64,000 nt of DNA from Heliocidaris erythrogramma. Taxonomy: Eukaryota > Echinodermata > Echinoidea > Camarodonta > Echinometridae. A program made the translations under genes and the position numbers. The notes beneath the pieces were generated by a model that worked only from the letters and a program-made list of their open reading frames with translations, was not told the DNA's origin and ran no database searches. Each line of letters starts with the position of its first letter. Position 1 is the first letter of the stretch. Where the stretch lies: contig CM046862.1 of NCBI GenBank assembly GCA_025617745.1, forward strand, positions 53,509,097-53,573,096, given 5' to 3'. Shown here one piece after another: positions 1-64,000 of this stretch.

Positions 1-131
1 TACTTTCTAATAGACATAATATGGAAAATAAGGCAGTTTATTACATGATTTGTGATTTTTTTATGTTACAATAGTCGAAGAGGATGGTAAAATGACAGGC
101 AAAAAGAAGCAAAAAAAAAAAAAAAAAAAAT

Positions 132-192
132 CGGCCCCGGGGATCGAACCAGGTACCTTGACCATGGTAGTCATGTGCTTTACCGATAGACC
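132..192 (-). repeat. tRNA-like Pol III head, copy 1
   Basis: On the minus strand this reads like the 3' two thirds of a tRNA: a D-arm-like part (GGTCTATCGGTAAAGCAC), an anticodon-arm-like hairpin, and a T-arm with the B-box GGTTCGATCCC. A run of about 20 T follows directly on the minus strand and could end Pol III transcription. The 5' part is degenerate, so this is a SINE-type head rather than a working tRNA gene. Confidence 0.6.
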
Positions 193-1453
193 AGAATATT
201 TCCCATAGAGATAACACGTAAACGAAAACGGGATTCTCAAATCACATTTTGTACTGAAAAATTGGGCATGATCCCGACATCTGATCAAAAATTGGAGGGC
301 TTACTAATGAAAGCTTATAGTCTCAGCTACAACATATTAAAATCTGGAAGAAAATAGACCAAAAATAACTGAGATACTGCTCAGAGAACGATGTCATGTA
401 GATTCATGATTCGAAAAAAAATCATCTTCCATAGACATAACACGCAAATAGGGAAAATTATGACATGGCATCTTGCATTGAAAATTTCACTGTGATGACG
501 TCATCAAAATGAAAAATGGTGGTAACTGTTCTGGTAGAGAATTGTCTCAGCTATAACATATCAAAATCTGGAAGAAAATCGATCCCCTATTACTGAAATA
601 TTAGCAAATGAATACAAAAATGATGACGTCATTTTTTCAAAATCATTTTTTTGAGTTCATATGCAAATATGATGACGTTAGAACATGAGATCGGCAAAAA
701 TTCTACATGATTTCAAATCTACAACTCACAGGCTTTCAGAATATGTAAAGAAATTGGGTGGTTTCCGTATATTCTGAGGAGCTATGGCGAATTCTAGATG
801 GGCATGTTTTTACCACTTTTTACATTAGAATGCCCATTGACGTGCGCACGAATTTGAAAGTTTGACGCGCGCGTACGACATTATGGAAGGTCGAGATTGA
901 CTGTAAATAGTTGGAAATTGTCAAGAATAGTGTCAGGAAGACAAAATATGCGAAAAAATGGCGTTTTTACGTTCTCTACGCGCTGTGTGCGCGCATAACG
1001 CGCGCACGGACGCGCACGGACAGAAAAAATTAAAATGCTTAAAATGTCCTGAACAATACTCTAATTTGATTAAAAAGTGATTTGAGCATTTTTAAATTTT
1101 GACGCGCGCGTACGTGCGCGTCATGATGTCCGCGCAAATTTTGATGACATTTTATGATGACCCTTGACCTGAAGTTAATGTATGTCAAATATGGTTCATT
1201 TTTTATGACTCGTTATGAAGATATGATTGATAATGTGATATCACAAAATGGCGCCTGGATGACGTCACGATGACCTGATGACCTTGAAATAGATACCCGA
1301 GCTTGATCTGATATGTCCTCATGACTGTAGAGATTTTGATAAAATTTGACTCAGCCGATATTGAGGAATCATGGTAACAAGAAAGTGGTGGAAAAATAAA
1401 AATAAATAATAAATAAATAAATAAATAATAAAGAAAATTCTGACGAAATTAAG

Positions 1454-1483
1454 AGGTGGTCTGTCGACTACGACAGACCACCT
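1454..1483. repeat. 13-bp-stem hairpin AGGTGGTCTGTCG
   Basis: AGGTGGTCTGTCG and its exact reverse complement are separated by four bases (ACTA). The same hairpin occurs at 9598-9627 and 9681-9710. Shorter GGTGGTCTGTC or GGTGATCTGTC halves follow the other unit ends (near 1530, 4180, 5995, 7790). It marks the end of the macro-repeat unit and could be a terminal hairpin, for example of a Helitron-like element, but I see no proven CTRR terminus. Confidence 0.75.
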
Positions 1484-1761
1484 AATAATAAACTAGACAT
1501 TGAATTCGTCACTGAAGACGAATTAGGTGATCTGTCTTGATCTTGATATTTTTGACGAAGACGAATGACAAAATGATAATGTGAAAGATGACGTTGATAT
1601 CACGAGGACATTAATTATAATGAATCTAATCAAGATTTTTATGATTTCAGCCCTTTCCTAGCATTTTCAATTCGTAGGCTCTAGCTACTACATTATTAGT
1701 GAAATAGCGCCCCTTTGTTTCAATGGGACATAAAGTGTGTGAACATGAATTTTGGATGATT

Positions 1762-2475
1762 CGTGGATATCATGACAATGATGATAATGATGTTGATGAT
1801 AATCATCATCATCATCATGAATATCATCATGACAGTAATGATAATGATGTTGATGATAATCATGATAATGATTATATCATGACAGTGATGATAATGATGT
1901 GGATGATAATCATCATCATCAAGAATATCATCATGACAGTGATGATGAGAATGATGTTGATGATAATGATCATTATATCATCATGACAGTGATGATGATA
2001 ATGTTGACGATGATCATGATAATCATCATCATCATAAATATCATGACAGTGATAATGATGTTGATAATCATCATCATCATCATGAATATCATCATGACAG
2101 TGATGATGACAATGATGTTGATGATCATTATATCATCATGACAGTGATGATGATAATGTGGACGATAATCATTACCATCATCATCATGAATATTATGACA
2201 GTGATGGTGATACTGTGATGTTGATGATAATCATGATAATCATGATGATGATGGTGATGATAATGTTGATAATCATGGTGATGATGATGATAATGATGAT
2301 GATTGATGGTGATGATGATGTGATGATGATAATCATGATGATGATGATGATGGTGGTGATGATAATCATGATAATATAATCATCATCATCATCATGAATA
2401 TCATCATAGTGATGATGATAATGATGTTGATGATAATCATGATGATGATAATGATAATGGTGATGACCATGACTG
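1762..2475. repeat. GAT/ATC trinucleotide microsatellite block
   Basis: About 700 bases of degenerate GAT, ATC and ATA repeats with a longer sub-period built on 'catcatgacagtgatgatgataatg'. Open frames here would give His/Asp/Met/Ile runs only and are artefacts. The block occurs in full only in the first macro-repeat unit. Short relatives are at 4320-4390, 6150-6260 and 7945-8060, at the same place in the other units. Confidence 0.9.
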
Positions 2476-2869
2476 AAATGACATTGACCTTAGCCATGCC
2501 AAATATGAAAGAAAGATGACATTTCGTGAAGAAGATACGATCAAGATGCGGGAACTTGACCTTATTAGGAGTGATGACTGACAAAAATTTGAAGATAATT
2601 GACTAAGCCAATTTTGAGAAATTGTGATATCAAATAGGACGATTTGATATTGCAGGATACATGGGAGATAAACCCATAGCTCTAATACACGACAGGAAAT
2701 CAAAATTTCCATAGGGTTGTACACAAACTACTGCACATTACGTTCTAATAGACATAACATGGAAAATAACGCAGTTTATTACAGGATTTGTGATTGTTTA
2801 TGTTATAATAGTCGAAGAGGATGGTAAAATAACAAGCAAAAACAAGCAAAAAAAAAAAAAAAAAAAAAT

Positions 2870-2930
2870 CGGCCCCGGGGATCGAACCAGGTACCTTGAC
2901 CATGGTAGTCATGTGCTTTACCGATAGACC
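2870..2930 (-). repeat. tRNA-like Pol III head, copy 2
   Basis: Same segment as at 132-192, essentially identical, with the B-box and the downstream T run intact. Confidence 0.6.
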
Positions 2931-4680
2931 AGAATATTTCCCATAGAGATAGCACGTAAACGAAAACGGGATTCTCAAATCACATTTTGTACTGAAAAAT
3001 TGGGCATGATCCCGACATCTGATCAAAAATTGGAGACACACTTGTAAAAGCTTATAGTCTCAGCTACAACATATTAAAATCTGGAAGAAAATAGACCAAA
3101 AATAACTGAGATACTGCTCAGAGAACGATGTCATGTAGATTCATGATTCGAAAAAAAATCATCTTCCATAGACATAACACGCAAATAGGGAAAATTCTGA
3201 CATGGCATCTTGCATTGAAAATTTCAGTATGATGACGTCATCAAAATGAAAAATGGTGGTAACTGATCTGGTAGAGAATTGTCTCAGCTATAACATATCA
3301 AAATTTGGAAGAAAATCGATCACCTATTACTGAAATATTAGCAAATGAATACAAAAATGATGACGTCATTTTTTCAAAATCATTTTTTTTTGTTCATATG
3401 CAAATATGATGATGTTAGAACATGAGATCGGGGAAAAATTCTGCATGAACTCAAATTTATAACTCCCAGGCTTTCAGAATATGTAAAGGAATTGGGGAGT
3501 TTCCGTGCATTCTGAGGAGCTATGGCGAATTCTAGATAGGCATGTTTTTACCACTTTTTACATTAGAATTCCCATTGACGTGCGCACGAATTTGAAAGTT
3601 TGATGCGCGCGTACGACATTATGGAAGGTCGAGAATGACTGTAAATAGTTGGAAATTGTCAAGAATAGTATCAGGAAGATGAAACATGCGAAAAATGGCG
3701 TTTTTTTACGTTCTCTACGCGCTGTGCGCGCGCATAACGCGCGCGCGGACGCGCACGGACGGAAAATTTTGAAATGCTTAAAATGTCCTGAACCATACTC
3801 TAATTTGATTAAAAAGTGATTTTGAGCATTTTTAAATTTTGACGCGCGCGTACGTGCGCGTCATGATGTGTGCGCGGATTTTGATGACATTTTATGTTGA
3901 CTCTTGACCTGAAGTTCATGTGTGTCAAATATGGTTCATTTTTGATGACTCGTTATGAAGATATGATTGATAATGTGATTTCACAAAATGGCGCCTGGAT
4001 GACGTCATGATGACGTGATGACCTTGAAAATGATTTATGAGCTAGATCTTATATGACCTGATGACTGACGGAAATGTCATGAAAATTGACTGAGAACTTT
4101 TTGAGATTTCGTGGAAACAAGAAAGGGGGAGAAAATAAAAATAAATAATAACTAGAATTTAATTCGTCATGAGGACGAATTAGGTGATCTGTCTTTCAAT
4201 TTGTACGATCATGATTGTAATCAGGATGATCATAATAATGGGGAAATGCTAAACTGAAGATAGGAAGTCAAGAATGCCATGAATGGAGATGCTTCTTGAA
4301 GAGAGGAATGTAGCAAAATGTGTAACGTTCATTGTAAAATGATTATGGTGATGATGATAATGGTGATTATGATGATTATAATGATATGATAATTTAAGAT
4401 AATTGACTAAGCCAATTTTGAGAAATTGTGATATCAAACAGGACTATTTGATATTGCAGCATACTTGGGAGATAAACCCCGTAGCTCTAATTGCAGGACA
4501 GGAAATCACAATTTCCATAGGGTTGTACATAACTACTGCATACTACTTTCTAATAGACATAATACGGAAAATAAGGCAGTTTATTACATGATTTGTGATT
4601 GTTTATGTTACAATAGTCGAAGAGGATGGTAAAATGACAGGCAAAAAGAAGCAAAAAAAAAAAAAAAAAAAAAAAAAAAT

Positions 4681-4741
4681 CGGCCCCGGGGATCGAACCA
4701 GGTACCTTGACCATGGTAGTCATGTGCTTTACCGATAGACC
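4681..4741 (-). repeat. tRNA-like Pol III head, copy 3
   Basis: Same segment as at 132-192, B-box intact. The flanking homopolymer is the longest of the five (about 25 bases). Confidence 0.6.
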
Positions 4742-6482
4742 AGAATATTTCCCATAGAGATAACACGTAAACGAAAAACTGGATTCTCAAATCACATTTT
4801 GTACTGAAAAATTGGGCATGATCCCGACATCTGATCAAAAATTGGAGACAACACTTGTAAAAGCTTATAGCCTCAGCTACAACATATTAAAATCTGGAAT
4901 GAAATAGACCAAAAATAACTGAGATACTGCTCCGAGAACGATGTCATGTAGATTCATGATTCGAAAAAAAATCATCTTCCATAGACATAACACGCAAATA
5001 GGGAAAAATCTGACATGTCGTCTTTAATTGAAGATTTCAGTGTGATGACGTCATCAAAATGAAAAACTGTTTGCATTGATCTTGTAGAGAATTGTCTCAG
5101 CTATAACATATCAAAATTTAGAAGAAAATCGATCACCTATTACTGAAATATTAGCAAATGAATACAAAAATGATGACGTCATTTTTTCAAAATCATTTTT
5201 TTGAGTTTATATGCAAATATGATGACGTTAGAACATGAGATCGGCAAAAATTCTACATGAACTCAAATCTACAACTCCCAGGCTTTCAGAATATGTAAAG
5301 GAATTGGGGAGTTTCCGTGCATTCTGAGGAGCTATGGCGAATTCTAGATAGGCATGTTTTTACCACTTTTTACATTAGAATGCCCATTGACGTGCGCACG
5401 AATTTGAAAGTTTGACGCGCGCGTACGACATTATGGAAGGTCGAGATTGACTGTAAATAGTTGGAAATTGTCAAGAATAGTGTCAGGAAGACAAAATATG
5501 CGAAAAAACGCCGTTTTTACGTTCTCTACGTGCTGTGTGCGCGCATAACGCGCGCACGGACGCGCACGGACAGAAAAATTTAAAATGCTTAAAATGTCCT
5601 GAACAATACTCTAATTTGATTAAAAAGTGATTTTGAGCATTTTTAAATTTTGACGCGCGCGTACGTGCGCGTCATGATGTCCGCGCGGATTTTGATGACA
5701 TTTTATGTTGACCCTTGACCTGACTTTAATGTATGCCAATTATGGTTCATTTTAATGACTCGTTATTAAGATATGATTGATAATGTCATTTTACAAAATG
5801 GCGCCTGGATGACGTCACGATGACCTGATGACCTTGAATTTGATATCCGAGCTTCACCTTATATACCCGGATGATTGACGGTAATGTCATGAAAATTGAC
5901 TGAGAAATTTTTGAGATTTCGTGGAAACAAGAAAGTGTTAGAAAATAAAAATAAATAAATAACTAGACTTGAATTCGTCACGAAGACGAATTAGGTGGTC
6001 TGTCCTTAAATTGGCACGATCATGATTGTAATCAGGATGATCATATTAATGGGGAAATACTAAACAGAAGACAGGATGTCAAGAATGCCATGAATGGAGA
6101 TGCTTCCTGAGGACAGGAATGTAGCAAAATGTGTATCGGTCATTGTAAAATGATTATGGTGATGATAACGGTGATTATGATTATAATGACATAATGATGA
6201 TGGCGATGATATAATAGTAGCGATGATGATCATGATGGTGATGATAATAATGATGATGATACAGGATACTTGGGAGATTAACACCATAGCTCTAATACAG
6301 GACAGGAAATCACAATTTGCCATAGGGGTGTACATAAACTACTGCACACTACTTTCTAACAGACATAATACGGAAAATAAGGCAGTTTATATACATGATT
6401 AGTGATTTTTTATGTTACAATAGTCGAAGAGGATGGTAAAATGACAGGCAAAAAGAAGCAAAAAAAAAAAAAAAAAAAAAAT

Positions 6483-6543
6483 CGGCCCCGGGATCGAACC
6501 AGGTACCTTGACCATGGTAGTCATGTGCTTTTACCGATAGACC
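6483..6543 (-). repeat. tRNA-like Pol III head, copy 4
   Basis: Same segment as at 132-192 with small indels (one G fewer before the B-box complement and one extra T near the D-arm), so this copy has drifted. Confidence 0.55.
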
Positions 6544-8280
6544 AAAAATAATTCCCATAGAGATAACACGTAACGAAAAACGGGATTCTCAAATCCCATT
6601 TTGTACTGAAAAATTGGGGCGTGATCCGACAGCTGATTAAAATTGGAGGGCTTACTAATAAAAGCTTATAGTCTCAGCTACAACATATTAAAATCTGGAA
6701 GGAAATAGACCAACAATAACTGAGATACTGCTCAGAGAACGATGTCATGTAGATTCGTGATTCGAAAAAAAATCATCTTCCATAGACATAACACGCAAAT
6801 AGGGAAAAATCTGACATGTCGTCTTTAATTGAAGATTTCAGTGTGATAACGTCATCAAAATGAAAAATGATGGTAACTGATCTGGTAGAGAATTGTCTCA
6901 GCTATAACATATCAAAATTTGGAAGAAAATCGATCACCTATTACTGAAATATTAGCAAATGAATACAAAAATGATGACGTCATTTTTTCAAAATCATTTT
7001 TTTGAGTTCATATGCAAATATGATGACGTTAGAACATGAGATCGGCAAAAATTCTACATGATTTCAAATCTACAACTCACACGCTTTCAGAATATGTAAA
7101 GAAATTGGGGGGTTTCCGTATATTCTGAGGAGCTATGGCGAATTCTAGATGGGCATGTTTTTACCACTTTTTACATTAGAATGCCCATTGACGTGCGCAC
7201 GAATTTGAAAGTTTGACGCGCGCGTACGACATTATGGAAGGTCGAGATTGACTGTAAATAGTTGGAAATTGTCAAGAATAGTGTCAGGAAGACAAAATAT
7301 GCGAAAAAATGGCGTTTTTACGTTCTCTACGCGCTGTGTGCGCGCATAACGCGCGCACGGACGCGCACGGACAGAAAAAATTAAAATGCTTAAAATGTCC
7401 TGAACAATACTCTAATTTGATTAAAAAGAGATTTTGAGCATTTTTAAATTTTGACGCGCGCGTACGTGCGCGTCATGATGTGCGCGCAAATTTTGATGAC
7501 ATTTTATGTTGTCCCTTGACCTGAAGTTAATGTATGTCAAATATGGTTCATTTTTGATGACTCGTTATGAAGATATGATTGATAATGTGATATCACAAAA
7601 TGGCGCCTGGATGACGTCACGATGACCTGATGACCTTGAAATAGATACCCGAGCTTGATCTGATATGTCCTCATGACTGTAGAGATTTTGATAAAATTTG
7701 ACTCAGCCGATATTGAGGAATCATGGCAACAAGAAAGTGGTGGAAAAATAAAAATAAACTAGACTTGAATTCGTCACGAAGACGAATTAGGTGGTCTGTC
7801 CTTAAATTGGCACGATCATGATTGTAATCAGGATGATCATATTAATGGGGAAATACTAAACAGAAGACAGGATGTCAAGAATGCCATGAATGGAGATGCT
7901 TCCTGAGGACAGGAATGTAGCAAAATGTGTATCGGTCATTGTAAAATGATTATGGTGATGATAACGGTGATTATGATGATTATAATGACATAATGATGAT
8001 GGCGATGATATAATAGTAGCGATGATGATCATGATGGTGATGATAATAATGATGATGATACAGGATACTTGGGAGATTAACACCATAGCTCTAATACAGG
8101 ACAGGAAATCACAATTTGCCATAGGGTTGTACATAAACTACTGCACACTACTTTCTAATAGACATAATACGGAAAATAAGGCAGTTTATTACATGATTTG
8201 TGAATTTTTATGTTACAATAGTCGAGGAGGATGGTAAAATGACAGGCAAAAAGAAGCAAAAAAAAAAAAAAAAAAAAAAT

Positions 8281-8340
8281 CGGCCCCGGGGATCGAACCA
8301 GGTACCTTGACCATGGTAGTCATGTGCTTTACCGATAGAC
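8281..8340 (-). repeat. tRNA-like Pol III head, copy 5
   Basis: Same segment as at 132-192. The region upstream on the minus strand has diverged (8341-8420), but the B-box and T run remain. Confidence 0.55.
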
Positions 8341-9597
8341 TAAAATATTTCCCATAGAGATAACACGTAAACGAAAAACGGGATTCTCGAATCCCATTTG
8401 GTAGTTCAAAATAGGGCATGATCCCGACATCTGATCAAAATTTGGAGACCACCTTAATGAAAGCTTATAGTCTCAGCTACAACATATTAAAATCTGGAAG
8501 GAAATAGACCAAAAATAACTGAGATACAGCTCAGAGAACGATGTCATGTAGATTCATGATTCGAAAAAAAATCATCTTCCATAGACATAACACGCAAATA
8601 GGGACAATTCTGACATGTCGTCTTTAATTGAAAATTTCAGTGTGATGACGTCATCCAAATGAATAATAATGAGCACTCATGTTGTAGAGAATTGTCTCAG
8701 CTATAACATATCAAAATTTGGAAGAAAATCGACAACCTATTACTGAAATATTATCAAAAGAATACAAAAATGATGACATAATTTTTTCAAAATCACTTTT
8801 TTGAGTTCATATGCAAATATGATGACGTTAGAACATGAGATCGGCAAAAATTCTACATGAATTCATATCTACAACTCACAGGCTTTCAGAATATGTAAAG
8901 AAATTGGGGGTTTCCGCCCCTTCTGAGGAGCTATGGCGAATTCTAGATAGGCATGTTTTTACCACTTTTTACATTAGAATGCCCATTGACGTGCGCACGA
9001 ATTTGAAAGTTTGACGCGCGCGTACGACATTATGGAAGGTCGAGATTGACTGTAAATAGTTGGAAATTGTCAAGAATAGTGTCAGGAAGACAAAATATGC
9101 GAAAAAATGGCGTTTTTACGTTCTGTACGCGCTGTGTGCGCGCATAACGCGCGCACGGACGCGCACGGACAGAAAAAATTAAAATGCTTAAAATGTCCTG
9201 AACAATACTCTAATTTGATTAAAAAGTGATTTGGAGCAATTTTAAATTTTGACGCGCGCGTACGTGCGCGTCATGAGGCGCGCACGGATTTTGATGACAT
9301 TTTCTGTTGACCCGTGACCTGAAGTTAATGTATGTCAAATATGGTTTATTTTTGATGACTCGTTATGAAGTTATGATTGATAATGTGATTTCACAAAATG
9401 GCGCCTGGATGACGTCACGATGACATGATGACCTTGAAAAACAAATCCCAGCTTGACCTTATTTGCCCGGATGACTGACGGATATTTCATGAAAATTGAC
9501 TGACAAGTTCTCGAGATTTCATGGAAACAAGAAAGTGGTGGAAAAATAAAAATAAATAATAAATAATAATAATAAAGAAAATTCTGACGAAATTAAG

Positions 9598-9627
9598 AGG
9601 TGGTCTGTCGACTACGACAGACCACCT
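9598..9627. repeat. Unit-end hairpin, second copy
   Basis: Identical to the hairpin at 1454-1483, in the same context (ctgacgaaattaag before, taataataaa after). It ends the fifth macro-repeat unit. Confidence 0.75.
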
Positions 9628-9680
9628 AATAATAAATAAATAAATAAATAAATAATAAAGAAAATTCTGACGAAATTAAG

Positions 9681-9710
9681 AGGTGGTCTGTCGACTACGA
9701 CAGACCACCT
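9681..9710. repeat. Unit-end hairpin, third copy
   Basis: The terminal block (A-rich spacer, gacgaaattaag, hairpin) is duplicated, giving a second hairpin 83 bases after the one at 9598. The foldback element at 9711 is joined directly to it. Confidence 0.75.
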
Positions 9711-10165
9711 AATGAGACGTGAATGAAATATATAGCTGATCACGAACGAATAGAATTTGCTGTTCAGGCGCACAAGGTGTTCTTGTTTTTTTTCCAGTGC
9801 GTGTTTGGTATTTCAACAGTTCTTCTCTCGGCTTTCCTTTCGCTCTTTCTATTTGTTGTTTGACCATTTCTGTGTTGTAGTTTCGTTCCTCAAAACTTAA
9901 GTCCCAACACCCAAATGGTATTAATTTTTACCTATAAAATATAGCCAATGACACCAAGTATTGGACAATGTGCATGAAAAGTTCTCTTTAAATGCACCCT
10001 TGCCTTGTTAGTTTGTGTTTTGTTTTTGATCACAGGTACACTATCCCTATCAGCTCATTTCATGTTAAAACCATTTAAGTCTAACTCTTAGATATGAAAA
10101 TTGTGCGCCTGAACAGCAACTTCTATTCGTTCGTGAGCAACTATATATTTCATTCACGTCTCATT
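9711..10165. mobile_element. Foldback MITE with about 62-bp inverted ends
   Basis: The left end (gagacgtgaatgaaatatat at 9714) is matched by its reverse complement ending at 10162, over about 62 bases with only a few mismatches. The interior (about 330 bases) has no coding sequence. This is the structure of a non-autonomous DNA transposon. It sits exactly at the end of the macro-repeat array. Confidence 0.85.
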
Positions 10166-10194
10166 CTAACTTGATCCCGCTCTTCTCCTTTTCT

Positions 10195-10195
<1 letters not shown>

Positions 10196-10227
<32 letters not shown>

Positions 10228-10242
10228 TCTCTCTCTCTCTTT
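10196..10242. repeat. Poly-C tract followed by CT repeat
   Basis: A run of about 29 C followed by a (CT)n stretch. It is one of about twenty long G/C homopolymers in the window. Confidence 0.9.
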
Positions 10243-11388
10243 CTTCCCGCCACACTCACCTGCCATCCCAAATGCCAAAGGACCGGAACTTATTCACACT
10301 TGACCGAACAAATTTTACACACACATACACTAGTCACCCTCAACGAAACTTCACTTTCGGTAAGCGGTAATTTACATTAAATCTCTGTACAATATTCCTA
10401 AACTATGTTTTTTTTTAATTATTCATTCATTTAAGTTCTTAAAAATAAACTGTAGCCACGAAAGTATATGCTAATATCAATATGCACATGTTATTTTGTT
10501 ATTAAATGAATAACACACATTGACATGTGTGCATATTGAAGTGTATGGCTATATGTTTGTTCAGAACCTGAAGAAGGTCGTGAAGGCCGAAAGCTTGATC
10601 CAATAAAGTTGAAGTTCAGCTACGTCCTTTGTCTCCTGTCTCATCAATCCTCACGCTATACATATATATATATATATATATATATCACTGCTTATACACC
10701 CAATGTAAGCTCAAAATCTTAAGGCTCAATAAATCAATCAGTTATCTTTGTATAAATACATGGGCGGGTTTTCATTGTGTATTCTATGTTTAATTGTGAA
10801 TGAAATTGTAAGAAGATCTGGATAAATGACCAAACCACATTTTGATCATTATGACAACAACAATAATATGTTTTTATACATCACCTTCCGGGTTACAAGT
10901 AAAATTCGAAAATGCTTACATTGTATCATTATGCGCATACTCGATTTAAATTGGTAATCTAAACCTCACGCTCCACTCAGTTGGGGAGATATAGTTCCAC
11001 CCAGTTTGCATTTTTACGGGCATTTATTTGTTAACCTTATCCCATATACCCGACAACTCCAACTTTACTACTACTCATTCATTCAAAGAATACCAATGAC
11101 AATATATAAGTTATTCTGTATCTTTGTGTTCACACTTTTCTTGTATCTTCAATATTCTTCATACGTCTTAACTGTTAACCCGTAGAATGCCAGGTAAATT
11201 TGTATAAAGTTGAGTTTATACACTCTAACCATGCACGAATTATTATTATTATTTTTGTTGGGGGGGATTTGTACACTTTAATTATCCCACTGTAGCTTCA
11301 CGACTGGAATTATGATTATTTCCTTTAAAAAAAAATGTATAAATAGAAGAAAATGCGTTTGATTTGCAATTGATTATAATAAGATTAC
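10243..11388. other. Intronic or 3' flanking sequence, mostly unrecognised
   Basis: AT-rich sequence with a hammerhead-like motif at 10567-10594 and a (TA)n run near 10664-10685. Later exons of the GTPase gene, including any COR domain, would be expected here or further left, but I could not pick one out. Confidence 0.5.
10567..10594 (+). ncRNA. Hammerhead-like retroelement tail motif
   Basis: The sequence reads CCTGAAGAAGG, a short arm and loop, then GGCCGAAAGC. CUGANGA followed by a small G/C-rich hairpin (GGUC with GGCC) and GAAA resembles the conserved core of a hammerhead ribozyme, with one extra A before stem II. Motifs of this type are known from Penelope-like and related elements. 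No cleavage triplet or stems I and III could be fixed by eye. Confidence 0.3.
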
Positions 11389-11573
11389 CATTTCTTCGGT
11401 GGAATCCTCGTGATTACAGAATGTTCCGACAAGGAGAACATTTGGTTCCTTATCCTTGTCCATATCCTTGTCCTTATCCTTTATGTCGGAGGGTGGTACA
11501 GCATGGATGTAGATTGACATTAACCAGAAATGTATCAGATCACGCATTGCTCGATGTGTCCTCGGGACACAGC
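11389..11573 (-). CDS. Roc-like GTPase gene, exon with G4-region strand
   Basis: Read on the minus strand, an AG acceptor (CTACCAG) precedes 185 bases and a GTAATC donor follows. The exon opens with two bases and then 61 codons, ending in phase 0. The peptide includes HFWLMSIYIHAV, a Lys/Asp run (DKDKDMDKDKE) and NVLLVGTFCNHED. In Roc domains the strand after switch II usually reads (V)LLVGTH.D, the G4 guanine-binding motif. Here His and Asp are replaced (GTFCN), so nucleotide specificity may be altered. The previous recognised exon (15454-15552) ends in phase 0 while this one needs phase 1, so either a short exon between them was missed or the earlier donor differs. Confidence 0.7.
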
Positions 11574-11774
11574 CTGGTAGCTAGCAATATTTTGAGATAA
11601 ATTATACCATAATCATGAAGAGGTAAACGTAGATCTATATCAAAGTATTCCTTTTAATAAATTTCAAGAGAATAAATATATACACACACATATATATATA
11701 TATAATTAAATATCATAATTGATAGGATTGAAGTAAATTGAATATATCATAAAGAAAATGTGAGAAAATTACAA

Positions 11775-11846
11775 TGCCCCGACCGGGATTCGAACCCGGG
11801 ACCCTGGATTACATGACCAGTGCTCTACCAACTGAGCTATCCGGGC
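11775..11846 (-). tRNA. tRNA-Lys-like sequence with atypical loop, copy 1
   Basis: A 72-base cloverleaf can be drawn. The acceptor arm begins GCCCGGA and has one G-G mismatch. The D-arm is GCTCAGTTGGTAGAGC, the box A region typical of animal tRNA-Lys. The anticodon arm is CTGGT-CATGTAA-TCCAG and the T-arm is CCGGG-TTCGAAT-CCCGG. The loop puts TGT at the anticodon but A instead of the nearly universal U at position 33, and stem pair 31-39 is T-T. A TTTT Pol III terminator lies ten bases downstream. It could be a tRNA pseudogene, a tRNA-derived SINE head or an unusual tRNA. Confidence 0.6.
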
Positions 11847-12098
11847 TCCCGTCGAAGCACAGTAACAATCTCACATATAGCCCCTCTCTTTCCATCGAGC
11901 GTAGGGGGTACATCCATACCAATTCCATGCGTACGCTATGTAATGGCCTACCAATGAGACAGGTCTTCCCTCTAAAGTCGGGCAAATCCATGCCAACGAA
12001 TTTCTATAGAGGACAATTTGAATTTGTAATTAAATATCATAATTGATAGGATTGAAGTAAATTTAATATATCATAAAGAAAATGTGAGAAAATTACAA

Positions 12099-12170
12099 TG
12101 CCCCGACCGGGATTCGAACCCGGGACCCTGGATTACATGACCAGTGCTCTACCAACTGAGCTATCCGGGC
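12099..12170 (-). tRNA. tRNA-Lys-like sequence, copy 2
   Basis: Identical to the copy at 11775-11846, exactly 324 bases further on, with the same A33 and acceptor mismatch. Confidence 0.6.
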
Positions 12171-12422
12171 TCCCGTCGAAGCACAGTAACAATCTCACAT
12201 ATAGCCCCTCTCTTTCCATCGAGCGTAGGGGGTACATCCATACCAATTCCATGCGTACGCTATGTAATGGCCTACCAATGAGACAGGTCTTCCCTCTAAA
12301 GTCGGGCAAATCCATGCCAACGAATTTCTATAGAGGACAATTTGAATTTGTAATTAAATATCATAATTGATAGGATTGAAGTAAATTGAATATATCATAA
12401 AGAAAATGTGAGAAAATTACAA

Positions 12423-12494
12423 TGCCCCGACCGGGATTCGAACCCGGGACCCTGGATTACATGACCAGTGCTCTACCAACTGAGCTATCCGGGC
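12423..12494 (-). tRNA. tRNA-Lys-like sequence, copy 3
   Basis: Identical to copies 1 and 2. It lies in the truncated third unit, close to the palindromic joint. Confidence 0.6.
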
Positions 12495-12764
12495 TCCCGT
12501 CGAAGCACAGTAACAATCTCACATATAGCCCCTCTCTTTCCATCGAGCGTAGGGTATTTAATACCCTATATTGATATTTAATTACAAATTCAAATTGTCC
12601 TCTATAGAAATTCGTTGGCATGGATTTGCCCGACTTTAGAGGGAAGACCTGTCTCATTGGTAGGCCATTACATAGCGTACGCATGGAATTGGTATGGATG
12701 TACCCCCTACGCTCGATGGAAAGAGAGGGGCTATATGTGAGATTGTTACTGTGCTTCGACGGGA

Positions 12765-12836
12765 GCCCGGATAGCTCAGTTGGTAGAGCACTGGTCATGT
12801 AATCCAGGGTCCCGGGTTCGAATCCCGGTCGGGGCA
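12765..12836 (+). tRNA. tRNA-Lys-like sequence, copy 4, inverted
   Basis: The same 72 bases on the opposite strand, in the inverted arm. It is followed by attgtaatttt, so the terminator is also kept. Confidence 0.6.
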
Positions 12837-12883
12837 TTGTAATTTTCTCACATTTTCTTTATGATATATTCAATATATATATA

Positions 12884-14392
12884 CACTGAACAAAAATATA
12901 AACGCACGAAACTAAAATTTGATTTGAAATGGGGTATCATGCAATATGGTTATGTGTATGGTTTATTTGTGAACTGATGGATTTGTTTTGATCAAGTATA
13001 GTGGTCTGGTTCCGCTTGGCTGCTCCCATTGAGTCTACTGAAGGTTGAGTTTTTCCAACAATGAGACTCGTGGAGCATGAAGGAGTGGTGGTCAGTCAGC
13101 ATGACCTGTACACAGACACTCCTTACAGGCTTGTCAATAAAAGGGCAAAGCAAAATGTCCATTTCTGTCACTTGTCAACATGCCGCAGATGATGCCAATC
13201 ATGAGGGAGCGTGCCATTGGCATGCTCAATGCTGGTTTGTCCGTAACAGAAGTTGCCACACGCCTGAATGTGCATCATTCCACCGTCAGTCGGCTAAGAA
13301 CACGGTTCAGAGACACTGGTAGCACCAGGAACCGGCCACATGCCCGCCGACCACGTGTCACCACCCCTGCTCAGGATCGTCACCTACGCCGCCAGCACCT
13401 GCGTGACCGGCTCCGACCAGCAACCAGGACTGCTGACGAGACTGTTGGTCTCCACAACAGACGCATTTCTGCCCAGACAGTCCGGAACCGTCTGCGGGAG
13501 GCTGGTCTCCGAGCACGTCGACCCCACCGCGGCCTCGACCTCACGGCGGCCCGAAGTCAGACTAGACTGAATTGGGCCAATGTTCATGTGCGCTGGACAC
13601 TGGCACGGTGGAGGACAGTGCTGTTTAGCGACGAATCCAGGTTCCAGCTGTACCGCGCTGATGGCAGATGCCGGGTTTGGCGCCGTGTTGGTGAACGCTA
13701 TGCACGCCAACGTTCTTCGACGGGTTGCTCATGGTGGAGCTAGTGTCATGGTATGGGCCGGAATTTGCTATGGACAACGCACACGTTTACATTTTATCGT
13801 TGGTAACCTTAATGCCCAACGATACCGAGATGAAATCCTGCGACCTATCGTTGCGCCATTTGTGGAGCTCCATCACGTCACCTATCAGCACGATAATGCC
13901 CGCCCACACGTTGCCCGGATATGCAGGGACTTTCTGGAGGAGGAGGATATTCCTGTCCTCAACTGGCCGCCGTATTCGCCTGACATGTCGCCCATAGAAC
14001 ACCTGTGGGACGTTCTGGATCGGCGTGTACGCAATCGTCTTCCGGCTCCCGAGAATGTCCGCCAACTGCAAGATGCACTCCAGGAGGAATGGGACAACAT
14101 CCCTCAAGCCACCATTGACAACTTAGTGCTGTCAATGCGACGCCGGTGTACCGCTCTGCGCGACGCTAATGGCGGCCATACTCGTTACTAGTGGCTGTGA
14201 CTTCAGAATGTTGACGTCCTGCTGTCATTGGTCCCCTAGCTCTCGGACTGTGCCTTTTGAAGTGCTTGTGATTATCTTAATGTGATGTTTATTTGTTCAG
14301 AAACCTATCCTGTTTTTGTTGGCAATATACACTTGTTCCATATTTGAAAATAAAACAACATAAAATTCGTGCGTTTTTATTTTTGTTCAGTG
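12884..14392 (+). mobile_element. Tc1-family DNA transposon, nearly complete
   Basis: Inverted ends beginning CACTGAACAAAAATA match over 27 bases with one mismatch (12884-12910 and 14366-14392). TA dinucleotides flank both ends, the Tc1/mariner target duplication. The 1509-base length is normal for an autonomous Tc1 element. It lies inside an AT microsatellite at the edge of the tRNA-like palindrome. The one transposase gene inside has a single frameshift, so the copy is young but probably inactive. Confidence 0.95.
13180..14191 (+). pseudogene. Tc1 transposase with one frameshift
   Basis: This would catalyse cut-and-paste movement of its element. The first frame (from ATG at 13180) has an N-terminal helix-turn-helix part (AIGMLNAGLSVTEVATRLNV), a second helix-turn-helix region and the first catalytic Asp in LFSDESRF. 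Near 13700, after VGERYA, the frame moves by one base equivalent (best explained by loss of two bases), and the second frame runs to the stop at 14191. It carries the second Asp in QHDNARPH and the Glu in SPIEHLWD. Exactly 34 residues separate these two, giving the DD34E signature of Tc1. The full length of about 335 residues is usual for the family. Confidence 0.93.
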
Positions 14393-14422
14393 TATATATA
14401 TATACATATAGATGTATTTCTC

Positions 14423-14547
14423 TAGATTCCGCATTTGGGAGACACGGCTTTGTCATTTTAATTGTTCCTCGTGTCTCCGTAAAGCGGTGGTTTCTATTAT
14501 GACGAAATAAACTGCATTGTTACGTGTCTCCCAAATGCGGAATCCAG
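14423..14547. mobile_element. 125-bp foldback MITE
   Basis: The left end (GATTCCGCATTTGGGAGACA) and right end are inverted copies over 25 bases with one difference. The core is about 75 bases. It lies just outside the Tc1 element, in AT repeat. Confidence 0.8.
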
Positions 14548-14551
14548 CGTA

Positions 14552-14556
14552 ATATA

Positions 14557-14602
<46 letters not shown>
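14552..14602. repeat. (TA)n microsatellite
   Basis: About 50 bases of alternating T and A. Confidence 0.95.
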
Positions 14603-14604
<2 letters not shown>

Positions 14605-15453
14605 TAAAATGACACTATGATCAGCAACTTGGGGTAAGGCGATTCGATTCTACTGATATTTTTGTGAGGCAGTATTTTTTTAATATTATTATTATTATTA
14701 ATTACCTACTTTTGCAGTATCACGAGCGTGATATTTGTAATGTCCTGCCATTGCGTAGTTTGTTATGACATGCATATCGAGGCTATTTTAGAAATTTTAC
14801 TTAAAAAAAAATATAGTACTAACGCTTAACAAGCTCATTTTATTTAGCACTGACGTTTAATGCATCTTAGGTATTTCGGTATTTTCATTGATATTGAAAT
14901 CATTATTTGTTTTACAGAACAAAGCATTAGTATAAAGGTACTTAACAATCACATGAAAATAAAATGGGGAAAAATGATAAAAATATAGCAGATCATAATA
15001 GGAATACTCAGCTTTAACATGCAAAAAATCATATAACATAATCAAATTGGATATCATATTGATATAACGAAATTTGATAATCATAATGGGATGACTTATA
15101 TCAATACATGTGACAAATTATATAACATTGTATCAAACTGGATATCATATTGATACAAACAGTGCAATAGAAAATCATAACAGGACTACTCGGATTTAAC
15201 TTCATACACATCATATGACATATCAAGTTGGATGTTTTAATAATATAATCAATGATTTGGTCTAAACACAAATTGCGTTACCAGAATATATATGAATCTA
15301 CATGTATGTATATATTAATAAAACATAAAATTACTTTTAAAAGCGCATCTTTTATTCGGAGTCCATTGAAACAGATCTGAAAGTCGATGACGAACGTTAA
15401 AAGGGATTTTTCCTTATATTTTAATCCATATTAGGCCTATTGACATTTCTTAC
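14603..15453. other. Intronic AT-rich sequence
   Basis: Three diverged copies of a block containing 'ggatatcatattgatat' lie near 15020-15090, 15115-15165 and 15205-15245. No supported coding sequence. An exon bridging phase 0 to phase 1 of the GTPase gene may lie between here and 11.57 kb. Confidence 0.4.
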
Positions 15454-15552
15454 CTCATCATCACATGACTCGTCCTTCCTTAGGGCCTTCTCGGTAAGCT
15501 GTTTGTGCAGCGGAAACACAACGATGTACAAGGCTCGCCATGAAAGAAAAAG
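15454..15552 (-). CDS. Roc-like GTPase gene, exon after switch II
   Basis: Minus-strand exon of 99 bases (33 codons, phase 0 at both ends), with acceptor GGTACAG and a strong donor GTAAGA. It encodes LFLSWRALYIVVFPL followed by a charged tail ending DESCDDE. In Roc domains the segment after DFGGQE.YY..H normally reads FFLS.RALYLLVW, so this exon continues the peptide of exon 19647-19813 with the right phase and family pattern. It would form the beta strand and following helix of the G domain. Confidence 0.85.
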
Positions 15553-16134
15553 CTGTACCGTAATAAAACCCCAATAGTTTCGAATTCATATCAGAGTGTT
15601 AGTGTCGGAGGGGATAATATTGATCATGAAGTTAAACCAGATTCATTTACGCCTAGCGTGAATTATGTGTAACTGAAAGATAATTTGATGTCCCTAAATA
15701 GAGAGATGATTGGTACTAAAAAAAATCTAAGCAAAACACTAAAAAGAGACATACTTAATGTTTTTCGTCTTTCATTCATTAGAATAAATCATAAGAATGA
15801 ATAGGAAGCTGAAATCGAAAAATACAAAGGCTCCATAAAGCTGGAATCAAACGCAAACCTTGTGACAACGTGTTATGTGTTATGCATTTGCTTAGTATGT
15901 TTTGTTTCCATGTTGACTTCTTTTTTCATACTATCAGCTTTCATCATTCCACCCGCTGGTGCAACGTGAGATGGTGGAAGTATACTCAAATAAAGGAACC
16001 AGAGGCTGGCGAATGCAATAACACATGTACCGGTACATAGTTTGGCACTCATGGAAGTTACCTCTGAGTTTAACAACGAGTGGCCCTTTAGCATTAATAA
16101 TGTTCATAATAATAATACTAATACACAGTAAAAA
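15553..16134. other. Intronic sequence with a small hydrophobic open frame
   Basis: On the minus strand, 15873-16052 can encode a 59-residue peptide with a hydrophobic stretch (IAFASLWFLYLSILPP) near its start, like a signal anchor. A 3' splice-like AG precedes it. Nothing else supports a gene, and it could be chance. Confidence 0.25.
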
Positions 16135-16530
16135 ATATTTTAAACAACTCTTCAACATTTTTAAACAACGCTGTTTAAGCCGGTCACTTTAACAACTGTT
16201 GTTTAAAACTTTAAACAACCCAAGTTGTTTAAACTTTAAACAGCCTGTTGTTTAATATTTCAAACACTTTTTTAAACAACAGCTTTTAAACAACTAGGTT
16301 GTTAAAATTAAGTTGTTTAAAAACATCCAGTTGTTTAAAAAAAAATTCACAACTATTGTTTGTTTTAAAAAAGTTGTTTAAAACATCTAGTTTGTTTAAA
16401 TGTAAGTTGTTTAAACTTTTTACACAACTATTGTTTAAAAAATACATTCAAAGTTGTTGTTCAAATTAATTGTTAAAAAAAACTATACGGATATGATGTG
16501 TTTAAACGTACACGGTTGTTTAAGGCTGTT
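16135..16530. repeat. Array of TTGTTTAAAC-type short palindromic units
   Basis: About 400 bases packed with TTGTTTAAA, GTTTAAAC and TTTAAACAAC in both orientations at irregular spacing of roughly 15-30 bases. The block can fold on itself at many points. It has no coding sequence. A smaller relative built on AACCAAC/GTTGGTT is at about 51190-51295. Confidence 0.85.
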
Positions 16531-16547
16531 GTACACAAAGTGTACCA

Positions 16548-16987
16548 GAGCTGATTTATACGTTCAGAGGTAAGCATTTAGAATAAATATATTGTAATCT
16601 GATCGAGTTATACTCAAGACATATTTGTGCTGCCGTGACATCTACATGATGTCTAGATCTAGACCACATCCACAAAATAAATTATGATGTAGACCTGGAA
16701 CTTTGCAGCGCAGCGCAGTTTAAATTAGTTGCACACATACAGTATAGCACCGGACCAACGCGCTCATTCACTGTGTGTGCAACATAAACTGCGCTGCGCT
16801 GCGCTGGAAGGGCGACTTGCAAAGTTGCAGCTAGGTCTATAAATCATAATTAATTCTGTGACTGTGGCTTAGATCTAGACATCATATAGACGTCATGGCA
16901 GCACAAATATGTCTTGAGTATAAACTCGATCAGATTACAATATATTTAGTCTAAATGCTTACCTCTGAATCTAACAATCAGCTGCGA
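16548..16987. mobile_element. Foldback MITE, about 440 bp, long imperfect arms
   Basis: The left arm from CAGAGCTGATTT and the right arm ending at GCAGC are reverse complements over about 200 bases each, including TCAGAGGTAAGCATTTAGA and GATGTCTAGATCTA. The centre has TTGCACACA/TGTGTGCAA. There is no open frame. Confidence 0.85.
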
Positions 16988-17100
16988 CATTTGGAACTTT
17001 TGCAACATTGCAACTACAAATTAAAAAGAGTGTCTCCCTAATACATAATCCAGTAAAATATATGTATATATATAGTTCTGCTTCGGACTTGCAAAGTTAT

Positions 17101-17238
17101 AGACAAAATAGGAATGAAAAGTCCGTATACGATGAAACATTCGAATTTTCGGCCATAGGCCTTCATCAGTAAATGATCATTTCGGCCATAGGCCTTCATC
17201 AGGAAATCGTATACGGACTTTTCATTCCTATTTTGTCT
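17101..17238 (-). ncRNA. Inverted repeat enclosing a doubled hammerhead-like core
   Basis: Perfect 33-base inverted arms (17101-17133 and 17206-17238) enclose two tandem copies, 33 bases apart, of a motif that reads CTGATGAAGGCC-TAT-GGCCGAAA on the minus strand (17202-17180 and 17169-17147). CUGAUGA, a GGCC/GGCC stem and GAAA match the hammerhead core except for one extra A before stem II. A palindromic ATGATCAT lies between the copies and could pair between the two cores. Penelope-like elements are known to carry hammerhead motifs in their terminal repeats. Activity is inferred only. Confidence 0.45.
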
Positions 17239-17393
17239 ATATATATACTGAACTACAAAAGAAACGTCGCAAATGTATGTGTTTGAAACTGTTTTATTTA
17301 CAATGAAACATATTCTTTATTCAAGAGTGAAAACTGAGAAAATGTTTTGCTTTGTTTTGATTAACAAGTGTGCAATAACGACTCTCGTTGATA

Positions 17394-17640
17394 GCGCCTG
17401 TTCTGACGTTGTTGGGCCCACAGGAGACGTTCCCAACGATGTCGAACGGTGAGGATAGGGCACCGAGCAGGACGCCGACAAGACAAGTTGAAGCTTCTCA
17501 GTCGACGACGAACAGTTGCTGCAGAAATTGGTCTGTTGTGTGTGCCAATAGTCTGTAGAGCCGATTATGTTGCTCTGCGGAAGCGATCTTGCAAGTGGTC
17601 CCGGTGAAGATGGCGATCTTGACGTGCTGTTAGGGACTTT
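17394..17640 (-). pseudogene. Tc1-like transposase remnant
   Basis: The minus-strand frame reads LTARQDRHLHRDHLQDRF, an in-frame stop, then THNRPISAATVRRRLRSF and RHRWERLLWAQQ. This is the second helix-turn-helix region of a Tc1 transposase and the linker before the catalytic domain. The catalytic half is missing. An end-like sequence (ctgaactacaaaagaaacgt, near 17249) suggests the 3' terminus of the same element. It is a different family from the Tc1 at 12884. Confidence 0.75.
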
Positions 17641-18107
17641 AGGAATTGCACGTCCACTTAGTCGACTGGTACGCAAGGACATCATTCTACGCCACTGCGC
17701 GTGCGCCACTCGCCCTCTCCCTGTCCTCCTCCCTGACTTGCAAAATCGAGAACGTGTTCACTTCGTTTTTGCGGTGCTCCGAAATCTTCGACGAGGTTCA
17801 CGTATATGACGTCATCAGAACAGCTCAACTATTATGCTCATCCTCAAATTCGGATTGAAAAGGTAAGTTTTCAGTACCTTTTCTTGAAATCACTGTAAAT
17901 TCAACGATGTTTTCTCTTCGTCGTGTTTTAAATTATCGTCTGAAGTCTGAAAGTTGTACTGGCAAGTTATAAATCTGGAATTAAATCAAGTGAAGTGCAA
18001 GCGTGCATAAGTTGCACCCTTTTTTGGCGCGCCGTTGAGTGTGTACTTCCGGCTGACGTCGACGGTACGTACACGTCGAGTGAAATCTAAAGTGATCAGT
18101 TCCTGGT

Positions 18108-18758
18108 TCAGGTTGGTGTTGATTCTTGAGTTGATTCTTCCAGTATTTGCTTGCTGATTTTTCCAATTTCAGATTTGGATGGGTTTATTATTCTGCAGGT
18201 TGGTTTATTGTTGAAGTTAGGTTTATGGTCCTTCATACCTGTGGTGTTGATTCTGTCATCAAGGCCCCGATTAGTAGCAATTCTTTTGTCTTCGGAGATG
18301 GTCCGTTTTACTGCTGTCCTTGGTGCTTTCTTGTAGTCTTTTTCGATGCTCTGTTTGATGAGTTCATTGTGCTGGTCCGTGTTCAGTTTGTAGAAGTTGT
18401 TCGTTTTGTCTGCTGAAATAAGCAGGTTTGGGTCTCGGTTGATGTTTTCTGTATCCTTGCGTAGTTGTGTTTGGAATGGTTTACGGTTGTTTTGGAATTC
18501 TATGTCTTGCACGATGCTCAGCATTCCATCTTCAAAGTCTTTTAGTTCGGGTGGTGCTTTTGAAGAACGAAATTCGTATGTTTCTTTTTTGTCTCGGTTT
18601 GGGGTGTTGGGGTTGAGGAAGAAGTGGGTTCTCCATCTGATGTTTCTGATGAATTTCTCTGCTTTTTCGATTAGGCATTTCAAGTAAGTTTTCCTTGTTG
18701 GTGTTGGTATGTTCTTCGTAGAATAACCGAGGTTGACGCCATTAAGTCCGTGGTCCAT
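18108..18758 (-). pseudogene. Retroelement reverse-transcriptase ORF, N-terminal fragment
   Basis: A minus-strand open frame of 216 residues. Recognisable stretches are LLISADKTNNFYKL, MKDHKPNFNNKPTCRIINP and SKSEIGKISKQILEE. I recall this pattern (SADKTNN, LKDHK.NF...TCR.INP.KSE.G.ISK.IL) from a widespread invertebrate retroelement polymerase, just before its first RT motifs. The catalytic Asp motifs are absent: after KQILEE a single-base loss changes the frame and the similarity ends. It is an unnamed, truncated copy. Confidence 0.6.
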
Positions 18759-19646
18759 GTTGGTTTAGAAAGTGCTCAACAGTGGGTGGAGCATATACAT
18801 ATATCGGTGCAATCTTAAAAAAACGACAGGGTGAATGTACAAATTAAAAGATCATATGTATTCCCTAAAATTAATTTGTTGTCATTTTATCATATCGTTG
18901 TTAATAATGCACAACTCAAGGACTTCAGCATTAGAAAAAAAAAGTCCTAACATTTTTGCTCGATCGCTTCGCTTAATCCACATCAATGGTTAGACCATTA
19001 CACAAAACTGTCCATTGGAGAAGCTGAAGTAGTGTCCCAACCACAATGAAAAGGAAGTTGATGATGCTTGATAATAATTATATTAAGTTGGCCTAAGGGT
19101 AATGAATATGCCACAAAATGGTCATTTGGCACTTTATGTTCGTCACCCCTTGTAGGTACCCCTTTTCCCCAAAATGTGCCCTTTTTGTTGGCCCCCCCCC
19201 CCCACTTTGAAGAACGCTCTGCCACCCCTGGCACTCTGACTTGCCAGGTATTGACAAAAAGAGGATTGGAACTCAAAAGAAATTTATGTTTAGGGATCAT
19301 CAAAGTGTCCTAAACCTTGCATAATAATTAAGCACTTCCTGCGCATTATAGTGTATCAATACAAGAAGTTACTCTGATTTAAAGTTATGGGAGATCAAAA
19401 TGAGATAAGTATTCAGGGTTATAAAAAAGAAACTAATACAACAAAATCCAGGGAAGACAAACATATGTCTACTGAAACAGCCATAAAATACCACTTTTAG
19501 GTTTTCAGTTAAAAAAAGGTATACTCTTTTACTCAAAACTAAAATTTTACCATGCAAACCCAAAAACACCTTTTGAGCTAACTGAAAATTACACAGTCCT
19601 AATTTTGGGTGGTTTTTGTGGTGCCTAGTCACAAATTTAAACGTAC
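18759..19646. other. Intronic sequence with a poly-C tract
   Basis: Holds a C run at about 19191-19203 and a MITE-like stretch (19120-19260) of the kind that ends in long homopolymers. No coding sequence. Confidence 0.4.
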
Positions 19647-19813
19647 AGGATGGGTTATGTAGTAGATCTCCTGTCCTCCAAAGTCCCATATGCTGTAGAT
19701 GATATCATTGGCGATTGATTGTACATCGTGGATCCTTTTCGATGGTATGATGTGAGCTTGTGTATTTGCAGATTGTGCACCACTAGTGCCGATGGGAGAC
19801 GTCACATTTCTTT
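19647..19813 (-). CDS. Roc-like GTPase gene, exon with switch II (DFGGQE)
   Basis: Minus-strand exon of 167 bases: two bases, then 55 codons, ending in phase 0. The acceptor is TCAATGGCAG and the donor GTACGT. It encodes a Ser/Thr/Gln-rich linker and then IYSIWDFGGQEIYYITHP. DFGGQE is the G3 (DxxG) motif, and the following YY.TH pattern is typical of Roc domains in ROCO proteins such as LRRK and MFHAS1. Phase joins it to 22419-22464 upstream and 15454-15552 downstream. A second possible acceptor (TTGCTCAG, near 19842) would give a different phase and is less likely. Confidence 0.88.
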
Positions 19814-20106
19814 CTGCCATTGATAGATGAACAATACTGAGCAAGTTAGAAAGGAATGCAGGACAAAACAAGTAATGAAACTTAACATACATAAGACAGA
19901 CACAAATAAATAAATAAAATAGCATAAAAATATATCGATCATGTGTTCGATTTGGTTATTCTAAAACTGTAACCATGAAACACTGCAACTTTTAATGCTC
20001 TCACAAGGAAGTTAGATCTACAATTGCATTCAATGCTTATCAAGACCTTTGCTGGTGCTGGGGATTCGGGAGAATGTTATGTTTTTATTGAAAGTAGTTT
20101 TACATA
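19814..20106. other. Intronic sequence
   Basis: No feature recognised. Confidence 0.4.
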
Positions 20107-20671
20107 CAGGGTTGGAAAAAAGTTTGGAATATTTTTATTCCAAGAATTATTTCTTGTCTTAAACATATCCCTTGTCATTTTAAGTTCTTCTTTGAGGTTC
20201 AAATAAAAGATATGTGTCCCTTTTTAACTTTAAAAGCACAACATTAAAAATCAGGCTTATCACACAGTGCAGAGGTCCACTTGGAATTCGGAAGCGTATA
20301 TTTGCTGTTTTTGCAAATGTCTAACGAAAAAAGTTAAATAATCAGATACAGTTTAATTGCTATACCGAAGTCCTCAAAAATGACTGCAAAATGCACGTAG
20401 CTTTTTCAAAATTGCACGTGAAGTACAGAAATGTATAACAAGATGTTCAAACACAAATAGAGCAAATCTGACAACATGTGGTTCATTGGTCAGCCATTGT
20501 AACATGTTTAACAATATTACGTAATCTTTGGTACAAGATGGAACAGTAGACTTCATTCAACACAGTTAATCCGATTTGGATGAATTATTCATCACAATAT
20601 AGTAGAAACTAGCATTTAAAATCAGACATACTCATCGCCCAAAAAATATTCCAAACTTTTTTCCAACCCTG
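20107..20671. mobile_element. Tc1/mariner-type MITE, 565 bp
   Basis: Inverted ends CAGGGTTGGAAAAAAGTTTG match over about 30 bases and are flanked by TA on both sides. There is no transposase inside, so this is a non-autonomous element. Confidence 0.9.
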
Positions 20672-22418
20672 TAGTTATCTTATGTTTTGTTAGGCTAGCT
20701 TACTGCGCATTTTGTGAAAAACTATTGTAGAAATGATAAACAAAATGCTTTTTTCATATTTGTAGTTTCCCAATTTCATCTTCACCGTATCCGTTTTTGG
20801 AAAGAGATGCAATGATGATATGAGCCTATTTATTTTGGCAGAGAAACAACTATCGATTGCCTTTAGTTTAGCATGTGTGGGCGTATGTGTGTGTGTGTGG
20901 GGGGGGGGGGGGGTACGCTTATATTCCCCGATGGTGTCACTTCTTATTCAAAGGTCTAACTCATGACTGTTAGCGGAGTCGAAAAGGACCCACCATTTTG
21001 CTACCAAAAATTAATACTGACCACTTTTGCGTAAAAACAAGTAGAAAATTGTCTCCATAAATATGTAACCTTTTTTTTTAATTAAAACGCATCGTCATAA
21101 TATTTTAAGATTAACGAAACAAAACACGAAGCAAAGGGTTATTATTACCAAGTTGTGTACGTTATGGCTATGATTATCTATTATCCGTAAAGTACATGAG
21201 GAAGTAATAAGCTTTAGATGGTTACTTTGATGACCTACGTTCATGCATACATGCCTTACCGAACCCAATATTGTTTTTAGAATGTCCTGTAAAAGCCCCA
21301 GGTGTGCCAGATTTTGGTTAAACCATGAAAACGCTAGGACCACATGCAGACATGACCTTAAATAACATAACTGTCAAATCCTATGAGAAGATTGTTTTAA
21401 CGTGCATCGTTTAATAATGAGGGCCAGTGTAATACCCTCATCATAAAGAAAAGTGTGGCCGACTTTAATATTGTCAATGATGGGATTAAAGAAATTCCAT
21501 ATTTTTATTCTCAAATGGTAGTTACAATATTGAAAAGATGTTTAGTACTACAAAATCGGAAAACGGTGTTGAAGAGAGACATACTGAAGCATTTCGTCTT
21601 GCAATCATCAGAGTATACCGCAAGAATGAACAGAAAGCCGACATCGAACAATATAAAGGAAACTAAAGGAACAAAGCGCGTTACAAAACTAAAATATTGA
21701 TAAATTTAATTTTCAGAACTTCATTTTTTCAAAGAACACAGAACGGTCGTATTTTGATAAAAATAAAGTAAAAGGCACAAGTCCATTGCAATAAAGCGGG
21801 AAAGTGTGGTATTAAGTGCACATAAAACAACAACAATTTACGTAACACCTCAGAGTGGGCACCCGTCCATCACAGAAGGGGCACTATTTTCATTGTTCAA
21901 AGGGCAATTATTGATTTTTGTGAAAATCTGGGGTGTACGTCCTCTCCCTGCCTGAGCAGTGGGTAACGTACAGTCCACATATTTTGTGTAATTGCTAATT
22001 ACCTACGGGAACCGAGTGGTCCCTATGCTAAGCCTATGGGAATGAGAGAATCCAGTGGTCAACTGGTTAATGTGCATCATCAAATGGTGAAAGTCTTGCC
22101 CATCCTCTTAATAAAGCTTGCATTTGTGTCATTCCAAGGGGTTGGGGTAATTATTGTGACATACCAGAAGTGAGCAACTACGTGGACATCGCCATAATTT
22201 TTGCCCCAACCCCAACCCCTTGATGAGATAAGCATGCATGAAAAGCTCTGTTTCTCTTCTTTCATTTGATGCAGAACTTAATATAATTCACTCATGACTG
22301 AAATAAAACAATGGAAAGTGGTGCTAGCACAATTGCATTTTGTACATTTATAAGTCCATTAAATCCTGAAAATAATAAATACATTATGGATCTCTATTGA
22401 AAATGTTCTATCAATTAC
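20672..22418. other. Intronic sequence
   Basis: Contains a (GT)n plus poly-G stretch at about 20885-20914 and a small inverted repeat of AAGGGGTTGGGG type (22136-22225) that is G-quadruplex prone. No coding sequence supported. Confidence 0.4.
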
Positions 22419-22464
22419 CAGTGGTTTCAGAAGTTGTTGGTGATGCAGCTTGTGAATCCAATGT
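22419..22464 (-). CDS. Roc-like GTPase gene, small linker exon
   Basis: Minus-strand micro-exon of 46 bases: acceptor TTCTAACATAG, donor GTAATT, 15 codons plus one base (phase 0 in, phase 1 out). It encodes TLDSQAASPTTSETT, a flexible Ser/Thr-rich linker between switch I and switch II. Alone it would be weak; the phase fit on both sides is the support. Confidence 0.65.
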
Positions 22465-23118
22465 CTATGTTAGAATAAAGGGAAAAGACAAAAGAGAACA
22501 ATTCCTATTACATGTGCAATATAAAAAATGAAAAAGACCCCAACTCCCACATAAAGATTTGGGAAATCAAGAGTAGTGTTACATTTATCTCTTTTGCCAT
22601 AGTTGTTCATGATTGATTTTCAACCACATTTCATTCAAAAAGGAGAACAAAACAAAATAAAAACGAAAAGGAATGAAGAGTGGTAGTTAGGCGGGCGCTG
22701 TCTAGTTACTGAAGGTGAATAAGCTCCCAAAATAACGAATCTTGGACATTGTTATTTTAGTACTGTATTCGTAAGCCAGGTATACCTATTCGCCAAATCT
22801 TTTTTCCTGGATATGCACTTTAAACTGTTCAAGCAGCCGTTGCCAGTAGATCTCAGAGCAAAATGGAACAAATTAGTTCGATTACGTAGAAACATTTTAT
22901 CAACGACATATTACAATTTAGTCATGCATTCGCAAGATACACGCATTGGAACACGAACAAGCCAAAATATCATGTAAACTTGTTAAATAAAATTTAATTC
23001 CATGACTCAGTATACGGCAAACTACTAATCATATAAATTATCTTTGACCTGAGCAAAAAAGGTAGATAAAACAAAGGTTATTAGACCTCTTGGAAATGAG
23101 CAAAAATTTTGCACTGAC
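22465..23118. other. Short intron
   Basis: No feature recognised. It separates the two small exons by about 0.65 kb. Confidence 0.5.
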
Positions 23119-23171
23119 CTGATTGTTCATGGCAGCTTGCTGATGCCGGCATAAGCTTTCAGCAGTGGCAT
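23119..23171 (-). CDS. Roc-like GTPase gene, small exon
   Basis: Minus-strand exon of 53 bases: acceptor CATCCCAAAG, donor GTCAGT, two bases then 17 codons ending in phase 0. It encodes ATAESLCRHQQAAMNNQ. It takes the single base left by exon 44164-44246 (or by 40407-40484) and hands phase 0 to 22419-22464. The peptide resembles no motif; it would be part of an insertion in the effector-loop region, longer than in most small GTPases. Confidence 0.65.
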
Positions 23172-24835
23172 CTTTGGGATGAAAAATAATAAATACATAA
23201 CTAAAATGTGTTAAGTTAAATCAAGAAAATTACGAAAAGAATTATAGTGTTCGATTGAGGACAGGGAAATTCAGAACAAAATTAACCTAAAAAGAAACAC
23301 ATGATATATGTGGGATATACAACAGAGTATTGAAACTGCCTAAGTTGATTTTCGATTTTTTTTTTATTCTAGGACAGCTACCCCCCCCCCCCCCTCCCCA
23401 CACATGTTAACACAAATTCTTATGAATTATTCATGAGCAGGGTTGCAAGACTTTGTCCAAACTGAATGCATCATCGAAATGGACGGTTCGCAAATTGGTG
23501 TATAATATTGCGTGGAGCCACATCGTTGTATATACAAGATAAACAGACTTGATATCAAATATGGAAATGTTAGTAATTGGGTTAAGCATATTAATGCTAG
23601 AAAGGTTTGTCAGTAAAGGCATTATTGGTATATAATTGGGTTTGGTAAGCCGGTAAATGGTAAATCGTGACGTCACTCTATTCATCATGGGGGGGGGGGG
23701 GACGACACAATAGCCGTCCCCCCCCCCCCCCCCCCCATGAACAATAGATTCTCTACTCGGATTGACGCCCATGGTATGCCGTGTATTCATAAAAAACAGG
23801 TTCTGTTAGTTTTCTTGTGGAATTCATATTGGTAAGCAAATGTTTCAATTACTGAATACAGATAGCAAATATTGCAAACTTTTCTAGAGATATTAAAAGG
23901 TGATTTAAATATTGGAAGATGTCATGCCCCACTGATCTGTAATGCGATTAGTTTTGAGTTTGTTTCTGTATTGCTTAAGACTGATATAATGATTACGATA
24001 GCTCACTCATTTTAAGAATTGTGTCATATACACATATGTGAAAGTAATAAATAGGGAGTGGCCTTCATTGCAAAACTACAATATTTCATAGAGAATGTAT
24101 GAACTAAATTGCATTTTCTACAGCAACAAAGTGACCTCAGTCAAGGGTCTTATACCCTATTTTGTTTGATATGAACATGACGAAATAAAGATCAGCCTCA
24201 TACCTAGTAGAACCGCATAATCAACAACTGACTGAGTGCATACCCCCACATTTGTGAGTTTGTTATTGTTAAGATGAAGGTGTTGATTGCTGGATACACT
24301 TTGGAAGGTTTTATGTCGTTTCTTGTGAAGGAATCATCAGTATTTTGTCAATTCTATATTTCATGTGAGTACCTAATAATGTGAGTATATTGTCTGCAAT
24401 GATTTATTAATCTATTAACAATGGAACCAGTGAAGCTTAATTCCATTGTGTGGTTTGTTCTCCGCTTCGAGTACACCTACCAAGCTCAATAATATTTGTT
24501 TCCATCAAAAAGACAGTAACTTACAAGAACCATGTAAAACTTCAAAAAAGTACAACTGTGGTATTCATGTATCATACCATGCTATTTCAGAAGCATCATT
24601 TCAGATTTCGCTTCTGAGTTCAGGTGATATAGACAGGGCCAATAATCATCAAAACGGTATTCATAAAACCCAACTAAACCTAGTTGGCAACTAAATATCC
24701 CCCGAAATTTAGACTTGATGTGGAGTACCTTTAAATCACTAGTTGTTGATCGTCAAAAGGGCAGCATGACACGAAGAGTTTGAGTTGATTTGATTTGATC
24801 CTAATAATGCCATGTTGAGAGTGTGTTAAGGTTCA
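23172..24835. other. Intronic sequence with G/C tracts
   Basis: Holds a C run near 23382-23395 and the mirrored poly-G/poly-C hairpin listed separately. No exon recognised. Confidence 0.4.
23676..23742. repeat. Poly-G/poly-C hairpin
   Basis: Sequence of the form ttcatcATGG(n)ACG, ten bases, CGTC(n)ATGaa: a G run of about 13 faces a C run of about 21 with matching flanks, a near-perfect hairpin. Confidence 0.85.
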
Positions 24836-25140
24836 AAGTTCATAATTCCGAAGATTCGTTTTTCCGAAGGTTCGTTTTTCCGAAGGTTCATAATTCCGAA
24901 AATGAAAAAGGGTTGATAATTCCGAAAATGAAATAGGATTCGTAATTCCGAAAATGATATAGTGTTCACATTTCCGAAGGTTTGTAATTCCGAAAAGTTA
25001 TGTAGGACTTTATTGCATTTTCGGAATTACGAACCTTCGGAATTATGAACCATATTTCATTTTCGGAATTACAAACCCCCTTCTATGAGAAATTTTCATT
25101 TCGGAATACAAACCTTCTGAATTATGAACCTTCGGGAAAA
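24836..25140. repeat. Mirrored array of TTCATAATTCCGAA units
   Basis: About ten units of 18-25 bases built on 'ttcataattccgaa' and 'aattccgaaaatg' run in one direction to about 25000, then the same units continue in the reverse direction (cattttcggaattacgaacc). The block forms a foldback structure, with no coding sequence. Confidence 0.88.
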
Positions 25141-25142
25141 CG

Positions 25143-25610
25143 AGTACCCTATAGAGCCCACAAATGGAAAATTCAACCACAAATGTAAAAATAACAACAA
25201 ATGTAAATAACCACAAATGTGAAAATAACCACAAATGCACCCGCAAATGTCAAAATAACCACAAATGTCATAACATGTCAACCATAAGTGTAAATAACCA
25301 CAAAATGTAATAAAAATCGCCCACAAATGTAAAAACCTGTTTCACCACAAATGTAAAAACATTTTGCCTACAAATGTAAAAATTTCCATTTTTTACCACA
25401 AAACTCATAACATGTCGACCGCAAATGTAAAAACTCATTGCTTCCAGAATGTACCCATGTAAGATAAGTTATTATGAGATCTATGTGTTTGTGCGCGTGT
25501 ATGCGTGTGTGAGAGATTTTTCTGGCCATTAAAATCCCTAAAATATTGAAGCACCCTTTACCACAAATGTCAAAACATGTCAACCACAAATGTAAAAAAA
25601 TATTAAACTA
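25143..25610. repeat. Array of CCACAAATGTAAAAA units, left arm
   Basis: About 20 degenerate units of 14-17 bases, interrupted near 25440-25555 by unrelated sequence. The first unit begins GAGCCCACAAATG, exactly as the inverted right arm does (28600-28812). Confidence 0.88.
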
Positions 25611-26341
25611 GTCGTTTACTAGTGGTTTCCCTTTTAGGATCAGTTTACAGAAACGGGGGTCGAGGAGCTGATCATAAACATCAATGGCAAGAAAAATTCA
25701 GATAATCCATCGATCTCTACATAGAACAACAACTAATACGATTCTAGTGAGAGCAATTAATGTTGTATCCCCCGAAAGTAGCCAGTCCATATCATTATTA
25801 TTATTAACAGAATCAGACGTCTAGAGGGAACTCAAAAATATTGTAAAAATAAAATTTATTGCTCGCTATTTAACACGCAAAATCCCATTGACTTTCGAAA
25901 CCGCGCAATAAACAATTTATCGGCCCGCAATTATGTTAGCTTGGCAAAGCCGGGCAATAAAATATAAAAATTGCATTGCTCAGATGTCTGATATGGTGAG
26001 TCATTTTATTCATGCGATTTTTAATGATGAAATATTTAATGGTTGAGAAATGCCTCAAACCTGCATGTTATCGTTTCAATCTATAGTGATAATCCAACAT
26101 AACACAAATGTAGAGGGCCTACACTATACGACGCACGCTGTTGTCTTGATTAAAGATCACATTCAAAGAAAAATCACAAATGTGGCAATTAATGTATCAC
26201 TGGAAACTGGGAAGCTTACAGATGGCAATCGTATAAGTTTTATGTCAACTGCGTATCTGATGATTATAAAAACAACACAAATAAAAGCTCTTCTCAGCAT
26301 CTGGAATATCCGAGGATTCGCTAGAAATATAGCGATGTTTT

Positions 26342-26904
26342 GATGTCGTCACACTCGGGATCGATCCTGCTTAAGCAGACGACGTCCTATAATGAATGAA
26401 CGTAATTGCAATGCAATTATTTATCAAATTATAAAGAGTTTGGTGTATTTAAACATGACCTTATTTCACACCATTATAAAGGGAAAGTGAAACTGATTCT
26501 GATAGCTAAAACCGTTTGATTGTAAATACACAGGAGAAGGGTCAATGATCAATGAAATAAACCCCACTTTCAAATTGAAAAGCCCTCAGAATAATAGCAG
26601 GATGGTATTCGTTCCCTCTTGAAACGCCGAACATGCCCCGGTGCAAGCAGCTGAAAATACAATGGCGTCTTATTTTGTTTACAAGTGACTGATTCCTTTA
26701 TTTTTTTAACGCTGCATTTTTCATCAAAATAATACCATACACGAAGTTAAGAGTGAGGCAACAGACTAACATTAAGACTGACGCTTGTCAAGTAAGAGAA
26801 ATAAGTGAAGAGGAGATGACAAAACAGGCACTGAAAAATGTGTAAGATGTTATGGGACATCGTCTGCTTAGACAGGACTGGTCCTTCGTGTGTCGTCACA
26901 CATC
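26342..26904. mobile_element. MITE, about 560 bp
   Basis: Imperfect inverted ends of about 50 bases, sharing TGTCGTCACAC, ATCCTG/AGTCCTG and TAAGCAGACGA. The left end is at 26342 and the right end at 26904. The interior contains no transposase. Confidence 0.7.
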
Positions 26905-27359
26905 TCAGCAGCGTTCAAGGAGCTCTTCAGCTGCTATATCGGGGGCTGTATTTTACTGTTTTATAATTGATAATAATCATTAATTCAAATGTTTCCAAGC
27001 GTTGAATTTGGATAACCTTGTATAATTTATGCCATCTATGCAATAATAAGTATTAAGCCAATATTTATTTTGATGGAATTTTCTTGCAATGTGATCTTTA
27101 AAAATAAAGGGTTTATTGCCACTTGGTCTACAGCCAGTTGGTCTATTTGGCAATTTTGGAACCGGGCCGGTGTGTGTGTGTGTGTGGGTGGGGGGGGGGG
27201 GGGGGTGATGGGGCCCCTTCACTCTTTGAGTAGACATGTTTCATATAATATATATACATTGTAATAATGTTTGGCCGCTCGCTTTGCTCGCTCGCAAAAT
27301 GTTGAAAAGTCCCACTTCCTAAAACGTTCCATTTCCCAGCATTGTGGTACATGTAGTTA

Positions 27360-27955
27360 TATTGATGATAATAATGAATAGAAACAGAATGACACAATGA
27401 GAGAGATGATGGAAGAATGAACATAAACAGTATTATAAGGAAAGACGGAAGTGAAGATAAATCGATGAATAACATTACAATAGGGAAGACTGAAAGTTAA
27501 GGGATGGAAGGATAAAGACATAGGCCTAACGTAAAGATAGAGAAAGAGAATAGTAGAAGAATAAAAAAAACCATGGCAAAAGATGGAAGAGAAGATTGTA
27601 AACAAGCCCCCCTCCCCCCCCCCCCCCCCCCAAACAAAAACAAGAAAGAAAAAGAAACAGAAAAATAGCATAACGAAATTAGAGATGAAAAGCAGAAAAA
27701 AAGATTAAAAAAAAGAATAATGCAAAATAGGCAAAATGATAAAAGATAAACCAAGGAATAAAGAGAGAAAAACATAGAGAGAGAAAAGGAAAAATGATAA
27801 AAGAAATAATGTATATATTAAAATATGGAAAGATGGAAGAGGTGATAGAACGAATTAAAGAATAACACAACTAAAGGGATATGGAAATATGAAAGGATCA
27901 AAGCGAGGGATAACATAACGAAAGAGAGAAATCATAGAAGGATAAAGCTTCATAT
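27360..27955. repeat. Purine-rich strand-asymmetric block
   Basis: About 600 bases in which the plus strand is almost all A and G, with loosely repeated 'gatggaagaatga' and 'aaagagagaaa' units and a C run at 27609-27631. Open frames on the minus strand are Phe/Ser/Leu-rich by-products of this bias. Confidence 0.8.
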
Positions 27956-28074
27956 ATATATATATATATATATAGCGAAAGAAATGAAGGGATAAATAAC
28001 AATATTACTAAAGCAAAGTGCATTAAGACAATAATTGAAAATTCACTAAACATGTTAATTGATTAATTAACTGG

Positions 28075-28575
28075 CTGTAGACCAAGTGGCAATAAACCTA
28101 TATAACTATGACAGGTTAAAGTTTGTCTGTAGTATTAGACCAAGTGAACATTAGACGAACTGAGAATTGGACCAAACAATGATTAGCAAAAAATGGTAAT
28201 TAGACGAAGTGATGATTAGACGATGTGGGTGTTAGACCAACTGGGTTTAGACAAAATGGCTGTTAGACGAAATGATTATTAGACGATTTGGTTATTAGAC
28301 CAATTTTTAGCCGAAATAGATCGGACCAAGTGAACATTAGACGAACTAATTATTAGACCAAGTGATATTTATACTAAATGGGTAGACCAAATGGGTATTA
28401 AACCAACTTGGTTTCAGACGAATTGGCTATAGACGAAGTGGTGATTAGACGAAGTGATTAAACTGATTATTAGACCAAATGGCTATTAGACGAAATGTAG
28501 ATTAGACGAATTGGTGATGGACGAATAGACCGAATGATGTTGGACCATTGGTGTTTAGACCAAGTGGCAATTTGC
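28075..28575. repeat. Array of TTAGACGAA/TTAGACCAA units
   Basis: About 22 degenerate units of 20-24 bases of the form 'attagacgaantg' or 'attagaccaantgg'. A matching inverted end (ttattgccacttggtctaca) occurs at 27109-27137, so the array is the right side of a smaller foldback element (27109-28575) around the purine-rich block. A related sequence is at about 40232-40258. Confidence 0.85.
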
Positions 28576-28599
28576 CATAATAACTTACATCGGTGGATT

Positions 28600-28812
28600 A
28601 TTTGCAAGTAATGAGTTTTTATATTTGCGGTCGACCAGTTGTTTGTGGTAAAAATGGGAATTTTTACATTTGTAGGCGAAATGTTTTTACATTTGTGGTT
28701 AAACAGATTTTTACAATTGTGGGCGATTTTTATTACATTTGTGGTTATTTTGACATTTGCGGGTGCAATGTTTTTACATTTGTGGTTGATTTTTACATTT
28801 GTGGGCTCTACA
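28600..28812. repeat. Array of TTTTTACATTTGTGG units, right arm
   Basis: Reverse complement of the array at 25143-25610, about ten units, ending ACATTTGTGGGCTC. Confidence 0.88.
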
Positions 28813-28820
28813 TACCCCCG

Positions 28821-28892
28821 TTTAGTCAGTGCCCAAAGTGATAATGCACGCGCCCGTAGGCCAAGTGCGTTATCACTTTTGCACGGACTAAA
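28821..28892. mobile_element. 72-bp palindromic MITE
   Basis: Inverted ends TTTAGTC-GTGC-AAAGTGATAA pair almost throughout, leaving a loop of about six bases. It would form one long hairpin. Confidence 0.7.
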
Positions 28893-29023
28893 ATGAGTTT
28901 CACTGGTGCCCCTACTCTCACCGCCTTCTTCTTTGACATCCTTTTTTGTCCCAGACATTCTTATGATTCGTTTTTTTATTTTAGATCCTCCAAAGTTCTC
29001 TCTAGTGATGGAAATCTTAATTT

Positions 29024-29253
29024 GTGTTGGCATGTTGTCCATGCTTCTTCTTTCTTTTATTAGTATCTATGTTCTTATCCTCTGCATCCATGAAATCCTT
29101 ATATTCCTCGAATTTGTCTGCTATGAATAGCTTCTCTTCATCTCCATGTTGTCCATGCCTCTTCTTTCTTTTATTAGTATCTATGTTCTTATCCTTTGCA
29201 TCCATGAAATACCTCGACCAAGGGCCATTTTCTTTGATATCCTCAAATAGCAA
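29024..29253 (-). pseudogene. Lys-rich open frame with 114-bp tandem duplication
   Basis: Two copies of a 114-base unit (from 29032 and 29146) keep the reading frame on the minus strand. Each gives FMDA-DKNIDTNKRKK-HGQH, a basic nuclear-localisation-like peptide. A unit divisible by three and conservative differences hint at past coding use. There is no recognised family and the flanks do not extend it. It may belong to the broken element around 29.5 kb. Confidence 0.3.
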
Positions 29254-29359
29254 ATCCTACATGCAGTGAAGTAAATTACTGCCTTTAGGGACAAACAGAA
29301 TATATGTAATTTAGCCTGCCAAACAATTGCATAAACAATCATCCCTCTCTCTTATCTAC

Positions 29360-29945
29360 TCTACCCAATAGGGCGGTTACGCGATGACGTCAACACCCCT
29401 TACTTCCTAGTTACTGTTACTAACTCGGGCAAGCTTTGACCGATCGCCATCTTGGATTTTGCCCGATCTCCATGCAAAGTCAATGCGCGTCTCTCCCTAG
29501 CTGTTATCGACGATAGTGACTATTTCATAATTTCTTACAATGGCATCGACTTCGAGTTCATCGTCAAGGAAGTCAGTGAAGGATTGGACAGTCAGAGATT
29601 TGACAGACTTCTTGAGACAAAGAGGTGTGAGTACGAGCGGGTATAATAAGGAAAAACTTGATACCGGCTGTCGGTGACTTGGATCTTCCGTGGACCCCGA
29701 TCTCACCCAGGTAGATACCGCCGGTACGTTGCGGGAGAAACTCTCGCGAGCCGGATGCCCGGACCCAACGAAACTGACAGAATATACGAGAGACTTCTCA
29801 GACATTCCTGAGTTTGGATTATTCCATATTTTCAACTACCGTATTTGATTATTAACAGAACAGACTATGACGGGAAAAACTCAAAGGTTATAAATCATTT
29901 GAGGATGTCTGTGATGATGTCATGTAATCACACTTTTCATCTCTC
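29360..29945 (+). pseudogene. Broken SAP-domain ORF of a repeated invertebrate gene family
   Basis: From ATG at 29540 the frame gives MASTSSSSSRKSVKDWTVRD and then LTDFLRQRGVSTSGYNKEKL. This is the helix-extension-helix of a SAP (nucleic-acid-binding) domain. After a frame break near 29640-29700 the text resumes as DFSDIPEFGLFHIFNY, RTDYDGK and YKSFEDVCDDVM. I recall these stretches from large, multicopy invertebrate proteins with SAP, SWIM zinc-finger and YqaJ-type nuclease parts. Upstream, GATCGCCATCTTGG (about 29444) is a YY1-like promoter motif. At least two frameshifts and the missing C-terminus make it a pseudogene. Confidence 0.6.
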
Positions 29946-31380
29946 AATAAGAAATGCTATACCGGTATGTAGCTTCAAAATATGTGTAACAAAGTTACAT
30001 GTAGGCCTACAGTATAAATGGAAAGAAAGTCGACAGTTTCCCACATTTTCCCACTAATGTCTAATAACAAAGGATACAAATAAGAAAGTATGATGAAAAA
30101 CCACTTGTACATGCGATAGACACAAATAAAGTATGATACAAAGTATGATATAAAGTAAATACAAATTAATTTCAGTAAAAATAAAGAGTTATGAAAAGTT
30201 ATTTGTAATTCATATACTGCCCCCTTCCCCCCCCCCCCCCCCCCCACTTGACAGAGGGTGTATGGGGCAATAGGAACAATAACTCATGCTTCCTTCTGAC
30301 AGGGGGGGGGGGTAGATTTATACATATTTATTACTACGATCCACAAAATTGTAGACAGGAACATCCAGGGGAACATCAGGGGGAACATTCGGGGGAACAT
30401 CTTGCATGTCTTGAATTTCTTCTATTTGAACTGCCTGATGGCTCTTTGGACTCGGAGGCAGAGCTAGAGGCGGAGTTTCCAACAACCGCTTTCGGGGCGG
30501 AGACCGCAGAGGTTTTGTGGCAATTTGTCGCGCGCTCAAGCTCGGTGACTGCAGCTGGAATGGGGAGAGGATGTTCGATTGTCGGGCCGTTTCTTGGTAT
30601 CCTTGGTGATTCGGTCTATTCCAAAGTCCTTTCGACCACACATTTTTATCCAGGTTGTACATTAATTTGTCCAAATATGTCTTTGGTTTCGGGAAAGGGA
30701 TGAAAAACACCGCCAGCATTTCGGGCCTTTTCCCAATATCGTGAATCGCTGTTGCACGTTCCATAACACTAACAGCAATGTTTTCCTCCCATTTTGCGGA
30801 AACTGTGGAGAAAAATCCTCTTTTGGCGTACTCTCTCATGTGAAATTAAACCTTGATTTAGATCTACGGTGTGCGATGTGATGTAGAATTGATTTTCTTT
30901 CAAGTATTTGTGAGATAAGCTTTGATGCGACGCACGCTATCGGTACTCTACACGTACTTCTATAGATGGGACTAATAGAGCAGCCCCAGCAGTCGACGTC
31001 GACAGTTCCTTTGCCCGAGGTTGCGGGCCGTGTGCAAAATCAAATGTCTGTGCATATACTAAGTAAACCGCCTTATTACGAGCAGCAGACAATTCTATTA
31101 ATCGCTAGCAAGTTGGAGACTAAAAACCCTTCGATAATGTTACCAGCTATCAATGCTCTTGTTAAGGTTTAATCAATAACAGTTTAGTTGGTAACTTGGT
31201 AATTCGTAGCTACAGATAAAAATTATTCACGGAGCACATGCGGATTTGTATATTCTTAAGTTTTAGTTGCCTACTAGAGCCTAGTTGGCAACTAGCTTAG
31301 TAGGGTTTTATGAATATGGGCCCAGAACGCTGTTCCCGCTAAACATCGTGTTATAACAAACCCCTGCCACAGAGACACTG
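29946..31380. other. Intronic sequence around the unrecognised frame
   Basis: C and G runs at 30227-30245 and 30302-30312. At 31165-31320 the sequence ctagttggcaactag...gtttta tgaatatgggccc resembles a DNA-transposon end; its partner motif (tattcataaaaccc, ctagttggcaact) is near 24658-24694. Nothing else recognised. Confidence 0.35.
30318..30839 (-). CDS. Unrecognised 173-residue open frame
   Basis: An ATG-initiated minus-strand frame, longer than chance would favour in AT-rich DNA. The N-terminal 75 residues are mixed and globular-looking (FFSTVSAKWEENIAVSVMER). The C-terminal half is Pro/Ser-rich with a repeated PPNVPPDVPLDVP tail. I do not recognise a family. The 151-residue plus-strand frame over the same bases looks like its shadow. 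It lies in the large intron of the GTPase gene, on the same strand, but without matching splice phases. Confidence 0.3.
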   Translation of the reverse strand: MREYAKRGFFSTVSAKWEENIAVSVMERATAIHDIGKRPEMLAVFFIPFPKPKTYLDKLMYNLDKNVWSKGLWNRPNHQGYQETARQSNILSPFQLQSPSLSARQIATKPLRSPPRKRLLETPPLALPPSPKSHQAVQIEEIQDMQDVPPNVPPDVPLDVPVYNFVDRSNKYV

Positions 31381-32270
31381 ATGAAAGGACGGAACTCCAT
31401 GTACATGTACGGATATCAACGACTGAACAATGACGTCTGGCAAAGGTTCAGTCCACTTGGCATAGCTACCAAGAAAAAGGCCCATCATGGGAGGAGGGCT
31501 GCCAGGACTCAATTCGTACACGATACTTTGACCAACAGGACAACTTCAACGAACATTCCAAGTGACACTAAAGGTGATGGTGACGACGACATCTTTGGCA
31601 GACATTCCATCATTGTAGTACCAAAGGGACTGAAAATTGCCCATGTAGTTTACTGCCGAAAATTTATCATCTTAAAGATCGTATGCTCAAGCAATTCTAT
31701 ATCATCTCTGTTCACTGAGAGTCATTTAGATAATTCAGTTGCAGATTTTGAAATTGATTTCTATGGTTTTGTTATCTAGAGAAACGATAGAAACAGACAT
31801 GGGGGAGGGGTAGCTGTGTTCATATCAGATGAACTCAATTACTCTCTAAGAACAGATCTAGAAAATGCATTCATTGAATCCATATGTATTGAGCTTAAAT
31901 TACCAAGTACAAACTCAATTTTGATAGGACCTATTACCGACCCTCTCACTCAAACATCGAATATCCGAATTTCATTGAGACTGTCTCACAGGCGATTAAT
32001 ACAGGTAAAGAAGCATATGTTATGGGAGATTTCAATTACAATATGCTTTGTGTACGAAGGCTCAGTTTATTAGAAAAATGTGTATCCAAGGCAACCTTCA
32101 AAAAGTTATTAAATCACCCACTTGGATAACCGAAAATAATCCAAGCCTACTTGACAAGCTTACTAATACACCACAAAATGTCAAAGAAAGTAGAGTGATG
32201 TCCCACGGGAAGAGCGATCACAGTTTTGTGTATACAGTAAGGAGAGTTTATAAACCAACAGAATTGTAAC
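31381..32270 (+). pseudogene. LINE ORF2 endonuclease domain fragment
   Basis: This is the apurinic-type endonuclease of a non-LTR retrotransposon, which nicks target DNA. Recognisable parts are RNDRNRHGGGVAVFISDELN, FIESICIELKLPST and ILIG, then after a frameshift FIETVSQAI, YVMGDFNYNML (catalytic GDFN) and, in another frame, KSDHSFVYTVRR (catalytic SDH). There is an in-frame TAG at 31777, and at least two frameshifts. No RT follows. The family is CR1/Jockey-like by eye. Confidence 0.85.
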
Positions 32271-33956
32271 ATTTTGACATTGATTCATTCATTGAAGAAT
32301 TGCAACAAGTCAGTTGTCATAAACTAGTCATAAACTGGAATATTCCTGTTTCTCCTTTCCTTTCTTGAAGAAAGTACATTCCAGTTTATTCCTTACCAAG
32401 CTACAAATAGACCTAACTGTAAATAAATCAGTATCATTCTTTCTTGTGTAATTTACATGAACTCTTATTAACTATGAATAGATAACATTGTTATCATTCC
32501 CTGCTTATGAGTTCAATAAGAGGTTAATTGTTTTTTTTCATTGAAAATGAAATCTATAAATATTCTTAGGTTTTAGCATAAGGGCCCACCTGACTTTAGA
32601 ATCGCTTAACCAAGTATCAGGTATCTCTATTATTCATGCCCATTTTCTTCAGTTTTGATTTAATATCATACAGGATCCACTGATGTTAAGAAGGTAGTAG
32701 AATTCCATGATATAAAGCAACTGTATTCATTTTGCAACTCTTATTCAATATTTCTACTGGTTATTCCTAAACCCAAACATGCATATTTTTGTCTTTAAGA
32801 AATGTATTTGTCTAGAAGTGAATTAAGAAAGCAAAAAATAAATTCCTTCTGGAAGATTCTCCAATTTTGTTACAGTATGCACTGATTGAATAATGTAGAA
32901 TTGTTATTTTAAACCGTACAGTTGTGTCCTCCATAGAAATGGCCATAATCCACTCCCTGATTTGCAAAAAAAAAAAAAAAATAAAAGGAAAATAAAATAT
33001 GATCGCCATTTTTCATGATTTCCTTGGCCTTTTTATGATTCTCTTCACACATTTTTCTTTAAAAATCGTTCCCTACCCCAGTGATTCTTTCTGCTTGTTT
33101 TGTCGAATAATCATTTCTATAAGTTCATGCAAAAAAAAAAATGATTACTGATTTATGAAAAAGAAAACCCCAAAAAAACTACTTTCACATATCCCAAATA
33201 AGTGAAGTGAAGTGAATTTCCAATTCATTTGGTTTTACCTTCAGTTTCTTGTTTTCTGTGCAGCAAATTACCCTTTATTCACAGATCAACGGATGACTGA
33301 AAATCTCATATAAGAAATGTCCACATAAGGACAGACTTATACAATATTTGAAAGACTTTAATTAATGTGTTTCCTTTCTATTTTGCGCAGTTATACTTAC
33401 GCACATCTATATACATTTTCTACTACAGAGAGACTTAGGGCTGCGAGACAGAAGAGAGAGGGAGAAAGAAAGAGAAAACAACGACAGGGAAAGAAAACAA
33501 CGAGAGAGAAAGCGAGGGAGAGAATGCAAGGGAGAGAGAAGGGGTGGAGGGGTCAGAGCTGAGGAAAACCTCTACATGTTTAAAGGCATTGAGTAACTTT
33601 GTTGGAGATCAGAAAAAAAAAATCTGAATTAGCTCATGCTGCAATGATAATTAGAAACCTTTAGGTCAGTCGGGAATCGTGTGACTTTTACAGGTCAATT
33701 GCTGATTTCATTATCAAGATATTTATGATTTAAAATCGAAATTTTATAAGCGTATGGCATGACGCTTATAACTTGTGACGGTCGGCCTACCTCCCTCTTT
33801 CGGCAAATGCACAGCGTAACGTCTATTTACATTGGCCTGCCGCTGTGGGGTGTAATGCTGACAGGGCTTGCAATACCAAGGATTGATAACTCGGCAATAC
33901 TATCGCGCGCGAGAGAAAACTTGAGCGCTGGAGCTCATCCCGTGGGCCGGCAAGGG
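32271..33956. other. Intronic sequence
   Basis: A-runs near 32966-32981 and 33130-33140, a GAGA-rich purine stretch at 33450-33550, otherwise unremarkable. No exon seen. Confidence 0.4.
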
Positions 33957-34148
33957 CTAGCCTAGCCTGTCGATCGCCTGGCCTGGCCGGCGGTCGCTGG
34001 GGTAGTCGCGACATCGTGTGTGAGGAGAATTACCAAATTTTGATTATTGCATCTAGCCTAGCCTGTCGATCGCCTGGCCTGGCCGGCGGTCGCTGGGGTA
34101 GTCGCGACATTGTGTGTGAGGAGAATTACCAAATTTTGATTATTGCAT
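33957..34148. repeat. 96-bp tandem duplication, GC-rich
   Basis: Two copies (33957-34052, 34053-34148) with three or fewer differences, each containing cgatcgcctggcctggccgg. They lie in a locally CpG-rich stretch (33770-34130) that stands out from the AT-rich surroundings and could be regulatory. Confidence 0.9.
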
Positions 34149-35584
34149 GGTAATCCTACATACATGAATAACAAATGTTTTTGCCCGACAAGAAAGAAAG
34201 AGAAAGAGGAAACAAATGAAAAGGGGAAGGGGAGGTCGCACATTTTGAAACATGGACGTAACAACAATCCATAAGATCAGCTCTATACCAGAGACGTACT
34301 AGACGTTGTGTAAGGGAAGGAGGGGCCGGGGCTGGAGCTCGGAGGGAGAGAAAATGAGAGACATCGGAGTGGAGGAAATACAGCCCTGTCGTCATTCACA
34401 ATTATTGCCGTACGAGGCAGGGGCTAGCTGGTTTCAGAGCCCGCCACTCTGTTTTTTATTTCGGGTAACGGCCACCGCGCGCTCGCGGAGTACGAGTGCC
34501 CGCAGGTCCAATAAATTTATTTCTCGCTCTCGAGCGAAAATATCCCTCACATTTTCCAAACTAATTTCGGTTACTAGTCGTCAAGATATACATTGTACTG
34601 GAAATAGTGCGGGGGCGGGCATATAGGCCTATGCGGTTGGATGCTTAGACAAATTTCCAATACTACAATCGGAGGATAGAGAGAAATGTGGGGAAAAGCC
34701 TTTTTTGTATCTTCAGAACAGCAGGATCATGCGATCGACTGAAGACTGATAAAACAATGAACACATAAGATTTTATTTTGTCTCCTTGGACGGGGAATTG
34801 ATTAGGGAAATGTAATACTTGTCATAAGAGTGTGGCATCCCCCTGGCCCCCTCCCCCCTCACGTCAGTGATTTTTGTTTGGGGGTTTCTTTCTTTTTTCT
34901 TCTTCTAATATTTCTAATATTGGGCTATAGCCTAACATTCTGGAAGCTTGATTATTGATAATATCCAAGTCATATCAGGTTACCGTCATATCTGAAAAGT
35001 GAGAAAATTTTCATTACGCCAAAATCATCCAAATGTTTGTGGTAAATTTTCTCAAAATGAAACTTGATCCAGCCCCCTACCCTCATAGCCCCCTACCCTC
35101 ATAGGCCTACACCTGATTTGCCAAGTCATCTGGCTAAGGAGTGTAAGCTTCTTGCTCTGACTGGGGAGGTGGAAGAGAGATCTCTCTTCTACCTCCCTGC
35201 TCTGACCAAGGAGTTATGACAGAACTCCTTGCTCTTTACATATAGCCAACACTTGTGAAATTTGTATTGCTGCTCTCCGTGGTTCACTTCGGCTTCATAA
35301 ATATTCTTTTCACCAGGTAGCTGCAGAATGCTCTTTTTCAAAGACAGTTTAGACTGGGCATGGACATCAATTTCTGTCAGCAAACACCTCGCCCTCCCCT
35401 CTTTCTCTCTCTCTCTCTCTCTCTCTACATACACATCCTTACTCTAACACGTTCACAAGCTTCCATCTAATCACGATGTTGGTTCAGGCAAGGAGTTATC
35501 AAGTGTTTTTTAGTTATAAATTTGGTTTAGTAAATAAATACACAGATGCAGAATACATGAAATGAAGAATAAAATTAATGCAAG
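34149..35584. other. Intronic sequence
   Basis: CpG-rich patch at 34440-34520, a hairpin built on GGAGGTGGAAGAGAGATCTC (35165-35200) and a (CT)n run at 35400-35425. No coding sequence supported. Confidence 0.4.
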
Positions 35585-35925
35585 AAGGTAGGCCTACCCA
35601 TGCACTTATCTAGGGGAGGGGGTGTCCAAACACCCCCTTTGACAAAAGGGGCATTTTTAGGTGGTCGAACACCCCCTTTTTGTGTTATTGTAAGTCGGCA
35701 CACGCCTTTTTGATGTTAAAAACGCCGCCTTAGAATTCCTGTTAACTTTTTTTAACACATATTGGATAATTTGAAAGTAACCCCCAAATAATGTTACTTT
35801 TTTTCTTTTTGTTTGGCTTGTCAGAGATTTTTTGGAGTAAAAAGACCCCCAAAATACTGATATATACACCCACCCCCCTCCCCCTTTTAACAAATCCTGG
35901 GTACGGCACTTGGCCTACTAATATT
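35585..35925. mobile_element. hAT-like MITE with C/G-rich ends (tentative)
   Basis: Ends with ccccctcccccttttaacaa and atcctgggtacggcac; a roughly complementary CTAGGGGAGGGGG stands near 35612. The style is typical of hAT-type MITEs in marine animals, but I cannot fix target duplications. Confidence 0.4.
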
Positions 35926-36749
35926 TCAAAATTCACTTTGGGATTGTGTTCACTCTTCACTATTCTCCCTCTCTCTCAATATCTCCATCACTGCGTTCTC
36001 CCTCATCCTCTTCTCATGATTTGTTTCTTCATCCTTTCCTTCCTTTCTCTCAATGGCTTGTTTTTACCGTTTTTTTGCACCTCTCCATTTTCTCCTCTCT
36101 TATTCCCTTCTCCTTTCTGACCCTTCACAAGAAAAGGAAGTTCAAATTAAAGGAAAAAGTTCATTTTTTGTTTCAATAAGGGTATATTCAAATTACAATA
36201 CAACAGAAATTACAGACTAACTGGTTCGGACCATTATGTGGCTCTGTATTGTTGGGTAAGGGTAGGGATTTTTCAAGAAGGATATTATCAGTGGCAAAGG
36301 ATCAACATTTTATTTTTTAAATAATATATCTGGACATAATATTTCTTGGCAGCAACAAGTGCTGAAGACAACATGCAAGTTGTCTTTAACACTTTTCCTA
36401 AAGATTCAGGAAAGGGGGGGGGCACAAGTTACACCCACTCATCCTATTACCACCATCACACCACCAAACCGACCAGTTCTTTGCCATTAAGGGTAATTTT
36501 GTTCTGGGTCTTGTGTCGGTCTTATTAGTGTGATTGAGGTATTAGGAAGATGGACAAGGAAAAAAGCCATCAATGGATAAATGTTAAAAAAAAAAAAAAA
36601 AAAAAAAAGAGCAAATTTCATTTTCTCTACATGTACAGGAATTCATTGCTACTGAATTGCCATTCACAATAATAAAATTCCATTTCTACTCTATAAAAAA
36701 GAGTCACAGCAAAATTGAATTAAGTTTAAATCACATTTCGATGGAGAAC
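35926..36749. other. Intronic sequence
   Basis: CT-rich stretch at 35955-36125, poly-A at 36586-36608. No coding sequence supported. Confidence 0.4.
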
Positions 36750-37684
36750 AAGAGCCCCAGGGGGCATGAAGCTCACCTGACGTGGATCAATTCACATCTG
36801 GTGCAGGGGCCCCTATAAGGCCACCCAGAAAAATTTCATGAACAACTTTCATTCTTCATGTATAGAGGTATCTCTATACACAATACCAAGTCTGAGCTTC
36901 CTACCAAGTTCGGTTAAATTCCAATCATTGGTTTTGGAGAAGAAGCTGAAAATGTAAAAAGTTTATGAATGGCGGACAACTTGCCCCAGCCCCCCCCCCC
37001 CCCCTCCAGTATGTTACCCCCACAGACCCCCTATAGGGCCACCCAGAAAAAAATCATGAACTTTCATTTTTCGTCTATAGAGGTATCTCCATACACAATA
37101 CCAAGTCTGAGCTATTCCCGATTCTGGAGAAGAAGATGTTTGAAATTGACATAGCTTTTACACTTGGGGGCCCTCCCCCTGGGCCCCCTGGGGGCCACAT
37201 GTACCAATTTAGCAATTTTGGATCCCCTACCCCTAAGGATGATTCCTACCAAGTTTGGTTGAATTCTGATCGTGTGTTTTGGAGAAGAAGATCAGAATGT
37301 ACATTTTGCCTGGCAGCACCCCCCCCCCCCCCCTCTCCAGTGTGTTACCCCCACAGGGCCCCTATAGGGCCACTCAGAGAAATTTCATGAACAACATTCA
37401 TTCTTCATCTATAGAGGTATCTCCATACACAATACCAAGTCTGAGCTATGCCTGGTTCTGGAGAAGATGTTTGAAATTTACATAGCTTTTACAATCAGGG
37501 GCTCTCCCCCAGGGTAGCAACTTTGGGTCCCCTAACCCTAAGGATGATTCCTACCAAGTTTGGTTGAATTCCGATCATGTGATCAAGAACATGAAAATGT
37601 AAAAAGTTAACGGACAACGCACGACGGACGACGGACAAATTTCCATCGCAATAGCTCGCTCAAGCCTTAGGCTCAGGTGAGCTA
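36750..37684. mobile_element. AGCTCACCTGA-ended interspersed repeat with internal tandem units
   Basis: The ends contain AGCTCACCTGA (36770) and TCAGGTGAGCT (about 37674), and the right end has a CGACGGACGACGGACAA run. The core repeats a block (atagaggtatctc...acacaataccaagtctgagc) about three times (near 36860, 37075, 37410), with long C runs between. I recall this family from many mollusc and echinoderm genomes. It looks non-autonomous. Confidence 0.75.
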
Positions 37685-37689
37685 ACAAG

Positions 37690-38105
37690 AAAAGTCCAGG
37701 CCGGTCCACTCTTTGATATCGTCTTCCCATCTTTTCTTCTGTCTTCCTCTTTTTCTTCCACCTTTCACTGTGCCTTGCAGGATGGTTTTTGCAAGACCCG
37801 AAGAATGTGAAACATGACATATCATTTCAGTTTGCGCTTTTTCACGGTCATGAGGAGTTCTTCGTATGGCCCAATTGCTTGGTGGATGATGGTGCGGACC
37901 GTCTCGGTTATGTGGTCTTTATATGAGATTTTACAGAAGCATCTCATTTCCATTGCTTGAATTCGCCTCTGGAGGTCTGCTGTGAGGGTCCAGGATTCCC
38001 AGGCAAACAGGTAGATGGATAGGACGAGTGATCTCATCAATCGTATCTTGGAACTGAGCAAGACCAGGAAGTCTAACACCATAACTAAGCTGACAGTGGC
38101 AGGGA
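37690..38105 (-). pseudogene. LINE ORF2 C-terminal fragment
   Basis: The minus strand gives IRLMRSLVLSIYLF, ESWTLTADLQRRIQAMEMRC, ISYKDHITETVR and AIGPYEELLMTVKKRKL, and after frame breaks the KTILQGT..GRRRG-like basic tail. This is the region after the RT domain in RTE/CR1-type elements (usual CESWTL motif, here with Cys to Trp change). It is cut at the right edge of the 36750-37684 repeat. Confidence 0.8.
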
Positions 38106-39083
38106 ATCCAATCAGCACGTACAACAGTTTGGTGGTGCTGTAATAAAAGAAAAGATAGTTTTAAAAAAATGAATTAGAATTTCAATGAAATAGAATTTTT
38201 TTTCTTTTGTGAAAAGGCCATTGCCTGAATTCATGAATACTTCTGTAAGGGTATTACAAGCAACGTACATGGCCTCATGCCCAATCATAAATGGCAATAC
38301 AGGCTACGCTTATTTTAAACCATAGTTTAGACCATGGGTTTACCCTCCTTTGTGAATTGTGGCCAATGTGTTTCTTAACAAGGTGTCAAGCTTTTCATAA
38401 CACTTTTTTGGTCATGAACTGAAATGGAAACTGTCCTAAAGTGAAATATGCCAGTGTTGCGAACACAACATGCACTGGTCTACATGATGGTAGAGGTACC
38501 TTTTAAAAATATTCTAGTAATTTACACAGCAACACCTTGTGTAAAACTAACGTGCAAACAAATCAGACATGAACTAACAACTGCCTACAAAAAAATTACT
38601 TATACTAACAAAAATCTTTATATCTGACTGTAATACAGAATCCCATAAATTATTCATCATAAGAATATAAAATGTAAAGTAAATCCATCCTTCATCCACA
38701 AATATTTCTTTCATCATTCATCAAGACAAATTTACAAAATCTATAGGAATGCGGATATAAATATCATAAATTTGTCAACCGGGCGTCGCTAGCGGCAAAT
38801 GCGCCACCTCTGTTGGCAACAAAAAAAAGAGGGGGGGGGGGGAGAGTGAGGGAAGAGGAAATATAGGGTAAAAAAGGAAAGGAAGGGAAAGGAAAATAAA
38901 CACTAAAAAGAAGGAAAGGAATGGAAGAGAAAGAAGGAAAAACTGGTCAAATTTTTTTGCTCGCTCGCTCAAGTCGCTCGCAAAAAACATTGAGATGTTA
39001 ATCTTTGGGCAAATGGCTGCCCCCCTGGGATTGTCAAAGTTCAGATGGTCACATTCGGGCAGCGAAGTGCTAGTATACATGTA
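38106..39083. other. Intronic sequence
   Basis: G run at 38829-38841 and a purine-rich stretch to 38950, followed by GCTCGCTCGCTCAAGTCGC. No coding sequence supported. Confidence 0.4.
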
Positions 39084-39898
39084 TATGGGTCTGTTCACAA
39101 AGTTGGGGCACCGAAACTTGACATTTTATCGTAAAAACATTGTAGTTTTAACACTATGACTTACACCATTAAGTTGTTTTATATGAATGTACTTGGTGCC
39201 TCCAGGAAGCTTTTGAAGAACACAAGACAAATTGTTTTGAGGGGCATTTTCAAAATATTGACAAAAATATACTGGTGTTCCATGTTACATCCACAACCAC
39301 CTTTTTTTAGATTACCAGCATATCAACATGCATGATACCTTTATTACAAAGCTAAATCCTATTAGTAATGGGTACATTGTGTTATGGTGCTGACTTAATG
39401 AAGCAAAACTTTTAACAAAAAAATAAATATCTTCCCTGAGTTTATCATGAATGTTGTGGGTGTAACGGTTTCCAATCAAATGTCACAAGTTGTGGATGAA
39501 CGAGACACCAAAGAATATCTGCAACTTTCATCAATAACTCTTGAAGTCAGTATATACTCTCATTGCAGTTGTTGTTGCATTGAATTAAATAGAGAACCTA
39601 AAGTAACCAGGCAAATATTTATCATCAAGAGCATTATGGATGTGCCGTTATGTCTCAAAATAAGACTTTGCGGATGTAACACGGACACAATGTCCGGTTA
39701 CATCCACACGCTGGTTTTTCATAATTATTTCCAAAATACATTGTGGAACAACATGTTTATGTTTCTCAGATGCTTTTTATTTTCACCAGAGATAGAATGG
39801 CCAAGTAAGAAAATTCTAACTAGACTTTTTCATCAAATTACAGGGGATTACAGAAAAAAATGTCTCAAAAGGTGCCCAACTTTGTGAACAGACCCATA
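39084..39898. mobile_element. DNA-transposon derivative with TGGGTCTGTTCAC ends
   Basis: Inverted ends TGGGTCTGTTCACAAAGTTG match over about 27 bases (39086 and 39896) and are flanked by TA on both sides, a Tc1/mariner-style duplication. The 146-residue open frame inside (39447-39887) shows no transposase motif. Confidence 0.85.
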
Positions 39899-40406
39899 TC
39901 CACATATTGAAGAAGAAAGGTTCCAGGATAATTACATACCGGTAACTTATGTAATTATCTGGCAAAATATTTAGAAATTGAAAAGCTGATATTTGGGCAT
40001 AAGGCGTCAGTCCCCTCCTTACGAAATGGGCCTGTCTGATCAAGATCTCTATGTCTGCGATTTTCTTTTATTAATTTTTGTCGGGGGAGAGGGATTAGGG
40101 TGCAGCAGTTTTGTCGGCAAAAATGGGTATCGCATCCATTTGTTGGCAAATTTGAGTGTCACAATCCCATTCAAAATGTTCTATCAACGCCCCAGTTAGT
40201 CAAGCTCTTGCATGACAAAAACTTTAATGGAATAGACCCAAGTGGCAATAAACCAGCTGAATTTTATTTTTTATTATACTTCATTTCTTTATTTTTTACA
40301 TGTAGACCCTACTACTCCAAATACAAAATTGTTCTTTGTTTCATTCCTGTTCTATAATTGCACATCTCTCAAGTAAACATGGAAGGTGAGGAAAGAGGAT
40401 ATTTAC
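39899..40406. other. Intronic sequence
   Basis: Includes a short relative of the TTAGACC repeat family at 40232-40258 (acccaagtggcaataaacc). Nothing else. Confidence 0.4.
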
Positions 40407-40484
40407 CTGTAGGTGAGTGTAGATCTATTTGCATGTTTCTGGCATGACTGTCTGCTCCATCATCAAATAAGAGATGTCATGCAT
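40407..40484 (-). CDS. Doubtful symmetric exon of the GTPase gene, with a stop
   Basis: Minus strand, acceptor TTTGCTTACAG and donor GTAAAT enclose 78 bases, a multiple of three, phase 1 at both ends. It would therefore slot between 44164-44246 and 23119-23171 without changing frame. The peptide HLLFDDGADSHARNMQIDLH reads like coding sequence, but the third codon is TGA. An internal acceptor (GATGGAGCAG, leaving 45 bases) avoids the stop and keeps the phase. It may be a cassette exon, a poison exon or a mutated exon. Confidence 0.4.
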
Positions 40485-41454
40485 CTGTAAGCAAAATAGA
40501 ATGACTAGTCAAATGTATCCATAACAGACTATCAAACCGTTTTCTTAGACAAGTATATGGATCTGAATGAAGACTAAAAATAAGAGTTTGTCGATATCTA
40601 CTGAATCATATACATGTACCTGTGAACAGCCCACACCTCCCTGTCCTATTGCATATCCACTTATCCAGGGAAGTATTAAAAAACATTTTAAAAATAAAAT
40701 TCAGTAGTATGAAGGGGTGGGTCCATATAACTGAAGTTTGCCATTGGATTTCTCCAAAAATAATATGCATGGAATAGCACTAACCAAGATAAAATATTTA
40801 TTCATGCTTATGCCCAACATACATTGCGATTTCCCGAATATTGAATGCAAAATTTTTAAAATTTACAGATCAGATCTACCAGTAGTTGGAAACTATCTGT
40901 CCGGACACCCAACATAGGTATACTTAGTGATAAGGATTTCTCATTCTCATTGATAAGAACTGTCACATATAAATCCTATATAAATCAAGATTTTGAACTG
41001 CTAAGAAAACAATGCAATTACCCAATGGCATGATTGGTATGTAATATTCCACCAGATTGGAAAAGCGGCAAGAAGAAGATTCAAAATTCCTGGAAAGAGC
41101 AGAGTGAATCTATTTTTTCAAATCTGGAAGAAAGAAACAGATCTAACGATCCGGGGGGGGGGGGGGGGAGCACTCAGTATATACATGTACATGCAGTGTG
41201 TGGTGGGTATGTGCCGCCCAGAAGACCCCCATTTTTACACTAAAGTTTTCGTTCCAAAGCATACCATTTTTTTCTTGAGAAAAAGAGAAAAAACATTCCA
41301 AAGCAACGTTTTTTTTTTTCATTTTGTCGTTCTAGTCGTTCTGGCACGTCTCGCCTTGCCCGTTTCGCTTCAAAGACAACATAGAATAGACGTGCCATGG
41401 CACACTGCGTTTAAGCGAATGCATGGGAGCTTGTGTGTGGGTACCAGGTAGCTG
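40485..41454. other. Intronic sequence
   Basis: G run at 41152-41168 next to atacatgtacatg; no coding sequence supported. Confidence 0.4.
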
Positions 41455-42145
41455 TACGAGCTCCTTGGCTTATCAATCTGGTACTTGCCTATGGAGCTGT
41501 ACATGGGATCCATATACCTTGTGTGTTGGAAGGCATCACCCCAAAAAACTACATCTAAATATCACCATTTCTCACATAATTTGACCCATGCAACCCACCC
41601 TCGGAATTTGCTATAGGGGTTACCTTCCAGGATCAACTAAGATTGTAAAAATTGAATAACTAAAAAAGGGGGAAAAAAGACTAAAATCAACAGATTTTTT
41701 TACCTTGCATTTGTAACGTATATATATATGGGACACACAAACCTTACCTTGCATGGGTAGTCCCATATAACTTACATCATGTGCAAGTAAAAAAAAAACC
41801 TGATCACACCTGCCAGTTTTGTGTTGTTTTTTTTTGTCAATCAATTTTTACAACCTTAGTTGATCCTGGAGTTGAAGGTAACCCCTTTAGAAACTCTGAC
41901 TCTGAGGCCTGGCTGAGGATGGTTTGCATGACAGTGACTCACAGTATGTGAGAAATGGCAATATTTATTTTTAATTTTTAGATCTATTTTTTTTTTTGGG
42001 GGGGGGGGGGTTGATATCTCATTATCTGCCTCCACACACGGTATGGATCCTACCTATATTATGAGCTCCTTGGCTTATCAATCTGGTACTAGTACTAGTA
42101 GTACTGGCCTACGGAGCCGTTCATGCCATGGTATCCAACTGTGAG
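41455..42145. repeat. Direct repeats GAGCTCCTTGGCTTATCAAT
   Basis: A block of about 70-85 bases containing this sequence followed by ctggtac occurs at 41458-41525 and 42063-42145 in the same direction. A shorter reverse copy (accagattgatcagccaagg) is at 42657-42682. The 41615-41886 MITE lies between the first two. Confidence 0.75.
41615..41886. mobile_element. 272-bp MITE
   Basis: Inverted ends AGGGGTTACCTTC and GGATCAACTAAG-TTGTAAAAA match over about 45 bases. There is no open frame. Confidence 0.8.
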
Positions 42146-44163
42146 TGGAGTCGGAGGCACATATCAACAAAAACAAGATCTAACAATAACTTGTAACATG
42201 TCATGCATGTCTAAATGAATTATAATCATTCCTCACATACTTACGAGCCATACAAACCAGACATTTTATTCACAAGCCTCAAAATGTTGTTTTTCACGTC
42301 AAAAACTCCCGAACTGCGTGTAAATGAATATTTGAATAAGTGCGCAGACATGGGATTGGGAACCATGCAAGATTGTTTATAAAAAATTTTATATTCAATG
42401 TTGAATTAGGGCCTACTTGAAATGACAAGACGGTGAAGACCACCGTTTCTTGTGAAAATGGCATTGTCCTTGCTCTAATTTTGATGCAATTTTTTTTCAA
42501 ACTTACTCTTTAGAATATCAGGAATAAAATAAAATAAATCTTTAGAGGAATAGTAAAGAAATTCTTGTTCATTTTTCCCGTCAAAACCTTAGGTGCGCAG
42601 ACCTAGCGCTCCCCATACAGCTGCGGAGGCCAGTACCACTGCCACTATACCAATTACCAGATTGATCAGCCAAGGAGCTCGGCGTACAGTAAAGTACGCA
42701 GTACAATCATGTACATGTAGGTCACCCCATTATACCCGGGATACCACTCCAGTCGATAGAGCTAGAGTCAATAAAATCTTACAAATCTTACAAATCTTAC
42801 AAATCTTACAGTGAGTTGTGGATATCACACTGTGCCCCTGTCCCGGCGCTGGCATCAATCTGACTAGACAGCTGCCGCTGCTTGTCTGAAGGAGAAAAAA
42901 ATCTCAAGTCTCAAGATGATAAAACAAACGTCGAGAACTAGCTTTCAGTATATGCTATACGCTAGCTAGCTGCACTGAGCCGAGTTAGTTAGCTACATGC
43001 GATATGCGTATACGCTGGCGCTGGCATGGCTCGCCGACGGGTACGGTACGACCGTATACCGTTGCACTGTACAAGTAACTATCCCGACAGCTCAGCTAGC
43101 TAAAAGCTGGTATATCACTGGCGCCTAGCGCCTGTAAGTTGATGTTGGGTATAAACTGGCTTACCAGAGATAACATGTACGAAACACACATAGCGTATTG
43201 CCAATGTCTCACAACGAACGCATGAGGACGCTAGACCAAATACTGTTTGAAACGTAGATCTGCCGTTATTTCAGCCAGAATTTTGATTTCAAAACCATAT
43301 TTATTTTCTTTTTTAAAAATAGTAAATGAGCTCCAATTTCTATCTTACTTTCACATGTCACTAATTATAGTTCTAACAGTAGGATTATATATAATTGGAC
43401 CACTTTCACGCTGAATTTGTCAAATTTTGCAAAGCTACACAATACCTTTAATATCAAATCTTTGTGTCTTGTGCGTAGAACCATATGCCTCCACGCAATA
43501 TTTTACACCCATTTGCTCACTGTCCACTTCGACAATGCCTTCAGTTTTGGTCCACGCGCTTCCGGACTTCAGTCTCGCATCTTAGCTTATGAATAATTCA
43601 TGAGAATTTGCGTGAACACGTGCGGGGAGAAATTTGTGTCCAGGCAGGTAGGAGGGCATCAAGGAGATAGTTGTCCTAGAATCCAGAACTTGATATTTTT
43701 AATACCCTATTCTATATCCCATAGAAATCATATGGGATTACGTAACTTGTAATTTTCTATTGGACAAGGCTTATGGAACTGCCGGTTGATTTCTTCAAAA
43801 GTCTTTGCGATCGTGTCAAATACACCTCACACAAACAAAAGTATGGACATGTTTTGATTTTTTTTCCTTCATATAGCATATCCGATTTCAGGGAAAGACA
43901 TGAATAAAATCATGTCTTGCATCAAAAGCATTATTATTTATAGAACAACTAAGATAAATTCCGAAAATGTTGAGGAAATGAATTATTTTACTTTAAACAC
44001 GTGCTTTAGGGCATTTCTAAAAATAAATCATTGTTAAATGTGATTATCGTAATTTGCTTTGCCTCAGTTTGTTTTGCCACTACTCTATCCTCCCCAAAGA
44101 ATATTCAGTTAAATGAGATCCAATAATAAATCATTGTAACTTGTATGCTTTAAACGTACTTAC
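42146..44163. other. Intronic sequence
   Basis: Four copies of ttacaaatc (42772-42810), a GTAC/CTAG-rich patch (42930-43100), otherwise no recognised feature. Confidence 0.4.
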
Positions 44164-44246
44164 CTCGGACTCGGTTGTCTATTTTCCATCCACTGATAAC
44201 AGTTGTGTTTACAGTTCCTATTGTGCTTGGCTTATCCGGCTCGAAC
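44164..44246 (-). CDS. Roc-like GTPase gene, switch I-region exon
   Basis: Minus-strand exon of 83 bases: acceptor CATATTTCAAAG, strong donor GTAAGT. It starts with one base that completes the Gly codon left by exon 50441-50570, then 27 codons, then one base. The peptide FEPDKPSTIGTVNTTVISGW fits the loop after the P-loop helix, where Roc domains typically read .P..PST.G and a conserved Thr (G2) binds magnesium. The phase fit and good splice signals on both sides make this a confident exon. Confidence 0.85.
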
Positions 44247-45959
44247 CTTTGAAATATGATAGTGATGAAATAACAGTATGATTTTATTACTTAAATAAGT
44301 TTTAGTGCCGGCCCTCGTACAAACACTGCTTTTCAGAGCTCTCCCAGGCCTCCCTTCTCAATTTATGCCTGTTGGTCAATATGACATCCATTTATTAATT
44401 ATTCTTCCTTTTCTCTTCATTTCGGATTGATCTTGATGTATTGCACGGTATGATACTAACTATTTAATAACTATGTATCGTATTGAAAGTGGGAAATTTT
44501 ATAGATGAAATGAAATCGAAAAATCATAGTATCTCTAACAAGTTTTTTAGATTCTGAATCAATCCATGGAAGTTACACTTATAAAATAATTATATTACAT
44601 TTCTGTAAAGGAAAACGAGCCTATCAATAACTTTTCCCTTCTTCTTCTTCTTCTTCTTCTTCTTCTTCTTCTTCTCCCTTCCTTCTTTTTCTTCATTAAG
44701 GAGTCAAAACAAAATCGCCCTCATAAATTCATATGTGATCATATGCTTTAATAAAAATGTTACATCTTATTTTTTTTCTCAAGCAGTGAGAGATATATGT
44801 AAAGTATAAGTTTGGGGGCAGTCCGTTGGTTCATATATATTCAATGAATATCAAGCATAATGAATATCAAACATTATTGAATAAATTACGAACTTGGATA
44901 AAACAGTTATGGACAAGGGCAAGTCAAATATCAATATTTTATAGGTCATTTAAAAATTTTAAGAATTGTAATAAACAATTAGTAATTCTTCAAGCCAATA
45001 CGATTAAAGAAAATATGGATGAATGCAAACAATGCAAAAAGCACCTGGGAACGATTCTGTTACTGAGGGTGCTGTGAGAAAAAGAAAAAAGGTCCTCAGC
45101 ATTTTAGGGTCTCTTGTTAAGTCCAAAAATCTCTGACTACTATTTTGAAATAAATATTATTATCACTGTAATTATCAGCATTTTTGTTAGTGTCATTATT
45201 TCTACTACTGTTATAATCATTTGATTCGCAAAAGTGTAGATAAAAAATGGGATACGAGAGATATCGAGAGTGAATGTTGAATGAGTTGGCAGAGATGAAA
45301 GCTATGTTTGCTCGGAACGTGGGAATAGCCCTGCAAAATTAAAATAAATATAGCCGGGGTACGAAAAGGTACACGTTCATTAAAGCAAATATGAAGCAAT
45401 TCAGAAATGAGCCAAGTTAAATGCTACCGTAAAACTTGAACAATTAAAAAGGCTGTTTGTACTAGCTGTTCGCAAATACAGTTTAATCTGAATATCAAAA
45501 TTTGAAAACAACACACATACGTTCGCGACTCTATTTTCCTGCTTGGAACTATTTTGAATGTTGTTGTTTAATATCATCTTCCTTCAATTATTGAAGTTAT
45601 GATTAAGTATTTATAATATTTACTTGTTTATCATTATTTTAATCGACCTGTTGTTTATTCTCTTAATAAATTCAGGATATTTTTCACTCTCCTTTGATTA
45701 CTCGTACATGACGTACATGACGTCAATCAACCGGTCCAGGGAGTCGTGGCAACACTGATACGAAAACTTAACACGTTAATCCTCTGTATTTAGAAAAAAA
45801 TCTCCGTCCAAAATCTCCTGAAATTTCAGGTCATTTTGGAAACGGTTGAACAAATAAAGGTGCTCGCTAATGAATAAATAATGTCCTTCATTCATGCAAT
45901 GTCATATCTCATAACTATTACACGAATTATCAAACAGATCAAACTTTAGAATGTTTTGC
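44247..45959. other. Intronic sequence with (CTT)n
   Basis: (CTT)n at 44638-44675. A weak plus-strand frame at 44826-45077 has no recognised motif. Nothing else. Confidence 0.4.
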
Positions 45960-46690
45960 AAATATATGAATAATTTATTCATCAATAATATTAGAGTATA
46001 TTACATGGATTATTTTCCTCTTGTAACTTATTGAAGTAGAATCTTAGTATGTGTGTTACGCGCTCGTTACAAAATTGGTTAAATTTGTGCATACATTTTG
46101 ACAGAAAATGCCATCAAAAGGAGGGTGAATTTCCAATTACACGACCAATATTTTCCTATAACGATATCTCCTCTATAATGAGCAAAAAGCATGTCCTGCA
46201 ATTCATACATATTCAATAACGTGAGAAGTATTACGACGCATGTTGACGCATGACTCTTGTGGGGTGTTGCAAGAAAGTTGCGATTGATTGCAAGTTGCAA
46301 CTTATCGGTACTGACCAATCAAAATCATTGTTGCAAGCGCATCTTCTTGAATAGGCTGACCCTGAACCATTCTGAATGGTTGTTCTAATTTGCTTTACAA
46401 TTTGCAATTGATTGCAACTTTCTTGCAACACCCCAATGCTCTTTTAGGTATGCTAAGTCATATTACGACAGATTTTTTTTGGTAAAAAAATAAGAATAAT
46501 CTATTCATTAATAATACTAGAGTCTATTACATGGAATATTTTCCTTATATAACTAATTGAAGTTTAATCTTACAGTGAAAAGGATACTAGGATGCATGTA
46601 TTACGCGTTCATTACAAAATTGATTAATTTTGTGCGTACATAAAAAAAATAAAATAACAGCCGAAAACAGGGTGAATTTCTCATTGTGGA
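45960..46690. repeat. Diverged direct duplication of about 180 bp
   Basis: 45960-46135 (tattcatcaataatattaga...tacaaaattggtt) is repeated in the same direction at 46495-46690 with many substitutions. The 46261 MITE lies between the copies. Confidence 0.75.
46261..46434. mobile_element. 174-bp MITE
   Basis: Inverted ends GGGGTGTTGCAAGAAAGTTG match for 21 bases, then GATTGATTGCAA-type sequence continues the pairing. No open frame. Confidence 0.85.
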
Positions 46691-47220
46691 GATACCCCTT
46701 TGCATTGCAGGTAGTAACTCAGTGTGGGTGCTTCATCTACATTTCCATATCAATGGGAAATTCACTCAGAATGTCGGGGCAAACTATTCAAAATGTCCAC
46801 TCACGTGAAATGTCTATTCATTGTGTAGTGAGCGAACGTACGTGAACCCGTTTACGGGGACGTTGGGATGACATATAAAATTAAAATTCCTCCATTAAGC
46901 TTCTTCATTCTTCATTTACTAATATATATCTGTAATTCAATATCACAAAAACAAATTGTAACCATCTAACTATATGTATTTTGGCGTGCCCCTTTGATTG
47001 CAAGCAAAATCTGAGTAATTTGAAGTCACCGTCAGGTTATTGCTCTAGAAACGTTATGGTGAATAAATAAATATTGGTGAAAAAATCTATTCAACTATTC
47101 AATGCACTTTATAACCTCCACAACCTGAAATGCTGTTTTTCCCCTGTACGTTAGCTAGGACCCTTGATATCATATCCTCTTTGACTGCCACAAAGTTGGA
47201 TGTCGGGCGACCACTCGGGC

Positions 47221-47606
47221 TGTTACCATGGTAATAAGATAGGAAATAACCTATATGTGTAATTCAACAACGTGAAAATATTTATTAGGCACTACATCTA
47301 TTTCAAGCAGCTCTTTTTTGATGTACTTTCAAGGTCACAGTCAGGTAAAACAATTATAATTGTTATTATCCGTTTGGTCTCAAACTGACGCCGATATGGT
47401 GGGTGTGAGCACCAGCCCTATTACTATGGCAACGTACCATCAAAATATTGGAAAATGTATGAAAATGACATATATTCTGTTTTAACAATAGAAAACACGA
47501 AATATTGGTGTTGATATATATATCATAAACTGCCTGAGTTATTACAGTCATAAACCGAATCACTTAAGGCCATAGTAATGTCAAAACAGGGTTGTTGCCA
47601 TGGTAG
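47221..47606. promoter_or_regulatory. Three X-box-like palindromes (GTTRCCATGGYAAC type)
   Basis: TGTTACCATGGTAA at 47221, TTACTATGGCAACGTA at 47421 and GTTGCCATGGTAG at 47594 are spaced 175-200 bases apart, each near a perfect RFX X-box palindrome. They may be members of a diverged tandem repeat. They lie in the intron between the P-loop exon and the switch I exon. Confidence 0.3.
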
Positions 47607-49002
47607 TATTATAATGAAAACTGAAAAATTGAAAAAAAAGTGACAGATTTTTGTTATTACAGCAATTATGTTGCAAATACATTTTAATTGTTCGCCGTGT
47701 TCGGATAGCTACGGGGAAGATATGGGTGTCGATGTGGGGACCGTTGCAGTAACAATAGCTGGTCCCAACTGGTTAGCTGTACTTGAGTATTTATGCTTCC
47801 ACATCTATGCCTTGGTGTTGGGAGGGAGGCAATGGAGGCTTAATAGATGGATTAACCTCAGTCACAGAACCTAATGTATGCATAGGATGATAAACTTGTC
47901 GGTCTGTAGCTAAACCTGTCTACTTGAAATAAATCTGAGGAGATTGAATAGAATTTAGCAGTTTTTTCCCCTAATCCTGCCCATAATAAATCTGCATGTT
48001 CATTAAGGATTAACAGCCTGACCAAGGTGGTCTAGGATTTGGACTTCATCACAAACAGTGCCAAAGAATGAACTTTTGGGTGCCTCATCATAGCTAAAGT
48101 CCAGGATTAAAGTGCTGATACCTGCATGGAATTTTTTTATATTTGCTAGAAGCTATTCAAAAGAACCACTGAGAAGGCCTGTGGTGCAATTGCAGCTCCG
48201 CATTCTCATGACTTGCATGATTGGGGTACAGGTATATTGGCAATGGACTTTATATGTTGGGGACCATCAGACCTATAAGTTTACATATTGGTTGCCCTTA
48301 CAGGTAAGCTGCAGTTCTCTTGGCTTTAGAGGAGATATGGCCAATAGTTTGTGTGATGGTTCCTCTAATACTATCATGCCTTAACATGGTTGGATAAAGG
48401 ACGGGGGTAGCAGAGTTTAGAGGCTAAGTTCATAATGTTGTGAAATTAGTGAACACCAGTGGGCTTGTCTATCTACCTTTTACAGCTTTAAGGCGTTCTG
48501 CAGCCTTACTTGAACTGAGTATTCTCTTATTAAAACTTGGTTGACTTTCTTACAATTCTGATATGGTGACGCACTCGTATCTGGCTTGAATCACAGGCTG
48601 AGAAAATCATGACGAGGAAATTATCCAACCCTCCCCGGTTTGGTTTGGCAAGAATAAAGTCAGAACTCAGGATGGAGATATAGGTGTCATCTATACCCCC
48701 ACAACTATGTCAGAAGAGAATAAAATTTTGTGCACTGTTTGAGTAATGTCTCTATGGTTAGGATGAAGATGATGAGTGAATCCTCACTTCACCCTAGAGG
48801 GAATTCAAGTTTACTTAGTATAGTTTGGTATGTAGTTCTGAAGTCTGTCAATGCCTTCTTATATCTGTTTTTCATGTTAACTCTGATTGACGGGTAATCC
48901 TCAATCCCATCCAAAGTAGCGGGTGTTGCTGCAAGAGGAATTCTGCTGAAAATGTTCCGTACCTCTATCCAATTCTATATAATTTCTTGGTACTACAAAA
49001 CT
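47607..49002. other. Intronic sequence, unrecognised
   Basis: Less AT-rich than its surroundings and free of obvious repeats. Open frames at 47668-47874 and 48112-48384 (plus) show no motif. Confidence 0.35.
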
Positions 49003-49790
49003 TCAATATGGCACGAAAAAGAGACATGATAACGAAGCTTTTCGACCTGCACTCATCCGGTTGTCACGCAGGTATATACAAAAATTACTCGAAAACAACT
49101 ATATTTTACTCGATGAACCCGGACGCAACCCGGACGCCGTAATTTCAGAACAATCGCAAAGCTTGGACGAACTCCTTTTGTCTGCACAGAAGGGGTTCGT
49201 GCGATTGAATGTAGACGGCTTCCAGAAAGCGTAAATGCGCTGCGCTTCTGGCCTGGGACATAATTGAGAATTGATCGTCGGCATAGCTTTGTGCGCAAGC
49301 TGGATTGTTCAGCAAATGGAGACCAATCGCTGAATCGCATTTGGCTATCTTTGGTCTGTTAGCGTGCATTTCAGATTTGCAGGCACGGACGGGCTGCGTG
49401 CGCTGATTGGTTGTACGGTTTCGAATAGTCGAGGGGACGTGTTGTTTAATGCGATCAGCCAACTGCTGAGAAACACGGCCCACGAACCTGGCATCACACC
49501 GGCACTGAAATTTGTAAATAACATTACTCAAGTGGGGGTGGGTAGTACATCCTTGATAGTTGACGGTAGCACAATGCGTGTCGAAACCGCGTAATAGCAA
49601 CGTGACACTGCGTGTTTGATCTGACTGGCGTATTTGTCAGATACCTTACCCCTCCAGGGTAGTTTGAGATACACGGGGCATTTGGCTGGTCCAAATCTGG
49701 TGTCAGATTTGGATTGTGCCTCCAGCGTCTGTGTTATGGTGCGAGATATAACATGCTCAGGGTAACCATTGTCAAGGAAAATAGTTTTGA
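49003..49790 (-). pseudogene. Penelope-like element 3' part with GIY-YIG domain
   Basis: Reading the minus strand from 49790: FLDNGYPEHVI, CPVYLKLPWRGKVSDKYASQ and YAVSTRIVLPST, the linker after the RT of Penelope-like elements. After a frame break comes NVIYKFQCRCDARFVGRVSQ followed by LADRIKQHVP. This is the GIY-YIG endonuclease, in which VIY and FVG hold the usual GIY..YIG places. The C-terminal end (RFLEAVYIQSHEPLLCRQKE) is kept. The RT is missing. About 260 bases of its 3' end recur inverted at 49834-50096. Confidence 0.85.
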
Positions 49791-49833
49791 TTTTCGCGAT
49801 TTCCGCGATTTTTTAACTCCCGAAATCACAAAC

Positions 49834-50096
49834 GGGATGTCCCGGGCCAGAAGCACAGCGCATTTACGCTTTCTGGAAGCCGTCTACATTCAATCGCACA
49901 AACCCCTTCTGTGCAGACAAAAGGAGTTAGTCCAAGCTTTGCGATTGTTCGGAAATTACGGCGTCCGGGTTGCGTCCGGGTTCATCGAGTATAATATAGT
50001 TGATTTCGAGTAATTTGTTATATACCTGCGTGATAACCTGCTGAATGCAGGTGGAAAAGCTTCGTTATCATGTCTTTTTTTCGTGCCATATTGAAA
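49834..50096 (+). pseudogene. Inverted copy of the Penelope-like 3' end
   Basis: Encodes ARSTAHLRFLEAVYIQSHKP and QKELVQALRLF and shares the downstream tail (aggtatataac, aaaagcttcgttatcatgtc) with 49003-49260. The two copies form an inverted pair about 0.57 kb apart. Confidence 0.85.
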
Positions 50097-50440
50097 TTTC
50101 TTATCATTCTTTTCCTTTAGGAACGGCATATTTTTATATGACTGACCTAAATTCATCCGGCTTTTGATTGCAATTAAAAGCGCAGCTTCGATAATTAGAT
50201 GCCTACACAAAAGGTGGATTTAGCTCCTTTTGGAATGAAGCTCTTCACACACACACACACACACATATATACGTATATATATATATATATATATTATGAA
50301 GTTAATGTTTTAACACATTAAGTACCCTTTGGGTAAAACGATAAATATATTTACGTAAAGGTTTGCTTTGGTAATCATATAAATCTAACTTATATCAAAT
50401 TAAAATATTTCTTCTTTGAATTGTCCCTCTATGTACTCAC
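50097..50440. other. Intron sequence with (CA)n(TA)n
   Basis: (CA)n then (TA)n at 50249-50293. Otherwise nothing. Confidence 0.6.
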
Positions 50441-50570
50441 CCTTGCTTGGTAAGGCGACAAATGAAGCACGTCTTTCCAACACCTGCAGGTCCTACAACC
50501 ATTATTCTTGACCGGTTGCACGTTACCATTCCATTTTCTACTGCGTCAGAAACATCAACCTCGTCATTAT
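50441..50570 (-). CDS. Roc-like GTPase gene, P-loop exon
   Basis: Minus-strand exon of 130 bases: acceptor TTTTATTCATAG and strong donor GTGAGT. It has two bases, 42 codons and two bases. The peptide starts acidic (NDEVDVSDAVENG) and continues CNRSRIMVVGPAGVGKTCF and ICRLTKQG. GPAGVGKT is the G1/Walker A motif (GxxxxGKT) that binds the phosphates of GTP, here after a short beta strand (RIMVVG) as in Ras-like and Roc domains. It is the most upstream exon I can place; the phase-1 start requires more exons to the right. Neighbouring retroelements lie in its upstream intron. Confidence 0.88.
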
Positions 50571-51489
50571 CTATGAATAAAAATGGAGAATATTATTATA
50601 TACGGATTGTCTCCAAAAAAAAATGTAAGGAGATTTTCATTGGTAATATCTTAAAAAGTATTAAAAACATCCTCGCTGAAATTTCGTAGGTAATGTTGCA
50701 GCAGTAGATCCTAAACTTTCTGTGAATTTCACAAGGACCTAAGTTGCTACAACACAGTTAAAATCGTTTTTGTAAAACTTAGCTTCTTTTTTAAATGTTA
50801 CAAATCGATCCCATAGAATATCTTCAGTCAACAAAAAGCGGATACAAGTCGTGTCGCCTGACAATTTTCAAATGAACTTCAGTTGTTGTTACAAAATGGG
50901 CGTAATACATATCTTAAAGAAATTGTTGTCACACAAAAATTATAATTAATTTAGTGGTTTTGGTATCCTTGTTACAGAGCACTGGTGGCCATATCAACTA
51001 TAATCAAAATGTGAGAGGAAACCTAAAAGAAATGTTAAGTAATGTTCATTGATCTTCTGAAAATGGATATCATAAAATCAATGTTCGGTATCTGTTCCTT
51101 TACTTGAAATAAAAATGCGATAAGCTAAATAATTATAATCAGTTGTTACTTTCATTTCAAACTATGCTTGGTTGTTGCCTGCACTCTCAACAAAAAATTA
51201 ACCAACTACCCTGAATCTCAACCAACAGCTGGTTCAAATATATACCTACCAACTGTTTCTTAAAAGTTAACCAACAAAGAGTTGGTTAAATTTCTATTGC
51301 TATCCCTCTGTTCTATGTTCGAAATATAACAAATTATAACTTGTATGTATCTTTCAATTATCAAAAAAAAAATAACAACAACAGTTGTAAGTGAAGTTGT
51401 AACTTTTTCTGAATTACAACTTCACCAAGCAAACTTTCAAATCCTATATTATTGAGCTCTACGGGGAGCATGTTCACCAGAAGATTAGA
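50571..51489. other. Intron sequence with AACCAAC/GTTGGTT units
   Basis: 51190-51295 holds five or more AACCAAC or GTTGGTT units in both orientations, similar in style to the array at 16135. No exon seen. Confidence 0.5.
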
Positions 51490-53663
51490 AGATTAGAGCG
51501 AATTTCTATTCAGCGTTCACGACTTACGAACAACCTAACCTTTCTTAAGAGATGCAGAGACACCGACATCATTCCCAAGGGACTACGTCTACGCAACCCT
51601 CTTAGAAGCCGCAGATCAGCCAACATCCTCCACCAGGCAAGTATTTATCTCCTAAAAGACAGCATCTCCATCACCAGGCGCAAGCTCTCGGATTCCGACA
51701 CAGATTTTTCTAACGTTCACAATTTTCTCCACAGGTCTCTTAGCGAAACAGACTTTATGAAAGTCACCAGATGGTCTAACAACTCTTCCAACCACGCGTT
51801 TGAAGCAGCTAAACGGAAGCAGGTCAACAAATTTAACAAACTTCTAGACACTAATTCAAATCTCTCTCCCTCCTCTCCTTCTCTTTCAGGTTCCAAGACT
51901 GTCGTCAATATCAGCACTCGTACTCTCACTAATCACGAAATTTCTCTCCTTTCTTTAGGTCTGAACTTTGCCATGGCACCGTCAAAGATTGACTCTGCTG
52001 AACTCGTCCAGAACATTGAACCCTCACTCAGGGCAGTCGGCAAAGCACAGGGTGATGAACTTCGCAGGGAAATTACTAACATTCTTTCCACAGCAAATCC
52101 CCCCAAACCTAATCTATCCAAACAGGAAACCACCGCCCTTCGTGCTCTTCGCACTGACCGCTCTATTCACATTCTTTCCGCAGATAAGGGCAACGTCATG
52201 GTCGTCATGGACCGCACTGACTAGAACCATAAGATCTCAGATATTTTATCCACAGGTTCGTACACCGAGGTCAAGAGAGACCCGACACCCAACATCAAAC
52301 GAAGCGTCACCGACAAACTTCGTTCACTCAATAAACTTGGCCTGTTCCCTCCACGAGTTTATCGTTTTCTTTTTCCTTCCTCCAGCTCCTGCCCGGTGTT
52401 CTTTGGTCTACCCAAAATTCACAAACCAGAAATTCCTCTCCGCCCGATTGTGTCCTCACGTGGTTCCCCCACCTACAATCTGGCTAAACATCTCGCACAC
52501 ATCCTTCAACCCCTCACAGGTCAGTCGCAACATCATGTCTGCAATATTCATCACTTCACCACAATCATCAATGACATCAAGCTCAACTCCACAGACATAC
52601 TAGTTAGTTTTGATGTTGACTCTTTATTTACCAGTATCCCCATTCAAGAAGCTTGCGACATCACCAGAACTAGATTACAACAAGACACTGATCTCCAGGA
52701 CAGAACCCCACTATCTCCCCAACAGATTATGGCATTCTTCTCCTTACCTCCACCAGCTTCCAGTGGCGGGATAAGTACTTCAACCAATCAGAAGGTGCCC
52801 CCATGGGCTCTCCACTCTCCCCAGTTATAGCTAATCTCTTCATGGAACAGTTCGAAACTACTATTCTCTCCACAGCACCGCATAAACCCACACTTTGGCT
52901 CCGTTACGTTGACGACACGTTTGTCATTTGGCCGCACGGTCCGGAAAAGCTGAACAATTTCCAGGATTTTCTCAACAAACATCACCCCTCCATCAGCTTC
53001 TCGTCAGAAGCAGAAAACAATAACTCTCTTCCTTTTCTTGATGTTTTGATCACCCACAGGCCTGACGGTTCATTCTGCTGACTCAACCAGCCTTGACAAC
53101 GAGTTAAAACACATCAAAGCAGCCTTAGTTAACAATGGTTTCCCTCCTCAGGAAATACGCACATCTGTCAACAAACCCCATTCTCCCCCACCAACCAGGC
53201 ACATCTCGTCCTGCACTATTCCCTACACAGGTCATGTCTCTCACCGCATTCAACGAGTCCTGCAGAAGGCTAACATACGGGTTTTCTTCAGCTCTAAACA
53301 CAAACTTCACAAGTCTCTCTACACACACAAAGACACAGCTTCTCCCGACAGCAAACCAGGAGTGTACCACGCACCAAGTTCCTGCGGTCAGGTCTACATC
53401 GGAGAGACTGGATGGGACATCAAATCTCGCATCAAGGAACACCGTGCCCATGGGAGACATGGTCACTACGACCAATCTGCCATTATCAATCATTCTGTCA
53501 CTCTTGATCACCAGATTCACTCGGAAGACACCAAACTTGTAGCCCCCGCTTCCAACTGGTACACCAGGAGGGTCCGTGAAGCCATCGAGATTCACAGACA
53601 TAACACAGTTACACAGGACAAGGGTTTACAGATCAGCGACATTTGGTTTTCACTCTTCCAATA
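51490..53663 (+). pseudogene. Penelope-like retroelement, RT plus GIY-YIG, decayed
   Basis: Penelope-like elements copy themselves by target-primed reverse transcription with an RT fused to a GIY-YIG endonuclease. Visible in order: N-terminal LKRCRDTDIIPKGLRLRNP; HILSADKGNVMVVMDRTD; an in-frame TAG at 52222; FFGLPKIHKPEIPLRPIVSS; PTYNLAKHLAHILQPLTG; ILVSFDVDSLFTSIPI (RT motif A); a frameshift near 52740; EGAPMGSPLSPVIANLFMEQ; RYVDDTFVIW (catalytic motif C); PFLDVLI. About 50-60 residues (the usual YRKPTHT part) are missing near 53080. The last part is GVYHAPSSCGQVYIGETGW (GIY-YIG). It is unlike the family at 49 kb. Confidence 0.92.
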
Positions 53664-54130
53664 ATAACTAGTTTTATATCTTTTCCGCAGATATTCAATC
53701 TAATTGCTTTCTTCAACAGAATTTTGTGTTTTTTACTCTTTTGTGATTTCGTCATCACCCTTTTTTTCCACAGGTTGTACATGTTTACCATTGTTCATCA
53801 CCTTTCCCTCCACAGGCAACTCCTGATGTCATCATTTTATCAACCTTTTTTTCCGCATGTATTTTAACCACAATTTCTTTCCTCAACAGGATTTCATGTT
53901 TTATCTCCTCCATTGTTTTTTCACCCTTTTTCACCTTTCTCTCCACAGGCAACACCTGTCCACTTAATTCATAACATTTATTATATTCATCATTAGGATA
54001 CTCATTCTGATGTCACTATTTCACCCTTTTTTCCACATGTATGTGTTAACCTTAATTTCTTTCCTCAACAGGATGACTTGTTTCTCTCCACAGATTATCT
54101 CCAACAGGATTTCATGTTTCTCTCCTCAAT
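53664..54130 (+). repeat. Penelope element 3' tail of pyrimidine-CACAGG units
   Basis: About six degenerate units of 40-90 bases, each ending in a pyrimidine tract and CACAGG or CAACAGG (for example tttttttccacaggttgt, cctccacaggcaactcc, ttcctcaacaggatt). Each looks like a 3' splice site. The same style is seen within the ORF. No coding sequence. Confidence 0.7.
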
Positions 54131-54171
54131 TTGTTCATCAGTAAGTTTCAGGTCTACCTGGGGGTAGAGAG

Positions 54172-54336
54172 TTTGTATTAGAAACTGATCACCAGCCTTT
54201 GCTCTATCTAAATCGTACTAAGTGCATTGATAGTCGAGTAATGCGATGGGCACTAGCCTTACATCCATATCGGTTCAGGGTTGAGGCTATCCCTGGGTCT
54301 GAGAACATAGCAGCAGACTTCTTGAGTAGAACGTAA
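54172..54336 (+). pseudogene. Ty3/gypsy-type RNase H fragment
   Basis: A 54-codon stretch reads FVLETDHQPLLYLN, DSRVMRWALALHPYRFRVEA and IPGSENIAADFLSRT. This is the end of the RNase H domain of Ty3/gypsy polyproteins (TDH.PL, RW.L.LQ.Y.F.., G..N..AD.LSR). Nothing of RT or integrase is left around it, so this is an isolated scrap. Confidence 0.88.
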
Positions 54337-54686
54337 CTATGGTAACGATAATAGTTGTGCTTGAAGCCATTATTTCAAACCCAGTGAGGTAACTGAGTTG
54401 ATTTATTTGGGTATTAGTTATTTCATAATTATTACTTGTTATTATAATACTTGATTTGAATTTATTCAGACATTATAAAAACATGTCTCGGGAAAACAAA
54501 AAGGGTTTGACCAACCCATACAAGTCTGTTTCCCGGATATAAACAACAAGTAGGTTCAATATCATAAACATACTGCACAAAGTATTATTTAAAAGATGTA
54601 AACGATAGACAATAATGATTGCAAGTAAAATCACTGTAGTATTGCAGAGTACCAAATTAATTAGTTGAGGTATAGCATCTGTGAAA
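54337..54686. other. LINE 3' flanking sequence
   Basis: Probably the 3' untranslated part of the LINE to the right (minus strand). No other feature. Confidence 0.4.
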
Positions 54687-55965
54687 TTAACTATGTGGGT
54701 TGAGATGGTTATTTAACGCTTTTTTAAACATGCTAAGAGTTTTCATATTGACTACATTCTTCGGAAGTTTGTTCCAATCATTCATGGTTTTAGGATAATA
54801 TGAGTTCATATAATAATCTGTTCTTGCGAAGGGTACATGCATCTTTAAGTTATGATCGTTTCTTCCAATTCTGTTCGCAGGTGTGCACCTGTCTTTATGT
54901 CCTATAACTATTAAACCATTAACAAGCTTATAATAAAACACCAGTCGGAAGTACTTTCGTCTATTCTCTAATGTATTCATGCTTAACTTTTGTAATAAAG
55001 TATCATAACTAGTGCTCCAGTCTTTGCACATCATTCTTAAATAGCGCTTTTGAATTCGTTCAACCTGTTGTTTTTGTGAATTTCTATATGGATCCCATGC
55101 TATACAACAATAATCCAAACGTGAGCGTACTAAAGATTCATAAAGATTTGTTAAAACAGATTTTGGACAGTCAATAAAGTTCCTCCGTATGATACCAACA
55201 AGTCTATTGCACTTCACATGTAATTCAGAACAATGATCATTCCAATTTAAAGTATTGTTGATCATAAGACCTAAATATTTCTCTGACATTGTATTTTGTA
55301 GCTCCTGACCACCAATGGTATATGCGTAAGTTATATCATGAAGCTTCCGAGACATCGTCATGATCTTGCATTTAGATAAATTAAAATCAAGCATCCATGT
55401 CTTAGACCACTGATTTAAAACTTCCAGATCATTTTGTAAAATTTTACAATCATCTAAAGTAGCAATACGACGATATAAAATACAATCATCAGCATATAAT
55501 CTAATGGTAGAGGCGATGTTATTAGATATATCATTAATAAAACATAGAAATAACGCCGGACCCAAAATTGTACCTTGAGCAACACCAGATTTAACATCAA
55601 TCCATGAAGAAAATTCACCATTAATAACAACTCTTTGCGATCTTTTTTGTAAAAAATTCATTATCCAATTTAAATTAGTTGATTTCACTCCGTATACTTG
55701 TAGTTTTGTTCTTAAAAGTTCATGGGACACACTGTCGAATGCCCTAGCAAAATCAAGAAAAGCAATATGAACACTTGAACCCGTTTCCAAAATATATGAC
55801 CAATCATCGATAGCCTCTACTAATTGAGTTTCGCATGATCTCTTTTCACGAAAACCATGTTGGTTATCACATAAAATGTTATTATTGTTAAAATGTTGAA
55901 ATAGGCGTTTACAGACTATTCTTTCTAAAATCTTATATAATATACTATTTAAAAAGGAACAGGAA
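54687..55965 (-). CDS. LINE ORF2 reverse transcriptase, 5'-truncated
   Basis: One uninterrupted minus-strand frame to the TAA/TGA at 54687. It stays open upstream through LYKILERIVCKRLFQHFNNN, HGFREKRSCETQLVEAIDDW to about 55965, where similarity stops. RT motifs: FLDFARAFDSVSHELL (A), VKSGVAQGTILGPALFLCFI (B), LYADDCILYR (C, catalytic YADD), WNDHC then the C-terminal RSRLDYCCIAWDPY and RIQKRYLRMM regions. The pattern fits CR1/Jockey-like LINEs. The endonuclease part is missing, the usual result of 5' truncation. Lack of stops over about 420 codons suggests recent insertion. Confidence 0.92.
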
Positions 55966-57474
55966 ATTCTGATGAGCTGTGATAAGCAGTTTGGCGTGTT
56001 TGGTTTAAAAAAAATATATATATCCAGTGCTTCTTTATGTCATTCAAATTTAATAAATTTTCCAAAGGAAGGAAAAGGGTTTGGATCTTAACAGTGATCG
56101 TTTTCGTTACTGATATAGTTCGATATCAGATTACTTTGTAATGTTTTTTTTTTTCTCTCTTCGGACATTGAGCATATATAAATATTATCTTCATGTTCCA
56201 AAATGAGTCAAGATTTTAACTCTCAGCTTTGGAGAAAATGTGATACATTTTCTTAGAAATGGGGGTTAATTGTCACAATCTTGATCATTTTTCGATCTGT
56301 TAGGGTCTGTTTTTAAAGCCTAAGTCAGGCTAATCTTATGTTAATTAGATTCCCCACTCAATAGAGGTGCAGCCTACATTTCTTTTATTGATATGCCAGG
56401 CATGCACAGGTGTTTTTTATGTTTTGGGCTGGGCTGATTCGTACAGTGTTGGAATCAGTCTGCAGCCAGCTCTCCTACTGAGAGGACCTGTTCACGAGCT
56501 GGTGCAGCTCCGGGCAGTCACCATCTTTATGCCCGTTTAGGTACTTTCAAGTTTGGCTAACAGTAAGTTTATTTAGTTTTCTTTGTACATAGAGTAAACC
56601 TGGAACCAGTTTGTACATAAGTTATTGTCATGATAGAATAAGACATAGTCTATCATTTTTATATAAAATATATAAATCCACAGTAAATTTAACTTGTGAA
56701 CTTGTGCTCTTGAAAGTATATGTATATTTCTTCAGGAGAGGGATTGTATTTTTGAATGCTTAAAGAGTAGGCATGTTTTACATAAATAACAAGCGCTAAC
56801 AATTATGGTGCTTTTATATCCTTTATACATAAATTGTATGAGTTAACTGTTCTTTGATAATACATTGAGTAATACATATGATTAGGGCGTGGCCTTGAGA
56901 TTTTATGGTACTGTTTAAGATGGTACTTATATAGATCCTTTGTATTTTCTGTGATCATTACTGGACATATATTTGGCCGTATTATATGGGATATTTTCCT
57001 TTTAGGCGGCCGTTTCTACAGTTTCTACAATTTCCAGTATATAATTTCCAGTATATAATTTCCAGTATACAGTTTACCAAGTAGTTTACCAAGCAGTTTA
57101 CCAAGCAGTTAAGAGTGCAGAATATCTTCTACCAATATACGTTAGACTCACTGCTTAACAGTTTTGATTACATTGTCATTTTCATCATCCCATATTGTTA
57201 TAAGATTAATAGATGTCAAATACTCCCTACGGGGCTTGATTTTGTAAAAAAATGTTATTTTCTTGTTTAAAATAAAGTTTATTTAAACTTTATTTAATTC
57301 TATGTTTCTTGAAGTCATTTTGTGGGTGGTCAAGCAGCCTAGTTTACTACATTAATAAGTCACTCACTATTTATGTTTTAATTTCAAACCCTTAAATTTA
57401 TTTTGGGTGAGAAATTCACATCCATCGTGACAGTGCCAAAGACACTTCGATTCAAACTTTTAGTTTTTGTTCCA
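55966..57474. other. Unrecognised sequence with a small tandem repeat
   Basis: 57028-57112 has three copies of atttccagtatata and three of agtttaccaagc. No coding sequence supported. Confidence 0.4.
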
Positions 57475-57919
57475 ACCCAGTCTCACACTTAAATAGACGA
57501 ATAGAGTCATTGTACCAGTCACCGTTAATATGACACTCTTGGTCAATTTAAGGGACATTTATAATGGCGCCATCTACGTTTGCAGTCGTGGCCGAGTTAC
57601 CCAAGAAAGCTGAATCGATCATAAATATTTGTGTCCATTTTTGCATTAAAAGTATGTCTTGTTTTTCAAAGTTATTTAATGGAAATGTGTAAAACAGTGG
57701 TGTTATCGTGAAATAAATCGCCCCTCATTCACTCAGAGTTTTGGTTTATTCCGTACAACGCTTTAATGACTTCATTCCACCTCAACTCTGCCGAAACCAA
57801 TTTCACGATTGGAAACGTAGATGGCGCCAATATAAATGTCCCTTAAATTGACCAAGAGTGTCATATTAACGGTGATTGGTACTATGACCCTATTCTTCTA
57901 TTTAAGTGTGAGACTGGGT
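57475..57919. mobile_element. 445-bp foldback MITE with about 118-bp ends
   Basis: The left end from ACCCAGTCTCACACTTAAAT is matched by its reverse complement ending at 57919 over about 118 bases with some ten mismatches. The interior (about 200 bases) is non-coding. It ends 26 bases before the DIRS-like coding region. Confidence 0.9.
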
Positions 57920-57944
57920 GGTTTTGTTCAGCGGGGTCATCGGT

Positions 57945-58510
57945 AGTTCTGCGCCCGCAAAGCAAGGCTCAAGCGATTTATTGGGCAGTGGACGTCTGCT
58001 TTTCTGGTCTTTGCGTCCATCTATTTAGAACGTCACCCGGCGCGAGCGCGCGAGTTGCTAAAATACATGGATATCGTGCGTTCGATAGTCCGGTATGGGG
58101 GCTTTAATTGGCGCTCATACGATGCGCAATTCCGCCTCCGTCAAGCTCGGCAACCACACCGGTCGTGGGCGACTATTGATACGGAGTTATGGCTCACAAT
58201 CGCGACATCGAGCCAAGCGGTTAATCCTTCTGGCCCGCCTGCCCTCTCCCGCAGCCAGCCCTTTCGGCCTTACGACCGAGGGTCGAGGCGCGGTTTTCCC
58301 TCGCGGCAATATGGGTCGCTCCGTGGAGTCGGCCCACGTCCCACCTTGCTCTGCTTCGCTTTCAATGGCACCGGGTCATGTAGCCGTACCAACTGCCGCT
58401 ATGCGCACATCTGCGGAAACTGTGCGGCAACCACGCACGGCTCCAGCTCATGCACTAAGCAAACCAGTGCCCCAAACAAGAGGCAAAGGGCTGGCCCGAA
58501 CGCCAATTAA
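57945..58510 (+). pseudogene. DIRS-like Gag, C-terminal part
   Basis: The frame opens after a stop near 57944. It reads FIGQWTSAFLVFASIYLERH, ELLKYMDIVRSIVRYGGFNW, WRSYDAQFRLRQA, then a Pro/Arg/Ser linker and a zinc-knuckle-like Cys/His cluster (CFAFNGTGSC..TNCRYAHIC). The order matches Gag-like proteins upstream of DIRS-type RTs in corals and echinoderms as I recall them. The N-terminus is missing. The frame overlaps the RT frame at the 3' end. Confidence 0.75.
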
Positions 58511-59917
58511 CTTAAAAAGAATGCTTCCTTTTCTGAGTACCTACAACAATCGTCAAGATGCTGCGCAGCTTATTTCAGGTTTTCAATATGGTTTTTCACT
58601 TGGTTTTACTGGTACGCGTCGTCCCGTGTCGTCGCGGAACCTAAAATCTGCCGGAGAACATAAAGAGATCTTAGTAGCTAAAATTGAGAAAGAAATTAGC
58701 CTCGGCAGAATTTCTGGTCCTTTTCAATCCCCACCCTTTCCGAATTTTCGTTGCTCGCCTATCGGGCTTGTCCCAGAGCGGACCCCTGGGGAATTTCGCC
58801 GTATTCAACATCTATCGGCGGCTCGCGGGTCCTCGGTCAATGAATTCATTGATTCGGACCTGTGTTCCGTGTCATACACTTCGTTTGATGAGGCTGTGAA
58901 TATTTTTTCACAGCTTGGGCGTAGAGCGCTTATGGGGGAGGCGGATATTAAATCGGCCTTTCGATTGCTGCCGGTCCACCCTTCGGATTTCGAACTCCTC
59001 GGCTTTTGCTTAGACGGCAAATATTACTATGATTGAGCAGCCCATAGGTAAGCACCTATCATGTGCGCACTTTGAGCGATTTAGTATATTTCTGGAGTCT
59101 TTTTTTTCTCGTAAAGTTGCCGGGACTGAGCGGGTCCTACATTACTTGGACGATTTCTTTTTCGCGGGCGCGAGGCAGAAAGAGTGCGAATCGTCTATGG
59201 GACACTTCATGGCTATGTGCGAGGGACCTGTTTCCACCATCACGTTTTTAGGTTTGGAAATCGCAGCGGCGCTCAGAGTTCGCGTACCAAGACAAAAGGT
59301 AGAAACCTTGCAATGTTGCGTAATTTCGAGGCACAGCAGAAACTTACTTTGAGGCAATTACAATCGCTGATAGGCAGCCTTAACTTTGTGTGTAAGGCCG
59401 TGGCTCCTGGGAGAGCCTTTCTTAGGCGTCTTATCGATCTGACAAGAGGGGTCCGCCGTCCGGAACACCGAATTCGCATAATGCTCGGGGCAAAGGCCGA
59501 TATGCAAGCATGGTCTTTGTTTTTATCCGAGCTCAATGGTACCGTCATGTTTTCACACCCCGACTGGCTCACGAATACTCAATTTCAATTCTTCACCAAT
59601 GCAGCCGCTAGCATTGGTTTGGAATTTTCTTCCAGAACAAGTGGGCTCAGGGCACATGGCCCGCGGAAATTTCGGATTTCGAAAATTCTCCATCGCTTTC
59701 TTGGAGCTCTTTCCGATCGTCGCGGGTATCCGTCTGTGGGGGGTGGGGGGGGGGGGCGCATTTAGCTAACATCAAAGTCCTATTATGGTCGGATAACCAG
59801 ACTGTCGTGCATGTCGTCAATTCCCAAACCTCTAAGTGCCCCCACATCATGAAGTTAGTGAGAAGGTTGGTCGGGCTTTGCTTGAAGTTCAATATTTTGT
59901 TCAAAGCTCGTACCTGA
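58500..59917 (+). pseudogene. DIRS-like reverse transcriptase and RNase H
   Basis: DIRS elements use RT/RNase H plus a tyrosine recombinase. Here: FLSTYNNRQDAAQLISGFQY, KIEKEISLGRISGPFQSPPF, RRIQHLSAARGSSVNEFIDS, then GEADIKSAFRLLPVHPSDFE (motif A) and GFCLDGKYYYD. A stop at 59036 and a frame change follow, with CAHFERF and VLHYLDDFFFAG (motif C, LDD). A second frame change gives MLRNFEAQQKLTLRQLQSLI and, after a G run at 59745, LLWSDNQTVVHVVNSQTSKC (RNase H). It stops at 59917 without a recombinase, so the 3' half of the element is lost. Confidence 0.9.
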
Positions 59918-61263
59918 TGTTTGCATCCAAAATATGGGCCGGTGGGTTTCTAACACTCACCGGCGATATATTCGTGCTGACACAACCGTGCTAAACGGCC
60001 ATTTAATTAATTGAATTGTACTGGGGTAGAGTTCTCTTAATGTCTTTTTTTCCAGTTTCCCACAGCGACATATAAAAGAGGTAAAGAATGGGGCTTTATG
60101 AAGGAGCTGTATATGTAAGCTTTACTCACTGGTGTCCACAGTCCTCCCTGCTGCTTGCCTTTCCTTTTATATCTCCCATTGCAGTTAAACGACAGGCTAG
60201 TGTCATCACACACAAGTTTGATTATACCTTCTACTGGAAGCTTGTTTTATTTTGGGTCATCCACGCGACGAGGCACTAGTTCGGCACGCGACCTAACCAC
60301 TGACCTTTGGGTCATCGCACTATTTGATGAGGCCGAGGCGCTTTACAGAGGTAGCGGATAACGAGGTTTGGAATACTCATTGAATGAACATGTTGAATGA
60401 AAGCTGGTATCCACGAACCCTTAACAATTTTAGTCGGCCAGTGCTAGCTCTCATTTATCTTGGGCCAAGCCTCGCTCGCATCTGTATTGAGAAGTCCCTG
60501 GACCTTTCCTTCATCAGTTTATAATTCTAGCTAGCGATCTGTGCCTTGCCCCCCCCCCCCCCTTATCTGGCGATACTTTATTTTGCTACTTGTTTGTTTC
60601 TGTTCTTAAGAGTTAAATGATGATGATGCTCCAATTATTTCAGTCCGTTGAGGATTGTGATTGTACTCATTACTACCTTTCCACCTCTTCGTTTCGTTAT
60701 TGTTATTTCGTCAGCTTCAGGGTTGTTATGTTTTACTTTTAGCTGGGGCAGCTTATACAGGGGCATCATTGTCATCATCATCATCCTATCGTACTGTTTG
60801 TTATAATAATTCTTTAATTTCTTCATTTTCGTGTTTATTATATCAATATAATTATCATTATTTTATCATCATAGTTATCATTACCATCCCATCTCCTCTT
60901 CTTCGTGTTATTTTATTCACGTTACCTTATTTGATCTAATTCTATCGTTACCATATTCATCTATTCATCGATTCTATTTCTATGCACTTTTCATAAAGTT
61001 TTAGCGAAACTTTCCAAAATGTTCATCCTGTGTTGTGGCGGCGGGCTGACTCTCCTGGCAGTTTGAGCCAGCCCGTTTGGCGAAATTGCATTTTTTGGCC
61101 ACACCACATTCTGATATTCAGTACGCTTACATTATTTTGTAAATCAAAACAGTGTATAACAAGAGGCTTCCTGAGATGAAGGGTTCGAATTTGGTTTTGG
61201 AACAATCGAAAAAGAATGCATATTATATCCCACGTTTGCCAGGTAGGTTGTGACGAGGGAAGG
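59918..61263. other. Unrecognised sequence
   Basis: C run at 60549-60563 and a short ATC repeat at 60770-60790. A GTGAGT donor-like site on the minus strand at about 60118 follows a short open stretch, but its phase does not fit the P-loop exon. Confidence 0.35.
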
Positions 61264-61423
61264 GCGAGCTGAGAAATCTTGCCATGGATTTGGGCAAGCT
61301 GAGAAATCTTGCCATTAATTTTGGAGACTTTGCAAGCTGAGAAATCTTGCCTTTTGTTCCTGAATTAGTTAACCAATTATTTTCCAAAATGGGATTTATT
61401 GCGGCAAGCTGAGAAATCTTGCC
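61264..61423. repeat. Four copies of hairpin GGCAAGCTGAGAAATCTTGC
   Basis: Copies lie at 61264-61283, 61293-61313, 61332-61351 and 61403-61423. Each has GGCAAG and CTTGCC arms around CTGAGAAAT. Spacers differ in length and sequence, so only the hairpin is conserved. Confidence 0.85.
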
Positions 61424-61599
61424 ACGAGTTTTAAATTGAGGAAGTTTCATTACGAATCCTAGATTGATATACAATGAAAATCAAAGAGCCTGGGCTCGTT
61501 GGAAATATATCTCAGGAGGCCTCAACAATCAATATATGATATTATATGAAGTACGATACGAAATTATGTCATGATTATCGTTAATGATTATGGATTCTA

Positions 61600-62366
61600 T
61601 CTTGATAATGCTACTCGAATTATTAAACCACGGAATACCGCATATAACCTTGTTTTGTTCTCATTATTTGTCTGGAATGGGATAATAACTTTGATACCGA
61701 AAGGAAACAAACGAAGACATCTATGAAAAAAATTGGCGGCCGATGTCCTTACTGAATATAGTTTACAAATTAGCATCCGGTTGCATAGCAAAAAGACTGT
61801 AGACACTGTACAGATAAAATTTGAAAAATGGACGAGGGTGTCGTCAGCGAAATCCTTTGTCCCCATACCTCTTTTTGTTAGTCAGTGAGATACTTGGTAT
61901 CCTAATGCAAAACTCAGATTCTTTAATTGGATTGCATATGAATGGGAAAACGCTTAAACTGTTGCAATATGCAGATGAAACAATTTTAACACTCGACGGT
62001 TCGACACAAGATTTAAAATGTGCCCGTACAATACTTCATGAATTTACAAATATGTCCGACCTCAAAATTAACATAACTAAAACTCAAGTGATATCGATTG
62101 GTAAGAAAAGAACTCAAAAAAGAAATTTTACACGAGTACAAACTAAACTGGATATCTGAAGGATATTGTAGGTACCTGGGTAAAGATTTTTCGTTTAAAT
62201 TATCAGAAATGGTTAATCACAATTATCAAGAAAAGTTTAAAGAGATAACATGTCAGATGGAGACTCCCTTAGGAAGAGTAACTATAGTAAAATTTTTATT
62301 GGTACCAAAATTGAATTACTTGCTTTTATCTTTTCCAGAACCAAAATTAGAAATTATGGAATATTA
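61600..62366 (+). pseudogene. L1/Tx1-type LINE RT fragment
   Basis: FVWNGIITLIPKGNKRRH, then RT motif B (GRGCRQRNPLSPYLFLLVSE), motif C as LLQYADETILTLDGS (the second Asp of YADD is Glu here) and INITKTQVISIGKK. After another frame break come YLGKDFSFKL and TPLGRVTIVKFLLVPKLNYL. The palm region between the start and motif B is deleted. Stops, frameshifts and the active-site change show it is dead. The pattern fits Tx1-like LINEs. Confidence 0.85.
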
Positions 62367-62911
62367 GCCTGGGGAAACAGTGCGGCATGCCTGTAAGACC
62401 GAGTTTTTTTTATTACAGAAAATGGCTATGCGAATTATAAGTAATGTTAATTATCGCCACCACACTGATGGTCTTTTTCACTCTAATAATTTATGATATT
62501 TACCGCCTCAATCTTGCTGTACTTATGTTTCAGTATCAGGGGCGGATCTAGCTTTTTTCCAGTGGTGGGGGGGGGGGGGGGGGTTGACCCAACGGCGATG
62601 CGGAGCGGCGAGTCGATTTGTTTGGCTATTTTGAACCCCCGTAAGTGATGTTTTCCTGTCATCTACTAACGCTTGAGACATAGTGCTAAAGGAACATTAT
62701 TTTTTTACGTGGCAGCCCAAGGGGGGGGGGGGGGGGGGGGGGGGGTTGATGAGTATCATAATCATGAATTGCCCACTGTCCTGAATAATATATTCACAGC
62801 AAATAATGAGATCCATCATTACCCCACCAGACAAATCAATCTATATCACTTGCCAAGAACTCGTACAGCATTAACCCAGAATACTTTTGATGATTCTTGT
62901 TTACCTGTGTA
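62367..62911 (+). pseudogene. CR1/Jockey-like LINE C-terminal end, split by a MITE
   Basis: AWGNSAACL, FLLQKMAMRIISNVNYRHHT and NLAVLMFQY run to 62538. After the insertion at 62539-62751 the text continues YHNHELPTVLNNIF, HYPTRQINLYHLPRTRTALT and QNTFDDSCLPV to a stop near 62911. This is the C-terminus after the RT in CR1/Jockey-like LINEs. It is fused directly to the Tx1-type fragment on its left. Confidence 0.85.
62539..62751. mobile_element. hAT-like MITE, 213 bp, with target duplication
   Basis: AGTATCA stands on both sides (62532-62538 and 62752-62758), a 7-base target duplication that splits a LINE frame. The left end GGGGCGGATCTAGC and the long G runs (62564-62582, 62720-62745) are typical of a widespread marine-animal MITE. 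Confidence 0.85.
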
Positions 62912-63515
62912 GTAAAATCTATAGACTAAATTAAACCTTCCAGATCCTGCCCCTCCCCCTTCCTCACCCCCTGTCACTCTGTCCTTCTTTCTTGTTTTGT
63001 AAAGTTTACTCCTTTCAATTGTTACTATTCCCAGCTTTTTGTGTTCACATTATTTTTCAATGCTTTTGTCTTCGATGGAAAGTGTGTTATTCCTATGATT
63101 TGTTGCTTTCCATGGCAATGTATCTGTCTTCTTCTTTTCCCCTTTTATTTCATTTGCATTTTATGCATTGTTGCCCCACGGTCTAGTTTTTTATGTACTA
63201 TATTCATGATTTATCTTTTGCTAGGGACCAGCGCTTCTACAAGGAATGCTTCTATGCTGGTCTTTGTTTTCATTCTCATTTTCATAAAATTAATCTAATG
63301 TAGTATTCACTATTGTTACTTTTTTTTTTCTTACTTAAATGCAGTTCATTTTGCTTGTAATGATCAAAAACGTTTCTGCACTAAGTTGTGTTGTCAATTA
63401 TATTGTATATTGTTGATTGCATAATACATATTGTTATATACATGTACTTTGAAAAATGAAAATGTAATGAAATAAAATCTAAAATCTGAAAAAATCTGAA
63501 ATCTGAATCTGAAAT
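62912..63515 (+). other. LINE 3' untranslated region and AATCTGA-type tail
   Basis: Pyrimidine-rich sequence with no gene, ending in a short tandem tail (aaaatctgaaatctgaatctgaaat, 63472-63515) in place of a long poly-A, as many CR1-like LINEs do. Confidence 0.65.
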
Positions 63516-63640
63516 CCTCTCCGAGGGACTTGGGGTTAATGCCTTACCAAAGGACACGAGTGCATCCTGGTTTCAAACCCGCATCCTTCAGTTACGAGGC
63601 CACTGTTCGACCACTGAGCTATCTCGCCTTTCTCTGAGGA
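63516..63640 (-). repeat. tRNA-derived SINE
   Basis: On the minus strand there is a perfect box A TAGCTCAGTGG (63611-63621) and a box B GGTTTGAAACC (63569-63579) at tRNA spacing. Then comes GTGTCCTTTGGTAAGGC-TTAACCCC, the second domain of a common invertebrate SINE family. A CGT triplet stands at the anticodon place. Confidence 0.85.
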
Positions 63641-64000
63641 TTATAGACATGATAGTGGCAACACCTACTATACAGCACCCCCCCCCCCCCCCCCCGCCAC
63701 CCGCACACAGGCTATGCCATTTATGAATTACTTTGACGAAAATTGTCAGTACTATGTGCTTGTACCGAGGCAAGATGGGTCGAATGGCGCAACGTGGTCG
63801 GACTGATGGGGGGGGGGGGGGGGGGGACATCCGCGTAGCCAGGATTTTTCAATATGGGGCGTTTGTGAGCGCGCAAAGCGTGCTAATTTGGTGATGAGCA
63901 CTCTCTCTTTGTGTGCTCCCCTGGGCGGTATTCTGAAAACTGTTATCTTTTGTTCCTCCGGTACACTTCCGATAGAACCGCTAGCGTCCATTCTACCGAC
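63641..64000. mobile_element. Parts of G/C-tract MITEs
   Basis: C run at 63678-63695 and G run at 63809-63826, followed by gcgtagccaggatttttcaa, the end of a common hAT-like MITE family, and GCGCGCAAAGCGTGC. The element runs out of the window. Confidence 0.5.

Follow-up and report, generated by a model that had tools for sequence, protein, structure and literature searches.

Exons and motifs at the locus

The window, that is, the whole stretch of 64,000 nucleotides that was analysed, carries on its minus strand the putative exons of a GTPase gene. Roc GTPases are relatives of the Parkinson's disease protein LRRK2. The predicted Roc-type G domain is split among exons running from 50570 to 11389 (Table 1), and its Roc-type G1, G2-like and G3 blocks are collinear and phase-matched, with mostly good splice sites. 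The exon count supported is five, the fifth being only probable. E1 to E4 are free of stops and frameshifts, their three junctions all match in phase (2/2, 1/1 and 0/0, E2 being compatible with both E1 and E3), and no exon overlaps repeats found by self-BLAST. The known exons are each shorter than 200 bases, spread across 39 kb and invisible to an ORF scan; they could be caught here from the raw sequence.

Table 1. Exons and motifs of the predicted Roc domain, with splice-site ranks on the minus strand (slash, exon border)
Feature	Position	Strand	Phase (entry, exit)	Acceptor (rank of 3,301)	Donor (rank of 3,495)	Content
Exon E1	50441..50570	-	1, 2	ttcatag (99)	AGG/gtgagt (8)	G1 P-loop, NRSRIMVVGPAGVGKTCFICRLTKQG
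Exon E2	44164..44246	-	2, 1	(383)	GAG/gtaagt (3)	switch I region, FEPDKPSTIGTVNTTVISGWKIDNRVR
Exon E3	19647..19813	-	1, 0	(487)	CCT/gtacgt (259)	switch II, IIYSIWDFGGQEIYYITHP, preceded by a stretch longer than that of the bacterial relatives
Exon E4	15454..15552	-	0, 0	(207)	GAG/gtaaga (10)	LFLSWRALYIVVFPLHKQLTEKALRKDESCDDE
Probable exon E5	11389..11580	-		at 11573 (154)	ATG/gtaatc (266)	G4 region, RDLIHFWLMSIYIHAV...EPNVLLVGTFCNHEDSTEEM; first base 11580, 11573 or 11560
GPAGVGKT	50493-50470	-				G1 P-loop of GxxxxGK[ST] type, in E1
PSTIGTV, then NTT	44230-44210	-				switch I region, in E2
DFGGQE	19685-19668	-				G3 DxxG of the WDFxGQE block; WDFGGQE in E3, ungapped into E4
RALYIVVF	15537-15514	-				in E4
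LLVGT	11436-11422	-				in E5

The five G-domain motifs which the first-pass annotation had reported in this order on the minus strand are all present, and looser forms of the patterns also matched elsewhere (three further P-loop-like sites and one further PST-like site). The same annotation had proposed at least seven exons, each with an AG acceptor and a GT donor, and matching phases at five of six junctions. Here five exons were found; the splice sites hold for E1 to E4 and the phases for three of three junctions among them, whereas the seven exons and six junctions were not reproduced and E4 can be fitted to E5 only through a weaker site.

E2 was aligned to the STxG block of bacterial Rocs. 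The join of E3 and E4 interrupts EIYYITHP/LFLSWRALYIVVF, which is ungapped against ten relatives and sits within the most conserved block.

Similarity to Roc domains

The peptide joined from E1 to E4 matched Pfam Roc (PF08477) with 62.1 bits (E 7.3e-17), which exceeds the curated cut-off of 27 bits and bears out the expected Roc similarity. The best matches in PDB were LRRK2 chains, mainly over the switch II block. When searched alone, E3 matched Pfam Roc with E 0.0012 (0.048 within an unselected 12-kb frame) and E1 with E 0.0063, AAA_7 scoring slightly better on E1 (E 0.0023); E2 and E4 each gave no Pfam match. A tblastn search of 72,556 plasmid records yielded 15 matches at E ≤10, the best with 3e-5, and eight of the 15 are annotated as COR domain-containing. 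Pfam, PDB and these bacterial proteins thus all back the earlier assignment to a Roc-like GTPase.

An ordinary Ras/Rab-type small GTPase in place of a Roc domain would be in keeping with the match of the joined peptide to Pfam Ras (37.4 bits, E 2.4e-09) and with the Rab chains in the PDB list, the first of which, 3clv (Rab5, E 8.8e-8), stands above CtRoco 3dpu. The Ras score is however well below the Roc score, and the WDFGGQEIYYITHPLFLSWRALYIVVF block is best matched by LRRK2 and by bacterial COR-domain proteins, so that this reading is most improbable.

An independent profile of ten Roc-COR proteins was run over the window without hand-picked exons. Among 2,827 six-frame segments, those of E3 (24.2 bits), E1 (7.5 bits) and E4 (6.1 bits) took ranks 1, 2 and 3, all on the minus strand and in profile order, with E4 covering profile positions 74-90 and adjoining the 55-77 of E3. 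The reversed window gave at best 3.8 bits, and the top score in 60 Markov nulls was 11.0 bits, far below that of E3. Taken singly, E1 and E4 lie inside the null range (the best match was higher in 2/60 and 7/60 nulls, respectively), and the highest third-best null match, 5.9 bits, comes close to the third score of the window. These values, together with the E5 motif test described below, would speak for motif look-alikes arising from random translated DNA. Against this stand the score of E3, above all 60 nulls, the collinearity of the top three matches on one strand, the donor ranks of E1, E2 and E4, and the Pfam Roc match of the joined peptide; chance is practically negligible as an explanation. 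Taken together, E1 to E4 exceed chance expectation. The earlier statement that the agreement goes beyond chance therefore stands for these four exons jointly, by profile ranks and nulls, and does not extend to E5, which is probable rather than proven.

The fifth exon and its junction

E5 was placed by motif and position. On its own it gave no Roc match in Pfam or PDB, and the Pfam Roc score is 62.1 bits without E5 as compared with 60.6 and 60.8 bits with it; E5 was consequently rejected as independent evidence for Roc. The regular expression WL..I...LLVGT matched once in the window as against 0.005 and 0 matches per null (200 nulls), but the pattern was written after E5 had been seen and is not a fair test. 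E5 also contains a 12-bp tandem repeat at 11447-11481.

The canonical G4 guanine-specificity motif is of the THxD or NKxD type. In E5 the corresponding region reads LLVGTFCNHED, of which TFCNHED is unusual. In the alignment, a canonical NKxD is missing from some of the bacterial relatives as well, with KNEKQ for instance in L002, L006, L008 and L009, and an account of Roc domains describes the G4-G5 part as variable (PMC6337361).

The best donor of E4 and the best acceptor of E5 break the frame when joined, and in-frame pairings need weaker sites. Among the gap-exon candidates between E4 and E5, the 16 listed all lie inside a Tc1 transposon (13141-14191) or a tRNA-Thr array. The frame break, the lack of a convincing bridging exon and the failure of Pfam to find COR on the minus strand of 1-11388 are what one might see in a decaying ROCO copy, i.e. 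a non-processed pseudogene whose exons survive while an intact protein is no longer made. On the other hand, E1 to E4 contain neither stops nor frameshifts, three of their four donors are within the top ten of 3,495 and the weaker sites do allow E4 and E5 to be joined in frame; a pseudogene is therefore unlikely.

Alternatively, E5 might be the last coding exon, its weak donor being read through to a stop at 11376-11374 (...STEEMVILL, stop). The product would be a short free-standing eukaryotic Roc protein with an unusual G4 and without COR, which we consider very unlikely.

Search for further exons and partner domains

Two extra exons were looked for in the gaps and rejected: no in-phase candidate was accepted, and among the best-scoring candidates none in any gap was Roc-like by eye. 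No exon beyond E5 that might carry the G5 motif was identified in the window. Pfam gave no COR match in the three minus-strand frames of 1-11388 (E ≤10), where short exons can escape and where the window ends, and in the six-frame scan of the window the COR part of the profile gave nothing above noise. Pfam scans of the minus-strand regions 50580-64000, 20001-49990 and 1-11388, and of two of three frames of 11389-23388, likewise revealed no LRR, kinase, ankyrin, death or TIR domain and no COR. Such absences in Pfam are weak evidence because the same scans also missed E2, E4 and E5.

COR probably lies beyond the window edge, and the gene itself probably continues outside the window.

Gene model and possible function

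With a probability of about 0.9, the window holds part of the gene of a eukaryotic, most likely animal, ROCO-type protein, whose Roc GTPase domain would be encoded by at least four, probably five, exons over 39 kb, and whose start, COR and partner domains would lie outside the window or be unrecognised within it. The gene looks ordinary and rich in introns; it would be a further member of a protein family that is already well known, not something new in kind. The biological yield is one more ROCO-type GTPase, and its value hinges on the partner domains, none of which was found in the window.

By analogy with its family, the predicted domain would bind GTP or GDP, switch II would relay the nucleotide state to a COR domain, and the protein would act as a dimerisation-linked signalling switch. 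A role in innate immunity or stress, as has been proposed for some other ROCO proteins, is conceivable.

Comparison with known ROCO proteins

The block WDF.G.E..Y.THP.F...RALY..V is common to the window gene and the Roc domain of LRRK2 (PDB 9c76, 6ojf, 2zej and others), whereas the stretch from switch I to switch II is longer in the window gene, and the window showed no LRR, COR or kinase on the minus strand scanned. The P-loop, STxG and WDFGGQE blocks can also be aligned with those of Roco proteins from bacteria and archaea (CtRoco 3dpu, MbRoco 4wnr and COR domain-containing proteins from cyanobacteria and Bacteroidota), and no gap falls around the E3/E4 junction; these proteins are however encoded by single uninterrupted frames and possess a post-Roc stretch absent from the window. 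Counted by eye, the distance from the switch I W to the switch II W is 35 residues shorter in the five relatives sharing the first W, and about 24 shorter in L001, than in the window gene.

A plausible animal context is provided by invertebrates with many ROCO proteins, as at least 17 putative ROCO genes are described for Trichoplax (PMC4104024) and TIR- and MyD88-ROCO proteins for Aplysia (PMC9334734). These share the same domain, the likeness being drawn from their descriptions, but the window gene can be assigned to none of their architectures, its partner domains not having been found. The LRR-ROCO genes of brown algae, whose LRRs are reported to be encoded by 72-bp exons and which are proposed immune receptors (PMC11378527), are likewise eukaryotic and intron-containing, whereas the window gene showed no Pfam LRR on the minus strand scanned.

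Methods

Splice sites were ranked among the 3,495 GT and 3,301 AG sites of the minus strand with a simple splice matrix. Gap-exon candidates had to reach 2.5 for the acceptor and 4 for the donor, with floors of 7 to 13 for the sum. The E limits of the Pfam scans were up to 10 or up to 1, depending on the region; the scans covered two of three frames of 11389-20000, E1 alone within 49991-50579, and, on the plus strand, nine chosen frames and a plus-strand control.

Ten of the 15 plasmid matches were retrieved and nine of them used in the profile, L005 being left out as the motif filter saw no W[DE] block. The matches H9 and H11, both COR domain-containing, were also left out, and H7, H12 and H14 (heme peroxidase, glycosyltransferase, TraG; E 3 to 7) look unrelated. 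A search for relatives in viral_contigs yielded one locus, L001, which was included in the profile.

Roc identity of the joined exons

The peptide joined from E1 to E4, the exons that carry the P-loop, switch I, switch II (DFGGQE) and the RALYIVVF motif, scored 62.1 bits against Pfam Roc (E 7.3e-17; cut-off 27) and 37.4 bits against Pfam Ras, which bears out the Roc similarity that the first-pass annotation had expected of the joined translation. Taken singly, E1 (E 0.0063) and E3 (E 0.0012) were marginal matches to Pfam Roc, and E2, E4 and E5, the latter with the LLVGTF motif of the G4 region, each gave no Pfam Roc match. The designation as a Roc-like GTPase is further upheld by PDB, where the top rows are LRRK2 chains with the archaeal Roco 4wnr among these, and by a tblastn search of plasmids, in which 8 of the 15 matched records are annotated as COR domain-containing. 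The Rab5 chain 3clv (8.8e-8) was placed ahead of CtRoco 3dpu (3e-4) in PDB; 4wnr and 3dpu are named as Roco entries in the available text of PMC6337361.

Because E1 to E4 had been hand-picked, an unselected test was also run. Ten Roc-COR proteins, nine of them found in plasmid records and the tenth on a contig in the viral collection, were made into a profile, with which every six-frame segment of 15 residues or more (2,827 in total) was scored. The best of these 2,827 segments holds E3 (24.2 bits, profile 55–77), the second E1 (7.5 bits, profile 4–28) and the third E4 (6.1 bits, profile 74–90), all on a common strand and in the correct order; the fourth lies on the plus strand (4.8 bits). The reversed window reached a maximum of 3.8 bits, and the highest third-best score among 60 Markov-chain nulls was 5.9. 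As the top null score was 11.0 bits, E3 is significant by itself. The best null score exceeded that of E1 in 2/60 and that of E4 in 7/60 cases, and neither score is significant by itself; the set of E1, E3 and E4 is significant once order, strand and splice sites are counted.

Exon structure

In a six-frame motif scan, the five motifs originally named were all found on the minus strand and in the order stated; the loose patterns gave four further matches elsewhere in the window.

Exons of the Roc-type gene and mobile-element frames in the window
Feature	Position	Strand	Details
E1	50570-50441	-	AG before, GT after; phase 1>2
E2	44246-44164	-	AG before, GT after; phase 2>1
E3	19813-19647	-	AG before, GT after; phase 1>0
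E4	15552-15454	-	AG before, GT after; phase 0>0
E5 (probable)	ends 11389	-	LLVGTF
Tc1/mariner-like transposase	13141-14191	+	HTH_Tnp_Tc3_2, DDE_3; two overlapping frames, E4/E5 intron
Reverse transcriptase and GIY-YIG pieces	51403-53664	+	RVT_1; GIY-YIG just below cut-off
Reverse transcriptase, 450-residue open frame	54690-56039	-	RVT_1, E 2.3e-32

The phases of E1 to E4 thus fit at all three inner junctions, across introns of about 6.2, 24.4 and 4.1 kb. The first-pass annotation had claimed at least seven minus-strand exons from 50570 to 11389, with matching phases at five of six junctions; the phase match holds for E1 to E4, but the best sites of E4/E5 disagree, and with five exons recovered the other two were not located among the in-phase candidates listed for each gap, none of which looked Roc-like by eye. 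With a simple splice-site matrix, the donors ranked 8 (E1), 3 (E2), 259 (E3) and 10 (E4) among 3,495 minus-strand GTs, and the acceptors 99, 383, 487 and 207 among 3,301. An alignment that includes the ten relatives places the E3/E4 junction gap-free within the most conserved block and the E1/E2 junction between the P-loop and STxG.

Adding E5 to E1–E4 brought no gain in Pfam Roc score (60.6 to 60.9), and against PDB (E up to 10) E5 alone matched no Roc, the three hits being histone hairpin-binding proteins (best 0.21). The best E4 donor leaves phase 0, but the best E5 acceptor, which makes 11573 the first base, calls for phase 1; an in-frame join would use either a poor acceptor (first base 11580, rank 1,272) or a weaker donor after 15465 (rank 330). 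For both reasons E5 is a probable, not a proven, exon of the gene, as suggested by its position and motif (WL..I, VLLVGT). The same phase conflict at the best sites could mean that a small exon was missed between E4 and E5, or that this copy is a pseudogene, both of which are possible.

G-domain motifs and relatives

G1, a G2-like PSTIGTVNTT and G3 are present, and G4 (TFCNHED) is unusual. Among the bacterial and viral-collection relatives, KNEKQ replaces NKxD in 4/10 of the aligned sequences, and a review, in its available part, describes G4–G5 as variable in Roc (PMC6337361). Counted by eye on the alignment, 49 residues separate the switch I and switch II tryptophans here, whereas there are 14 in the five relatives sharing the switch I W and about 25 in L001.

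L001, the viral-collection relative (IMGVR_UViG_3300028585_000519, about 3704-6803; contig taken as listed there), has LRR-like repeats, Roc and a long trailing part, TIR-like by eye at its C-terminal stretch. In the Photobacterium toruni plasmid NZ_CP101696.1, Mu-transposase-like, TniB and regulator genes are followed by a COR domain-containing gene and then TniQ, an arrangement that looks like cargo of a Tn7-like or Tn5053-like element.

COR and partner domains

One account (PMC4104024) has COR coming after ROC without exception. No COR was found in 1-11388, of which 1 to about 9,640 is filled by repeats, so the most likely place for it is beyond the edge of the window, although such scans can overlook short exons. 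Upstream of E1, a region carrying retroelement frames, the search for partner domains gave none. By family analogy, the G domain would most likely act as a nucleotide-dependent switch, relaying its state by way of switch II to COR and so controlling the oligomeric state and the activity of partner domains.

The gene adds one more Roc GTPase to an already known family. According to the accessible portions of the literature, invertebrate ROCO proteins have several architectures (PMC4104024, PMC9334734), with at least 17 putative ROCO genes in Trichoplax (PMC4104024) and fusions with TIR and MyD88 in Aplysia (PMC9334734), and in brown algae LRR-ROCOs have been put forward as immune receptors (PMC11378527).

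Repeats and mobile elements

Upstream of E1, two frames in 51403-52830 had no Pfam match. The pieces in 51403-53664 resemble a Penelope-like element. Together with the long introns and the Tc1-like transposase, the reverse transcriptase with its GIY-YIG domain would point to an animal source. By eye, frames in 57947-59765 (+) are reminiscent of a retroelement of the DIRS-like or a similar type; of these, 58089-59036 and 59130-59765 were run against Pfam and neither gave a match. The E1/E2 intron contains an inverted repeat (48998-50099; 264 bp, 94% alike) adjoining a 163-residue minus-strand frame (49148-49636) with no Pfam match. Five whole or partial copies of a ~1.8-kb repeat unit (90–97% alike) occupy 1-9640; one piece resembles a tRNA B box by eye, and a 30-base piece had no exact match in viral_contigs or genome_contigs. 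Four tRNA-Thr(TGT) genes lie within the E4/E5 intron (11703-12877). Three of them sit on the minus strand, in tandemly repeated units of 324 bp that are more than 99% alike; the fourth is inverted, on the plus strand.
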